Below the pieces are notes generated by a model. It worked only from the letters and a program-made list of their open reading frames with translations. It was not told where the DNA came from and ran no database searches. The position numbers were made by a program, and so were the translations under genes. From Strigamia acuminata (taxonomy: Eukaryota; Arthropoda; Chilopoda; Geophilomorpha; Linotaeniidae): 60,000 bases of DNA. The first letter of the stretch is position 1; each line of letters begins with the position of its first letter. This document shows positions 1-60,000 of this stretch, piece after piece. The stretch is taken from contig OX442314.1 in assembly GCA_949358305.1 (NCBI GenBank), forward strand, positions 8,365,060-8,425,059, given 5' to 3'.

Positions 1-4
1 AAAT

Positions 5-295
5 TTATTGATTTCTTTCTATTTTCAATCCCACATTGATCTCAAAAGCAATAAACATGGGTTTATTTATAACTCCGTCCATTGTTCTGCCAGCACGGTC
101 CAAATTCACCGATCGAAACTCACAATTCCCCGCAAATTCGCAGCCATCCAATTCCTTCATGTGACTACACTCCTTTAATAATAAATTCATTAAAGCATTA
201 ATAATTCCCCTAACTTCATCCAAATATCCAGCAACGACACCTGGCGACAATGTTCCATTTAATACACACAAAAAAAACAGCCATTTTACCGTCAA
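5..295 (-). CDS. Possible terminal exon, cysteine-containing ORF of unknown function
   Basis: An open frame of about 96 codons ends in TAA and an AATAAA polyadenylation hexamer overlaps the stop (about 3-8 on the minus strand). It begins with a hydrophobic stretch (WLFFLCVL) and has three further cysteines (KEC, DGC, GNC). It does not start with ATG: the in-frame first codon is TTG and no in-frame ATG precedes the upstream stop. If real it is therefore an exon entered by splicing, for example after the AG near 300, rather than a complete signal-peptide gene. I do not recognise the family. The window edge prevents checking what lies downstream. Confidence 0.22.
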   Translation of the reverse strand: MTVKWLFFLCVLNGTLSPGVVAGYLDEVRGIINALMNLLLKECSHMKELDGCEFAGNCEFRSVNLDRAGRTMDGVINKPMFIAFEINVGLKIERNQ

Positions 296-565
296 CTTAT
301 CTACAGTTTCACTCGGTTAAGGCAACAGATGGATTTATGTTACGAAAATAGACAGAACAAGTCTCCCTTCAATCAAACGTGCGCTGCACCGAAGCACCAC
401 TGGCATCTCGCAGGGGGTGCTTTATTTTTACATCCAACATCAACCGAAAAGGAGAAAAACATCAGTTTCGTTACCGGTTTAATAAAAATAAAAATAACGG
501 CTCGTATCCGGTGCAGTTCCAGCTAAAATTTATAGCTTTTTACCTATTTTACGGTTTCCGGTTCA

Positions 566-788
566 TCAAAAATGGGCATTTTCATCATTGAAACGATTTT
601 AATAAACGGCATAAACCAAAACTTTGAACGCACCCATTGTATTTCTGAGTTAGCTGTACTACGGTTTTCACAGTAACTTACCATAGTACAGCTAACCCAG
701 AAATACAATGGGTGCGTTCAAAGTTTTGGTTTATACCGTTTATGCCGTTTATTAAAACCGTTTCAATGATGAAAATGCCCATTTTTGA
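566..788. repeat. Near-palindrome with about 100-bp arms
   Basis: Sequence from about 566 to 664 recurs in reverse complement from about 686 to 788, with a loop of about 20 bases. The arms contain a matched block that reads AATACAATGGGTGCGTTC on the right arm. No open frame spans it. It resembles a fold-back MITE. Confidence 0.75.
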
Positions 789-900
789 CAAAAAACGGCC
801 ATTTTTACCATGAAAAACGACTAAACAAGCCATTTTTGACAAAAAACGGCCATTTTTAGCCATTTTTGACAAAAAACGGCCATTTTTAGCCGTTTTTGTC
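785..900. repeat. Short tandem repeat of a CGGCCATTTTT-type unit
   Basis: Three to four degenerate copies of GACAAAAAACGGCCATTTTT follow directly on the right arm of the preceding palindrome. The repeated GGCCATTTTT cores make the tract look periodic. No coding potential is seen. Confidence 0.6.
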
Positions 901-1060
901 GCCTGACCTTTTTTAGTCCCGGGAGTACCGATTTCCCCGAAGTACTAGCCATTTTAGTACCGAGAACCGAGAATTAAAAAAAGGCGGGAAAACAGAAACC
1001 CTAAAATTGTGGTTGCGGCTCCTTATTTAAACATAATTTAGCATTTACTCACATTTTGGG

Positions 1061-1275
1061 AGGTGGATGCTTCACCTGAAAGTGTTTGTGACATTTGAAA
1101 GTCTGATCTGTCGATCTAACGTTCGAGGCGGCCATTTTAAATTTGGTTATAAAACTTCAAGCACTTTAAATATATTGTTTAAAATGCTGGTTAGTCTAAA
1201 CGACTTTATGAATGCGTCTTCTGAAGTAGACGATGGAAGCCGCCATTTTGAAATCGTATTTTGATGCATCCACCT
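1061..1275. repeat. Small element with terminal inverted repeats AGGTGGATGC
   Basis: AGGTGGATGC at 1061-1070 is matched in reverse complement by GCATCCACCT at 1266-1275, enclosing about 215 bp. The interior contains two direct GCCATTTT(A/G)AAAT-like motifs. Target-site duplications are not clear. It is probably a MITE. Confidence 0.45.
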
Positions 1276-1499
1276 CAAAGCGTCTTTGAGGAATGAATAT
1301 TTTATTGTCACTTGTGTTGGGATCATGCTTTTGGTGTGTTAGCTATAAAAATTTGAGTGGCTGCAACCTGTTGTTGTTTGTATATTGAAATACACCTCGG
1401 ACGTATAAAAGCTGCATAAATGTGTCAAGACAGAAGTTGGTTGCATAAATATGTCATTCAAAATGGAGGAAAACATTGGAAGACAGTTGAGGTATGTTA

Positions 1500-2150
1500 T
1501 TTAAAATTTATTTCAATAAAACATCCAAAAGAACCGAAAAAATAAACAGAAAATCCATCAAAACCATCCAAAAATACTAAAAACACCAAAAATGCACAAA
1601 AATCCTTCATAAACTTTTCTAAACAATCCAAAAACTACCAAAGAGAACAAAAAATCACTACAAACCATTCAAAACTCACCCAAAAACACGAAAAATTCAC
1701 CTAAAACACTAAAAATCCACTGTAAACCATCCAAAACCACCAAAAACCCACTAAAAACCCAACAAAAACCATCCAAAAATTAAAAAAAAAATTCACCATA
1801 AAACAAAAAGACCAAAAAAAAACAACAAATTCACCAAAATCAACTATAAACCAACCAAAACCACCAAAATCCACTATAAACCAACCAAAACCACCAAAAG
1901 ACCCCCAAAAACAAAAACAAACTCACCATAAATTTAAAAAAATCCACCCAAACACCAAAAATCCCCAACAATCCATTCAAAACCACCAAAAAACATCCAA
2001 AAATCCACCTAAAACCACCACAACCTATTCAAAAACACAAACAAATTCACTATTAACCACCCAAAACCCGAAAAAAATCCACCAAAACTCACCCAAGCCC
2101 CACCAAAAACGACCAAAACCCAAAACCAAAACTTACAAATTCAAATCTTC
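1500..2150. repeat. A/C-rich low-complexity tract, no gene seen
   Basis: About 650 bp are made almost entirely of degenerate CCAAAAACCACC-like words on the plus strand, a strong strand asymmetry in which A and C far exceed G and T. No long ORF, splice-like exon or RNA gene is visible. Confidence 0.7.
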
Positions 2151-2245
2151 CAACATGGCGATAAACAGCGCCCGCCATCTTAAATCACGTGCACCAATCA
2201 AAAGCCCCCAATAGCCCTCACCTTTGCCTCTCCCCTTCGCCTTAC

Positions 2246-2341
2246 CTTTTTATACACGATGTGATTGGGTGTTTCGTCCGCGCCCGCCGACGCCTGCCCG
2301 TTATTCGTCTCGTTCTTCTTCCTATGGTGCGAACTCGCCAT
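2246..2341 (-). CDS. First coding exon of an unidentified gene
   Basis: An ATG at 2341-2339 sits in an excellent initiation context (CACCATGGCG). It opens 32 codons that end exactly at a strong splice donor (AAAAAG followed by GTAAGG, intron beginning at 2245), phase 0. The peptide starts MASSHHRKKNETNN and ends NHIVYKK; it is hydrophilic, with no signal peptide. The exon lies in a CpG-rich block with a palindromic CRE upstream on its own strand, which fits a housekeeping-type promoter. Later exons should lie towards position 1 or beyond the window; I could not find them. I do not recognise the protein, and the plus-strand ORFs over the same bases look like shadows. Confidence 0.5.
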
Positions 2342-2900
2342 GGTGCAGTTGATCGTTAGGTTGCGGGAGGTGAGGCTGACCCCAGCACCTCGCTTGTTAT
2401 TCGCATTTGGAGCGGACCTGCCCGCCAAGTTGCTCAGGGCCTTGTATTTCATTCACGAGTACAGTGGCATGCCCCAAATTTCCGCACTGTCTTCACTTAA
2501 TCCATCCCACACAATAAAAACTGACAAACAAGTGACGAAAGCCAATAAAAAGAAGCGAAAACAGCCGCCGAAATCACCGACTCGACTCAATGTGCACGAT
2601 CGATTCCCAATGGCCGCGTGTCGAGTCGAGTGCGAGTGCGAGCGCCGTCATAGCCGTCAGTCGGGCATCGCGCGGGCCGTGGCGATTCTTGTTGGCTGTG
2701 GTCCGGTGGGTCGTGGTATGTGTGCGACTCGGGTCCTGGCTTAATGAGCGAGTCAAAATGGGAGAGGAAGAGAGAGCGGCAGACTCCGATACGCCATGCT
2801 CGTTTCTCGCGAAGCGAACAAACACAACAACAACACACGATAGAGGGCGTGATGACGTCATTTTTTGGCGTCTATTTAATCGACGGGGTGCGATCGATCG
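2342..2900 (-). promoter_or_regulatory. CpG-rich promoter region with a CRE
   Basis: GC- and CpG-rich sequence surrounded by AT-rich DNA lies upstream of the minus-strand ATG at 2341. It includes a perfect palindromic cAMP-response/ATF element, TGACGTCA, at 2853-2860, next to a TTTTTTGGCG motif. The promoter role is inferred from composition and position. It could be bidirectional. Confidence 0.45.
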
Positions 2901-2989
2901 GGGTTTTGCGGGTGGTTGCGTCTGGTTTGATCGATTTGGAGTTTTTATTATTTTTTTTTTTTGAAATTGGTTTTGTTGGGGGTTAAAAT

Positions 2990-4165
2990 AAATTTTTAAG
3001 GAATTATGGAAATGTTTTGTGTTTTTATTGGGTTGTTGGTTTTGGAGTTTTTAGATAGGATACTAGATGGCGCTAAAGACTAGAATAGGTTAGGGGTTTA
3101 ACGCCAGCTTGTGGTGGATTGATAAAGTGGAGAAATTTAGTTGTTTTTTTGGTCGATAGATGTCGTTAATGGTGATTTTTGTTGAATTTTAAATGGGTAA
3201 AAAGATTTTTTTAAATATCAATACCCATTTTGTTTATTTAAATAATTTTTCCATTTTTAGTTGTGTTTTTTCACACTATTAAAAATGGCTGCCACAAATG
3301 ACAAATCTAAATTATTTTCATATTGCAAAATACTTTATTTTAAAACAAAAAAATATGAATTTACAAAAGATAAATTCATCGAGAATTTTGTAGAATAAAA
3401 TAAATAAAAATAAATAAATTTCATAACTGTTTTACTTCCATTTTTGACCACAAGAAGGCAGCACTAGCTGATATCATTCCACAAGTGAAATGTGATATTG
3501 AGATCTCTTTTTATTTTTTATTTTTTACATTTCTTTCATTTTATGAATTGAAAAAGTAAAATGAAAAACATAAAAACCAAAATTGGAAAATCTTTAACGA
3601 CACGATGAGTAGAAAACTCAAAAAAACACGACAGAAAGACTGGAATGGAAAATCGATAAATTTACGGAGGTTATAAACTCCAGAGCTACACTTTCCTTGT
3701 TTATGCTTTTGAATATTTCTTTATTCATATTGACACTGCTTTACCACACATGAATAAAACATCCAAAAACAAAATACACGACCATAAACTTGCGAAAAAT
3801 TAATAATGTTGTTTTAAACTGAATTTTTCAAATTTTGAAATGCATCCATCGATTTTTCAGCTTGAAGATAAAAAAATAAAAATAAAAAAATTCTTCTCAA
3901 AGGTCAAAGAAACAAAAACCCACAATAAACTGTAGTGTAAAAAGTTTTATATTAAAAGTTTAATTACATTTTTTCGTGCCTTGAATAAATAATTTCTCAC
4001 TAATTGCACAACTTGGCGCTTTACACCGCAGATAATTTCGAAAGAATTAATTGGTTTAAGCCACCAAAGTGTTAATTTAATTAAATAAAATCTTTTCTGA
4101 AGCTTAACCAATGAAAATCACGATGTTTATAACTATTTTATTTTGTTAGCCAATCAGGAAGAAGA
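2990..4165. other. AT-rich non-coding stretch
   Basis: No supported gene. The stretch is T-rich at the left end, then A/T-rich throughout with only tiny ORFs. A CTCF-like word, CCACAAGAAGGCAGCA, lies at about 3449-3464 and a GATGGCGCTA word near 3067. Both are single matches and not evidence of function. Confidence 0.5.
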
Positions 4166-4167
4166 TA

Positions 4168-4408
4168 ATTATTCGTCTACGCCAATCAGAATTCAAATAA
4201 ATAGAAATTCCCCCAATCAGAATTCAAATAAATAGAAATTCTTCCAATCAGAATTCAAATACATATAAATATTTCCAATCAGAATTCGTATAAATATAAA
4301 TTCCTCCAATCAGAATTCAAATAAATATAAATTCCTCCAATCAGAATTCAAATAAATATAAATTTCTCCAATAAGAATTTAAATAAATATAAATTCCTCC
4401 AATCAGAT
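4168..4408. repeat. Tandem repeat, about 32-bp unit, 7-8 copies
   Basis: The unit contains CCAATCAGAATTCAAATAAA followed by TATAAATTCCT-like sequence and repeats 7 to 8 times with small changes. Each unit carries a CCAAT box and a TATAAAT-like word. Probably a minisatellite. Confidence 0.85.
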
Positions 4409-5344
4409 CAATTCTATGGATTTTCTTTGCAAAAAATTATTTATTTTGATCCCCAAAGATTAATAAAAACATTTTTCCCTGCTTTGGATACCATCATTCT
4501 AAATCTCCATGAAATAAATCACGACAAAATATTTTTCGCCGGCCATTTTGCACGCGTCGTTTGTGTGTGGCAAAGGTTATGCGGCAGCGATGCACGAAAC
4601 AGCTTCCCATTTTCAATCTTTTCAGAGTTTTATGAAAGCATTTTAAACTTCCACAATTCAAATAATGCCTTGCAAGTGCCATTAACTTTTAATTAATTTT
4701 TAGAGTCGCCATTAAGCGAGCAAAAACCCATAAAAAAATTTTTCTTTTTTTTAAAAAAAAAAAACTCGCACATAAAGCTATCAACAAAATTATTATTTGT
4801 GTTTTTAACAAGTAGTTGGAGCCAAATATGCTGATTTAAATTACTATCAAGCCAATTTAACGGTCACTAGAGCACAAAAACAACCCATTTCCTACATATG
4901 ACGTCACATTTTAATCGACAAATGACGAAACTAACCAACCATCTGCAGGATAACAATAACATTCCCTTTAATCTCCAAAATTCAAAACAAAATTTCTATA
5001 GAAAAAGGAAACTAGGAAAATAAACGCACAACAGGAAATGATTTAATCGTGAAATAAAACCAGAGATATTTCCGCATCAATTTTTTACAAAGAAATTACA
5101 CAATTTTTCATAACAAATAAATAATGCAAGCAAATTATTCGTTCAGTTCTTAACGCATCTTGTGCGTGCACCATCCACCGCGCATGAGCAGTGCTTTAGC
5201 CCGCCTGAACGAGGACGGCGCGCCGGCGCTACGAGGCACCACAAGTCGCACGTTTGTCCGTGCAAATACACCATAAGGATTAAGTGCACATGGCTCGTGG
5301 TTTGAGCAGCTAACAGCGCAGTTTGTTCACTAGTGCCTTTGTCG

Positions 5345-5571
5345 ATGGGCTGCTCTTTCGTCAAACAGTCGAATGAGGCAGGGGAGGAAGGGCGCAGTGC
5401 TAAATCATCCGCCGGGAAAAGCGGAGCTGCCAATGCCGTCGACACTCCCGCAGCGCCGGCTCCGGTCGATCCACGACTCCCGCTCAATGCACGACAGCTT
5501 TTCCAGATCGGGAAGTCCTGGAAAGGGATTAGTAGAGCCATGGAGTACACTGGGGTCAATATGTTTATCAA
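5345..5571 (+). CDS. N-terminal exon of a dual-acylated globin (globin-X-like)
   Basis: The ATG at 5345 gives a protein starting MGCSFVKQ. Gly2 is in an N-myristoylation context and Cys3 is a possible palmitoylation site, as in membrane-bound globin X proteins. After a low-complexity Ala/Ser/Pro linker, residues about 51-75 read LNARQLFQIGKSWKGISRAM and then EYTGVNMFI. This matches globin helices A and B: the conserved Trp, a K/R-x-I pattern, and G-V-x-M-F before the B-C corner. The exon ends at a strong donor (GTAAGTCG at 5572) in phase 2 (227 coding bases), the expected B12.2 globin intron position. The exon lies in a CpG-rich block. The heme-binding E and F helices would be in later exons, which I did not find in the window. 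Expected role, from the family: membrane-tethered heme protein in redox or NO chemistry. Confidence 0.7.
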
Positions 5572-5581
5572 GTAAGTCGTT

Positions 5582-5960
5582 TGTTTTCTTTTATCGATTT
5601 TTTTTTATGGTTGAAAAAAAAATCGATTTTTTTATTGTTCTCGGTAGTTTTCGATATTTTTTTTTTCGATTTTTTTTCGTTTTGCTTCATTGATGGAAAA
5701 AAATCGATTTGAAAAAAAAATTAAAAAATCGATTTACAATTTTTTTTAAACATCGATTTAAAAAATCGACTAATTTCTTCATTCAACAAAAAAATCCTGA
5801 AAAAACCAAAAACAAAAAAAAAAAAAAAATCCTGAAAAAATATTGTAAAAAAAAATCGATTTTTGTTTTTATTTAAATCGATACAAAAATCGACTATATA
5901 TTTCATCTTTTCTCCTCAAATTTCAATTCGATTTCCAACTCGATTCTCCGGAATCGATTT
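5582..5960. repeat. ATCGATTTTTT-rich simple sequence in the first globin intron
   Basis: More than fifteen scattered ATCGATTT or AAATCGAT words separated by A or T runs, on both strands. ORFs across it encode only Phe/Lys-rich peptides. No gene is supported from here to about 6.8 kb. Confidence 0.7.
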
Positions 5961-6884
5961 TTCTAAGTAGGCAGTATAATAACAAGCAACTCTTAACCTA
6001 ATTTCAAAAGCGCACGAAAATAAAGATAACAATCGATATTTGAAAAGCCAGCAGAAATTAAAGACAAACAAACACTTGCTTAGTAATTAATTATGATGAT
6101 AAAAATACATTATCACAAAACCTTGAAACCGAACCTTACTATCAATGGAAAGCTTCAATTAATTGAGGAAATTATGTAACTTGGAACCAAATTAATTCTC
6201 CACAACACAAACACACACACATGTGACAAATTCAAATATAGAAGATGCAAAAAAAAAATCATTCCAGATTTCATTCAGCCTTGACATTCCTCCAGATATT
6301 TAAAGACACTTCCAACTTTAACTCTGAAAAAATGGCAGTTGAGGCCAATAAGCATTTGAAAACATAGAGCCAAATCGATTGCCCTCACAAACATTTCTCC
6401 AAAACTAGTGTGGTGTCTTCGCTTCCAGTTTATTGAGTTTATCTAAATTTCTACCACATAGTGTACAATTGTGACTGGACAGACGCCGTTAATAGAAATT
6501 GACACAAGAGATTGGATTCAGGGGTTTACGGCCTTTATTTAGTGTCTAGGGGTCAGTATCTTATGTCTTTACCCATTGCTTGCCGCTTTAAACGGCATGC
6601 CACTACAGCGAGGGTTCAACAAAATTGCTGGTAAATCTGGTTTATAAGGCATTTTTACAAGCATTTTAGTGGAATTTCTAATAAGTGATATTTCCAAAAG
6701 TTGGTACTTTTACTAACAGCGGAATGCCGCATAAGGTAGGGTACCTTGCGGTTAGGGTTAAACAGCGTGGTCTGATTGCGTTGTTTAATTATGTGTTTCT
6801 GAACAATTTCTTTGATCCAAAAGCAATTTCTGGCTCATAACCGACCATGCTGTCCATGGTTAAGTCTACCCAGGTAAAAAAAAT

Positions 6885-7102
6885 CTGCAGAATTCTGCAG
6901 AAAATTTGCCAGCAGAAAAAATTCTGCAGAAAATCTTTTTTCTCTGCAGAATTCTGCAGAAAAATTGTCAGCCGAAAACATTCTGCAGAAAAGGTTAACA
7001 TTTTTCTGCAGAATTCTGCAGAATTCTGCAGATTTTGGTAATTTTTTCTGCAGAATACTTTTCTGCAGAGCATGCAGAATTCTGCAGAACGTTTTTCTCC
7101 TA
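6885..7102. repeat. CTGCAGAATTCTGCAG palindromic repeat cluster
   Basis: About ten CTGCAGAATTCTGCAG-type palindromes, alternating with short A or T runs, fill this interval. Related single-palindrome relics, with AATTTGTTAACCTTT at the left and TTTTTCTGCAG at the right, recur at about 18019-18110, 20760-20862 and 23568-23620. This looks like a dispersed MITE family with internally amplified palindromes. Confidence 0.75.
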
Positions 7103-7178
7103 GGTATGTCCCACTCAGGGTACGGTACTAGAAACGACTTATCCCTGTTATCAGCTTTTAATGTGTACTTTAAAATAT

Positions 7179-7567
7179 CTACATCTCCAGGTGACGATAA
7201 GTGATGGTTGCATCGCCTTCTTGGGCAAGTGTGACATCCACGATGTTCTTAAGACTTTGCGAAGGCTCTTCTTCAGCTTTCATTTTAACTGCAAGAACCA
7301 CTCGGCGATTAGCTATTGCTGCCCTTCGGTCTTCGTGCAGGCTGCTGTGAGGTGCAGTTACGCTGCAAACGCCATAGCGTTGCAAACAGCTCGTCCATTA
7401 CAGAGTTTGTCTATGCACTTCAAGTACATCTTGGTTTCCCGCTGCGAATCTTTTCGATACAATAATCTATCAACAAGGAACGGCCTAGAACCCTTTCGAA
7501 GACCCTTTACTGAGTTAGAGTGGAAGGGTAGCAGAGCTGTCCCTGTTAGACTTTCTCTGTGGTCCAC
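7179..7567 (-). pseudogene. FLYWCH zinc-finger transposase fragment, frameshifted
   Basis: Read on the minus strand, 7567 down to about 7370 encodes RPFLVDRLLYRKDSQRETKM then YLKCIDKLCNGRAVCN. This fits a FLYWCH finger: an L-V-x-x-x-L-Y-R-K strand, then C-x5-C-x-G-R-A. A frame change near 7370-7385 is needed to continue into SSLHEDRRAAIANRRVVLAV and a KAEEEPSQSLKNIV segment. In MULE-type transposases that region follows the histidine of the finger (a helix ending K-x-x-A-x-E-E-P). No MULE catalytic core follows. I call it a relic of a MULE-family element; a decayed host FLYWCH gene is the alternative. Confidence 0.5.
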
Positions 7568-8287
7568 TTCTGACCCCTTTTAAAGTCCACTCTTGCAACA
7601 TTCCGCCAGGCATGGTAAAGTTGTACTTGTGGGCCGTGTGTTTGTATTGACCCGTGACTGGAAAGTGGTTTCACTGCTACTAAGTATCTGTAACGATAAA
7701 GAAAGTTTGAAGAAGTAGTGAAAAAATTGCTTTCTGTCAAGACAGTGTCTATTGACAGAAGAAATTGCTTCTGGTTCAGGTATTATGTTGACATAACGTC
7801 GACAAACCATTACAGTCAATAAAGTTTGCGGAAGAGTACTCGTGGGTTATAAAAAGTTAAGTTATAACTTTGTAACTGTAGTAGAAATTTATAGAGAAGT
7901 TTATAAATTTGTGGATTAGAAGAAATGATATGACTTGTCCGGACCAATCACATGAATAATCATTTCAGCACCGACCTCAGCAAGCCTTAGTATCCAGATA
8001 CTAACAATTGACCACCTGCTGTAGACCAACTCTAATCCACTTAAGAATGTGCATAAACTTAATGAATGGTGACCTACTATCTAGCGGGCACAAAAAACAC
8101 CCGTGGACAAAAAATACTTCCCTACAGTACAGCTGGTTGTAAGTTTATCCACAAAGAGACATAAACCATTGGGATTTAATTACCTCAGTCTGTCTTTTTA
8201 ATACTGTGTCAAGGAAAGACAGTTAACCACATTTAGTACAGTATAAGATATGCTATTTTCTTCTGGATCGACTACTTAGTGTCTTAA

Positions 8288-10033
8288 GGTGGAAACACAA
8301 GGGAGCGGGTAAAATTTAAAAGCTTGCTTTTACTTGAAAGACCGGCTAAAAACTCGCCCGCTTGAGCAAACACAAGCTTGCGTTTTTATTCAAAGCTTTG
8401 TTTTTGAAGCGAGCTTGTACTCACCCGCTCCGATCACACTGAGTTTGATTTACCAGCTTCGAGCTTGCTGGTGTTTTGGTCATGTGACTTTGACAGCCAA
8501 TCAGAATCGTGAGGAAATTCTTGGAGGTGATTTTTTTGGCGTTATAACAAAAGTTCGTTACATCAATTTTTTTTAACACGGTGTTCTATGGTCTACCAAC
8601 CAACCAAGCCATTTTTAAGTATTCGTTACAACAAAAAATTTGTTATATCGCGGTTCGTTATGACGAGGTTCGAGTATAGTTTAAATTTATACATTTGAGC
8701 AGTGCTGAGCTTTATTAGACTGCTGTCACTAATCCCATTTTAGTGAATGGACGTTCCCTAACTTTAATTTTACTAAAATCCATACTCCACTGCTAATTAG
8801 TCTCCATGGTAAATTTCCATGAATACTCTCATTGGTCAATGGCACTGTGGCATCTGTAAACATCATGATTTGTTATTCTCATCTCCTAACATTTATTTCT
8901 AGCAAAACCGACAAATTTCATCCACGGTTGACCTGGATTGGATGCCTGTTCAATATTATAGGGAAATTAACACACTTCTCAGGTTTTATGTTCTATTTAT
9001 TGTTGGTTTATATGGATTTTGTGGTTGAGAAATTATTTATTAGTCATTTATTGCACAATAAGCAATCTATTAAATGCTTTTTTTTACTATCATAAACTAT
9101 TGTTAGAAATGTTCAATGAATTATTCAGTACTATACACAAATCTATGGTCCATACTATGCTTCAATGGAAATTTAATAATGCAGGTCAGTCACTCCATGA
9201 AGAGGCTTTCAAATAATCCTCTAACTATTACTCTGGTGGTAGATACCACCTGAGTTGAGGCAATTCCATTTTGTATCAAAACTCCAGTTATAGATTTATG
9301 ATTAAGATAAAACTAATGATTGTTTGCTTTCCTGCACACAGCATGTAACCTGTTTTATGGCCTACATACTCTCTATCATGTATGGCATGAATTAGAAAAA
9401 CATCTATTGTTATCAATTTCTCTTTGCAAGCAGAGACACTATTATTGATCAACAATAATATTTCTACTAGAAATTCTCCATATTTTTCTCATCTCTTGGC
9501 AATGGTTTAAAAAACCCCCACAAGATGCTGCAAATCACCACTGACTACACTCAGTAAATTGATGTTGTCTGCTTTATAAGGAATTGGGAGAATGCCATGA
9601 GTAAAACTGCTGAGATGGCCAACTTACTCCTAAGCCGGTAATGCCCATGGGACAGAGAATTGGCAAGCCCCAACATCTCCAGAGGGTTTTAAGTAAAATG
9701 AAACCAAAAGTAACCTTTTGGTTTTATGACATCTACCATTTTTACACCTAGCGTTCAATACTTTCTTCTCGCCCGTTCCGATCAAACTGAGTTTGATTTA
9801 CCAGCTTCAAGCTAGCTGGTGTTTTGGTCATGTGACTTTGACGGCCAATCAGAATCGTGAGGAAATTCTTGGAGGAGATTTTGGCGGGAATTTCTGGCTA
9901 GCTACCTAGCTAGCTTGAGTTTGCCAGTTAAGCTGGAAAGCCAAAAGCGGGTGAAGTGAGCTTGTAAATGACTCCCTCTTTAAACTTGTACTAGCAAGCT
10001 TTGGAATTTTACCCGCTCCCTTGTGATTCCACC
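8288..10033. mobile_element. Inverted-repeat element, TTAA-type target, non-autonomous
   Basis: GGTGGAAACACAAGGGAGCG at 8288 is matched at the other end by CGCTCCCTTGTGATTCCACC ending at 10033. The flanks are TTAA on the left (8284-8287) and TTTA on the right (10034-10037), consistent with a diverged TTAA target duplication (Kolobok or piggyBac type). An internal block of about 105 bp containing GGTGTTTTGGTCATGTGACT occurs twice in direct orientation (about 8429 and 9776). ORFs inside (for example 8832-9095) show no recognisable domain and no transposase is seen. Confidence 0.65.
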
Positions 10034-11640
10034 TTTACGCAGAGTACCCGTCTGTGCAGACGTTGATGGGTCGTTGTATCAAAAAGGTTAAGGTCCTCTC
10101 TTTGTAATGAGAAAACATGTTGACTATTGTTAGTATGGTCAGATGCCCCTTTAATATTGTTCATCTGAAGTGATCCCAAAGATGAGAAGCACCACTATTG
10201 GTGTAATAACTGCAACAACTAAGTGTCTTAATAGGCTTTCATGCGTTAGAAGCTTATGGTTTTGCCGATGCTACCATTGACACAAACTCGGAATTGCAGC
10301 CACATCTACAGTAATTAGCGTCTCGCTCCAGCCGGTTTTACTAGAGGTACAATTAAAGGTCAACAGCCCAAAAGCAAATACAAAAACCTCTGAAAGTTAT
10401 TTTATCGAACGTCTCTGTATGGTCTTTATGTCCAGACCACACAGCTCCGGTAGAGTTATAAGTTTTCCACCATACTTATAGGCTTAACGGGGGTTTTTAT
10501 AAGGGAAAAGGACTTGCCGCAAACAATTCCCCACAATTTATTTGTGTTCTTGTTCAATTTAGACATTTATTTTGGTCAATTTAGACCCGCATTGTAAAGG
10601 TTACCGGTTTAATGGCCAATCCTGCATTTATAGTGTATATATTTCTTTTAAAAAAAAACATTATTTTTATGTTACCGACACATCCATTCAAGCTATGCAC
10701 ACAGCTGGTGTTGAAGTGCTTTTTAATTACAATGCAATATGACAAACAGTGCTATAATTAGCTCGTACTAAGAATCGGCTATGATTTTCCTGTGGGTGAG
10801 AAAAAAGAAACATAATAATTACATTAAAATTATTCTATTTTGTATCTTAAAAATGTGTTGTAAATTGAGATGAAAAGGATAAATTGAAATGTGTAGCACG
10901 CACATTCCACAAGGACGACTCGTTGAAAAATCAATAACAGCACTGAATAAGAGGTGAAATTGAAAACAAACCTTAATTTATTTATTTCCATTCCGATTTT
11001 CAATGGCACTTGTCTCTAATTTCCTTCCACAAAATCCAACAAAACAAACACCGCTTTAACTCCCCAAAAAAAAAATATTTTCTACAAACAAAACATTTTG
11101 TGCCGAAAGGTGGAGTTTTATTTGTTTTCAAATATCTTAACGAGGGCTAAATTAGAATGCAATCCTGTCCAAAAATCATACTGAAATACATGTTCAGTGT
11201 GATAAGATCATTCACTTCTATAGAAAAAAATAATCAACACTCTGTTGAGGGTAAAAATTGATCCAAGGCTGAGCGGGGAAGCCGCAAATCAATATTGTCA
11301 AAAAAATGTGCATAACAGGCGCCATCTGTTGTTTTAGTTTGCATCAGGAATTCATTAATGGTCAAAACTATTCCTATTTAACTGTTTGTTCTTCCTTAAT
11401 TTGTCTAGAACACTTTAAAGTAAACACCTTGTATGTATATAAAATTGTATGCGTCTTTAAATGACTACAGTAATAATGTCATTAAGACAGAGCCAAATTA
11501 GAGTGCTTAATAGGCGACGATAAAAAGCCAGGCTGTTGATGAATCACATATACTCTGGCTCGTCGTAAGAGGGTACCCAGTTCCTATTGGCCGAGCCATT
11601 TCACTGGTGTAGGTATACATAAAAATAGGCCAAAATAACT
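10034..11640. other. Non-coding stretch, nothing recognised
   Basis: No ORF with recognisable content, no RNA gene and no clear repeat structure. Composition is mixed to AT-rich. Confidence 0.5.
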
Positions 11641-11655
11641 GGACCCTCACTCTAG

Positions 11656-11834
11656 GCTGGCAATTGAAATTGTGAGTATAATTTCGTGTTTTGCCACTAG
11701 GTTAAACACCAGACAGGTGTTGATACTTGCATACCCTTGTCTATATAAGTATTGTACAAGTATTATCACCTGTTGATGTCTGGTGTTTCACCTAGTGGCA
11801 AAATACAAAATTACTCACAATTTCAATTGGCAGC
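11656..11834. repeat. Hairpin-forming inverted repeat, about 80-bp arms
   Basis: GCTGGCAATTGAAATTGTGA at the left is matched by TCACAATTTCAATTGGCAGC at the right, with further pairing through GTTTTGCCACTAGGT and AACACCAGACA. The loop is at about 11735-11760. Short ORFs across it are arm artefacts. Confidence 0.8.
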
Positions 11835-11896
11835 AAAGGGTGAAGGTCAAGTTTTTTTTAACACGACTGTACGTTGTCGATCTGCCCATTGCTACA

Positions 11897-12580
11897 TCAC
11901 CATCTTTGTTGCTTGCAAGGTTGAATGACGTTATTAGGTTTGGCCACTTGGGCAAAATGACGTCACTTCCTTAAATCGAAGGGGCAGAGCTATTGATGCT
12001 CTGACGTCAGTGGGCGCCCATTCAAAGCGAAAAATGGCATAGTGTGGTTTTAATGGATCAGAAATCACTGAAATCACTGGTCTCCTGCCAAAAATCAGAA
12101 AATCAATAAAAAAAAATTAAAAAAAAAAATTAAAAAAAAATTAAATTAAAAATTAAATTCCAAGTTAATTAATCCGCTTATACAGAACTAAATTTTCTAA
12201 TACTTTAATTTAGCTAAGAGAAAAAATCTTGGATTGGGATGCCTTGACGATCAACTAATAATAGGCCAAATGTTGGTTTAAAGAACAATGGAACAATGGT
12301 GGATTGTGGATGATGGAGCCAAAACAAAAAACCCAAATTGAAATTCCAAACCTGAAAAATACCGGCAAAATTTGCTGAATAAATTAGATCATTAATTTGG
12401 AGTGAATTTTTGACACTTGTGGATTTGGAACTCAGTATCAATGTTTTTCAAAGACTGATCAGCACAACTGATGCCCACTGACGTCACAATGTGAGCCAAT
12501 GAGAGCTGAGTACACCTAATTCTCCAAGTGTCCAAACCTAATAACGTTGTTCAACCTTTGTTGCTTTGGCGATCTCATTT
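11897..12580. mobile_element. Inverted-repeat element with about 120-bp arms, no ORF
   Basis: The left arm (about 11897-12022) contains CAAGGTTGAATGACGTTATT and ends with TGACGTCAGTGGGC. The right arm (about 12466-12580) contains the same in reverse complement (GCCCACTGACGTCA ... AATAACGTTGTTCAACCTTT). The core is A/T simple sequence plus non-coding DNA. A fold-back or MITE-type element is likely; target duplications are not clear. Confidence 0.6.
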
Positions 12581-13333
12581 CCTGTGGTGAGTTGTGATTG
12601 TGATGCTAGAGACGATTATTTAATGACCATGTCTGAATGGTATCTATTCAATTGCTTAGATTATTAAATAAGAAATGAATATTAATTACACGCCATAAAA
12701 TATTGTAGAGGTTTTGTATCAGAAAATAAGGCTGCACTGTGTATGAAAGATAAGAACACAACGTTTAATTCTGAGGAACATGGATGCTTAGAAACGAATA
12801 CAAGTGTAAGTGACAACGGTAACTAGGCAGCAATACAATGTCCTATAAATAATAATATAAGATGCAAGTACGGTAGCACATTTGGTACACTACTAAATAC
12901 ACAATGGTAAATAGAAATAAACAGTGAAATACAATATTCAAAAGAGCATTAATTAAAAATCATCACTAAATCAAATATATGAACTAAGATGAACGGAGAA
13001 CCAATTGTCTAACAAGTATTTTATACAATTTTATTAAATGTAATATTGATGTAATTAATACAAATGCATCCAAGGCTCAAATCACAAATTCTTAACAATC
13101 CAATAAAATAAAGAAATCAAAACATTCTACTTTTCCCTAGACAAAATTTATCTCAGGTTTCGTCAGGTATACCGTATATTGCTGTGCTAATAATTGGCAA
13201 TGCCATTCTAGTCCAATGAAACTAAAGGAAGTGTTGTGGTCTATTATATGTCCACGCTTATGGTCACACTAAAAGCAACGCAAAGAAAAATGAGTAAAAA
13301 TGCAGTGTCAACAAGATATGCTGAGTTACCATC

Positions 13334-13584
13334 TTACTTGAGATTAGGTCCACAAACACAAATATGCTGTGCATTGCAATATCCTTGTATACTTCCTGTG
13401 AGAAGAAGGCATTGAAGCTCACAGAGCAAGTCAACGCCCAAGCCACAAAGAGTCAGCTGTGCCATTGCTGCAACAAGATTTACATGTCAATACTGTGAGT
13501 GGAAAAAGTATTATTTTAAAAGTAGAATCATAACTTACCAACACCCAAGTATGTCAAACAGAGAAAGATGATAAGAAATTTCAT
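13334..13584 (-). CDS. Defensin-like secreted peptide gene 1 (CS-alpha-beta type)
   Basis: Two exons. Exon 1 (13584-13539) encodes a signal peptide, MKFLIIFLCLTYLGV, and ends in phase 1 at a GTAAGT donor. A 71-bp intron (13538-13468) ends in TTGTTGCAG. Exon 2 (13467-13334) encodes the mature peptide; total 59 aa. The cysteines follow C-x7-C-x3-C-x10-C-x5-C-x-C. The CxxxC...CxC frame and the G-x-C gamma-core (GYC) are the hallmarks of CS-alpha-beta defensins, small disulfide-rich peptides that usually bind microbial surface lipids or ion channels. The peptide is slightly acidic, unusual for an antimicrobial. The stop lies in AAGTAAGATG, which also reads as a splice donor, so a third exon is possible. 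It is the most isolated member of the array, more diverged than the copies beyond 18 kb. Confidence 0.82.
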
Positions 13585-13610
13585 TTTGATCAACAAGTCT
13601 TTGAATCAAT

Positions 13611-13622
13611 TCTCTATTTATA
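13611..13622 (-). promoter_or_regulatory. TATA box of defensin-like gene 1
   Basis: On the minus strand TATAAATAGAGA lies 27-38 bases upstream of the ATG at 13584, implying a very short 5' UTR. It is a good consensus match at a suitable distance from a supported signal-peptide exon. Confidence 0.6.
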
Positions 13623-13739
13623 CTGCAGTAATGACTGTCAAGGTCCTTGTTTACTCTTTCAGCAGTCATTTTAATCCCCAGATATGAAAGAATGCAGACT
13701 TTAATCCAAGTCTTGACCAATGGAGAGATAAATCCATAT

Positions 13740-15760
13740 CAGTGTTGGTGGATTAACTTGAATTTCTGCTTCTTATGTGGAGCCAATGTCAGTGTCCGCC
13801 TAAAGATCACTTTCAAGCAATAATCCTAGTAACACTTTTACATTGGAATAACATCGTATAAATGTTGAAATGTTGACAACATGTTTTCTATTAGAAATAC
13901 TATTTTAATTTTCATGTTATTGCACATTAGGCACCATCGTTTAGTGATTTTAACGGCTATTATACGAGGCAGTACGAAAAAAAAAATCAAAATTTCCCTC
14001 TCATTGTTAATATCGACTCATTATAATTTTTATTTTTATATTGTTTAGGGCTATTTTACATGTAGATTTCAAATAAAAAATTAATTTTGCCATCAGTTTG
14101 GTCCTTCTATAAAATATCAAGTGGTCAAAAAAATTTGACCTGGAGTGTATATTCATTTCAAATGGGCTTGCGGATACTCTGAAAAATCCATAGATTGATT
14201 CATACAGATATCGGAGTTGCAATATTTTTAACAGCACTTATCCATTTTGCAATTCTTTTAAAAGGATCTCATGTTTATCCCCGAGTCTTATTATTTACAT
14301 TTATTCAGTCTCCGCCTCTCAAAATGCTTCACTCAACAACATTTAGCTTTTTATCTCCATAGCAACACGAACTGTGTTCATCAGTTCAATTCCATACCCA
14401 TTACTGTTCTTTTTGTCTCATTTCTCAGAGAGATAGGGAAAAAAAAGTAGAAAAATAGGATTGCATGCGTTTGCAATTTATCACAAGGATTAATTCAAGT
14501 GACATTTTTTTCCATCTAGTTTCAAGTCATCAAATTGCAAATTTAAAAATAATCTTGCAAGTCAAATTAAATGGAATAAGCCTAACTCCCATAAGAACTG
14601 CACAAAATAATTTATGCAGTTGGAAAAAAATAAAGTTTTTAAATATGCAATTTTAATGAAATGCAGTGGATAATTTAAAACCAAAAAAAAAAGTTGGAAA
14701 ATATCCCTAAAAACCATTTTATATCATCATATTTGTTTTTCTTCATTAATTTGAATAAAATTGTGCTAAAAATCGATTTTTCTAATGTAAAACCAACCCA
14801 AAGCTCTATGAATTCTAATACATGGCTCAGACTAAAATGAAGTGCTGGAGAATGGATTGTGGCATTCAAAATTCAAAATATATCTTAAAAAAATTTTTTT
14901 GGTATGATATATGCTTGTATTCCTTCCAGTTTTAAGGTTTTACTGAATAAACTTTATATTTGCCCACAGAATTCACAAATTCTCATTGGTCAGAGGGAAA
15001 ATTACACCTGGAAAAAATTCCCAATAATTTATTCGCTTTGTTGAAAGAGGGCTCTGATTACACTGAAGCGCTCCTGAAAAGAGCCGCGACAACTTGTTCA
15101 CTTTATTGAAAGAGGGCGCTGATCACATTTAGAAAGCAAACTTTTAGAGATTATTCCAAAGGTGAATTTCAAATTTGTTTCTTTTAAATTTATTCCAATT
15201 GAAAGAATAAACTTTTTTTTAACTTATTCCGGTTGAAAGCCGCCTTAAAATTTGGTATCAGTGATACACTTGAGGATTTTTGGAATAATGACAGGATATA
15301 AGAGTGTGATTTGCAAGAATCAGAGTTTATAAGATTACCCAAAGTGCCTCAGAGACTAAACAACATATAGATTTGCAAAATTTCTCTATTGTGGGAATTG
15401 TAAATTGCAACTTTCTTTCCAATGCATATCATGTTTTTTGTTGGAGATGAAACACAAACTCAAATCAAGATCCAAAACCAAGACATAGAATTTTTGTTTG
15501 CTTTTGTTTTCAATCAATGTCTGTGCAGTCAAAAATCACTTGCAGGTTGTCAATATGATTCCACAGTAATGTCATCCTGTTCAAACCCAATTGCAAGTGC
15601 ACTCCAACTATTGCTCTTGTTATTTACCCTTAAAGCTGCAATTCCCATTGTTTTAAGGCTCTTTCATCTAAAGTCTTAAAATAAATTGTATTTATGTTAT
15701 AATCAAACAAAAATCAAACTGTGTGGACAATAATGATTGGCCTTTTAAGCCTTTCCAGCT
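13740..15760. other. Non-coding stretch between peptide genes 1 and 2
   Basis: AT-rich DNA with no supported gene. Two partly similar AAAGAGGGCNCTGAT segments occur near 15043 and 15110. The ORF at 15422-15679 has no recognisable domain or splice context. Confidence 0.5.
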
Positions 15761-15765
15761 ATTTG

Positions 15766-15905
15766 CATATAAACTTGCTTTATTTATGGTGAAAACAAGA
15801 TACAACAACAAAATCCAAATTATGCAAATCACCCTCTACTGAAGACTTATTTTAAATTAACCTATACCCTTATAATGACAACAACTCAAGTATCATTTTG
15901 ATTCA
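15766..15905 (-). other. Conserved 3' block of the defensin-like unit (possible 3' exon with poly(A) signal)
   Basis: Minus-strand AATAAA within CCATAAATAAAGCAAGTTTA is followed upstream by a block (AAGGGTATAGGTTAATTTAA) that recurs 3' of the later copies: about 18176-18345, 21057-21270, 23815-24005, 28985-29181, 47470-47690 and 51975-52210. Conservation between this diverged unit and the others, together with the hexamer, suggests the mRNA 3' end. An ATTATAAG/GGTATAGG acceptor-like junction lies inside it. Confidence 0.45.
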
Positions 15906-16039
15906 TTCTAGATTCAAGTGCTTTAGGTGTAAGGTGTAACATTGTAGTCTACCGTCGGTTCATGTTTGTGTTCTCGCTGTATGAACACAAGGAAAAATCA
16001 GTAAAATGCAACACACAAAACATATTGAGGGTTAATCTC

Positions 16040-16284
16040 TTACATGGAACGATCTTCACAAATACAATCCTGACTTTCATCACAATATCCAACGAAACGT
16101 CGAGTGTTAATGCGGCATTGGAGTCTACAGGGCATGTCACCACCCAGTACACAAGGCAGATCAATTGCCATTGCTGCAACAAGAAACATGTCAAAACTAC
16201 AATTGGAAACAATTATTCTTTTTTAAACAAGAAACATAACGTACCAACATGTATCAAACAGAATAAGATGATTAGGGATTTCAT
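16040..16284 (-). CDS. Defensin-like secreted peptide gene 2
   Basis: Exon 1 (16284-16245) encodes MKSLIILFCLIHV in phase 1 to a GTACGT donor. The 71-bp intron ends in TTGTTGCAG, and exon 2 (16173-16040) completes a 57-aa precursor. The cysteine spacing is the same as in gene 1: C-x7-C-x3-C-x10-C-x5-C-x-C, with gamma-core G-Y-C. The third loop is arginine-rich (RINTRRF), but the tail is acidic (DESQD, EDRSM), so net charge is about -2. Exon 2 ends CATGTAAGAG, where the TAA stop is embedded in a GTAAGA donor-like sequence, as in other copies. I see no good TATA box upstream. A conserved 3' block with AATAAA lies about 140-270 bp downstream (15905-15766), closer than in later units. Confidence 0.82.
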
Positions 16285-16457
16285 GTCTGGTCAACTTGTT
16301 AGCCTGATACCACTTGTTTGTTTGTACTTTCCCACTGAAATTTCATTCTTTTAAACCATCAGTGCAACTCGTCTGGCTTTTGTTGTGTCATGTGTGGTTA
16401 ACCATCTGAAACAAACGATCAAAAATGAGAATTAAATTCAAACTGAATATTGCTTAA

Positions 16458-17763
16458 AGGTCATGGGAAGAGAAATGAAAAATTTCTCTCAAGTCTTTGA
16501 AATACCCTTAAAAAACGTTATGGAACCATTTTAGTTGACTAACTTACGAAATAATAAAGAATTTGTCGTTTTACCTGATGAAATCTTGTTATCGTCATTT
16601 CAAAAAGGGAACCATTTTGTGAAATGCATTGTGGGATTGCTACGTCATCGACGACATGTTTTGAAAACAACAACACCACACGTACATTCGAAGTAGTGTT
16701 ACGCTCATTGATTCAATTGTTACCAGCCAATTTTAGGCCAAAAAACATTGATTTTAGAAGTTCCGACTCCAGGGAAATTTTAAAAAATAACTGGTGCCAG
16801 CATATTTTGGGCAAAACACATGGCTTTTAGAGGTTCCAACCTCCGAATATTTTTTTTGTATAAAACAGTACCGATCGATTTTTACACCAAATCCAGCCAA
16901 ACACCTGTCGCATTTGTGCGATCGAATGCGGCGGGTGTTTGGCTGCATTCGATCGCGCAAATGCGACGGGTGTTTGGCCGCATTCGATCGCGCAAATGCG
17001 GCATGTGTTTGGCTGCATTTGCGCGATCGAATGCGGCCAAACACCCGCCGCATTCAATCGCACAAATGCGGGCGCTGTTTGGTCGATTCTCAGGTCTTAA
17101 ATAAATAAATAATGATAAATAATAATCAAAAACTTGATTATAGAATCGGTTTTTTATTGTAAAGTGTCGTTTTAGCTGCATAGTGTAGCACAACACCACC
17201 ACCCATTCCAAACCGCTAAGGTTTTTACTGCCAGTCTATCACCGCTAAAATGATACACTAAATCCTAAAACCGTCAATTTTTTTTTGTTATTGGCTGTTC
17301 TTTCCTATTTTTTTTGGAAATTTTTGATGATTTTCTGTTATTTTCGGTAATTTTTTAATGTTTTTTGGGGTTACTTTTGGTCATTTTGATAATTTTCGGC
17401 TATTTTTATTTTTTAAAAATTTTTAGTTGCTGGTATTTTTTATTATTTGCTGTGATTTTTTGTTATTTGCTGTGATTTTCTATTTTTTCTGGTAATTTTC
17501 ACTAAAAAACATGCTGAAAACGCGAATAGGTGCTGGAATTCTCGTGCTTGTTTGTCGTCGATGACGTAAAAATAATGCCACCTAGTGGCGGTATCTATAA
17601 ACTTTGGAAAATCGTAATGGCGGAACAATTACTGCTCGGTTCGAATTTCAACAGTGGTTTTTAACAATATCAGGTAAGTTAGTGAACTAAACTGGTTACA
17701 TAACGTTTTTTAAGAGTATTTCAAAGACTTGAGAGAAATTTTTCATTTCTCTTCCCATGACCT
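16458..17763. mobile_element. TTAA-flanked element with about 100-bp, almost identical terminal inverted repeats
   Basis: AGGTCATGGGAAGAGAAATG at 16458 is repeated in reverse complement ending at 17763. The match continues for about 65 bases with roughly one difference and then weakens towards 100 bp. Perfect TTAA flanks (16454-16457 and 17764-17767) are the target duplication of Kolobok or piggyBac elements. No transposase ORF exists; the ORF at 17443-17628 is featureless. It is therefore non-autonomous. It sits just upstream of defensin-like gene 2 and separates two partly similar host segments (about 16310-16370 and 17800-17860). Confidence 0.8.
16895..17085. repeat. Alternating inverted GCGATCGAATGCGGC repeats
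   Basis: At least seven copies of a roughly 27-bp word built on TTTGCGCGATCGAATGCGGC and GGGTGTTTGGC occur in both orientations, forming nested palindromes inside the TTAA-flanked element. The Arg/Cys/Ala-rich ORFs on both strands here are repeat artefacts. Confidence 0.8.
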
Positions 17764-18018
17764 TTAAACGTTTCAAACTTCTCTGTACCCTGATTGCACA
17801 TGTTTGTTTGTACTTTCCTTGTGGGATTTAATTCATTTAAACCATCAGTGCAGATCTCCAGTTGGCTTCTGTTGCATTGTACATGTCGTCAGTCGTCTGT
17901 GTCAAGTGAGTCATCTGATCATAAACGCAGCAATAAATTGCAACGTTCGTTGCGGCAATCACCAATGCATCGTTTTGCTGTATTTTAATTCAGGGATAGG
18001 ACTACTTTGAATTCTCAA

Positions 18019-18136
18019 AGTTCTGCAGCAATTTGTTAACCTTTCCTGCACAATTCTGGAGAAAAACCTTTTTTTTTGCATGCAGGTTTTTCTGCAGATT
18101 TTTGCAGATTTTTTTCCTGGGGGGGGGGGGGGGGGC
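18019..18136. repeat. CTGCAG-element relic ending in a run of about 17 G
   Basis: AGCAATTTGTTAACCTTTCC, then TGCATGCAGGTTTTTCTGCA, then about 17 consecutive G (18119-18135). The same relic without the G run lies at 20760-20862 and 23568-23620, at the equivalent position in units 4 and 5. The G run is a possible quadruplex or assembly-error spot. Confidence 0.65.
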
Positions 18137-18175
18137 AACAATAATAGGACTCAATGAATCTTGATAATAAATAAA

Positions 18176-18345
18176 GTTCTTTCCAGTTATTTGCATATGA
18201 ACTTGGTTTATTCATGGTCAAAACAATGATAAAACACTATCCCATCATACCCCAATTACCCTCCACCAAAGACGTATTTTAAATTAACCCATACCCTTAC
18301 AAAGACAACATCTCATGTATCATCTTGATTCAAAAAAACAAGCAT
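18176..18345. other. Conserved 3' block of unit 3 with AATAAA on both strands
   Basis: AATAAAG on the plus strand (about 18168) and AATAAACC on the minus strand (about 18204) face each other around TTCCAGTTATTTGCATATGA. The convergent arrangement would serve a minus-strand defensin-like gene and a plus-strand neighbour. The block is repeated 3' of most other peptide-gene copies. Confidence 0.4.
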
Positions 18346-18468
18346 TGTTAACTTAGTTTCAGGATGCAATTGATGTCAAGTGCTGAACAGAGCCAAATAG
18401 AAGTGATTTTTGTGAAAATAATTGCCGATGCCTTAATGTCGTACTGTAGTCCAATTCCGGTGGAAAGC

Positions 18469-18697
18469 TAATGCCTTGTTCACACTTAAACCACTTTTGT
18501 AGAAGTTCAGGCTAATTTCGATAAGTATACTTCAGAGCTGTCATACTTTTTGTACAAATTAGCGACGTTTTTAACAAGAAGTGACGTCAAAAGTGACTTT
18601 TTCAACTTGAAGTTGTACAAAGCCATTACAAATGTGAATAACAGAGTTTCTAAAAGCTGTCTAGAAGAAAATAAGTTGAAGTGTGAACAAGGCATAA
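18469..18697. mobile_element. MITE A, TIR ATGCCTTGTTCACACTT
   Basis: ATGCCTTGTTCACACTTAAA at the left and TTGAAGTGTGAACAAGGCAT at the right define an element of about 225 bp with an internal TGACGTCAAAAGTGAC block. Equivalent copies lie at 21385-21613, 41666-41894, 47800-48023 and 52311-52533, always at the same place in a defensin-like unit, so it inserted before the units duplicated. ORFs across it (for example 21424-21675) are artefacts. Confidence 0.65.
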
Positions 18698-18790
18698 GAG
18701 AGACATTGTAGTCTAGTTAGTCGTCACTATAGGAAACACAAGAAAATATGAGTTAAAAGCAATGCAGATGTGAACAAGATATGTTGTTAA

Positions 18791-19163
18791 GCCTAGTTCA
18801 CATATATGCATTAATGCATGCGTTAGCGCACCACAGCTGTTAGAATTTACACAATTGGTTCTCCGGTTTACCTGTGATAATTGTACCGTACTTACTTCAT
18901 CATATAACTGTCTGTATAGTAAGGTACCAAATACTTGGATCTTTTACGTTGTTATATCTCACCTTTTAAGTTTTACTAGGTGTTCTCTCTACCCGGTTAC
19001 TATATAAATTTTCCACTTCTTCTCATCTTGTTTGCAACCGTGCGTTGGCCGAAGCGCCTTGTGACTTCGTGCGATATAACGCACGACGGATGAAGTTGAA
19101 ATATTTCAACTTTACGCTTGCGCGTTTAAGCTGATGCAACAACGCATACCATGTGAACTAGCC
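18791..19163. mobile_element. MITE B, TIR GCCTAGTTCACATACATGC, TTAA-like target
   Basis: Left end GCCTAGTTCACATATATGCA is preceded by TTAA (18787-18790). The right end ATGTGAACTAGCC is followed by TTTA. Only 17 bases separate the right end from the stop codon of defensin-like gene 3. Copies occupy the same position in other units (for example 21710-22096). In unit 7 the element is split by the MULE. Confidence 0.6.
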
Positions 19164-19180
19164 TTTAGTTGCATAAGTTC

Positions 19181-19425
19181 TTACTTGGAGATGAAACAGA
19201 TACAATCGTCCTGGTCATCACACGCTCCGGCAAAATGTCCAGTTGATATTAAGCAAGCTGATTTACAACCAAAGTCGCCACCTAGCTTACAAGATAAACT
19301 TGTTGCTGTAAAAAAGATACAGATCAATACTTACGAGTGTAAAAACTACAATTTTTAAACCAAAAACAAAACTTACCAACAACATGGATTAAACAGAATA
19401 AGCTTAAAATTATTAGAAATTTCAT
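19181..19425 (-). CDS. Defensin-like secreted peptide gene 3
   Basis: Exon 1 (19425-19377) encodes signal peptide MKFLIILSLFCLIHVV, phase 1, donor GTAAGT. A 71-bp intron ends in TTTTTTACAG. Exon 2 (19305-19181) completes a 57-aa precursor. The mature part keeps C-x7-C-x3-C-x10-C-x5-C-x-C and the gamma-core G-A-C. Five aspartates against three lysines give an acidic peptide (about -2). The exon ends in AAGTAAGAAC, a stop that coincides with a donor consensus. A strong TATA box (TATATAAAAAG) is upstream, and an E-box-like CACGTGAC-type region lies further upstream in sister copies. MITE B begins immediately 3' of the stop. Confidence 0.83.
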
Positions 19426-19486
19426 TTTTTTATGGTTGCTCTTGCGGTAGAAAGAGAGAAACTAACGAAGAGCAGATGAAGAACCT

Positions 19487-19499
19487 TCTTTTTATATAT
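19487..19499 (-). promoter_or_regulatory. TATA box of defensin-like gene 3
   Basis: Minus-strand TATATAAAAAG lies about 65-75 bases upstream of the ATG. The same box is present for gene 4 (22411-22422), and TATAAAAG for pseudogene 6 (28038-28046). In copies 5, 7, 8 and 9 the aligned bases read ACTAGTAAAGAC and lack a TATA match. Confidence 0.6.
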
Positions 19500-20027
19500 G
19501 TTGCTGATGTGGGTGGCAGCGATACTGTATGTATTCATATGTTTGCCAATCATCACATGACGCGTGCTTGGTGACAGGCAAAATGGCGGATGGTTTTTAC
19601 GTGACCGTGCAGTGTATTGTAGATCAGCGATTGCTTAGCAACACGTTCAAAATTTAAATTTAAATTTAATTAAATTTAATTAAAATTTTCTAATAAAAAT
19701 ATACATTTTTTTTTTTTTTTTTTTGTATGCCGCTTGTATAATGCCCACCCCCACTTCACAGTGGTGTTTTGGGGTTATGGGGTTTTTTGGGTTATACATG
19801 AGTACATAGCTATCTTATTTCATTATTTTGTTCGTTGTTTATTAACAAACACAGAAAAATATATATTCTGGTTAAACAGGCTCTTCCAAACTATAAACAT
19901 CTGCTGAACGTTTTATTCCAAACTATAATCGTCTGCTGAATGTTTTATTATGTACCGGCTTTGTTGCTGTCTCCAACACACCTGCTGTACCGTAGCTTTT
20001 ATTTCGGTACTTTTTTTAAACTTTCTA

Positions 20028-20520
20028 ATGACAAACAATTATTTCGACTACTTTCAAGGACTGAATGACAATGCTAAGCATCGATATATCGAAAAACTTA
20101 AACTTATCAGTGCTGTAGATGCCTCCGTAATTCTGCCTGAACTTCTGGTACACAAATTCACCAAAAACACTGCTGTTTTGACTGGTTCCCCACAGCCCAA
20201 ATTGACTGATACCCATTCCACATTAACCGATAATTCACCATCAGTACCGACAAATACTCCACTACCAGTCACCCAATGGCAAATTGTGGTGTACTTGCCA
20301 GAAAGACATATGTAGGTGGTATATTGATTGGCTGTGATAACAGCTCATGTAAAGTTGAATGGTTTCATAAAAAATGTGTAAATGTTAAGACAGTTCCCAA
20401 GGGCAAATGATATTGTCCAGCATGTAAAAGCAGTATGCTACCATACATTGGTCACTTTCAGAAACGCCAGTTTTCACACTTTACAACTAATAACACTGCA
20501 AAAATTGGCTACAACCTCTG
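20028..20520 (+). pseudogene. PHD-finger gene copy, decayed
   Basis: From the ATG at 20028 the frame encodes a short N-terminal motif (YFQGLNDNAKHRYIEKLKLI) that I recall from transposon-associated proteins with RYxEKLxLI starts. After a frame change near 20280 it encodes a PHD-type finger: GGILIGCDNSSCKVEWFHKK, C, then a TGA where the conserved tryptophan is expected, and YCPAC. The CD-x3-C-x4-H-x2-C and C-P-x-C ligands are visible. The frameshift and in-frame stop make it a pseudogene. It is transcribed (if at all) towards the defensin-like gene of the next unit. Decayed relatives lie at 23.1, 28.7, 47.1 and 51.0 kb. Confidence 0.6.
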
Positions 20521-22114
20521 ACCGAAGTTGACTGTCTCTTTCGTACTCTCTACACACTCTTATGTCCAACATGTGTGCGAAAATCTCGAGCCACGACGAC
20601 ATCATCGCCTCACTTCGCCTGCCACAACGTGCGCCTCTGTCCTCCGTCCCGCCTCTACTACAATAGCCCAACACTGAAATAAAGACCCAAAATAAAGACA
20701 AAAAGTTTTTCTTTAATTTTATTTCTAAGATATGCTCGGTAGAAAATAATCAACAGAGCTCTGCAGCAATTTGTTAACCTTTTCTGTACAATTCTGGAAA
20801 AAAACAATTTTTTTGCAGTTTTTTTGGCATGCAGGTTTTTCTGCAGAATTTTGCAGTGGAGTAGATAACAATAATAGGACTCAAATGTTGTATATATTCG
20901 TGCAATAATACAATGCAAAAGTTGTATGACTAAATTATTGTTGTAAAATTAAAGTTTTTATTGTCTGTGTTCGGTTGCAGCTGATATGGAGTAGTGAACG
21001 TTTTTCCCAACATGGGATGTTCCCAACATTTGACCAACATCAAAGAATCTTGATGATGAATAAAGTTCTTTCCAGTTATTTGCATATGAACTTGGTTTAT
21101 TCGTGGTGAAAACAAGAATGTACACCAAAGAAATCAAAACAATGATATAACACTATCCCATCATACCCCAATTACCCTCAACCAAAGACTTATTTTAAAT
21201 TAACCCATACCCTTACAAAGACAACATCTCATGTATCATCTTGATTCAAAAAAACAAGCATTGTTAACTTAGTTTCAGGATGCAATTGATGTCAAGTGCT
21301 GAACAGAGCCAAATAGAAGTGATTTTTGTGGAAATAATTGACGATGTCTCAATGTTGTACTATAGTCCAATTCCGGTGGAAAAATAATGCCTTGTTCACA
21401 CTTAAACCACTTTTGTAGAAGTTATGGCTAATTTCGGTAAATATACTTCAGACCTGTCATACTTTTTGTACAAATTAGTTACGTTTTTAACAAGAAGTGA
21501 CGTCAAAAGTGACTTTTTCAACTTCAAGTTGTACAAAACCATAACAAATGTGAATAACAGAGTTTCTAAAAGCTGTCTGGAAGAAAAGTGGTTAAAGTGG
21601 GAACAAGGCATAAGAGACACATTATATTCCATAGTTAGTCGTCACTATAGGAAACATAAGAAAAAAATGAGTTAAAAGCAATGCAGATGTGAACAAAATA
21701 TGTTGTTAAGCCTAGTTTACATACATGCATTGACGCATGCGTTAGCGCACCAAAGCTGTTAGAATTTACACAATTGGTTCTCCGGTTTCGCTGTGATAAT
21801 TGTACTTACTTTATCATATAACTGTCTGTATAGTAAGGTATCAAATAGGCTGCCTTACTTGGATATTTTACGTGGCTGTCATTTTGTTATATCTCACCTT
21901 TTAAGTTTTACCAGGTTTTCTCTCTACCCGGTTACTATGTAAAATTTACACTTCTTCTCAGGTTGTTTACCACCGCGCGTTGGCCGAAGCATCTTGTGAC
22001 TTCTTGCAATATAACGCACCACGCATGAAGTTGAAATATTTCAACTTTATGCTTGCGCGTTGAAGGTGATGCAACAACGCATGCATGTGAACTAACATTT
22101 AGTTACATAAGTTC

Positions 22115-22349
22115 TTACTTGAAACAGATACAATCGTTCTGGTTATTACACATTCCCTGAAAATGTCCAGTTTCTACAAAGCAACTTGCTCTACAAGCTA
22201 AGTCGCCAGCTAGCTCACAAGACAAACTTGTTGCTGTAAAAAAGATACAGATCAATAGTTACGTAAAAATTACAAATTTTAAACCAAAAACAAAACTTAC
22301 CAACAGCATGGATTAAACAGAATAAGCTTAAAATGATTAGAAATTTCAT
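22115..22349 (-). CDS. Defensin-like secreted peptide gene 4
   Basis: Exon 1 (22349-22301) encodes MKFLIILSLFCLIHAV, phase 1, donor GTAAGT. The intron is short and ends in TTTTTTACAG. Exon 2 (22233-22115) completes a 55-aa precursor, the shortest intact member because the tail after the last cysteine is only FK. Cysteines are C-x7-C-x3-C-x10-C-x5-C-x-C with gamma-core G-M-C. The mature peptide has two basic and four acidic residues. The stop is again inside AAGTAAGAAC. Promoter: TATATAAAAAGA at 22411-22422. This copy and gene 3 are the only ones downstream of 18 kb without the TTAA-type MITE C in their 3' flank. Confidence 0.83.
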
Positions 22350-22410
22350 TTTTTTATGGATGCTCTTGCGGTAGAAAGAGAGAAACTAACGACGAGCAGA
22401 TGAAGAACCT

Positions 22411-22422
22411 TCTTTTTATATA
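22411..22422 (-). promoter_or_regulatory. TATA box of defensin-like gene 4
   Basis: TATATAAAAAGA on the minus strand, about 62-73 bases upstream of the ATG at 22349, aligned with the gene 3 box. Confidence 0.6.
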
Positions 22423-23089
22423 TGTTGCTGATGTGGGTGGCACGGTGGCAGCGATACTGTATGTATTTATATGTTTACCAATCATCACATGACGCGTGCT
22501 TGGTGTACAGGCAAAATGGCGGATGGTTATCACGTGACCGTGCAGTGTATTGTAGATCAGCGATTGCTTAGCAACACGTTCAAAATTTAAATTTAAATTT
22601 AATTTAAATTAATTTAATTTAATTTAAATTTTCTAATAAAAATATACATTCATGTAAAAAATCTGCACAAATAACATGTAATAATTATTTTTTTAAATTT
22701 TCTAATAAAAATTTAATTAACGTACATACTCGTGTATAGCGCGCACCCCCAACTTTTCCACTGAAAATTTGACCCAAAATGGTGAATGCATGTATAATGC
22801 GCACCCATAAATCATGTTCCATAAAAATACAAATTTTGGCTATTCCGGGGCTACGGTATACATGAGTACATAGCTGTCTTATTTCATTATTTTGTTCGTT
22901 GTTTATTTAAGTAACAAACACATAAAAATATATATTCTGGTTAAACAGGCTCTTCCAAACTGTAAACATCTGCTGAACGTTTTATTCCAAACTATAATCG
23001 TCTGCTGAATGTTTTATTATCTACCGGCTTTGTTGCTGTCTCCAACACACCTGCTGTACCGTAGCTTTTATTTCGGTACCTTTTTTAAA

Positions 23090-23560
23090 CTTTCTAATAA
23101 CAAACAATTATTATTCTGATTACTTTCAAGGAATGACAATGCTAAGCATCGATACATCGAAAAACTTAAACGTATCAGTGCTGTAGATGCCTATGCACTA
23201 AACTGCATCAAACCAAAGGTTCAGACATTTTTTACCTATGTAATTCTGGTACACAAATTCACCAAAAACACTGCCTGTTTTGACTGGTTCCCCACAGCCC
23301 AAATTGACTGATACCCATTCCACAATAATTCACCATCAGTACAAATACTCCATAACCAGTCACCCAATGGCAAATTGAGGTGTACTTGCCCGAAAGACAT
23401 CGGTGGTATATTGATTGGCTGTGATATCAGCTCATGTAAAGTTGAATGGTTTCATAAAAAATGTGTAAATGTTAATAGAGAGTTCCCAAGGGCAAATGGT
23501 ATTGTCCAGCATGTAAAAGTAGTATGCAACCATACCTTTGTCGCCGTCATAAACGCCAGT
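23090..23560 (+). pseudogene. PHD-finger gene copy, decayed (second copy)
   Basis: The N-terminal part is broken by small deletions (the FQGLND start is missing bases near 23130). The PHD part is readable at 23375-23500: CTCPKDIGGILIGCDISSC, then EWFHKKC. The second half of the finger is lost before the CTGCAG-type relic at 23568. Same arrangement as the copy at 20.0 kb. Confidence 0.6.
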
Positions 23561-24086
23561 TTTCACACTTTTTTGCAGTTTTTTTTGGCATGCAGGTTTT
23601 TCTGCAGAATTTTGCAGTGGAGTGGACAACAGTAATAGGACTCAAATGTTAGGTATATTCGTGCAATAATACAACGCAAAAGTTGTATGACTAAATTATT
23701 GTTGTAAAATTAAAGTTTTTATTATCTGTGTTCGGTTGCAGCTGATATGGAGTAGTGAACGTTTTTCCCAACATGGGATTTTCCCAACATTTGACCAACA
23801 TCAAAGAATCTTGATAATGAATAAAGTTCTTTCCAGTTATTTCAATATGAACTTGGTTTATTCATGGTGAAAACAAGAATGTACACCAAAGTGATCAAAA
23901 CAATGATATACAGTAACACTATCCCATCATACCCCAATTACCCTCAACCAACGACATATTTTAAATTAACCCATACCCTTACAAAGACAACATCTCGTGT
24001 ATCGTTGTAGTCCATAGTTAGCCGTTACTATAAGGAACACAAGAAAAAATGAATTAAAAGCAACGCAGATGTGAACAAGGTGTGTT

Positions 24087-24535
24087 GGTCACTGAGTGGG
24101 TTTTATTTATTTCTGACAGAGCCTAATAAAAGAATATTTTTCATGTTAAAAAAAAATAAAATTTGGGCCTTTACCACTGTTTAATAACAATTGAAAAACT
24201 TGATGGTTGTTGGCTGGATGACCTACGTCATTAGTTCGGTGGTGGTCTTGTTGCGCATGCGCAACAGACTAAGCATGCGAAGACGTCAGTTTTCAGTCTC
24301 GTAATACAATTACAATTTCAATCGAGATTTACTTGTATGATAGTTAAAAAGTGCTTATTGTGTAAAAGTAAGAGCAATAAAAACAAAAACCGTTCTTTTT
24401 ATGGATTTCCAACCAATCCTATCATCAGAAAACAATGGATTGATTGGATTGTTAACATATTTGGCCAGGAGAATGTGCAGGTGAATCAAGGTCAGCCATT
24501 ATGGATCCAACCTAAGCTCAGAACTAGTTTCAGGT
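24087..24535 (+). pseudogene. THAP-domain fragment inside a MITE C-type element
   Basis: The ATG at 24337 starts MIVKKCLLCKSKSNKNKNRS followed by FYGFP and RKQWIDWI. This matches the first half of a THAP zinc finger (C-x2-C, then the F-x-F-P and W motifs). The frame then runs into a GC-rich hAT fragment at about 24535, so the C-x2-H ligands are missing. It is preceded by CACTGAGTGGGTTTTATT, the terminal sequence of MITE C. Kolobok and P elements are known to encode THAP proteins, so this is probably a remnant of the autonomous parent of MITE C. Confidence 0.55.
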
Positions 24536-24662
24536 CCTGGACCGGGACCGCGTTCCCTGTACGCGGTACACGGTGGACCGCGGACCGGGAACGCGGTCCC
24601 GGTCCAGGGACCGCGGTTCTTTTTAGCTGCCGGAACAGGACCGCCGACCGCGCACAACACTG
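24535..24662. mobile_element. Truncated GC-rich hAT-type element
   Basis: The right terminus GACCGCGCACAACACTG is that of the complete element at 24895-25381. The left terminus is missing and the body consists of GGACCGCGGTCC-type palindromes. It abuts base 24663 and has removed the second half of defensin-like copy 5. Confidence 0.65.
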
Positions 24663-24696
24663 GGATTAAACAGAATAAAATGATAAGAAATTTCAT
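24663..24696 (-). pseudogene. Defensin-like copy 5, exon 1 remnant
   Basis: Only the first 11 codons of the signal peptide (MKFLIILFCLI) survive. The sequence then passes directly into the terminus of a GC-rich hAT fragment. No mature-peptide exon remains to the left. The upstream flank (24697-24890) is still alignable with the other units. The TATA position reads ACTAGTAAAGAC. Confidence 0.8.
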
Positions 24697-24894
24697 TTTT
24701 AATGGATGGTCTGGCGGTAGAAAGAGAGAAACTAACGAACAGCAGATGAAGGACCTTGTCTTTACTAGTATCTGTTGCTGATGTGGCAGCGATACTGTAT
24801 GTATTCATATGACGCGTGCTTGGTGTACAGGCAAAATGGCGGATGGTTATCACGTGACTGTGCAGTGTATTGTGGATCAGCGATTGCTTGGCAA

Positions 24895-25381
24895 CAGTGT
24901 TGTGCGCGGTCCGCGGTCCTGGTACCGCGGTCCTGTTCCGGCAGCTAAAAAGAACCGCGGTCCCGGTCCGCGGTCCACCGTGTACCGCGTACAGGGAACG
25001 CGGTCCCGGTCCAGGACCGGGACGCAGGACCGCATTTTTGCGGTACATCTCGCAGTCCACGAGAAAACACGAGATCTCGTGTTTTCTCGTGGATCGCGAG
25101 ATATACCGCAAAATACTAGAATCTCGTCGTTTTCAAAATGCGGCAGGTACTAGAATCTTTCTAGTATTTTGCGGTATTTTGCGGAAAACACGAGATCTCG
25201 TGTTTTCCCGTGGACCGCGAGATGTACAGCAAAAGCGGTCCGCGGTCCACGGAATTTTTAAAGGAACGCGGTCCTGGTCTGCGGTCCAGGACCGGCCTTT
25301 TAAAAGTACCGCGGTCCCGGTCCGTACCTGCCGCAAAAGGAACGCGGTCCCGGTCCCGGTCCGGGACCGCGCACAACACTG
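24895..25381. mobile_element. Complete GC-rich hAT-type MITE with 8-bp target duplication
   Basis: Termini are CAGTGTTGTGCGCGGTCC and GGACCGCGCACAACACTG. It is flanked by a perfect 8-bp duplication, CTTGGCAA (24887-24894 and 25382-25389). The empty site GATTGCTTGGCAACACGTTC is seen in other units (for example 28190, 46680, 53477). The 487-bp interior is strikingly CpG-rich, made of GGTCCGCGGTCC and ACACGAGATCTCGTGTTTTC palindromes. Arg/Gly/Pro-rich ORFs on both strands are artefacts. Confidence 0.88.
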
Positions 25382-25662
25382 CTTGGCAACACGTTCGAAT
25401 ATATATTAATGCAAAAAATCTTCAGAAATAACATGTTATAATTTTTTTTATATTATATACATTCATGTAAAAAATCTTCACAAATAACATAAATTAAAAT
25501 AAATAAAATGACATAAATCTTATAAACTCTCAATTTATCAAATAAAAAAAAAATTTAATTTCAACTAATAAAACCAACACCTGATAACATAACAACCCCA
25601 CATTCATCAAACTGCTACAACCCATTAAAAATAATATTTATAAAAAAAAAATTACAATTAAA

Positions 25663-26157
25663 CAGTGCTGGGCACGGTACTGGTACTTCTGGTGACCTGC
25701 GGTACACGGGAAAACGCAAGAAAACACGAGATTTTCGTGTTACAAACATCAATAATTTATAAAATGCCTAAAATACTATTCAAAGTTTATTAATAATAAA
25801 CTTTTAATTGGTTTTTATTAATTTTAAAGTTTATTTCTTTTTTGTAGCCAAAATTAAAACTCTAAAAGTAATAAAAACCAATTAAAAGTTTATTAATAAA
25901 CTTTTAATACTGTAGTATTTTAGGCATTTTATAAATTATTGATGTCTATTAACATCAAATTTTTACAATTAAAGTGGAAAACGGGAAAAAACACAACAAT
26001 TTTGTGTTTTCTCGCGTTTTCCCGTGTACCGCGAGATGTACCGCAAAATCTCGGTACCGGAATTGTACCGGGACCGCGGTACTTTGAGCAGAAGCGCCTT
26101 GTACCGCGTACCGGTACAGCGGTACAGTGCTAGGTACCGCGTACCGGGACCACAGTA
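25663..26157. mobile_element. hAT-type element, second family, right end damaged
   Basis: CAGTGCTGGGCACGGTACTG starts directly after CAATTAAA, the same site as the complete copy at 53766-54129. The interior has GTACCGCG palindromes and an inverted repeat around TTTATAAAATGCCTAAAATA (about 25756-25935). The right terminus is not found. It is joined to a dispersed repeat whose relative is at 57973-58110. Confidence 0.6.
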
Positions 26158-26381
26158 TGTAAATGTGGGATGTCAATTGTCCGCCATTTGCCCGCAAAAA
26201 GTTTTAACAATACAACGACAGATTGCTCCTTCTTCGCATTTGTACGGGACAACTTAGATCACAAAAAAATGGCGGATGTGAAGTCCTGTAGGTAATCGTC
26301 GTCCTAGGCGCACCAAAGCTGTTAGAATTTACACAATTGGTTCTCCAGTTTCCCTGTGATAATTGTACTTACTTTATTATA

Positions 26382-27596
26382 CAGGGTGGAACAAAAGTCT
26401 GTTCCCCTCAAATATTTCCTCAGCAATTGCATCTAGGCCAACTTTGATGAAGCGATCGTATAGGAAGTTGGGTGAGAGCAATCCAATGATCTCATCAAAT
26501 TTGACCTTGACGACCATTTTCAAGGATATTCACTTGCTAACTTCTAAACCAATCAGGTTAGAGCAAAAAAGTCAATTACAAAGTTGTAGAGCACCATCAA
26601 ATTAGTACTATCCAACTTATCTTAGTGATCTTAAGTTAAATGTTTTCCTTTTAAAAAGGAGACAAATCAGCTGAAATAAAGCTAGCCATTGTGACAAAAC
26701 TTAAATTTCTATCACAAAAATACTAAATTACTTAAATAAACGTATTCAAATGTGCATCATTATGCAAGTAAACAAGAAAAACCACTGCCTTTTTTAATGC
26801 CTCAATAATTATTTTATCACAAGATTAACCCTTGGCTACACGGATTTATGGACAAGCTTTTTCTTGAATAGAAAAATTTTTTTTCCTATAAATTTTTTCT
26901 GCTGAAAATTTGTGACTTTGTTTATCTGATAATAAAGTAAATCTCAGGTGAAATTTGTAATGATTCATCATTTATTTAAATATTCAACTTAGAAATTTTC
27001 TGCCCCTTAAAACTCCAGCATAACTTTTAAGCTGGCTTTGCTGTATTTGTAAACAGCGCTTCAGTGAACAGCTTTTTGCATTTACCAGTAGTGATTAAAA
27101 CCACCTCCAGATGGCTCAAATCTATTTATTTTTATTGTTTAGGCATTACGTCCTCAATAAAATTAGTTCCGAACTAATAACAAACTAAATAACGCTTTAA
27201 CCAATCGACTTAAAAATTGTCCATAAATCCGTAATGGCTTAACCAGAACGGCACATTTTATCCTTATGCCTCCGAGGGTTAAAAAATTTCACTTTGCTAA
27301 TTTTTTTGTGATTTGTCTCCTTTTTAAAAAGAAAACATTTAACTTAAGATCACTAAGATAAGTTGGATAGTACTAATTTGATGGTGCTCTACAACTTTGT
27401 AATTGACCTTTTTGCTCTAACCTGATTGGTTTAGAAGTTAGCAAGTGAATAACCTTGAAAATGGTCGTCAAGGTCAAATTTGATGAGATCATTGGATTGC
27501 TCTCACCCAACTTCCTATACGATTGCTTCATCAAAGTTGGCCTAGATGCAATTGCTGAGGAAATATTTGAGGGGAATAGACTTTTGTTCCACCCTG
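26382..27596. mobile_element. Mariner-type fold-back element 1 (TA target), about 280-bp TIRs
   Basis: CAGGGTGGAACAAAAGTCTG at the left and its complement at the right are flanked by TA (26380-26381 and 27597-27598). The arms pair for about 280 bp, through CATCTAGGCCAACTTTGATG. The core (about 26660-27300) has no transposase ORF. The ORFs at 26363-26605 and 27373-27771 are the two arms read in frame. The empty TATAACTGTCTGTATAG site is present in units 3 and 4. Confidence 0.85.
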
Positions 27597-27730
27597 TATA
27601 ACTGTCTGTATAGTAAGGTACCAAATAGGCTGCCTTACTTGGATGTTTTACGTTGAAATATTTCAACTTTATGCTTGCGCGTTGAAGCTGATGCAACAAC
27701 GCATGCATGTGAACTAGCCTACATAAGTTC

Positions 27731-27953
27731 TTACTTGGATGATGAACAGATACAATCCTTCTGGTCATCACACGCTACCTGAAAATGTCCATCGGATGTA
27801 TAGCAATAACTTGCTGCACAAGCTAAGTCACCACCTAAGTGACAAGACTAACTTGTTACTGTAAAAATATACAGATCAATACTTATGAGTGTAGTAAAAA
27901 CATAACTTGCCAGCAACATGTATTAAACAGAATAAAATAATTAAAAATTTCAT
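27731..27953 (-). pseudogene. Defensin-like copy 6, premature stop
   Basis: Exon 1 (27953-27911) is intact for 14 codons, but the donor is GCAAGT instead of GTAAGT. Exon 2 (27858-27731) has a TAG at 27850-27848, just before the first cysteine, and one extra codon between the second and third cysteines, giving CxxxxC instead of CxxxC. The remaining cysteines and the final AAGTAAGAAC are preserved. Upstream the TATA box (TATAAAAG, about 28038-28046) is intact. Its usual 3' block is missing and is replaced by the mariner-type element. Confidence 0.8.
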
Positions 27954-28013
27954 TTTTGATGGATGGTCTTGCAGCAGATCTGCTGCAAGACCATTCATCA
28001 AAAATGAAATTTC
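27944..28013. repeat. Palindrome duplicating the start region of copy 6
   Basis: TTTTGATGGATGGTCTTGCA, GCAGATCTGC, then TGCAAGACCATTCATCAAAA: a nearly perfect inverted duplication of about 35-bp arms covering the ATG and 5' leader of copy 6. Confidence 0.75.
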
Positions 28014-28676
28014 TACAATGAAATTTCTACAATGCTTGCTTTTATACAGTATGTTGCTGGTGTGGCAGCGATACTGTATGTATTCATATGTTTACCAAGC
28101 GTCATATGACTTGTGCTTGGTGTACAGGCAAAATGACGGATGGTTATCACGTGACTGTACAGTGCATTGTAGATCAGCGATTGCTTGGCAACACGTTCAA
28201 ATATACTGTATATTAATGCAACAAATCTTAAAAAATAGCATGTTAAATTTTATTTTTTTGTTAATTTTCTAATAAAAATATACATTCATGTAAAAATCTT
28301 CATAAATAACATGTAATAATTATATTACAGCTAGGCAATAAATGTTGTTAACTATAGGCTTGTCCAATTTAATTAATAAAAACTAGTACTTTAAAGAAAA
28401 AATACCTGCGGGAGGGCTTGACCTTTACCCCCGGTCTAGCCCGAGACCTGATCCCCAGTCCAATTTTACTAGCCAAGCTTTTTGCACGCGTTTTCGCGTT
28501 CATTAAGTTTTTTGGCTATTTTTATCGTTTTTTCCGTCTTCTACGCTTTTCAACCTACCACATAAATAAATAGGCTCTTCCAAACTGTCACACGTTTTAT
28601 TTTATTTTATTTTATAGCTTTTGTTGTCGTCTCCAACACACCTGCTGCTTTTTCCCTATTATTTTTAAACCCTCTA

Positions 28677-28985
28677 ATGGCAAACAATTATTCCGATTTC
28701 TTTCAAGGACTAAATGACAATGCTATGCACCGATATGTCGAAAAAATTAAACTTATCACTACCGAAAATGCTTCTAACCAAAGGTTCGGACATTTTTTAC
28801 CTCTGAAATTCTGCCTGAACTTCTGGTACACAAATCCACCAAATACACTGCCTGTTTTGAATGGTTACCCACAGCCCAAATGGGCTGATACCCAATCCAC
28901 ATTAACCAATGCCTCACCATCAGTTCTGACAAATACACTTTTACAAAGAAATGAAATGCGGAGTTTCTGCTCTTTATTTTCCTAA
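28677..28985 (+). pseudogene. PHD-gene N-terminal copy, truncated (third copy)
   Basis: The frame starts MANNYSDFFQGLNDNAMHRY and continues VEKIKLITTENAS, aligned with the 20.0-kb copy. It ends before the PHD finger at the AATAAAG of the conserved 3' block. The closest relative is the copy at 47.1 kb. Confidence 0.5.
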
Positions 28986-29181
28986 ATGATTATAAATGAA
29001 TAAAGTTCTCTCCAGTTATTTGCATTTAAACTTGGTTTATTCATGGTGAAAACAAGAAAACACAGCAAAGTGATCAAAACAATGATATAACACTATCCCA
29101 TAATACCCCAATTACCCTCAACAAAAGACATATTTTAAAATAACCCATACCCTTACAAAGACAACATCTCATGTATCATCT

Positions 29182-30140
29182 TGTGGTGATCTCAAAATAT
29201 TCACCAACTTAGAAGATTAAATTAATTATCTTCTAATTAATTTGACTGTGGCACACGCCAAGTCAGATCATGTGACCGAGGGGAGAAATCCTCTCTAGGC
29301 ACATATCACCCCAGGTTGTCCGGGGTGAAAACGGTTATTAGCCGTTATGGTGCAATATGGTGTAATAACCACTAGTTGCACCCATTTGAGCTAAGTGCGC
29401 AGGTTTTCTGCGCAATATTGAAGCGTGCTGGGCTCGCGTCTTGGCTCAAATCGGCACTCTGAAAAATACAACAACAACCTCAACATCACTGCGATATCTG
29501 CTCCGACAATACGTATTGATAGAGGACCGTTGTAACTCAGTTTCACCTGCTATCTTTGTGCCACCCAAAGCACAAAGCCAGCAATTCTGCTTGAATTAGC
29601 CGTAGCTAATTCCAGCAAACGAGAAGAAGAAGTTTCCCGACGATCGTGAACCATCGCCGTCGCTGCCGCGCGAACGACAGCCACCGCCATCGTACGAGAG
29701 CCGGACGCCTACAGCCGTCAACCACCGCCGCCGAGCCGTCGCACGAGCCGTAGAAGGAGCCCACGAGAACCATCGTCTTCGACCATCGTTCGTGAGTTCA
29801 GCAAACGAAGACAATTCGCCTTCGCCTAACAACTGTGTGTTGTTTAAGCGCCATTTTAGCGCTTTGTAGCTTGCAACAGTCGTTGCAAGCCCTTCCATTG
29901 TTCCCGCTCATTTCATTTCGCGACTTGTCGCCATTGTGATATTTTTAACTAGTCATTGTAATTTAAACGAATAAATACATATTTGTGATTTTTATTAATA
30001 AAACTGTCTTTTTATTTCTTTTCCTTAAACTTAACCCCTAGATAATTTAAGGCCGCCGATTGTAAGTCTTTTATAGCATTCACCTGCGGTTTCTGCTTAA
30101 TTTATTAGAAATTAAGTGGATAAAAACCCGGATCGCAGCA
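29182..30140 (+). repeat. 5' LTR
   Basis: Starts TGTGGTGATC, ends CGGATCGCAGCA. Contains two AATAAA hexamers near 29970 and 29996 that could define the R-U5 region. A 100-codon antisense ORF (29596-29898), rich in Arg/Ser/Gly, is present in both LTRs; its status is unknown. Confidence 0.93.
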
Positions 30141-30142
30141 CG

Positions 30143-30160
30143 TGGGGGCCCGTCCGGGAT
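30143..30160 (+). promoter_or_regulatory. Primer-binding site, tRNA-Pro-like
   Basis: TGGGGGCCCGTCCGGGAT begins two bases after the LTR. It matches the tRNA-Pro primer site known from gammaretroviruses at 17 of 18 positions (from memory). It would prime minus-strand DNA synthesis from the 3' CCA end of the tRNA. Confidence 0.75.
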
Positions 30161-30251
30161 AGTCATTGTATAACTTTGTTAGTTAAAATTTACCCGCCAT
30201 TTTTATCTTGCTTATCTTTCTTCTCTATCCTTTCTTTATCCTCATTGAAAA

Positions 30252-33200
30252 ATGGCGACTCCTTCAGAGAAGAGACCGAGAGGAAGGCCGGCGAAGAGAC
30301 GAGTGGCGATCGATCTACCAGTCGTGGATCAAGAAGTGACTGAGTCACAAGAATTGTTTGAAGCCATGGATCAAACAGCTAACTGTAACTCGGCACAGTT
30401 AATCGTGAATGAATTCACGCAAGCGTTGGAGCGACAACAGCCATCCCCGCCCAGCGGCCAGTTGGACTTAAACAATCCAACTGGAAGTGGCCGTTCCAAG
30501 TCGCAAAACGATGATTTGAATTTACGAATTCAATCATCAAGTGCAGAGCACTCGCTGAATTCATCACCGGTTCAAGGTGCAGCACAACAAGATTCTGAGA
30601 ACTCCAATATGGAAGTTTCTCATTCTCCCGTGCGTGTTACCATGATGGACGCACTCCGTGAGCAAGCTAGGCTCGAGGGAGTAATAGTCACTAGCGAAAT
30701 GACTGTGGAACAAATCCACAAAGCTATGGTTCGCAAACAAAGTCAAAAAGACGTTGAAATCGTCAGAACAAGCTTGCAAGCAGAGTTCGAGCGAATGCGT
30801 GCAGAAATGCATCAGCAAAATGCCGAACTAAAACAACAACGTGCGAATGACCATGTTAAGTTGTTACAATTAGAGCAGGAAAAAGCTTCCTGGCTAATTA
30901 CTGACGAAGAGCAACAACAAAGGCTCGAGCAACTAAATCAAGCCCAAAAAGATTTAGAAATTGCTAATGAAAATTTGAGATTGGCCAACGCAAATTTGCG
31001 AGAAGCCAACACGAATTTAATGACTGCCGAACTAACCGCCCCAGTTCGAGCGAGGGAAGAAATTCCCTCCACTTCTCGAAATTACGAGAATCATGCTGCA
31101 GAGCAAGCAGCAAGAGCTAAGAGATTAGCACAACGAGAAAACGAAGTATTTCTCGCTCGACAGCAGTCCGTAATTGATGCTGGTCAAGCCGCCAAAAGTC
31201 AAAGTACTGCAGAGCAGTTATTACGTGCCGACTTAGCTGCGCAAGCTCGTGAAAACGAAATTCTTCGCGCAGATCTGTTGACGGTACAAGAGAACTTTGC
31301 AGTAGTCGTACAAAAAGTACAAGACGTTTGCGGCGAAGATAATTTTGCAAAGCCAGCCCCAGTTTTGCAAAAAGGTGCTTCCAAATCACCTGAGTTGATT
31401 GATTTAACATCAGCTAAACCAAAAGTCAGTCGACAATCAAGTTGGACTGACAGCGATGACTCACGCAGTAGTCGTGGAAGCCGTAATAGTCATCACAGTC
31501 GCAAAAAGAGAAAGCGACAACCAGACCCGACCGAATATCATTCCCCAAAAGTTCCGCAAAATTCGGATAGATTCTTTAGCAATAGTGACCAATTAATTGG
31601 ATTGCTGGCGAAAAAGAATAAAGAACGTGAGAAACCACACGATCGTGGACGGTCACACGATAATCCGCGAGAAGGCTCACCAAAACGAGATTGTCACAAC
31701 GACATCCGTGATGGGCCGAGATACCGTGGAAATCCGCCAGGTGGTGACCCACCAGGTGGAGACAGTTCAGATGGACATGGAGGTGGCCACTCACGTGACC
31801 ACAATTCGAATGGCAATCGAAATGGAAGGGGACCACCAAATGGAGACCGTCGTCCGCCAGATGGCGACGATCCTCCGGACCCTGATCCGCCGCCAAATCC
31901 GAATCATGAATCTGCGTCAGATACAGATTCCTCACGTCCCAGTGTGAGAGGGCGATCTCGTCACAGAACACGTAGTAGAACTCAAAGACCCGATTTTTAC
32001 ACGAAAGATGAGATTGACCAGTTGTTGAGGCAAAATGCTCAACAACAGCGAAAAAGCAGAAGGGATAAAATTATTTTGCAAAAAATAAGTGAATTTACTT
32101 CTGATAAATGGACTCATCAAACAACAGATGAAAAGTTCATTAGATGGGATCGAGTTATCCCACATGCCTATAATGGAAATTGGCAAGCAGGGTCAAACCT
32201 CTTGCTGGAAATATTCGAACTAGGCAAAGTTCACAGTTTTAGCTGTGAAGGTGCATTGGCCCATCTAGTACCAAGAATACTAGTTGGCGGTGTCAAGGAG
32301 TGGTTTCGCAGGAAAGACTTCACGAAGTGGGATGACTTCGTTAAACAATTTATGTTTAAATTTGGTGAATCGAGCGAAGACATCAAGACGCTTTGGAGAT
32401 GTCTTAAGCAACGAAAAGGCGAAAGCTTACATTCGTACATGCTAAGAGCAGAGAATCTGCTTGGCAGAATGCCACATGCTGTTACTGATGCAACAGCAGA
32501 TGATCAGTTTAGAGCTGGCCTCACAGAATATAGTAAAAATATTCTGATGATGTCGGACGCTCCCGACCCGGGGAAATTCTCCGAGTTAAACGAATTCATG
32601 GAAGTCAATCAATTGCGCATTGACGAAAAGTACAAAGCTTACCTTACAGAAAGCGAAAGGTCAGCGTACTTAAAGCGAGAGAAAAGACTCGCTGAGCAAA
32701 ACAATGAAACCTTTAATGGTTTGAAATTGTTGCAGCCACCTAGTTACGAAGACTTTCTAGACGAAGTGGATGAGAAGAGTTCGAAAAAAGAATCTTCCAA
32801 AAAGGACGTCAAAAATCCTCATTCAGTTCCTAAGTTACATGCAAATATAACAGGAGCTGAAACTCCGTCGTCTGAAGCTGAAGAAGCTGAAGAGGAGGAG
32901 GAAGCAGGAGATGAGACGTTGGCTTTATTAGCCAAAGCAGCGGCGCTGTTAGCAAAAAATAACCCCGTTGCAGGCAAATGGAAGCCAAAAATGAAACCAA
33001 AAAATGTTTCATTTGACGCATCAAAGGTGAATACCGAAAGGAATTCAAAATCACCCGCGGTGTCGCCAGAGCGCCGGTCTGACGCTCGTTCTCGTTCTGC
33101 CTCACCAGCAGCAACGAAAAAGAAATCGCCTGCCACTGATCCATGCAATTTATGCAAAAAATTAGGGCATTGGCAAAAAGACTGCCCATCCTCTAAAAAG

Positions 33201-33275
33201 GACAAACCAGTGTCAACAGCTGAGTTTGAAAAAGCAGTCAAGATCATAACTGACATGTTTCGAAAAAACTTGTAG
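30252..33275 (+). CDS. gag: Gag polyprotein of the LTR element
   Basis: 1007 codons from an ATG at 30252 in context AAAAATGG. Residues about 150-260 form a Gln/Glu/Asn-rich coiled-coil-like region. Residues 380-580 are low complexity with Ser/Arg-rich and Gly/Asp/Pro-rich stretches, ending in an RSRHRTRSRT motif. Residues about 590-790 contain a capsid-like helical domain (WDRVIPHAYNGNWQAGSNLL, GGVKEWFRRKDFTKWDDFVK) typical of retrotransposon gag. A CCHC zinc knuckle lies near 964-977 (CNLCKKLGHWQKDC, C-x2-C-x4-H-x4-C) for RNA packaging. The protein is long for a gypsy gag, mainly because of the N-terminal extension. Its last codons overlap the A AAA AAC slip site that gives access to pol. 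Confidence 0.93.
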   Translation: MATPSEKRPRGRPAKRRVAIDLPVVDQEVTESQELFEAMDQTANCNSAQLIVNEFTQALERQQPSPPSGQLDLNNPTGSGRSKSQNDDLNLRIQSSSAEHSLNSSPVQGAAQQDSENSNMEVSHSPVRVTMMDALREQARLEGVIVTSEMTVEQIHKAMVRKQSQKDVEIVRTSLQAEFERMRAEMHQQNAELKQQRANDHVKLLQLEQEKASWLITDEEQQQRLEQLNQAQKDLEIANENLRLANANLREANTNLMTAELTAPVRAREEIPSTSRNYENHAAEQAARAKRLAQRENEVFLARQQSVIDAGQAAKSQSTAEQLLRADLAAQARENEILRADLLTVQENFAVVVQKVQDVCGEDNFAKPAPVLQKGASKSPELIDLTSAKPKVSRQSSWTDSDDSRSSRGSRNSHHSRKKRKRQPDPTEYHSPKVPQNSDRFFSNSDQLIGLLAKKNKEREKPHDRGRSHDNPREGSPKRDCHNDIRDGPRYRGNPPGGDPPGGDSSDGHGGGHSRDHNSNGNRNGRGPPNGDRRPPDGDDPPDPDPPPNPNHESASDTDSSRPSVRGRSRHRTRSRTQRPDFYTKDEIDQLLRQNAQQQRKSRRDKIILQKISEFTSDKWTHQTTDEKFIRWDRVIPHAYNGNWQAGSNLLLEIFELGKVHSFSCEGALAHLVPRILVGGVKEWFRRKDFTKWDDFVKQFMFKFGESSEDIKTLWRCLKQRKGESLHSYMLRAENLLGRMPHAVTDATADDQFRAGLTEYSKNILMMSDAPDPGKFSELNEFMEVNQLRIDEKYKAYLTESERSAYLKREKRLAEQNNETFNGLKLLQPPSYEDFLDEVDEKSSKKESSKKDVKNPHSVPKLHANITGAETPSSEAEEAEEEEEAGDETLALLAKAAALLAKNNPVAGKWKPKMKPKNVSFDASKVNTERNSKSPAVSPERRSDARSRSASPAATKKKSPATDPCNLCKKLGHWQKDCPSSKKDKPVSTAEFEKAVKIITDMFRKNL

Positions 33276-33309
33276 ACGCAGATCCATCAGGTCTAGTGGA
33301 CGCTGCGTC
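33263..33309 (+). promoter_or_regulatory. Programmed -1 ribosomal frameshift signal
   Basis: The heptamer A AAA AAC at 33263-33269 is in the correct gag phase (cgA AAA AAC), two codons before the gag stop at 33273-33275. A 5-base spacer leads to a stem: GACGCAG (33275-33281) pairs with CTGCGTC (33303-33309), and an inner stem TCCA (33283-33286) pairs with TGGA (33297-33300). The -1 frame is the pol frame, open from 33254 onwards. Heptamer, spacer and stem all fit canonical retroviral frameshift sites. Confidence 0.88.
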
Positions 33310-36300
33310 ACCTCCGAAATCGGAATCAGAGAATGAAAATCTGAAGATAATGGAAGATGTTGGAGAAGTTATTGATGAATTAATTCGTCAAACAGAACTA
33401 AAAGAAAAAGGATCTCTTGATGTAAAAAAGGAGATTGTCGGCGAAACTCCGACTGAAGAAGACACTTCCAATATTAAAGATAAAGTTGAAGTTAAAGACG
33501 ATAGACCAAGCTCAGTTCCAGAGACACCTGGAATTGAGGAGTGCATTAAGTTATTTGCAGCTACAACTCTTGATACCAATGAGTTATTAGATGAATTGCC
33601 TTTGGAGCCTCCAATTACAATTCCTCATAAATTGCGCAAGTTTGAGTGCAAAGTGGCTGGAATACCAAACAGCCAAGACCTTCCGACGTTAAAGTTAGAA
33701 ACGTTAAAAGGTGTAATAACCGGAATGTTGGACTCAGGAGCAAATAAAAGCTTCCTAGCCACTTCAGTTATTAATCAATTAGGTCTAGAAAAATATCTAC
33801 GACCTATCGGACCTGGTGTCAGAGTCACGACGGCAAGTGAAGAAGTCACTCCAGATGGAACCATTCATCTTTCATTTCGATGGACACATGGCACGTTACG
33901 TCATCCGTTCATCGTAATACCAAATAAGTATCCAATGGTACTATTGGGTTGCGATTTTATGAATAAATTAAAAATCCAACCTAATCCACAGACGATGTCT
34001 TGGAATTTCACGCAACCTGTGGATGCAGATTTACCCTACATTCCACAAGCGTTGCTGGATCGTTATTTGGAGAAAATAGAGGAACCCGATTCCTCATTTG
34101 TGACCTTTGCAAAAGCTTACGCTGCAAGTGTAACTCAAAGCAAAATTGATGAAGAGAATTTCATCCAAAAGTTAGTCAAAGAAGCTAACTTAAATTTGGA
34201 GCAATCCAAATTATTAGAAAAGATGTTATCCAAACATAAAAGGATTATTTCTAAAGATCCAGGTAAAACACACCTGGTTAAGCACAAAATTGAGCTTGAC
34301 ACGGAGAAACCCATCCGTGTCCCCTTTAAGAGCATAAACCCTCAAAAAAGGGAAATAATCAGACAACTTTGTCAAGACATGATTGACAAAGGCGTAGTCG
34401 TCAAAGCTGAAGGCGATTACGGAATGAGGCCAGTCCTAGTCATGCGACCAGGAAACGACCCACGCTTGTGCATTGATTTTCGCCCCATCAATACACATAC
34501 TAAGTACAACCCACCTCAAATGCCAACAATTGAGGAAATTCTGCGAGAAATCGGAGAATTCGAGTGGGTCAGTACTATAGATCTGACCAAGGGATATTGG
34601 CAGATAGAATTGCGCCCTGAAGACAGAGAAAAAACTGCCTTCTGGAGCCCAATGGGAAGACTAATGTTTTTAGTCATGCCTTTCGGATTAGTAAACGCAC
34701 CAACTACCTTCCAAGAATTGATGGAAAAAGTTTTGGGTGACGTTTACAGAAAATTTGCATGGGCATATTTGGATGACATAATTGTTGTATCTAAATCGTT
34801 CGAAGAACACATTAAACATTTAGATATAGTGTTTAAAAAATTGGCAGAAGCTAATTTACATGCGCATCCTGGCAAGACGCATCTCTGTAGAAAGGAATTA
34901 ATTTTTCTAGGCTACAAAGTAGGAGTAGAAGGACTTGCAGTAGACCCTAAAAAAGTCGCTGCAATTACGCAATTTCCGGCTCCTACCAATCTTAAGGAAT
35001 TACAAAGATTTCTAGGCATGGTGAATTTCTTTCACCGCCTAATCAAGAATTTGGCCACAGTGGCAGAACCACTAAGGCCACTCTTGAAGAAAGATGCGGA
35101 GTTCGATTGGGAACTGCATCATCAAGCAGCATTCGACGCAATAAAAGACCTGCTTACGAATGCTGAAACAATGAAGATGCCTGACTTGTACATGCCATTT
35201 ATTGTTCATACTGACGCCAGTAAACAAGGGTTGGGTGCAGCCCTTACACAAAAGAAAATTGTGGATGGCCAAGAAGTCGAAATGCCATGCGTGTATGCAA
35301 GCAGAAGCTTGCAACCCGCTGAAAAGAATTATACTGTGACAGAATTAGAATGTCTCGCAGTAGTATGGGGATTACGCAAATTTCGCCCATACTTAGAGTA
35401 CACTACATTCACTGTACAAACGGATCACCAAGCACTTAAGTGGTTGATGTCGTTATCTGACCCGTCGGGCAGATTAGCTCGTTGGCAAATGGAGCTAATG
35501 GCGTATTCGTTCGAAATACAATACGTCAAAGGTCCGCTGAATGTAATAGCAGACGCATTGTCACGTGCACCTGTCAGCGCACCTGACGAACCAGAAGACG
35601 ATGGCGATAATGATGATTTATTATCATATTGTCCATCTCCTTGCCGAAGTTGGCAAATGGGAAAATTGAACGAATTACCCAAGTCAATAATAGTTAATGA
35701 CGACGATCAAGCATTAATTAATTTTTGTATTAACATGCATGATCCGTCAGGAACCCCTGACGTCGAATTAAGAGCTATGATGGCTAAAAAATTCGAGCTG
35801 CCAACAACAAATGTTTTAATTAAAGCATTTGCAGCTAAAATTGCGAAGCAATTAGAATGTGATCCTCCAACGAGAGATGACATTATTGCAGCGCAAAAAG
35901 CAGACGAATTTTGCCAACATATTCGCAATTACTTGCTAAACAAGCAATATCCAAGTTACATAGTAACTCATCTTCAAAGAAGAAACTTTGAAAGACACGC
36001 GAGTACTTATCTCATTGAAGAAGATATGCTACTCCATTATCATCCTACCTCCACCGATGAATTGGGAGAGGATGGTAGGGCACTTAAAGTTGTTGTGCCA
36101 AGAAAATTGATTTATAAAATCATTTGGTTGATGCACGGACATCCACTGTCCGGCCACCCAGGCATTGCGAGGACAATGTACCGAACTCGAAGAGTTTATA
36201 CCTGGAAAGGTATGAAACGTGATATTACACGTTTTATTCAACATTGTCAAGGATGTCAGGCATGTAAGCCGAGATCAAAGACCGAAATTGAAGGCGCTCA

Positions 36301-37522
36301 AATTGGACCATTTGGACCATTTGACTGCCTCAGTGTGGATTTGTCTGGTCCCAAACCAAGAACCAGAAAAAACAATACCCACATTTGCGTCATCGTAGAT
36401 GTCGCTACACATTGGCCCGAATTATTTCCAATGTGTAATCCAACGGCAATAAAAGTTGCCAACACAATTTATCACTTATCAATGACTTTCGGATTTCCGA
36501 GACAAATCATAAGTGATAATGGACCACAATTTCGATCACAGGTCTATAAAGAATTTTGCAAAAAATTCGACATGTCGCGAACACCGACATCGATTTATCA
36601 TCCACAAAGCAATCCTGTGGAGAGAACCAATCGAGATATTAAATATTTAGTTTCGATTTATTTAGATATTCATGACCAATGGGATGAGTATCTACGCGAA
36701 TTTGCATTCAGTTTGAGAACAACTGTAACAAGAGGCAGAGATTATTCTCCTGCTTTCTTAAATTTTTTCCGAGAATTAAGAATTCCTTGGGATCCAAGAA
36801 TTCCGGAAGGAATTTTAGTCATTGATCCAAAAAATCCGCATTTATATGTTCAGAAATTAGAAACAATAATTGCAGAGACGTATCAGCATATGATGTCTCA
36901 CGTCTTAGATTTGAGACGCCGTGTCGAAGCTGAAAAATCAGATAAGAAATTCGACAACTTCAGACAAAATGATTTAGTCTGGCGAGAGTCTCATATTCTC
37001 TCAAATGCCGCTAAAGGAATAGCAGCAGGCATTTCACCGAAAAGGAATGGGCCTTATGTAATTATCAAAAGGTTACAAGGAGGCGCCTTTCAACTTCGAC
37101 GGCTGAGTGATAATAAAATTTATCCAGCTGTTCACGGCACTGAATTAATGCCGTACTTTCCCGTTTTCAACCAAGAAATTTGGCTGGAAGGGGAGGAAGT
37201 GGGTCAAAAAACAAAGAATATTGTTAATACCTTGGATGATGCTAAATTATCCAAAATTCCTGTCGAAAACACGGAATCGAGTAAAAAATCGAAACTCAAA
37301 AATAACGAAGTCGATGAAATAAACCAGCGACTTGAAAATGTTTCTCTTGATGAAAATCTAGAAAAGGAAATGTTTTTAGAAAAAGAGAAAATTTCAAACA
37401 ATGAAGTATATAACTCATCTGACATTGGAGACGATGCTGATGACAATCTAAACAAGTTGGATTGTACTTCGCGAAAGTCAAAGTACAACTTGAGATCTCG
37501 CGTTCCGCGAGCCAAGACATAG
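33263..37522 (+). CDS. pol: Pol polyprotein: protease, reverse transcriptase, RNase H, integrase
   Basis: Read in the -1 frame relative to gag, with no ATG of its own near the start, so it is expected as a Gag-Pol fusion. Counting residues from 33296: aspartic protease motif DSG near 146 (33731); reverse transcriptase at about 340-580 with YLDD at 491-494 (34766); RNase H near 638 (TDASKQGLG); integrase zinc finger H-x-H...CxxC at about 945-985; catalytic D,D,E at 36338, 36515 and 36620 with about 35 residues between the last two; GPY/F module (RNGPYVIIKRL) near 1251. An acidic tail of about 130 residues follows, with no chromodomain. All catalytic residues are present. Confidence 0.95.
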   Translation, partial: KKLVDADPSGLVDAASPPKSESENENLKIMEDVGEVIDELIRQTELKEKGSLDVKKEIVGETPTEEDTSNIKDKVEVKDDRPSSVPETPGIEECIKLFAATTLDTNELLDELPLEPPITIPHKLRKFECKVAGIPNSQDLPTLKLETLKGVITGMLDSGANKSFLATSVINQLGLEKYLRPIGPGVRVTTASEEVTPDGTIHLSFRWTHGTLRHPFIVIPNKYPMVLLGCDFMNKLKIQPNPQTMSWNFTQPVDADLPYIPQALLDRYLEKIEEPDSSFVTFAKAYAASVTQSKIDEENFIQKLVKEANLNLEQSKLLEKMLSKHKRIISKDPGKTHLVKHKIELDTEKPIRVPFKSINPQKREIIRQLCQDMIDKGVVVKAEGDYGMRPVLVMRPGNDPRLCIDFRPINTHTKYNPPQMPTIEEILREIGEFEWVSTIDLTKGYWQIELRPEDREKTAFWSPMGRLMFLVMPFGLVNAPTTFQELMEKVLGDVYRKFAWAYLDDIIVVSKSFEEHIKHLDIVFKKLAEANLHAHPGKTHLCRKELIFLGYKVGVEGLAVDPKKVAAITQFPAPTNLKELQRFLGMVNFFHRLIKNLATVAEPLRPLLKKDAEFDWELHHQAAFDAIKDLLTNAETMKMPDLYMPFIVHTDASKQGLGAALTQKKIVDGQEVEMPCVYASRSLQPAEKNYTVTELECLAVVWGLRKFRPYLEYTTFTVQTDHQALKWLMSLSDPSGRLARWQMELMAYSFEIQYVKGPLNVIADALSRAPVSAPDEPEDDGDNDDLLSYCPSPCRSWQMGKLNELPKSIIVNDDDQALINFCINMHDPSGTPDVELRAMMAKKFELPTTNVLIKAFAAKIAKQLECDPPTRDDIIAAQKADEFCQHIRNYLLNKQYPSYIVTHLQRRNFERHASTYLIEEDMLLHYHPTSTDELGEDGRALKVVVPRKLIYKIIWLMHGHPLSGHPGIARTMYRTRRVYTWKGMKRDITRFIQHCQGCQACKPRSKTEIEGAQIGPFGPFDCLSVDLSGPKPRTRKNNTHICVIVDVATHWPELFPMCNPTAIKVANTIYHLSMTFGFPRQIISDNGPQFRSQVYKEFCKKFDMSRTPTSIYHPQSNPVERTNRDIKYLVSIYLDIHDQWDEYLREFAFSLRTTVTRGRDYSPAFLNFFRELRIPWDPRIPEGILVIDPKNPHLYVQKLETIIAETYQHMMSHVLDLRRRVEAEKSDKKFDNFRQNDLVWRESHILSNAAKGIAAGISPKRNGPYVIIKRLQGGAFQLRRLSDNKIYPAVHGTELMPYFPVFNQEIWLEGEEVGQKTKNIVNTLDDAKLSKIPVENTESSKKSKLKNNEVDEINQRLENVSLDENLEKEMFLEKEKISNNEVYNSSDIGDDADDNLNKLDCTSRKSKYNLRSRVPRAKT

Positions 37523-37711
37523 TGTTGTCTTTCACCTTTTGGGTTTACCCAAAAGATCCGAGAAAGCAATCTCGTGACGTCATTCGTAGTACCCGCTCGA
37601 ATGACAACGTTAATCATACGTTATAATTAGTGACGTCACAAAGCGTCTCTAATCCAAGTTCGTGTTTGCAATCAACGAACTTAGTCACTTTTTCAAAAGT
37701 TTCGAGAGTGT

Positions 37712-40507
37712 ATGCATCGCATCGCCTACGTTACGACCCGAATAGTTCGACAACCTGATCGTAAGTAATTTTTCTGTATGAAAAATTTGATAAAACATAA
37801 GATTTATGTATTATTTCTCTTTCAAGACGAAAGAATTTCCGAAATTACCGGAAAACGAAAGAGAATGGACGAGGAAGCGATCCAACTCCAGGCGGACGGA
37901 GAAATGCCCATGGAAGGGGCAAATGAAGACGTTCAATTGACGCTTCAACAACGGGTAAATTATTAGAATAAATTTTTACCAAGTGTTTAAGTCAGAAAAA
38001 TTGAGTAATTTCACTTTTCCTGACTTCAAACACAAGCCGCTAAAAAATAAAAATGGCGGCTATAAAAGTCACGTGCTTCAAGCATGTGCGAAGGGAGTTG
38101 CCATGACAACCAACATCCCTTAGTGACTCACAGCCACAAGCGCTAAGCTTAAAAAATATTTCAAATAAGAAATTATTTGTTTATTTTTAAATAAACTAAT
38201 TTATTTATTTTTCTTCGAATATAGATCGAGAGGGATCGAGAAACACCATTCGCGCTTCCCGATCACGTGCCGACTCAGCACCCGCTGATTTTTCGAGCGG
38301 CATTGCCCGAAAAAATCAGAAGACTGAAGACGGCAAACAATACCTGGTGGAAGTTGCGCCACGACTTCAGCAGATCAGCGCTGCAAGGATTTGGTGCAAA
38401 AGGAAGATTCATCGAGCGCCTTCACGTGGACGGTGTCGACGAAATCGAGTGGACGCTCGACGAGAGCCCCCCAGGACCGCTTGCAGCAGAGTTGCTGCAC
38501 AACCAGTGGCCAGTGACGCCACGAGAGCGTCACGAGCGCAGAAGAGCGCTAAAGAGTACCGGAATTAATTACGGTGCTCTAACCCAATTGAGGAAGAACC
38601 TCAAGACGACACAACGCGAAGTCGTTAAACGGTATCGCAAATCCGTTCGTGACGGGAACCCACAACTTCCCGTCACACAAACCGAGCTCCACCAGTTGGC
38701 GCTCGCCGGGTGTTTTAACGATTTTCCGGGATTTTTCCCGTCCAAAGCACTCCGAGCTGCCGCGGTGCAGCTTCGCGTCGACGAAAATCGACAACTGGCT
38801 CGAGAACACGAGGCAGAGGAGCAAGCGCGTTGCGCTCTCCCTTTTTATCAAGAAGATGAAATTCCGGCCCCAGCGGCCATCAATCCTCCGCCGCAAGACG
38901 AGGATTTGAGGGTGGGGCAACTCCCTCCGCCGGTTCCAGTCCGACCGATGTTCCGCGAATCAAGCCGCGATCGAGAGGAACGTCAGAGGCGATCACGCCC
39001 ATATTCGACTGACGCGCAGCCATCACGCCCGCAGTCGCGACGAGGACGGACACCAGAGTCGTTTGGCTCGTCGTCTTCGCTGAGTTTCGAATCGGACTCC
39101 ACAATTAAGTCCGCCCGAAGTAGCCGAACCGCCTCCACGTTCAAAGTGGACAACCCGGCTACTCCATACGCCATGAGACGTGTCGTCGGTGATATTTCTC
39201 CCGACTGTAGTGTGCCTGTACCTGGACACGCTAGCCGCTTGCCCGAACAAGGTTATGTTTCCCGCTTGCCGGCTGGAGTTAGCAACCTGCAACTCCGGCC
39301 ATTTTTCAGTGAGTCGTTCGGCCCACAATGGACCTGCTACGAGCAGCAACCCATTAGAGCGCAGCAGGAAGTGCTCCAGAAGCTGGACGCATACCAAAGC
39401 GCCCAGATCGCCGAGTCACAGAAGGACTGGCAGAGACTAGCTGAAAGGCTAGAAGTCTCCGACATCAATACCATTGATGATCCCCGCCTGATGGATTTTC
39501 AGCGTCAGCTAATTCCGGGGATGACTAGGGTGTTGTACCCTGGTGTTCTTCCTTCGCCAGGACAGGCGTTAGCGGCCATTACGTACCTTTGGACCGCGCC
39601 GATGGGCCTGTCGGAGAAGAAAGTCGAGCTGTGGTACCACCTCAGGCTCGACCCGCCTACGATCTTAGCCGAGCTAATAAAGCAAGTCGTAGCAAACGGT
39701 GAGACCGAAGAAGAGGCCGCCGTTCGGTTGCGAACCGAGTGGTCCTTTGCGAAGGCCACGGCGCGAATGACCGGAAGACCACCGCTTCCAGTTACAAGCG
39801 CCACAGCAGCTGCGTCACTGGCTGTTTTCCAGTCGGCTCAAGAGGGCGCTGGATGTTCATTTTGGCCAGAGAACGCCGGAAGTTCTCAAACTCCAGCCGG
39901 AGTTCAACGGGTAGTCGAAACCCGTCAGCTCCCCGGTGTGGGTCGAGCACCGGGACGAGGCGTCACACCCTCGTCAACCTCCGCACCCGCGTTGGTTTTC
40001 TTGGGCCCGCAGTGCCATTTTGACGATGCCACGACGGAAGACTCACGTCCGCCGCCGCCGCCGCCAGCCAAGCCGGAGACGAAGGTCAAGCCGCTGAAAA
40101 AAGAGTCGGCTTTCAAGACCCTGATGCGCCTGTATCCGCACTTCTATTTGACGCCGGATACGCGAACACTGCTTAGCAACAACCACAAGTTGTCGAGGCA
40201 GGTGTTTATGTGGCTCGAGGACCACATCCGGGTGTTAAGCCCACCATCAGTGCTCCACGATCGACTCCTGAGAGCACGATTGGCGCCAGAGGATCCCATA
40301 GAGTTTGCGGCGCTAGGATTTTTCAACCGAGCGAACTCGGCGAGAATCATCCAGGTTTGGCTTCATGTCAACCCTGGAATGGTCTCCGGACCAAACGCAG
40401 GTCGCGACCTGTGTACGGTTAACGAGCGGTCCAACCCGAGGGACGACACCACGGATATGATGCGCCCGTTGACGCCTGAGCGAACTCAGACCATGGACGA
40501 ATCATAA
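37712..40507 (+). CDS. ORF3 of the LTR element, three exons, unknown protein
   Basis: Exon 1 37712-37760 (ATG, donor GTAAGTAA, phase 1), intron 66 bp ending TTTCTCTTTCAAG; exon 2 37827-37954 (donor GTAAAT, phase 0), intron 270 bp ending TTCTTCGAATATAG; exon 3 38225-40507. The coding total is 2460 bases, exactly 820 codons with the stop, so all junctions keep frame. Exon 3 has no ATG near its start and is preceded by an in-frame stop overlapping the acceptor, which supports splicing. The protein (about 819 aa) is charged and Pro/Arg/Ser-rich in the middle, with a poly-Pro run near the C-terminal third. It has no signal peptide, no membrane helix and no cysteine-rich ectodomain, so although it sits where env genes sit it does not look like an envelope. 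I do not recognise a family. GC content is higher than gag-pol, suggesting a different origin. Confidence 0.75.
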
Positions 40508-40546
40508 ATTGGTTCGTTCATTTTCTCTCCATGTAAGATTCGTCTT

Positions 40547-40559
40547 AAATGGGGGGATG
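40547..40559 (+). promoter_or_regulatory. Polypurine tract
   Basis: AAATGGGGGGATG directly precedes the 3' LTR. A purine run at this position primes plus-strand DNA synthesis in LTR elements. Confidence 0.75.
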
Positions 40560-41518
40560 TGTGGTGATCTCAAAATATTCACCAACTTAGAAGATTAAAT
40601 TAATTATCTTCTAATTAATTTGACTGTGGCACACGCCAAGTCAGATCATGTGACCGAGGGGAGAAATCCTCTCTAGGCACATATCACCCCAGGTTGTCCG
40701 GGGTGAAAACGGTTATTAGCCGTTATGGTGCAATATGGTGTAATAACCACTAGTTGCACCCATTTGAGCTAAGTGCGCAGGTTTTCTGCGCAATATTGAA
40801 GCGTGCTGGGCTCGCGTCTTGGCTCAAATCGGCACTCTGAAAAATACAACAACAACCTCAACATCACTGCGATATCTGCTCCGACAATACGTATTGATAG
40901 AGGACCGTTGTAACTCAGTTTCACCTGCTATCTTTGTGCCACCCAAAGCACAAAGCCAGCAATTCTGCTTGAATTAGCCGTAGCTAATTCCAGCAAACGA
41001 GAAGAAGAAGTTTCCCGACGATCGTGAACCATCGCCGTCGCTGCCGCGCGAACGACAGCCACCGCCATCGTACGAGAGCCGGACGCCTACAGCCGTCAAC
41101 CACCGCCGCCGAGCCGTCGCACGAGCCGTAGAAGGAGCCCACGAGAACCATCGTCTTCGACCATCGTTCGTGAGTTCAGCAAACGAAGACAATTCGCCTT
41201 CGCCTAACAACTGTGTGTTGTTTAAGCGCCATTTTAGCGCTTTGTAGCTTGCAACAGTCGTTGCAAGCCCTTCCATTGTTCCCGCTCATTTCATTTCGCG
41301 ACTTGTCGCCATTGTGATATTTTTAACTAGTCATTGTAATTTAAACGAATAAATACATATTTGTGATTTTTATTAATAAAACTGTCTTTTTATTTCTTTT
41401 CCTTAAACTTAACCCCTAGATAATTTAAGGCCGCCGATTGTAAGTCTTTTATAGCATTCACCTGCGGTTTCTGCTTAATTTATTAGAAATTAAGTGGATA
41501 AAAACCCGGATCGCAGCA
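40560..41518 (+). repeat. 3' LTR
   Basis: 959 bp, identical by eye to the 5' LTR, followed by the ATCT target copy and then the continuation of the unit-7 3' block (TTAATTCAAAAAAACAAGCA). Confidence 0.93.
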
Positions 41519-41989
41519 ATCTTAATTCAAAAAAACAAGCATTGTTAACTTAGTTTCAGGATGCAATTGATGTCAAGCGCTGAACAGAGCCAAATAGAAG
41601 TGATTTTTGTGGAAATAATTGCCGATGTCTAAATGTCGTACTGTAGTCCAATTCCGGTGGAAAACTAATGCCTTGTTCACACTTAAACCACTTTTGTAGA
41701 AGTTACGGCTTATTTCGATAAGTATACTTCAGACCTGTTATACTTTTTATACAAATTAGTGACGTTTTTAACAAGAACTGACGTCAAAAGTGACTTTCTC
41801 AACTTCAAGTTGTACAAAGCCATTACAAATGTGAATAACGGAGTTTCTACAAGCTGTCTGAAAGAAAAGTGGTTAAAGTGTCAACAAGGCATAAGACACA
41901 CATTGTAGTCTATAGTTAGTCAACCCTATAGAAAACACAAGAAAAAATGTGTTAAAAGCAACGCAGATGTGAACAAGGTGTGTTGTTAA

Positions 41990-42154
41990 TGGTCAAGTGC
42001 ACCGAGTGGGTTTTATTTTTTTTTGACAGAGCCTAATAAAAAATTGTTATTAAACAATGATAAAGGCCCAAATTTTATTTTTTTTTAACATGAAATACAT
42101 TTTATCATTAGGTTCTATCAGAAAAAAATAAATCTCACTCGGTGTGCTTGAATT
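41990..42154. mobile_element. MITE C in unit 7, TTAA target
   Basis: Flanked by TTAA (41986-41989 and 42155-42158). Ends GGTCAAGTGCACCGAGTGGG and its diverged complement. It inserted at the same TTAA as the copies at 48118-48574 and 52635-52800; units 3 and 4 carry the empty site GTTGTTAAGCCTAG. Confidence 0.75.
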
Positions 42155-42639
42155 TTAAGCCTAGTTCACATAGGTGTAGGACCACATTTGCGATCGCCAA
42201 ATTTGCGATCGTGAAAATTGGTGTCAAAATTGCGACGTTCTGAATTTGCGACGAATTAAAAAAAATAAAAATAAAAAAATAAAATAAAATAAGAAATGAT
42301 CCCAAATTTGCGATGGACCACATTTGCGACGTCCCAAATTTGCGACGTCCTAAATTTGCGACGTCTCAAATTTGCGACGAGTTTTAGCTTCGTTTCTGCC
42401 GTATCATTGTTTCTGCTGTATCATTGTTTTTGCCGTACCATTGTCTCTGCCGTATCATTGTTGCATTCGCCTTTACCGCTGTTGCACCGTGATCGTTTCC
42501 TATCGTTTTTCGCGTCGACCTCGTAATTGTTTCCTAGGTAAATATTCGGAATTTGGTATTCGGTAAATGGCAGTGTTTACGATTAAGTCATTATGACGAA
42601 AACAAGACACAAACATAAACAACTTTCACTCGTTTTGAA

Positions 42640-42870
42640 AGAATTTTCATAACTTTTTACACATTTTGAAAAATTTTTCACCACTTTTTGCTCGTTTTGA
42701 ATGATTTTCACCACTTTTTGCTCGTTTTGAGTGATTTTCACTACTTTTAAATCGTTTTGAATGATTTTCACAACTTTTTGCTCGTTTTGAATGATTTTCA
42801 CAACTTTTAAATCGTTTTGAATGATTTTCACAACTTTTAAATCGTTTTGAATGATTTTTCACAACTTTTT
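42640..42870. repeat. 31-bp minisatellite, left side of the MULE
   Basis: About seven copies of TTTTGAATGATTTTCACAAC followed by TTTTTGCTCG or TTTTAAATCG. The Lys/Ser-rich ORFs on the minus strand are repeat artefacts. Confidence 0.85.
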
Positions 42871-42993
42871 ACATTGTATCGGAAATTCTAAGTTGTTTGT
42901 GTTTGCTTATACCCATCATCATGACGTCATTCGTAAACTTTTCCATTTAATAAATTATTCAGTGCACCACTAATTTGTATCTATTCTTGAAAG

Positions 42994-45342
42994 ATGGCTT
43001 CCTCCTTAACACGAATTCCTTCCCACGCTAAAATCGATTCTCGACAATGGTACGACGGTCAGAAATTTATATTTCGGGAAGATAAGCTGTTTGTTGAGGA
43101 TGACAACTTAATGTTAATGCGATGCTGTGTGCAAACTTGCCGTAGTCGCGGACGTCTCGATCTGACCACTCATGAGTTTAATATGACTACTGCGCACTCT
43201 CATGGCACAACTCCACTCGTTGTGAACACCAAATTATTTGCGTACGAACTCGTCAGTAACTGCAAAAAACTTAACCCATCAGCGTCAAAGAAACCCGAAT
43301 ATGATAAGCTGTGCGTAAAGTACCCGGACGTTGCGTCGGCGAAGCCCTATACGCGTTTCAAGTCTATGCTGAGTAGACTATGCAGAAGAGATATCCCAAA
43401 GCTTGATAGCATGAAGGAATTTTACAAATTCTTTGAAATGCAGAAGCACGAAGTTGTCCTCGAGGAGCGGATTTCGTACATCTATGACACAACATTGATT
43501 GCAGCAGACGGCTCAATCAGTGTTTTTTTTATTAACCGCGAACTGTGTGCACAAATACAGCCAAAGTGTAAGGAGTATCATACTGACGCAACGTTTAAGG
43601 TGGTGCCGCAATTTGCCAATGCTGCCAACGGTTCTTTCACCCAGTTTCTCACTGTTCAGGGCATGGTCGGAAAGAAACTAATTCCATTTTGCTTCTGTCT
43701 CATGACTAGGAAGTCTGCTTGTGCGTACGAGCGGTTATTCGGACACTTGGCTGTAATCATGGATTCTATTATAGCTGGTAGCACATTCATGACAGATTTT
43801 GAGCCTGCATTGTATAAATCAATTGAATCAGCATTCCCGTTGTGTCAAGTTGTGCACTGCAGTTTTCACTTTTGTGAATCACTTCGCCGCAAGGCAATGA
43901 AGCTCGGCCTGCAACCGTTCTACAGCACCAACGAATATGCGTGGGCGGCGATTCACTTAGTCATGGCTATAGTGTACCTACCGGCTGCGAGGGCGGAGAT
44001 AGCACTCGAAGTTGTGGAGACATACTGGAACTCAGCGGCGCGGGTGGGCAGATTAGCTGATCTTATGTCGGAATTTTTTGCCTACTTTCGACAGTACTGG
44101 TTGGTGGAAGTCACAGCCACACGTTTCAGCGTTTTTGGTTTGGCACATCGGACGAACAACAGTCTCGAGTCGTGGCATTCATCTCTTCCTGCAACGCTTG
44201 GAAAACATACACTCCCTGTCCACTTTGTAGTCGCCTTATCGCAAGTCGACCACACAGCCACGGTTAATTTTGCACAAGAGATGCGTGATCTGGAAACGCA
44301 ACAGCCGCAATGCAAGTCGTACTTGCTGAATGATACGTGTATAAAGAATCTAATGGCCAAGTTTGAAGACCGTACGCTAAACGAACTCGAGTTCCTGAAG
44401 GCCATGGCCTACCGTGTTTCCATGATGAGGGAAGGTTTTTCTTTGGATTGCAACGGCGCGATCCCTAATGGTTTGCTGGCCGCACCACCCGTTGAGCCGC
44501 GAATCCCACAGGTGAACGTCACTGGTCGGTATGTTCGCCCAGTCCTGCCCGCAGACCCACCACAGTTCAATCTAGATGACGCCCTCGCAGCAGCAACCGC
44601 ACAAACGGCAGTTGCACGGACGACAACTCGCAACCCAAATCCACCGGCACGTCGCCGTGGCCGCCCGCGTATTCACCCGCTGCCAACCACTGCCAACCGG
44701 CCCCCTGTGCAACTCCGACGCTCTCCACGCAACCGACTGTCCGAGCCACAACCAGAAGCTGCTGAACGACGTAGCAGATCACCGAACGACGATATTTTAG
44801 AGCCGCCTGTCCAACTCCGACGCTCTCCACGCAACCGACTGCCCGAGCCACAACCAGAAGTTGCTGAACGACGTAGCAGATCACCGATCAACGATATTTT
44901 AGAGCCCCCTGTCCAACTCCGACACACTACACGAAACCTAGCTGCACGTATTCCACAGGCAATACCTGTACCACAGGTAATAACTGTTGGAGAAGATTCG
45001 GATGATGAATTGGGTATTGCACCGGATGTGTGGCACAGAATTGGAGAACAGCAACGCTTACAGCGCATTCAGCGCTTACCCGTAGAAGTCCACACATTGG
45101 CAACAGAGTTGGTTGAGTTCTTGACTCAAGCGGTCGAAAACTTAATTGCCACCAGAGAACCAAATGACTTCACTTGCCAGCTGTGTAGCACAAACCAGTG
45201 CAACATCTCATACAGGTGCGGTCACATGGTTTGTGCAGCCTGTGCAAAAAAGGCAGTGTTAGTAAATGTGGAGTTGAAATGTCACGTGTGTCGAATAACG
45301 GTCACGAAGCGGGAAGATCTGCATAGACTGTTTGCTAACTAA
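42994..45342 (+). CDS. MULE transposase with FLYWCH, AT-hook and RING domains
   Basis: 782 codons, uninterrupted. Residues about 10-75: FLYWCH-type DNA-binding finger (FIFREDKLFVEDDNLMLMRC ... CRSRGRLDL ... H-x-H). Residues about 190-330: MULE catalytic domain, with HTDATFK (first Asp near 197), FMTDFEPAL (second Asp near 267) and a C-S-F-H-F motif near 289; a catalytic Glu should follow in the helical region. Residue about 555: AT-hook RRGRPRIHP. Residues about 570-650: three tandem repeats built on PPVQLRRSPRNRL and AERRSRSP. Residues about 728-770: C3HC4 RING finger (CQLCSTNQC, then CGHMVCAACA, then CHVC). Family role: cut-and-paste transposition. A RING end suggests ubiquitin-ligase activity or a protein-interaction module and is unusual for a transposase. 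The start ATG is in context AAAGATGG. Confidence 0.88.
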   Translation: MASSLTRIPSHAKIDSRQWYDGQKFIFREDKLFVEDDNLMLMRCCVQTCRSRGRLDLTTHEFNMTTAHSHGTTPLVVNTKLFAYELVSNCKKLNPSASKKPEYDKLCVKYPDVASAKPYTRFKSMLSRLCRRDIPKLDSMKEFYKFFEMQKHEVVLEERISYIYDTTLIAADGSISVFFINRELCAQIQPKCKEYHTDATFKVVPQFANAANGSFTQFLTVQGMVGKKLIPFCFCLMTRKSACAYERLFGHLAVIMDSIIAGSTFMTDFEPALYKSIESAFPLCQVVHCSFHFCESLRRKAMKLGLQPFYSTNEYAWAAIHLVMAIVYLPAARAEIALEVVETYWNSAARVGRLADLMSEFFAYFRQYWLVEVTATRFSVFGLAHRTNNSLESWHSSLPATLGKHTLPVHFVVALSQVDHTATVNFAQEMRDLETQQPQCKSYLLNDTCIKNLMAKFEDRTLNELEFLKAMAYRVSMMREGFSLDCNGAIPNGLLAAPPVEPRIPQVNVTGRYVRPVLPADPPQFNLDDALAAATAQTAVARTTTRNPNPPARRRGRPRIHPLPTTANRPPVQLRRSPRNRLSEPQPEAAERRSRSPNDDILEPPVQLRRSPRNRLPEPQPEVAERRSRSPINDILEPPVQLRHTTRNLAARIPQAIPVPQVITVGEDSDDELGIAPDVWHRIGEQQRLQRIQRLPVEVHTLATELVEFLTQAVENLIATREPNDFTCQLCSTNQCNISYRCGHMVCAACAKKAVLVNVELKCHVCRITVTKREDLHRLFAN

Positions 45343-45664
45343 ACACTTCTTTTCAAATAAGTTCCATTTCAATAAACAATTTTTTATAAATATAATTAAT
45401 ACATTTTTATTTCCTTATTACATTCTGTTCAAAAACGTACCGAAAATCACTGAAAATGATCAGAAATGAACAAAACCACCCAAAAATGACCACAAAACCA
45501 TCCAAAAATGACCGAAAACCACCAAATAATAACCAAAACCTTGCCCACAACTTTAATCTTAATCATTAAAAAATTTCACACTTGATTCGCTGTTATTTTC
45601 TGTTATGTTCGATACATTTACGTCCATTTTAGTTATTTTTGGTTGGTTTTTGGTAACATTTTCG

Positions 45665-45790
45665 TGATTTTTGTTCAATTCCGATCATTTTCAGTCGTTT
45701 TTTGTTCAATTCCGATCATTTTCAGTCGTTTTTTGTTCAATTCCAATCATTTTCAGTCGTTTTTTGTTCAATTCCAATCATTTTCAGTCT
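45665..45790. repeat. 31-bp minisatellite, right side of the MULE
   Basis: Four copies of TTTTGTTCAATTCC(G/A)ATCATTTTCAGTCG. Different in sequence from the left-side minisatellite but the same period. Confidence 0.85.
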
Positions 45791-46227
45791 AATTTGGGAG
45801 GTCGCATTGTTGGGAGCTTACTCAATTATCGTGCGCTTAAAAACTTTTATTCGTCGCAAATTTGAGAGGTCGCATTGTTGGGAGAGATTTAATAATAATG
45901 TGCGTCGCAAATTTGGGACGTCGCAAATTTGGTCCGCGCAAATTTGGTCCGCGCAAATTTAGGATCGCAATTTTAGCGATCGCAAATTTGACGATCGCAA
46001 ATTTGAACCCCGCCCGTTCACATACATGCATTAACGCATGCATTTTGCGCACCAAAACTGCTTAGTTCACATGCACGCTTTACTACCGTGCGTTGGCCGA
46101 AGCGCCTTGTGACTTCGTGCGATATAACGCACGACGGATGAAATTGAAATATTTCAACTTTACGCTTGCGCGTTTAAGCTGATGCAACAACGCACACATG
46201 TGAACTAGCCTTTAGTTACATAAGTTC

Positions 46228-46471
46228 TCACTTGGAATATGTACAAATACAATCATTCTGGTCATTACACGCTCCCGCAAAATATCCAGTTGAAAAACGA
46301 CAACTTTCTTTACAACCAAAGTCGCCATCTAGCTTACAAGATAAACTTGTTGCTGTAAAAAAGATACAGATCAATACTCATGTAGTAAAAACTACAATTT
46401 TTAAACCAAAAACAAAACTTACCAACAACATGGATTAAACAGAACAAGCTTAAAATGAATAGAAATTTCAT
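46228..46471 (-). CDS. Defensin-like secreted peptide gene 7
   Basis: Exon 1 (46471-46423) encodes MKFLFILSLFCLIHVV, phase 1, donor GTAAGT. The intron ends in TTTTTTACAG. Exon 2 (46352-46228) completes a 57-aa precursor. Cysteines are C-x7-C-x3-C-x10-C-x5-C-x-C with gamma-core G-A-C. Net charge is about -1. It ends AAGTGAGAAC: here the stop is TGA, yet the donor consensus GTGAGA is retained. The TATA position is degenerate. Its normal 3' block lies at 28985-29181, now about 17 kb away because the LTR element and the MULE inserted between. If the mRNA needs that block, this copy could be impaired despite its clean frame. Confidence 0.82.
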
Positions 46472-46815
46472 TTTTGATGGATGCTCCTGCGGTAGAAATA
46501 GAGAAACTAACGAATAGCAGATGAAGGAACTGGTCTTTACTAGTATGTGTTGCTGATGTGGCAGCGATACTGTATGTATTCATATGTTTACCAAGCGTCA
46601 TACGACGCGTGCTTGGTGTACAGGCAAAATGACGGATGGTTATCACGTGACTGTACAGAGCATTGTAGATCAGCGATTGCTTGGCAACACGTTCAAATAT
46701 ATATTAATGCGACAAATCTTAAAAAATAACATGTTATAATTTTATTTTTTTGTTAATTTTCTAATAAAAATATAGTGTCATGTAAAAAATCTTCATAAAT
46801 AACATGTAATAATTA

Positions 46816-46941
46816 TTTTGTTCTATATTTATTTAAGTACCGTAACAAAGATATAAAAATATATACATAAATAAATAGCTATTTATTTATGTATATATTT
46901 TTATATCTTTGTTACGGTACTTAAATAAATATAGAACAAAA
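46816..46941. repeat. Perfect 126-bp palindrome
   Basis: 63-bp arms meet at 46878/46879 (ATAAATAG|CTATTTAT) with no spacer and no mismatch seen. It should extrude as a cruciform in DNA or a hairpin in RNA. Confidence 0.92.
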
Positions 46942-47009
46942 CTTGTGACAGAATAAAACTTGTGAAGAATAACCTGTGAAGAATAACCTGTGAAGAATAA
47001 CTTGTGTAG

Positions 47010-47069
47010 AATAAAACTTGTGACAGTTTGGAAGAGCCTAGGCTCTTCCAAACTGTCACAAGTTTTATT
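47010..47069. repeat. Perfect 60-bp palindrome
   Basis: 30-bp arms centred between 47039 and 47040 (GAGCCT|AGGCTC). It lies 68 bp from the larger palindrome, with three to four AACTTGTGAAGAATAACCTG-type repeats between. The right arm is the normal unit sequence (compare 28573); the left arm is a new inverted copy. Confidence 0.92.
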
Positions 47070-47144
47070 TTATTTTATTTTATAGCTTTTGTTGTCGTCT
47101 CCAACACACCTGCTGCTTTTTCCCTATTATTTTTAAACTCTCGA

Positions 47145-47460
47145 ATGGCAAACAATTATTACGATTACTTTCAAGGACTAAATGACAATGCTATGCACCG
47201 ACATGTTGAAAAAATTAAACTTATCACTACCGAAAAATGCTTCTAACCAAAGGTTCAGACATTTTTTACCTCTGAAATTCCGCCTGAACTTCTGGTCCGC
47301 TGTTACACAAATCCACCAAATACACTGCCTGTTTTGACTGGTTCCCCACAGCCCAAATTGACTGATACCCAATCCACATTAACCAATGATTCACCATCAG
47401 TTCTGACAAATACACTATTACAAAGAAATGAAATACGGAGTTTCTGCTCTTTATTTTCCT
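47145..47460 (+). pseudogene. PHD-gene N-terminal copy, frameshifted (fourth copy)
   Basis: Starts MANNYYDYFQGLNDNAMHRH, VEKIKL, then breaks at a frameshift near 47235 relative to the 28.7-kb copy. No PHD finger remains. It ends at the conserved 3' block of unit 8. Confidence 0.5.
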
Positions 47461-48117
47461 AAATTATCATAAATGAATAAAGTTCTTTCCAGTTATTTGT
47501 ATATGAACTTGGTTTATTCATGGTGAAAACAAGAAAACACAGCAAAGTGATCAAAACAATGATATAACACTATCACATCATATCCCAATTACCCTCAACC
47601 AAAGACCTATTTTAAAATAACCCATACCCTTACAAGACAACATCTCACGTATCATCTTGATGCAAAAAAACAAGCATTATTAACTTAGTTTCAGGATGCA
47701 ATTGATGTCAAGTGCTGAACAGAGCCAAATAGAAGTGATTTTTGTGGAAATAATTGCCGATGTCTCAATGTCGTACTATAGTCCAATTCCGGTGGAAATG
47801 AATGCCTTGTTCACACTTAAACCACTTTTGTAGAAGTTATGGCTTATGTCGATAAGTATACTTCAGAGCTGTCATACGTTTTGTACAAATTAGCGACGTT
47901 TTTAACAAGAAGTGACGTCAAAAGTGACTTTTTCAACTTATACAAAGCCATTACAAATGTGAATAACAGCGTTTCTAAAAGCTGTCTAGAAGAAAAGTGG
48001 TTAAAGTGTAAACAAGGCATAAGAGACACATCGTAGCTAATAGTTAGTCGTCCCTATAGGAAACACAAGAAAAAATGAGTTAAAAGCAACGCAGATGTGA
48101 ACAAAGTGCGTTGTTAA

Positions 48118-48574
48118 AGGTCAAGTGCACTGAGTGGGTTTTATTTTTTTTCTGATAGAGCCTAATAAAAAAATATTTTTCATGTTAAAAAAAATAAAAT
48201 TTGGGCCTTTATCAATTGAAAAACTTGACTTTTTCAATGTGATGCATGATGGTTGTTGGCTGGATGACCTACGTCATCAGTTCGGCGGTGGTTGGTAGTG
48301 GTGGTGTTGCGCATGCGCAGTGAACAGTTTTCACTCCCGCAATCAAGGTCAACCAATATGAATCCGACCTAAGCTCAGAACAAGTTCCAGGTCAACTGAA
48401 CTAGAGAACTGACAACGTCATACTCCCATGATTCTTTGCCTTGTCAACACCCGATATTGCGATTGTTATTAAACAATGATAAAAACCCAAATTTTATTTT
48501 TTTTTAACATGAAAAATATTTTTTCATTAGGCTCTATCAGAAAAAAAATAAAACTCACTCAGTGCACTTGACTT
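48118..48574. mobile_element. MITE C in unit 8, longest copy, TTAA target
   Basis: TTAA at 48114-48117 and 48575-48578. About 95-bp inverted ends starting AGGTCAAGTGCACTGAGTGG. The core (48245-48480) is collinear with the sequence around the THAP fragment at 24.2-24.5 kb (GATGGTTGTTGGCTGGATGA, GCGCATGCGCA) but keeps no open frame. Confidence 0.8.
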
Positions 48575-48795
48575 TTAAGCCTAGTTCACATACAAGCATT
48601 AACGCATGCGTTTTGTGCACCAAAGCTGCTTAGTTCACATGCACGCTTTACTACCGCACGTTGGCCGAAGCGCTTTGTGACTTCGTGCGATATAACGCAC
48701 GACGGATGATGTTGAAATATTTCAACTTTAAGCCTGCGCGTTGAAGCTGATGCAACAAGGCATGCATGTGAACTGGCCTTTAGTTAAATAAGTTC

Positions 48796-49052
48796 TTACT
48801 TGGGAGATGAACAGATACAATCCTTCTTGTCATCACAATGTCCCTCAAAACGTCCAGTTGATGCTACGCAAGTTGCTTTACAACCAATGTCGCGAATATT
48901 AATATTAGCCAGACAAGCCAAACTTATTGCTGTAAAAAAGATACAGATCAATACTTATGAGTGTAAAAACTACAATTTTTAAACCTAAAACAAAACTTAC
49001 CAACAACATGATGGATTAAACAGAATAAGCTTAAAATGATTAGAAATTTCAT
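48796..49052 (-). CDS. Defensin-like secreted peptide gene 8
   Basis: Exon 1 (49052-49001) encodes MKFLIILSLFCLIHHVV, one codon longer than copies 3-7 through an extra CAT. Phase 1, donor GTAAGT, 71-bp intron. Exon 2 (48929-48796) completes a 61-aa precursor. The first loop is three residues longer (C-x10-C-x3-C-x10-C-x5-C-x-C) while the CxxxC, G-H-C and CxC core is intact. Net charge is about +1. It ends AAGTAAGAAC. The TATA position is degenerate (ACTAGTAAAGAC). Gene 9 is its closest relative and shares the longer first loop. Confidence 0.82.
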
Positions 49053-49282
49053 TTTTGATGGATGGTCTTGCGGTAGAAAGAGAGGAACTAACGAAGAGCA
49101 GATGAAGGACCTTGTCTTTACTAGTATGTGTTGCTGATGTGGCAGCGATACTGTATGTATTCATATGTTTACCAAGCGTCATATGACGCGTGCTTGGTGT
49201 ACAGGCAAAATGGCGGATGGTTATCACGTGACCGTGCAGTGAATTGTGGATCAGCGATTGCTTGGCAACAAGTTCGAATATA

Positions 49283-50221
49283 CAGGGTGTCCTAAAAGTC
49301 TGGTTCCCTCCAAATATTTCCTGAGCAATTGCATCTAGGCCAACTTTGATGAAGCCATCCTATAGGAAGTTGGGTGAGAGCAATCCAATGAAGACATCAA
49401 ATTTGACCTTGAAGGTCATTTTCAAGGTTATTCATTTGCTAACTTTTAAACCGTTTAAGATACAGCAAAATTTCCAATTACAAAGTTGTAGAGCACCATC
49501 AAATTAGTACTATCCAACTTATCTTAGTTATCTTAAGTTAAATTTTTCAGAACGCGCGATATCGCAATAACGCATAGCAGTGCTATTCATATGCGCGACC
49601 ACCCGTGTAAGAATTATTCTTACATGTTGCGCGTACGAATATTGCACATATTATGGATCACCAGGATAATAATTGGGTGGGAGGGAGTGTGGGTAGATAG
49701 TTGGTAGTTGGTTTGGCTGTACAGAACTCAATCAAATGTCTAGCTGCCGAAGGACAACACATCGAACAACTCCTTAAGTGATACCTAGAAACAGACTACC
49801 AACCCATCCACTGACACTCCCTCCCATCCAATCATTATCCCGGTTATCCATAATATGCGCAATATTTGTACGCGCGACATGTAAGAATAATTCTCACACC
49901 CGATGTCGTGCGTATGAATAGCTCTGCCATCCGTTACTGCAATATCGCCTGTTATGAAACATTTAACTTAAGATATCTAAGATAAGTTGGATAGTACTAA
50001 TTTGATGGTGCTCTACAACTTTGTAATTGGAAATCTTGCTCTATCTTAAACGGTTTAAAAGTTAGCAAGTGAATGACCTTGAAAATGACCTTCAAGGTCA
50101 AATTTGATGACGTCATTGGATTGCTCTCACCCAACTTCCTATAGAATGGCTTCATCAAAGTTGGCCTAGATGCAATTGCTCAGGAAATATTTGGAGGGAA
50201 CCAGACTTTTAGGACACCCTG
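49283..50221. mobile_element. Mariner-type fold-back element 2 (TA target)
   Basis: CAGGGTGTCCTAAAAGTCTG at the left and its complement at the right, TA flanks. The arms pair for more than 400 bp, including outer sequence shared with element 1 and an inner part (GCGATATCGCAATAACG ... CATGTAAGAATAATTCT-like) that is unrelated to element 1. The loop is near 49750. No transposase. Confidence 0.85.
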
Positions 50222-50494
50222 TATATTAATGCAAAAAATCTTAAAAAATACTCCGTAACATGTTATAATTTTTTTTGTATAATATACATTCATGTATAAA
50301 ATCTTCATACATAACATAAATTAAAATAAATAAAATAACATAAATCTTATAAAAACTCTCAAATTATCAATTTAAAAAAAAAAATTTAATTTCAACTAAT
50401 AAAACCAACACCTGATAACATAACAACACCACATTCATCAAACTGCTCCAACCTATTAAAAATAACATTTACCAAAAAAAAAAATACAATTAAA

Positions 50495-51030
50495 CAGTGT
50501 TGGGTACGGTATTCGGTACTGTACCGGAAGTACAGTACCGTCGATACCGGTACTTCCGGTAACCTGCATTACATCTCGCGGTACACGGGAAATCGCGAGA
50601 AAACACGAGATTCTCGTGTTATAAACATCAATAATTTATAAAATGCCTAAAATACTATTAAAAGTTTATTAATAATAAGCTTTTAATTGGTTTTTATTAA
50701 TTTTAAAGTTTATTTCTTTTTTGTAGCCAAAATTAAAACTTTCAAAGGAAGAAAACCCAATTAAAAGTTTATTATTAATAAACTTTTAATAGTATTTTAG
50801 GCATTTTATAAATTATTGATGTCTATAACATCAACTTTTTACAATTAAAGTGGAAAACGGGAGAATCACGAGAATTTCGTGTTTTCTCGCGTTTTCCCGT
50901 GTACCACGAGATGTACCGCAAAATCCCGGTTCCAGAATTGTACCGGGACCGCGGTAAAGTGCTAGGTACCGCGTACCGGGACCGCAGAACTTTTCAGCAC
51001 CTGCGCAAGTACCGCGTACTTGTACCGTGG
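50495..51030. mobile_element. hAT-type element in unit 8, right end lost
   Basis: CAGTGTTGGGTACGGTATTC follows CAATTAAA, the same target as at 25663 and 53766. The interior includes the TTTATAAAATGCCTAAAATA inverted repeat (about 50636-50818). The right part runs GTACCGCGTACTTGTACCGT and then joins the PHD-gene tail at about 51031. Confidence 0.65.
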
Positions 51031-51158
51031 TAGTGGTTCCCCACAGCCCAAATTGACTGATACCCAATCCACATTAACCAATGATTTACCATCAGTTCTG
51101 ACAAATACTTGTACACTATTACAAAGAAATGAAATACGGAGTAATACATACCGGTATA
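51031..51158 (+). pseudogene. PHD-gene tail fragment (fifth copy), split by mariner-type element 3
   Basis: TGGTTCCCCACAGCCCAAAT to GAAATACGGAG matches 47339-47440. The remainder (TTTCTGCTCTTTATTTTCCT) continues after the fold-back element at about 51949. It is only a fragment and cannot encode a protein. Confidence 0.55.
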
Positions 51159-51929
51159 CAGGGTGTCCCAAAAGTCTGAACCACCCTAAATATTTCGTGA
51201 ACAATTGCATCTAGGCCAACTTTGATGAAGCAATCGTACAGAAAGTTGGGTGAGAGCAATCCAATGATGTCATCAAATTTGACCTTGAAGGCCGTTTTCA
51301 AGGTCATTCACTTGCTAACTTCTAAACCAATCAGGTTACAGAAAAATTTCCAATTACAAAGTTGCAGAGCGCCATCTAATTAGTCTAGAACTGTTCTTAA
51401 AAAAATTATCTCTTACTGAAAAGTTTTGAGAAAAAAAGGTTTGAAACATTGGTCTACTCAGCTTTGTAACTCAGCTTTGTAAACTAAAACTATTGAGGCA
51501 ACCAAGCTAATCCTCAATTAGGACACTTTATTGGGTCATACTTGTAAGTAGAAGAGAGGAAACACAAAAGAAAGGAACTAATTTATTTTGGAAATACATT
51601 CCACATGATAGTGTTAGGTTACAAAGCTGAGTAGACTAACATTTAAACCTTTTTTTCTCAAAACGTTTCAGTTATAGATAATTTTTTGAAGAACAGTTCT
51701 AGACTAATTAGATGGTGCTCTACAACTTTGTAATTGAAAATTTTTCTCTAACCTGTTGGTTTAGAAGTTAGCACAAATGAATGACCTTGAAAATGGCCTT
51801 CAAGGTCAAATTTGATGACATCATTGGATTGCTCTCACCCAACTTCCTATACGATCGCTTCATCAAAGTTGGCCTAGATGCAATTGCTCAGGAAATATTT
51901 AGGGTGGTTCAGACTTTTGGGACACACTG
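51159..51929. mobile_element. Mariner-type fold-back element 3 (TA target)
   Basis: CAGGGTGTCCCAAAAGTCTG at the left, CAGACTTTTGGGACACACTG at the right, TA flanks. The arms share the CATCTAGGCCAACTTTGATG block with elements 1 and 2, and the core is a third unrelated sequence. No transposase. Confidence 0.85.
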
Positions 51930-52634
51930 TATATAGAATGACAGCCTGTTTCTGCTCTTTATTTTCCTAAATTATCATAAAATGAATAAAGTTCTTTCCA
52001 GTTATTTGCATATGAACTTGGTTTATTCGTGGTGAAAACAAGAAAACACAGCAAAATGATCAAAACAATGATAAAACACTATTCCATCATATCCCAATTA
52101 CCCTCAACCAAAGACATATTTTAAATTAACCCATACCCTTACAAAGACAACATCTCATGTATCATCTTGATTCAAAAAAACAAGCATTATTAACTTAGTT
52201 TCAAGATGCAATTGATGTCAAGTGCTGAACAGAGCCAAATAGAAGTGATTTTTGTGGAAATAATTGCCGATGTCTAAATGTCGTACTGTAGTCCAATTCC
52301 GGTGGAAAACTAATGCCTTGTTCACACTTAAACCACTTTTGTAGAAGTTATGGTTAATTTCGATAAGTATACTTCAGAGCAGTCATACTTTTAGTACAAA
52401 TTAGCGACGTTTTTAACAAGAAGTGACGTCAAAAGTGACTTTTTCAACTTGTACAAAGCCATTCCAAATGTGAATAACAGAGTTTCTAAAAGCTGTCTGG
52501 ACGAAAAGTGGTTAAAGTGTGAACTAGGCATAAACTTAAGAGACACGTTGTAGTCTATAGTTAGTCGTCCCTATAGGAAACACAAGAAAAAATAAGTTAA
52601 AAGCAACGCAGATGTGAACAAGGTGCGTTGTTAA

Positions 52635-52800
52635 AGGTCAACTGCACTGAGTGGGTTTTATTTTTTTTCTGACAGAGCCTAATAAAAAATTGTTATTAAA
52701 CAATGATAAAGGCCCAAATTTTATTTTTTTTAACATGAAAAATATTTTTTCATTAGGCTCTATCAGAAAAAAAATAAAACTCACTCGGTGCACTTGACTT
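52635..52800. mobile_element. MITE C in unit 9, TTAA target
   Basis: TTAA at 52631-52634 and 52801-52804. Nearly the same length (166 bp) and internal deletion as the unit 7 copy, so these two probably descend from one insertion. Confidence 0.75.
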
Positions 52801-53023
52801 TTAAGCCTAATTCACATACATGCATTAACGCATGCGTTTTGCGCAACAAAGCTGTTTAGTTCACTTGCACGCTTTACTACCGCGCGTTGGCCGAAGCGCC
52901 TTGTGACTATTCATGCGCTATAACACACGACGGATGAAGTTGAAATATTTCAACTTTAAACTTGCGCATTGAAGCTGATGCAACAACACATACATGTGAA
53001 CTAGCCTTTAGTTACATAAGTTC

Positions 53024-53280
53024 TTACTTGAACTGTGTACAAATACAATTCTTCTTGTCATCACATTTTCCCGCAAAACGTCCAGTTGATGCTGCGCAAG
53101 TTGATTCACAACCAAAGTCACGGTTGCCAGCACTTAGCATACAAGCCAAACTTGTTGCTGTAAAAAAGATACAGATCAATACTTATGAGTGTAAAAACTA
53201 CAATTTTTAAACCTAAAACGAAACTTACCAACAACATGATGGATTAAACAGAATAAGCTTAAAATGATTAAAAATTTCAT
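53024..53280 (-). CDS. Defensin-like secreted peptide gene 9
   Basis: Exon 1 (53280-53229) encodes MKFLIILSLFCLIHHVV, phase 1, donor GTAAGT. The 71-bp intron ends in TTTTTTACAG. Exon 2 (53157-53024) completes a 61-aa precursor with C-x10-C-x3-C-x10-C-x5-C-x-C and gamma-core G-K-C. It has six basic and four acidic residues, about +2, the most cationic copy. It ends AAGTAAGAAC. The TATA position is degenerate. Intron and signal exon are almost identical to gene 8, whereas the loops between cysteines differ at many residues. Confidence 0.83.
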
Positions 53281-53765
53281 TTTTGATGGATGGTCTTGCT
53301 GTAGAAAGAGAGAAACTAACGAAGAGCAGATGAAGGACCTTGTCTTTTACTAGTATGTGTTGCTGATGTGGCAGCGATACTGTATGTACTGTATTTATAT
53401 GTTTACCAAGCGTCATATGATGCGTGCTTGGTGTACAGGCAAAATCGTCACCGTGCAGTGTATTGTGGATCAGCGATTGCTTGGCAACACGTTCGAATAT
53501 ATATTAATGCAAAAAATCTTAAAAAATAACATGTTATAATTTTTTTTATATAATATACATTCGTGTATAAAATCTTCATAGATAACATAAATTAAAATAA
53601 ATAAAATAACATAAATCTTATAAACTCTCAATTTATCAATTTCAACTAATAATAATTAATAATTTCAACTAATAAAACCAACACCTGATAACATAGCAAC
53701 GCCACATTCATCAAACTGCTCCAACCCATTAAAAATAATATCTACAAAAAAAAATTACAATTAAA

Positions 53766-54129
53766 CAGTGTTGGGCATGGTACTGGTACTTTCGGCGACC
53801 TGTGGTACATCTTGCGAGAAAACACGAGATTTTCGTGTTATAAACATCAATAATTTATAAAATGCCTAAAATACTATTAAAAGTTTATTATTAATAATAA
53901 TTTATAAAATGCCTAAAATACTATTAAAAGTTTATTATTAATAATAATTTATAAAATGCCTAAAATACAATTAAAAGTTTATTATTAATAATAATTTATA
54001 AAATGCCTAAAATACTACTAAAAGTATATACCGCGGTACAGTGCTAGGTACCGCGGTACTTTCCAGCACCTGCGCAAGTACCGCGTACTTGTACCGTGGT
54101 ACACGTCGGGTGTACCACGCCCAACACTG
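53766..54129. mobile_element. Complete hAT-type MITE, 8-bp target duplication
   Basis: CAGTGTTGGGCATGG at the left, CCACGCCCAACACTG at the right, flanked by CAATTAAA (53758-53765 and 54130-54137). It shows the full structure of the family seen truncated at 25663 and 50495. Confidence 0.88.
53851..54024. repeat. 47-bp tandem repeat inside the hAT-type MITE
   Basis: Nearly four copies of TAATTTATAAAATGCCTAAA followed by ATACTATTAAAAGTTTATTA. Sister elements have one copy facing an inverted copy, so the tandem form is specific to this locus. Confidence 0.85.
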
Positions 54130-54380
54130 CAATTAAAACTTTACGATTAAAATAAAATATTTAACATCGTAGCTATTTTATTTTACTTTATTACCGAAAA
54201 ATACCGATTTACAGGTTTTTTGAATATTGAATACCGAAATACCGGTTTTACCAAAAGTCTCGATTTGGAGAAACCCTACTCTCAACACTCTTAAATCAAC
54301 TGTACAAACTTCTGGATGTAAGTCAGGAAATCAATGATGGACTATAGTTCTAAATTTATTTTTATGTCTTATTTAGGCGA

Positions 54381-54713
54381 CTAAAAAAGTACAGCAAAAT
54401 ACAGCAAAAAAAAAAGCATTTTTAGATTTATTTTCCCGAGCATTACCATATAGTTTGGTTTTGGCCTTTCGCTCTTCTTGACAAACTCCTTCAACCTACA
54501 AATGGATTTTTTTTTCCAAACTTGATAACCAATTTTCTTCCTTTTAAACATGTGAAACTGGTGGTTGCAAATCTTGCAGGAAAAAAAGAAATTCACTTTA
54601 CGTAACCATGGCAACTGACAGCTTCGCTTGATGCTACCAATGGTGAGTGGCGAATTTAGCAAATCGAATAACAATTTCAATCCTTTAAACTCGTCCCACT
54701 TCAAAAACTCCAT
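54381..54713 (-). pseudogene. Possible Merlin/ISXO2-type transposase N-terminal relic
   Basis: A 110-codon frame starts MEFLKWDEFKGLKLLFDLLN and contains CKICNHQFHMFKRKKIGYQV followed by WKKK. A zinc-ribbon-like C-x2-C followed by K-R-x(3)-G-Y-x-W is what I recall at the N-terminus of Merlin (IS1016-like) transposases. The second CxxC and the DDE core are absent. The family call is tentative. Confidence 0.3.
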
Positions 54714-54719
54714 TCAAAT

Positions 54720-56180
54720 TGAAGGTCTGACTTGCATTGCATGAAACTGATAAAAGAAAAATTTCTTTTCTCCTTATTTTTTTTTTTTTTTGGAAAAAGC
54801 GCTTCTAACATCGGACTGCACATTTCAAGCAGTTCATTTTTATCTCCTTCGCCATTATCTAATTTTGCTACATTTTTATGACACTTATAAATTTTTTTGT
54901 GCTATTTCCCACTCTTATGGGCAAAAAGCCAATAAAATCTAAAAATAATGCAAACTTTAATCAATTAAAATACTTATGAAGCCCAACCCCACCCTCTGCT
55001 TTATCCAATCATCTAAATCACTTAAATCTAATAAAAGATTATAAAAATTAGTTTATAAAAGGTAATGTCTACCCACAGATTTTTATTGGTCCACTTCAAA
55101 CCAAATCTGATATTTACATGATTTAAAATTGCCAAAGACCATTCTATAGACCGGGCAAAACTCCGATTCTCTCAAATTCTCTAGAATTAGTTGCAAACCT
55201 GCACAAATGTTAATTTATACATTACAAATGAATACTAACTGAGCTCTAACAGATTCTGAAGAAAGAAATTCAAATTAGCAAAAGTGAGCGGTTGGCGTAT
55301 AGTTGACGGAACATTAGAAAACCGTGGTTTATTCTAGTTCTAACAGAATCCAAATTACCAAACTTTGGGTACAAACAATACAAACCATGACTAACTTACT
55401 ACAAATTTTTCTGCCATGTCTGCTGTAATGTCTGTCGACTACACGCACGGATTATCGAAAACCCGATTCTGTAATCCAAGTGTGGGGTGAATTCTTTGGA
55501 TTTTGACCCGATTTCAACATGTTTTCTGTTGACCGTATTGAAATTGAACAAGTTAATTTAACTCCTTCAAAGTTAAAAACCAATTCTATAACCAAGTTTT
55601 TATAATAATTTTTTTTTATGATTTTGAGTTTAACGCATCTTGAGACCCAAATCCTTTGAATGGCCTGCAATGACCCAGAACAAAAATACACTTAGATTGA
55701 AAAAAAAGACTTCCTAAAATACAAATTAACTGTGTGAAATTGTCTTTAGCTGACAAAAATAGAAGAAAAAAATTAGATTCATTACATTTGGCACCTTTGT
55801 GTCCAATAGTTTGTTCCAACTGACAGGTTTTTGGGTCACTTCATCTAACCTCCTCTGCCAAGAGATGATTTCAAACTCCACCAGTCTGTCTGAGTGGAAG
55901 TGTGGAATTGGCCCCGGTTGACTAAAATGTCAACTTTCTGAAGATTGGCTAGAATAAACTGTTTCGCAGAGATCATGGTGAAGTGGGCTTTTCTCATCAC
56001 AAAACTGGATGAACAAACTCATTGATGAAACACAAGCAATAAATTACTAGCACACATCCAGAAAGTTTTGAAGGGGGTAACTGAAATTTTTTTGGAAATT
56101 TTAGCCACAATAAAACATGCTAACCGTGGTTTAAGAGTTACCGTAATAACTAATGTGAGATACATTCTCTGCAGCATAAT
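54720..56180. other. Non-coding stretch, nothing recognised
   Basis: ORFs at 55452-55691 and 55616-55819 (minus) have no motif, signal peptide or splice pattern that I can support. Confidence 0.5.
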
Positions 56181-56182
56181 TA

Positions 56183-57104
56183 TTACCCTGTTTACATGTA
56201 GTACTCAGTTGTCCCGAAAAGGTAAAATCCGCATTTTATTTATCCGAATAACCGTGTGCGTTTACATGTCCCTAGTTTTCTAGTAAACATGATGCCACAC
56301 ATAAATTACCCATAATTCATTTTGATTATCTGGAACAACAAAATGGTTGTTGATCTATTTTAGCCCCTAAACAAATCAAATTCTGACCGCGGAAATCGTG
56401 TTTTTGGCGCATTTCACATTAGGTGCGTTCAATCTTAAATTGATTTCCGAAATCGTGATTTTCTTGATTTTCAGAAATAAAGTAAACCTGATTTCAACTT
56501 CGAACGGCCTTAAAATTTCCCAAAATCCAACTGTTGCACATGCGCAATTAGAACTGTTGGATAACTTCCTGTTTGCAATTTCAGCCGTTAGATCAACTTA
56601 CTGTTTCGACATTTAAACAGCCAAAATATCGCGATTTGAGAGAGCTGAAATCCACTTTGAAATCAAGAAAAGCCACTCGATACTCTAGTTGCAGTCAAAA
56701 AGGCACTTTAGACTCTGTAGTCCCATTTTCTGAAATCAGATTGCGTTCTTATGACGTAAAAATTGTCATTTCCGGTCTCCTGAAATCAAGAAAATCAAGA
56801 AAATCAGCGAAATCAAAGAAATCTATTTAAGATTAAACGCACCTATTGTTTCAATACTAAATGTCGTTGGTACCTCGGTCTAACGTATCGTTACTACGAC
56901 GATTCGACGATCAAAGTTCTTAATTTTCGCACGCACAGTTTTCAACGTGCAAAACTCTCATAATCTACCTCGCACAACCGGAATTTAGTTTTCCAATAAG
57001 TCTTTCTTTTCTGGAAAACTCTTCGTTTACGTGATCAGTTTTCCAGAAAAGAAAAATTCGCATTTTCACTTATCTAGATAACTGGGTACATTTAAACACG
57101 GTAA
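56183..57104. mobile_element. Outer MITE, TIR TTACC(C/G)TGTTTA
   Basis: TTACCCTGTTTACATGTAGT at the left and, in reverse complement at the right, TTACCGTGTTTAAATGTACC, with further matches over about 60 bp (CGCATTTT). The target duplication is unclear. It has been interrupted by the MITE at 56421-56844. Confidence 0.55.
56421..56844. mobile_element. Inner MITE, TIR AGGTGCGTTCAATCTTAAAT, 3-bp target ATT
   Basis: AGGTGCGTTCAATCTTAAAT at the left and ATTTAAGATTAAACGCACCT at the right, flanked by ATT (56418-56420 and 56845-56847). The inner arms repeat GATTTTCTTGATTTTC. A 3-bp duplication fits PIF/Harbinger-type elements, though ATT is not their usual target. Confidence 0.7.
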
Positions 57105-57429
57105 AGATAAATTCATGAAATACTCAATCGGCGAAGAATATGCAGTGAAGCCTACCCACCTAAAACACACTGGTTCTTCTTTAAATCTAAAGATTTTCCG
57201 TTTAGTTTCCCATCAACGCACAAAAGAAAAAAAAGATTTCATTTCACAAAGGCAAGCGAAAACACTCAGTAAAGGTTCGTTTGCCTCGAGCAACATATGG
57301 CGTCTACATAACCGCGTTTCAAATTGTTTGTCACAAATCCCGGGCAACATTTACACGACAAAAATTGGAGCTTCGATTCCTTCCCACAACAACATCATTA
57401 TAATTTCATTTTTCATGCACCAGGCTTGA

Positions 57430-59780
57430 AAACCGATATTTCCTTTCTCCCTTCTGCTGGATAAATATTTAGATAATTCGTAAATCTCTCTTTTCTCCTG
57501 AGAAAACCACACGCAATTTATCGCAGAGTGAAGATGGATGTTGTAACTGCAGGTGTGGACTGAATAAATGAAATGTTTGGCCTTGGAGTTTGTTTATTGC
57601 TGTTTCTAACGCGACTGTGCGTTCCGTATGTTTTGGGATAAAATTGCGATATCTTATTTAGTCAACAGGTAAATATTGATGGATAGCAAGCTGGTGATGA
57701 TCCATTCATTTAGCAGCCACTCTGGTGGCCACAAATGAAAACACTCATTTCAAAATCATGATGCAAGCGACAATTTTTATGACCGCTATTGAACATCTGA
57801 AACCTACCGTTAACTACGACTCAGAGGCGGATTTATGGTTTGATGGGCCCTTATTGCAACTTTTTTTGGAAAAATAATATCTAAAAATATAATAAATAAT
57901 TTTCAGATATTATTTTTAACTTCAACATAAAATATAAATTTAGCACTTTATAATATCCTATAAAAATATAAATTTGGGATGTCCGTTGTCTGCCATTTGT
58001 CCGCAAAATAACGACATTTTGTGTCGTTTTGGTCGGATGGCGCTACAAGCACAAGACAGAATCGCATTACCGTCTAACAATCTGAAGTCCTGTAGTTGAT
58101 CGTCCTAGGTTCTCATAAGCACTTTCCTGTGGCAGAAATCAGTCTGTCAATAGAAATTCTGTCAACAGATAAAACTGGTACTCACAAATTTCATTTCCAG
58201 CTTTGGAAATGTTTGTCCTCTGCTCACTCACTGGGGAGAGTTTTGTAAACAATAAAAATGGATGATTAACTCATTGCCATTTCAATTTGGCTTGTGCATT
58301 CCAACACATTTCACCATTAAATTTGCCATTAATAATTTAATAAATGGGAGTTGGTTTGGTGCATTTAAACCTGAAAGCCTCAAAATGGTGCCAACATAAC
58401 ACACAACAACAATCATTACATTCTAACATGTAGAAAAATAATTGGAATAAATTTAATCTCAGTTCCCTACTGCACAAAATCAATATTTCATGGCCCTTTT
58501 ATAGTTCCAATTTCAAATATCCTCCTTAAAGTGCTAACAAAACTGCCAGAATAGTAACAATTTATGAAAGCTGCTGTGACCAGATTAAGAGGAACTAGAA
58601 CTCCAATAAAGTTTCTTTTACAGGAGACATCTTCAATTCCACTCATATCTCTTAATTAAAAATGTTGGAGCAGCAAATAAAAGTAGAGAATCCAAATTGG
58701 AAAGTGACCAAAGGTGAGATTTACTTCAACTGAGGAGATTGATGGCACACACTACATCAGCAGTGATTGGACATTCACCAATTAGTTAAGGTTCACTAAT
58801 GTCTTCAACCAGATAACAGATATTGATGAGCCATTTTAAAAGTAATCTTTGACCTTGGCTTCAAGGTTAACCATTTTCTCTGCCCAGTAAGTAGAATTAT
58901 AGAAGGGTAAGACCTTACCTCGAGGGTCGTTCCTCAGCCAGAAGTGACTAATGCTGTTTCTTGGTTTTTCGCGTGTTCTTGGGTTTTTTCTTAACAAGGG
59001 GGGCCAGCACCCCACCTTAACTTTTTTTTTTAATGTAATGGAAAATTGGGCACTTATTTAGTCGCGGTATGGTTAGCACGCATTAGTCATTCCTGGTTTG
59101 TGTCTGTAATTTCATTGGTCGGAGCCCCCGAATCTTCAAAACTTTGCTCCGTTATTACCGCTGTCTTTGTAATTTATTTATTTGTTTTTCTTTTCTGTTT
59201 CAAACTTTTGATTACTTTATGTTATCCATTTCCTTCGGGCTTCATCCTTTCATTTCCGGGGCGAATCTCTCCCATGATCTTTGATTCAGCGAAACCAGCA
59301 ATACTGCTTATGACAGGTTAAGTGCCAACTTCCGGAAAGGAAATTACCCAAATTGAAAACAAAGAAGCTTATCTTTAATTGCCAATTCTCCTCAGCCAAT
59401 CGCTATATTTTCATCCTACCACACTCCTATGCTTGCAACAACTAACAAATTCGTGCCTGTACATTTGTATTCACATAAGGCACCCTTTCAAGAGTAATGG
59501 CAACTTGTGATGTCCTAATAAAAACCCACACAACTGGAAATTTATTCACACAGGATAGGAAATTGCTAGGTTTCTAGCCAACCTGTTGGAAGTTCCCATC
59601 ACCAGCAACCATAAAATAGCTTCAAAAAGCCAGCTAATCAAATTCAGTGTACACCCACTGATGTTACTAGAAAATTCATCGTATTTATATCCAGAATTCT
59701 AAATTTCTAGTTGAATAGACAAAAAAGCGTGAACTTGTAGAAGTCCGGAGCTTGGAGTAAAAAAAAATCAATTAATTTCT
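57430..59780. other. Non-coding stretch with one dispersed repeat
   Basis: GGGATGTCCGTTGTCTGCCA (about 57976) to CTGTAGTTGATCGTCCTAGG (about 58110) resembles 26168-26306. Otherwise no gene is supported. The ORF at 59046-59321 is hydrophobic in part but has no family features. Confidence 0.45.
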
Positions 59781-59782
59781 AA

Positions 59783-59915
59783 TTTTTACGTATAAAAATC
59801 GAAAAACTCACATTTTTACGTATAAAAATCGAAAAACTCACATTTTTACGTATAAAAATCGAAAAACTCACATTTTTAAGTTAAAAAATAGATAACTTTG
59901 CGTTTTTATGTTTAA
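59783..59915. repeat. 30-bp tandem repeat, 3-4 copies
   Basis: Three exact copies of TTTTTACGTATAAAAATCGA followed by AAAACTCACA, then degenerate ones. Confidence 0.85.
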
Positions 59916-60000
59916 AAAATGTCATTCAATGTGCCACTATCGCAGTTGCCCCTAACGGAAGAAACCGGTACTAATACCGAACTAAAGACTGTATTCGGTA

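Follow-up and report, generated by a model that had tools for sequence, protein, structure and literature searches.

Among described systems, the nasonins of the wasp Nasonia vitripennis come close in layout to the genes reported here: as described, they lack a propeptide, have a phase-1 intron after the signal peptide and a short n-loop, and occur as tandem duplicates, and multi-domain nasonin-6 has one exon per domain (PMC2853521). The defensin genes of Mesobuthus martensii, members of the CS-alpha-beta family for which constitutive expression is reported, have two exons, one phase-1 intron and an unsplit mature exon, and the same source gives such an intron and an unsplit mature exon as usual in mollusc and arthropod defensin genes (PMC6435467). 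The X-tox proteins, with several defensin-like domains each, are described as confined to Lepidoptera (PMC2728511), and SLPTX 2 of Ethmostigmus rubripes, a family called defensin-like with six cysteines in the order C-C-C-C-CxC, is known from venom (PMC4379518). The genome paper of the centipede Strigamia maritima identified no antimicrobial peptide homologue, and a survey that included this species reports the Defensin2 domain in Ixodes and Mesobuthus only (PMC4833078). Defensin-like peptides are thus a known kind; what is new here is an array of them in a relative of S. maritima, whose surveys reported none.

The array lies in a 60,000-nucleotide stretch of Strigamia acuminata DNA (the window). 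Seven intact frames could be rebuilt from the DNA, each of two exons on the minus strand with a phase-1 intron of 67-71 bp (Table 1), in agreement with the seven intact minus-strand frames and the precursor range of 55-61 aa given by a first-pass annotation, whose outer limits of 53280 and 13334 proved exact. That annotation counted nine genes, of which the other two are one pseudogene and one stub. Similarly, its claims that every copy has a phase-1 intron of about 71 bp, and that the mature exon always carries the cysteine framework described below, are borne out by the seven intact genes and fail for the two degenerate copies. The pseudogene aligns with genes 3-7 at 71-76% identity over almost its whole span (blastn), yet its intron measures 52 bp and has GC as donor, an in-frame TAG stands just ahead of the mature part, the spacing is C-x4-C in place of C-x3-C, and valine replaces the gamma-core glycine. 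The stub lacks the mature exon; its blastn alignment is confined to positions 1-240 of the query, after which the sequence is unrelated.

Table 1. Positions of the array copies and of the retroelement, numbered from the first letter of the window
Feature	Position (strand)	Exon 1	Intron	Exon 2	Precursor	Remarks
gene 1	13334..13584 (-)	13584-13539	71 bp	13467-13334	59 aa	
gene 2	16040..16284 (-)	16284-16245	71 bp	16173-16040	57 aa	donor GTACGT
gene 3	19181..19425 (-)	19425-19377	71 bp	19305-19181	57 aa	
gene 4	22115..22349 (-)	22349-22301	67 bp	22233-22115	55 aa	
gene 5	46228..46471 (-)	46471-46423	70 bp	46352-46228	57 aa	stop TGA
gene 6	48796..49052 (-)	49052-49001	71 bp	48929-48796	61 aa	
gene 7	53024..53280 (-)	53280-53229	71 bp	53157-53024	61 aa	
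pseudogene (eighth copy)	27652..28175 (-)	27953-27911		27858-27731		exons read by eye
stub (ninth copy)	24663..24878 (-)					promoter and part of exon 1, ATG 24696-24694
LTR retroelement	29182..41518 (+)					within array, separate from peptide genes; LTRs 29182-30140 and 40560-41518

Exon 1 of the intact genes, judged from hydrophobicity alone, would encode a signal peptide, and the product would be secreted. The splice lies 4-6 residues ahead of the first framework cysteine in all seven, with no obvious propeptide, so that each has the layout of the nasonins, with which we compared them by description. Unlike the nasonins, which are described as net positive and belong to a wasp, an animal of a different subphylum from the centipede, five of the seven array peptides are negative. 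Each intact gene encodes a single domain, in contrast to X-tox.

The mature exons share the spacing C-x(7/10)-C-x3-C-x10-C-x5-C-x-C together with a G-x-C gamma-core; five genes have loop lengths of 7/3/10/5/1, the other two of 10/3/10/5/1. Counted from two residues ahead of the first framework cysteine, the net charge of the mature peptide is -1 or -2 in five of the seven and +1 and +2 in the others, such that most lack the net positive charge of cationic antimicrobial defensins. The M. martensii defensins share the gene layout and family of these peptides, but the centipede peptides are mostly anionic and form a tandem array of seven. With insect defensins (Pfam Defensin_2) they have the cysteine order and gamma-core in common, and differ in their predominantly anionic charge, in having no propeptide that we could see, in a first loop that is shorter in five of the seven, and in scoring below the Pfam cut-off.

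Could these frames be chance open frames, or decayed relics with no coding function? The presence of one pseudogene, one stub and a recent retroelement within the array would suit that explanation, as would our failure to find a near poly(A) signal for genes 3 and 4. Against it, the cysteines are invariant across the seven intact frames while other positions vary, splice sites and phase are preserved in all seven, and the cysteine spacing, which occurs seven times in the window, did not occur once in 100 first-order Markov simulations of the window. We regard this explanation as very improbable.

None of the seven peptides reached the Pfam Defensin_2 (PF01097) cut-off of 20.4 bits, the best being gene 1 at 18.1 bits, and three matched at E <= 1; an ncbifam scan gave no useful match. 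These sub-cut-off scores fit the point, raised by the first-pass annotation from sequence, that annotation could overlook the array genes; the genome note for S. acuminata states that its annotation is to draw on RNA-Seq data already available. A profile built from 14 domains, by contrast with the single-peptide scores, matched seven insect-defensin chains in the PDB (E 1.9e-4 to 7.4e-4), the best matches being Anopheles defensin, phormicin, lucifensin and sapecin. A tree of these 14 domains was uninformative, having long branches and good support for one of its 11 inner branches. Structure predictions for gene 3 (model m26f7a425ca02, mean pLDDT 85.6) and gene 6 (model mf4e68d02ff42, mean pLDDT 78.7) each gave a helix followed by two strands, an order compatible with the CS-alpha-beta fold. 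The best structural matches of the models were scorpion K-channel toxins and plant, fungal and insect defensins; VIA-align was applied to a single model. The proposed identity as CS-alpha-beta defensin-like peptides is therefore upheld by the cysteine framework, the PDB profile matches, the models, and relatives of the same layout elsewhere in the genome.

Those relatives include two genes for cationic defensins, one at C1:1.849 Mb and one at C1:2.522 Mb, which like the array genes have a phase-1 intron and no obvious propeptide; the former scores 23.5 bits against Defensin_2, above the cut-off. Three further relatives, on C3, have two or three defensin-like domains each, in the manner of X-tox, and in two of them each domain has its own exon, as in nasonin-6. 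The six cysteines and the gamma-core glycine are kept in all seven related domains of three other genes. No single-domain copy beyond the window, in the same stretch of C1, was among the matches listed by the genome searches. We also observed Defensin_2 scores of 24.6 bits, above the cut-off, at C3:32.126 Mb and of 15.4 bits, below it, at C1:6.945 Mb. A search for abaecin gave no match above cut-off, a weak result given that it was run without a positive control.

Our favoured explanation, to which we lend moderate confidence, is that the array consists of paralogues whose secreted CS-alpha-beta peptides serve host defence and owe their diversity to tandem duplication. Tandem duplication in S. 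acuminata would have generated paralogous genes for small secreted peptides, whose predicted fold is a helix and two strands held by three disulfides, presumably Cys1-4, 2-5 and 3-6, as stated for defensins of arthropods (PMC10051947). The paralogues may serve as a diversified set of effectors against microbes. Given the negative net charge of five of the seven mature peptides, they would probably bind specific targets and not, like cationic defensins, disrupt membranes through charge.

The same anionic charge, and the absence of a strict kB motif upstream of the array genes, would also suit secreted CS-alpha-beta peptides whose role is tied to a tissue and belongs to neither immunity nor venom, such as an epithelial, reproductive or protease-regulating one. 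A precedent exists in Nasonia, where infection is reported to have up-regulated nasonin-1, -2 and -3, the other nasonins being unregulated or expressed too weakly to test, and where the authors allow for non-immune functions (PMC3873987). Our own data offer nothing positive for such a role, and we consider it a rather remote prospect.

Comparison of paralogues shows that in both testable pairs, which are the two closest pairs of genes, the mature exon has diverged more quickly than the 3' flank close to it. Between genes 3 and 4 there are 21/119 differences in the mature exon against 81/1045 in the 3' flank (P 8e-4, 2.3x more diverged), and between genes 6 and 7, 29/134 against 45/676 (P 7e-7, 3.3x). 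Taking the near flanks as the reference instead would overstate the effect, because promoter and intron of the paralogues are themselves more alike than the wider flank. The comparison was run on five pairs, excluding 3' flank windows with >= 60 gap columns, and only these two pairs had clean 3' flanks; pairs 5-6, 3-5 and 3-6 (P = 1, 1 and 5e-5) have rearranged or unalignable flanks and were set aside.

Among the paralogues the promoter, signal exon and intron are alike and the mature exon changes fast, a pattern that venom genes show too, and this speaks for the principal rival to host defence, namely that the array encodes venom peptides on a defensin scaffold, secreted by the forcipular gland and directed at ion channels of prey. 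Centipedes are venomous, and the gene 3 model had scorpion K-channel toxins as its top structural matches; yet this match cannot choose between venom and defence, because the fold is common to scorpion toxins and defensins. A defensin-like six-cysteine venom family, SLPTX 2, is also listed for E. rubripes (PMC4379518). Against the venom reading, a study of venoms that included S. maritima never uses the word "defensin" in its main text; it gives GEOTX 1 and GEOTX 2 as venom peptide families of that species only (PMC6878950). On balance, we think a venom function unlikely.

As to the surroundings, the LTR retroelement inside the array is young: its LTRs are identical over 959 bp and are flanked by a 4-bp repeat, ATCT. 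It encodes protease, reverse transcriptase, RNase H and integrase domains, with a zinc knuckle slightly below cut-off. Neither an Rfam match above gathering score nor a tRNA was obtained from the window. For twelve selected open frames that lie outside the two mobile elements (one set of ten comprising nine flanking the array and one within it), Pfam gave no match at E <= 0.01, and so no neighbouring gene is named. On the mitochondrial contig, ND1 lies next to tRNA-Leu(UUR) and COX1 next to COX2 (protein genes named by eye), adjacencies that differ from the insect and crustacean arrangement. C1 begins with TTAGG arrays, and the whole genome gave 7317 forward and 11387 reverse matches to this repeat, compared with 4 and 6 to the reversed control; chalcid wasps are described as having TTATTGGG where this genome has TTAGG (PMC8977481). 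Both observations led us to reject a chalcid wasp as the source of the DNA, a possibility raised by the strong resemblance to nasonins, and the mitochondrial order likewise told against a springtail.

Returning to the array as a putative host-defence locus, now that seven intact genes have been placed exactly in a congener, the question of the missing antimicrobial peptides of S. maritima becomes testable in existing reads and in that species' assembly (GCA_000239455.1), while the range of charge and loop length provides a ready series for structure-function work. More tentatively, and with some doubt on our part, a cationic defensin gene of their ancestors may have given geophilomorph centipedes a peptide arsenal that is specific to their lineage, mostly anionic and fast-diversifying. 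It would exist in two formats, the tandem single-domain array and separate multi-domain genes, in two of which every domain has its own exon. If true, this would parallel the nasonins of wasps and the X-tox of moths, and it would account for an earlier search of Strigamia having reported no homologues of antimicrobial peptides.

The minus strand of the window carries seven intact CS-alpha-beta defensin-like genes between 53280 and 13334 (genes 1–7, by rising coordinate), each of two exons. Rebuilding the gene models from the DNA gave exactly the outer limits and the number of intact frames in the first-pass annotation. Exon 1 (40–52 bases) supplies the start codon and encodes a strongly hydrophobic segment, signal peptides being called from hydrophobicity; a phase-1, GT-AG intron of 67–71 bp follows, and exon 2 (119–134 bases) encodes the mature peptide and the stop. 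The cysteine framework claimed for the family is present with its G-x-C in all seven genes, spaced 7/3/10/5/1 in five and 10/3/10/5/1 in two, and all six framework cysteines are among the residues that never vary in the seven precursors. Matches to the framework spacing number seven in the window and zero in 100 first-order Markov simulations. The net charge of the mature peptides is -1 to -2 for genes 1–5, +1 for gene 6 and +2 for gene 7.

Nine tandem genes had been claimed. Seven stand as genes, but the remaining two copies are one pseudogene and one stub. Read by eye, the pseudogene has an in-frame TAG immediately ahead of its mature part; its 52 bp intron begins with a GC donor, its cysteine spacing includes C-x4-C, and valine takes the place of the gamma-core glycine. 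Beyond the exon-1 part of the stub, the sequence is unrelated and GC-rich.

Around the genes lie duplicated stretches of at least 600 bases with 72–94% identity, and we therefore conclude that segmental tandem duplication produced the copies. The array also holds an LTR retroelement that encodes domains of protease, reverse transcriptase, RNase H and integrase. Over 959 bp its left and right LTRs match completely and, by eye, ATCT stands on either flank, which together point to a recent insertion. After its pol-like frame comes a third open frame (38267-40507), without a Pfam match at E <= 0.01. Between this element and gene 5 there is a further open frame of 782 aa (42994-45342) with a MULE transposase domain. 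Short elements of roughly 60–90 bases that recur elsewhere in the genome lie on both sides of gene 6, at about 49252-49164 on the 5' side and, some 14 bases past the stop, at about 48782-48697 on the 3' side; the latter is found at some 30 places among the genome matches listed. The surroundings of the genes seem to be rich in dispersed repeats of this kind.

Within the two closest pairs of genes, divergence is higher in the mature exon than in the 3' flank. For genes 3 and 4, 21 of 119 mature-exon sites differ and 81 of 1045 flank sites (P 8e-4); the corresponding counts for genes 6 and 7 are 29 of 134 and 45 of 676 (P 7e-7). In both pairs 1–4% of sites differ in promoter, exon 1 and intron; three further pairs, whose flanks are rearranged, were left out of this contrast. 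The simplest reading of these sequences is that the mature peptide is under diversifying selection. Against selection we count a pooled dN/dS not significantly above 1 (P 0.11), together with synonymous divergence of the mature exon that is likewise raised relative to near non-coding DNA (P 0.019). Part of the contrast may stem from gene conversion that keeps the promoter, exon 1 and intron similar between copies.

Possible polyadenylation signals were sought as AATAAA or ATTAAA, which lies 255–334 bases past the stop in genes 1, 2, 5, 6 and 7; neither occurs within 900 bases past the stop of genes 3 and 4. No strict kB consensus is present in the 600 bp upstream of any of the seven genes. Motif matching without a chance control gave one looser Relish-like pattern in the 600 bp upstream of each of genes 1 and 2, CACGTG upstream of genes 4, 5 and 6, and forkhead-like sites upstream of six of the seven, matches that by themselves show little.

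The genome analysed comprises 237,517,015 bases in 157 contigs. Four different family members were used as protein queries and the best candidates scored, so that counts are lower bounds; these queries recover the array and at least three genes on another contig, C3. Among the best candidates scored in the genome searches there was no further single-domain copy next to the window on its contig. The multi-domain C3 genes are possible parallels, in a centipede, of nasonin-6 or of X-tox, the moth parallel for such forms. A genome search with Defensin_2 (Pfam PF01097, curated cut-off 20.4 bits) gave at least 16 places at E <= 10, two above the cut-off and 14 below it, gene 1 of the window scoring 17.8 bits, below the cut-off. 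On control genomes the same model matched in 3 of 14, and in none of the 14 above the cut-off. The places at 1.849 and 2.522 Mb of C1, the contig of the window, are near-identical (97%) cationic defensin genes of charge +3 that lie on opposite strands at a distance of about 0.67 Mb; in each, a phase-1 intron follows a short signal exon. The precursor at 1.849 Mb scores 23.5 bits against Defensin_2.

Copies and elements in the window, and related places on contigs C1 and C3 of the same genome
Feature	Location	Strand	Description
Eighth copy (pseudogene)	28175-27652	minus	71-76% alignment to genes 3-7 across nearly whole length
Ninth copy (stub)	24878-24663	minus	alignment limited to promoter and part of exon 1
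LTR retroelement	29182-41518		between pseudogene and gene 5
Three-domain gene	near C3:19,680,550-19,681,055		three CS-alpha-beta domains, a separate exon for each
Two-domain gene	near C3:19,686,570-19,686,880		two CS-alpha-beta domains, two exons
Two-domain gene	near C3:13,882,925-13,883,160		both CS-alpha-beta domains in a single exon
Defensin_2 place	C3:32125836-32125931 (32.126 Mb)		24.6 bits, above cut-off; longer exon structure
Defensin_2 place	C1:1849199-1849288 (1.849 Mb)		23.0 bits in genome search, above cut-off
Defensin_2 place	C1:2522200-2522289 (2.522 Mb)		18.7 bits, below cut-off

The published Strigamia acuminata assembly spans 237.5 Mb (237,534,282 in 158 scaffolds), with 11 chromosomes, and its mitochondrial genome measures 15.07 kb; the longest scaffold is 66,985,994 bp, the scaffold N50 19,347,077 and the N90 9,836,499 bp (PMC10556566); the window is most likely 8,365,060-8,425,059 of its chromosome 1. 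C1 starts with TTAGG, which agrees, as do the mitochondrial gene neighbours, with a non-insect arthropod. On the mitochondrial contig (C157, 15,068 bp) the gene order is rearranged and a stretch is duplicated (about 8304-8647 and 11286-11629).

This kind of gene and peptide is already known. Defensin genes of molluscs and arthropods have been described as having a phase-1 intron ahead of an unsplit mature exon, and the nasonins (PMC2853521) resemble the centipede set in their precursors without a propeptide, their tandem copies and their relatives with one exon per domain. Among the papers listed for defensin and centipede terms together, none concerns Strigamia defensins, going by title or abstract, and we met no description of a comparable array in any centipede. 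The authors of the S. maritima genome paper state that they identified no homologue of antimicrobial peptides, and a comparative study gives Defensin2 in Ixodes and Mesobuthus only.

We favour host defence as the probable role of the array peptides, for two reasons: an immune function is ascribed to most of the relatives nearest in layout, which are the nasonins and the defensins of scorpions and insects, and clear defensins exist in the same genome. Use in venom is a less probable alternative: SLPTX 2 is a listed defensin-like family of centipede venom, whereas the word defensin is absent from the main text of a venom paper covering S. maritima. The mostly anionic charge argues that the peptides would act on specific targets and not simply by attacking membranes, although antimicrobial potential is known for some anionic peptides. 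The signal peptide would be cleaved off the precursor and three disulfides would form in the mature peptide, giving a stable secreted peptide of about 36–41 residues with a distinct surface for every paralogue.
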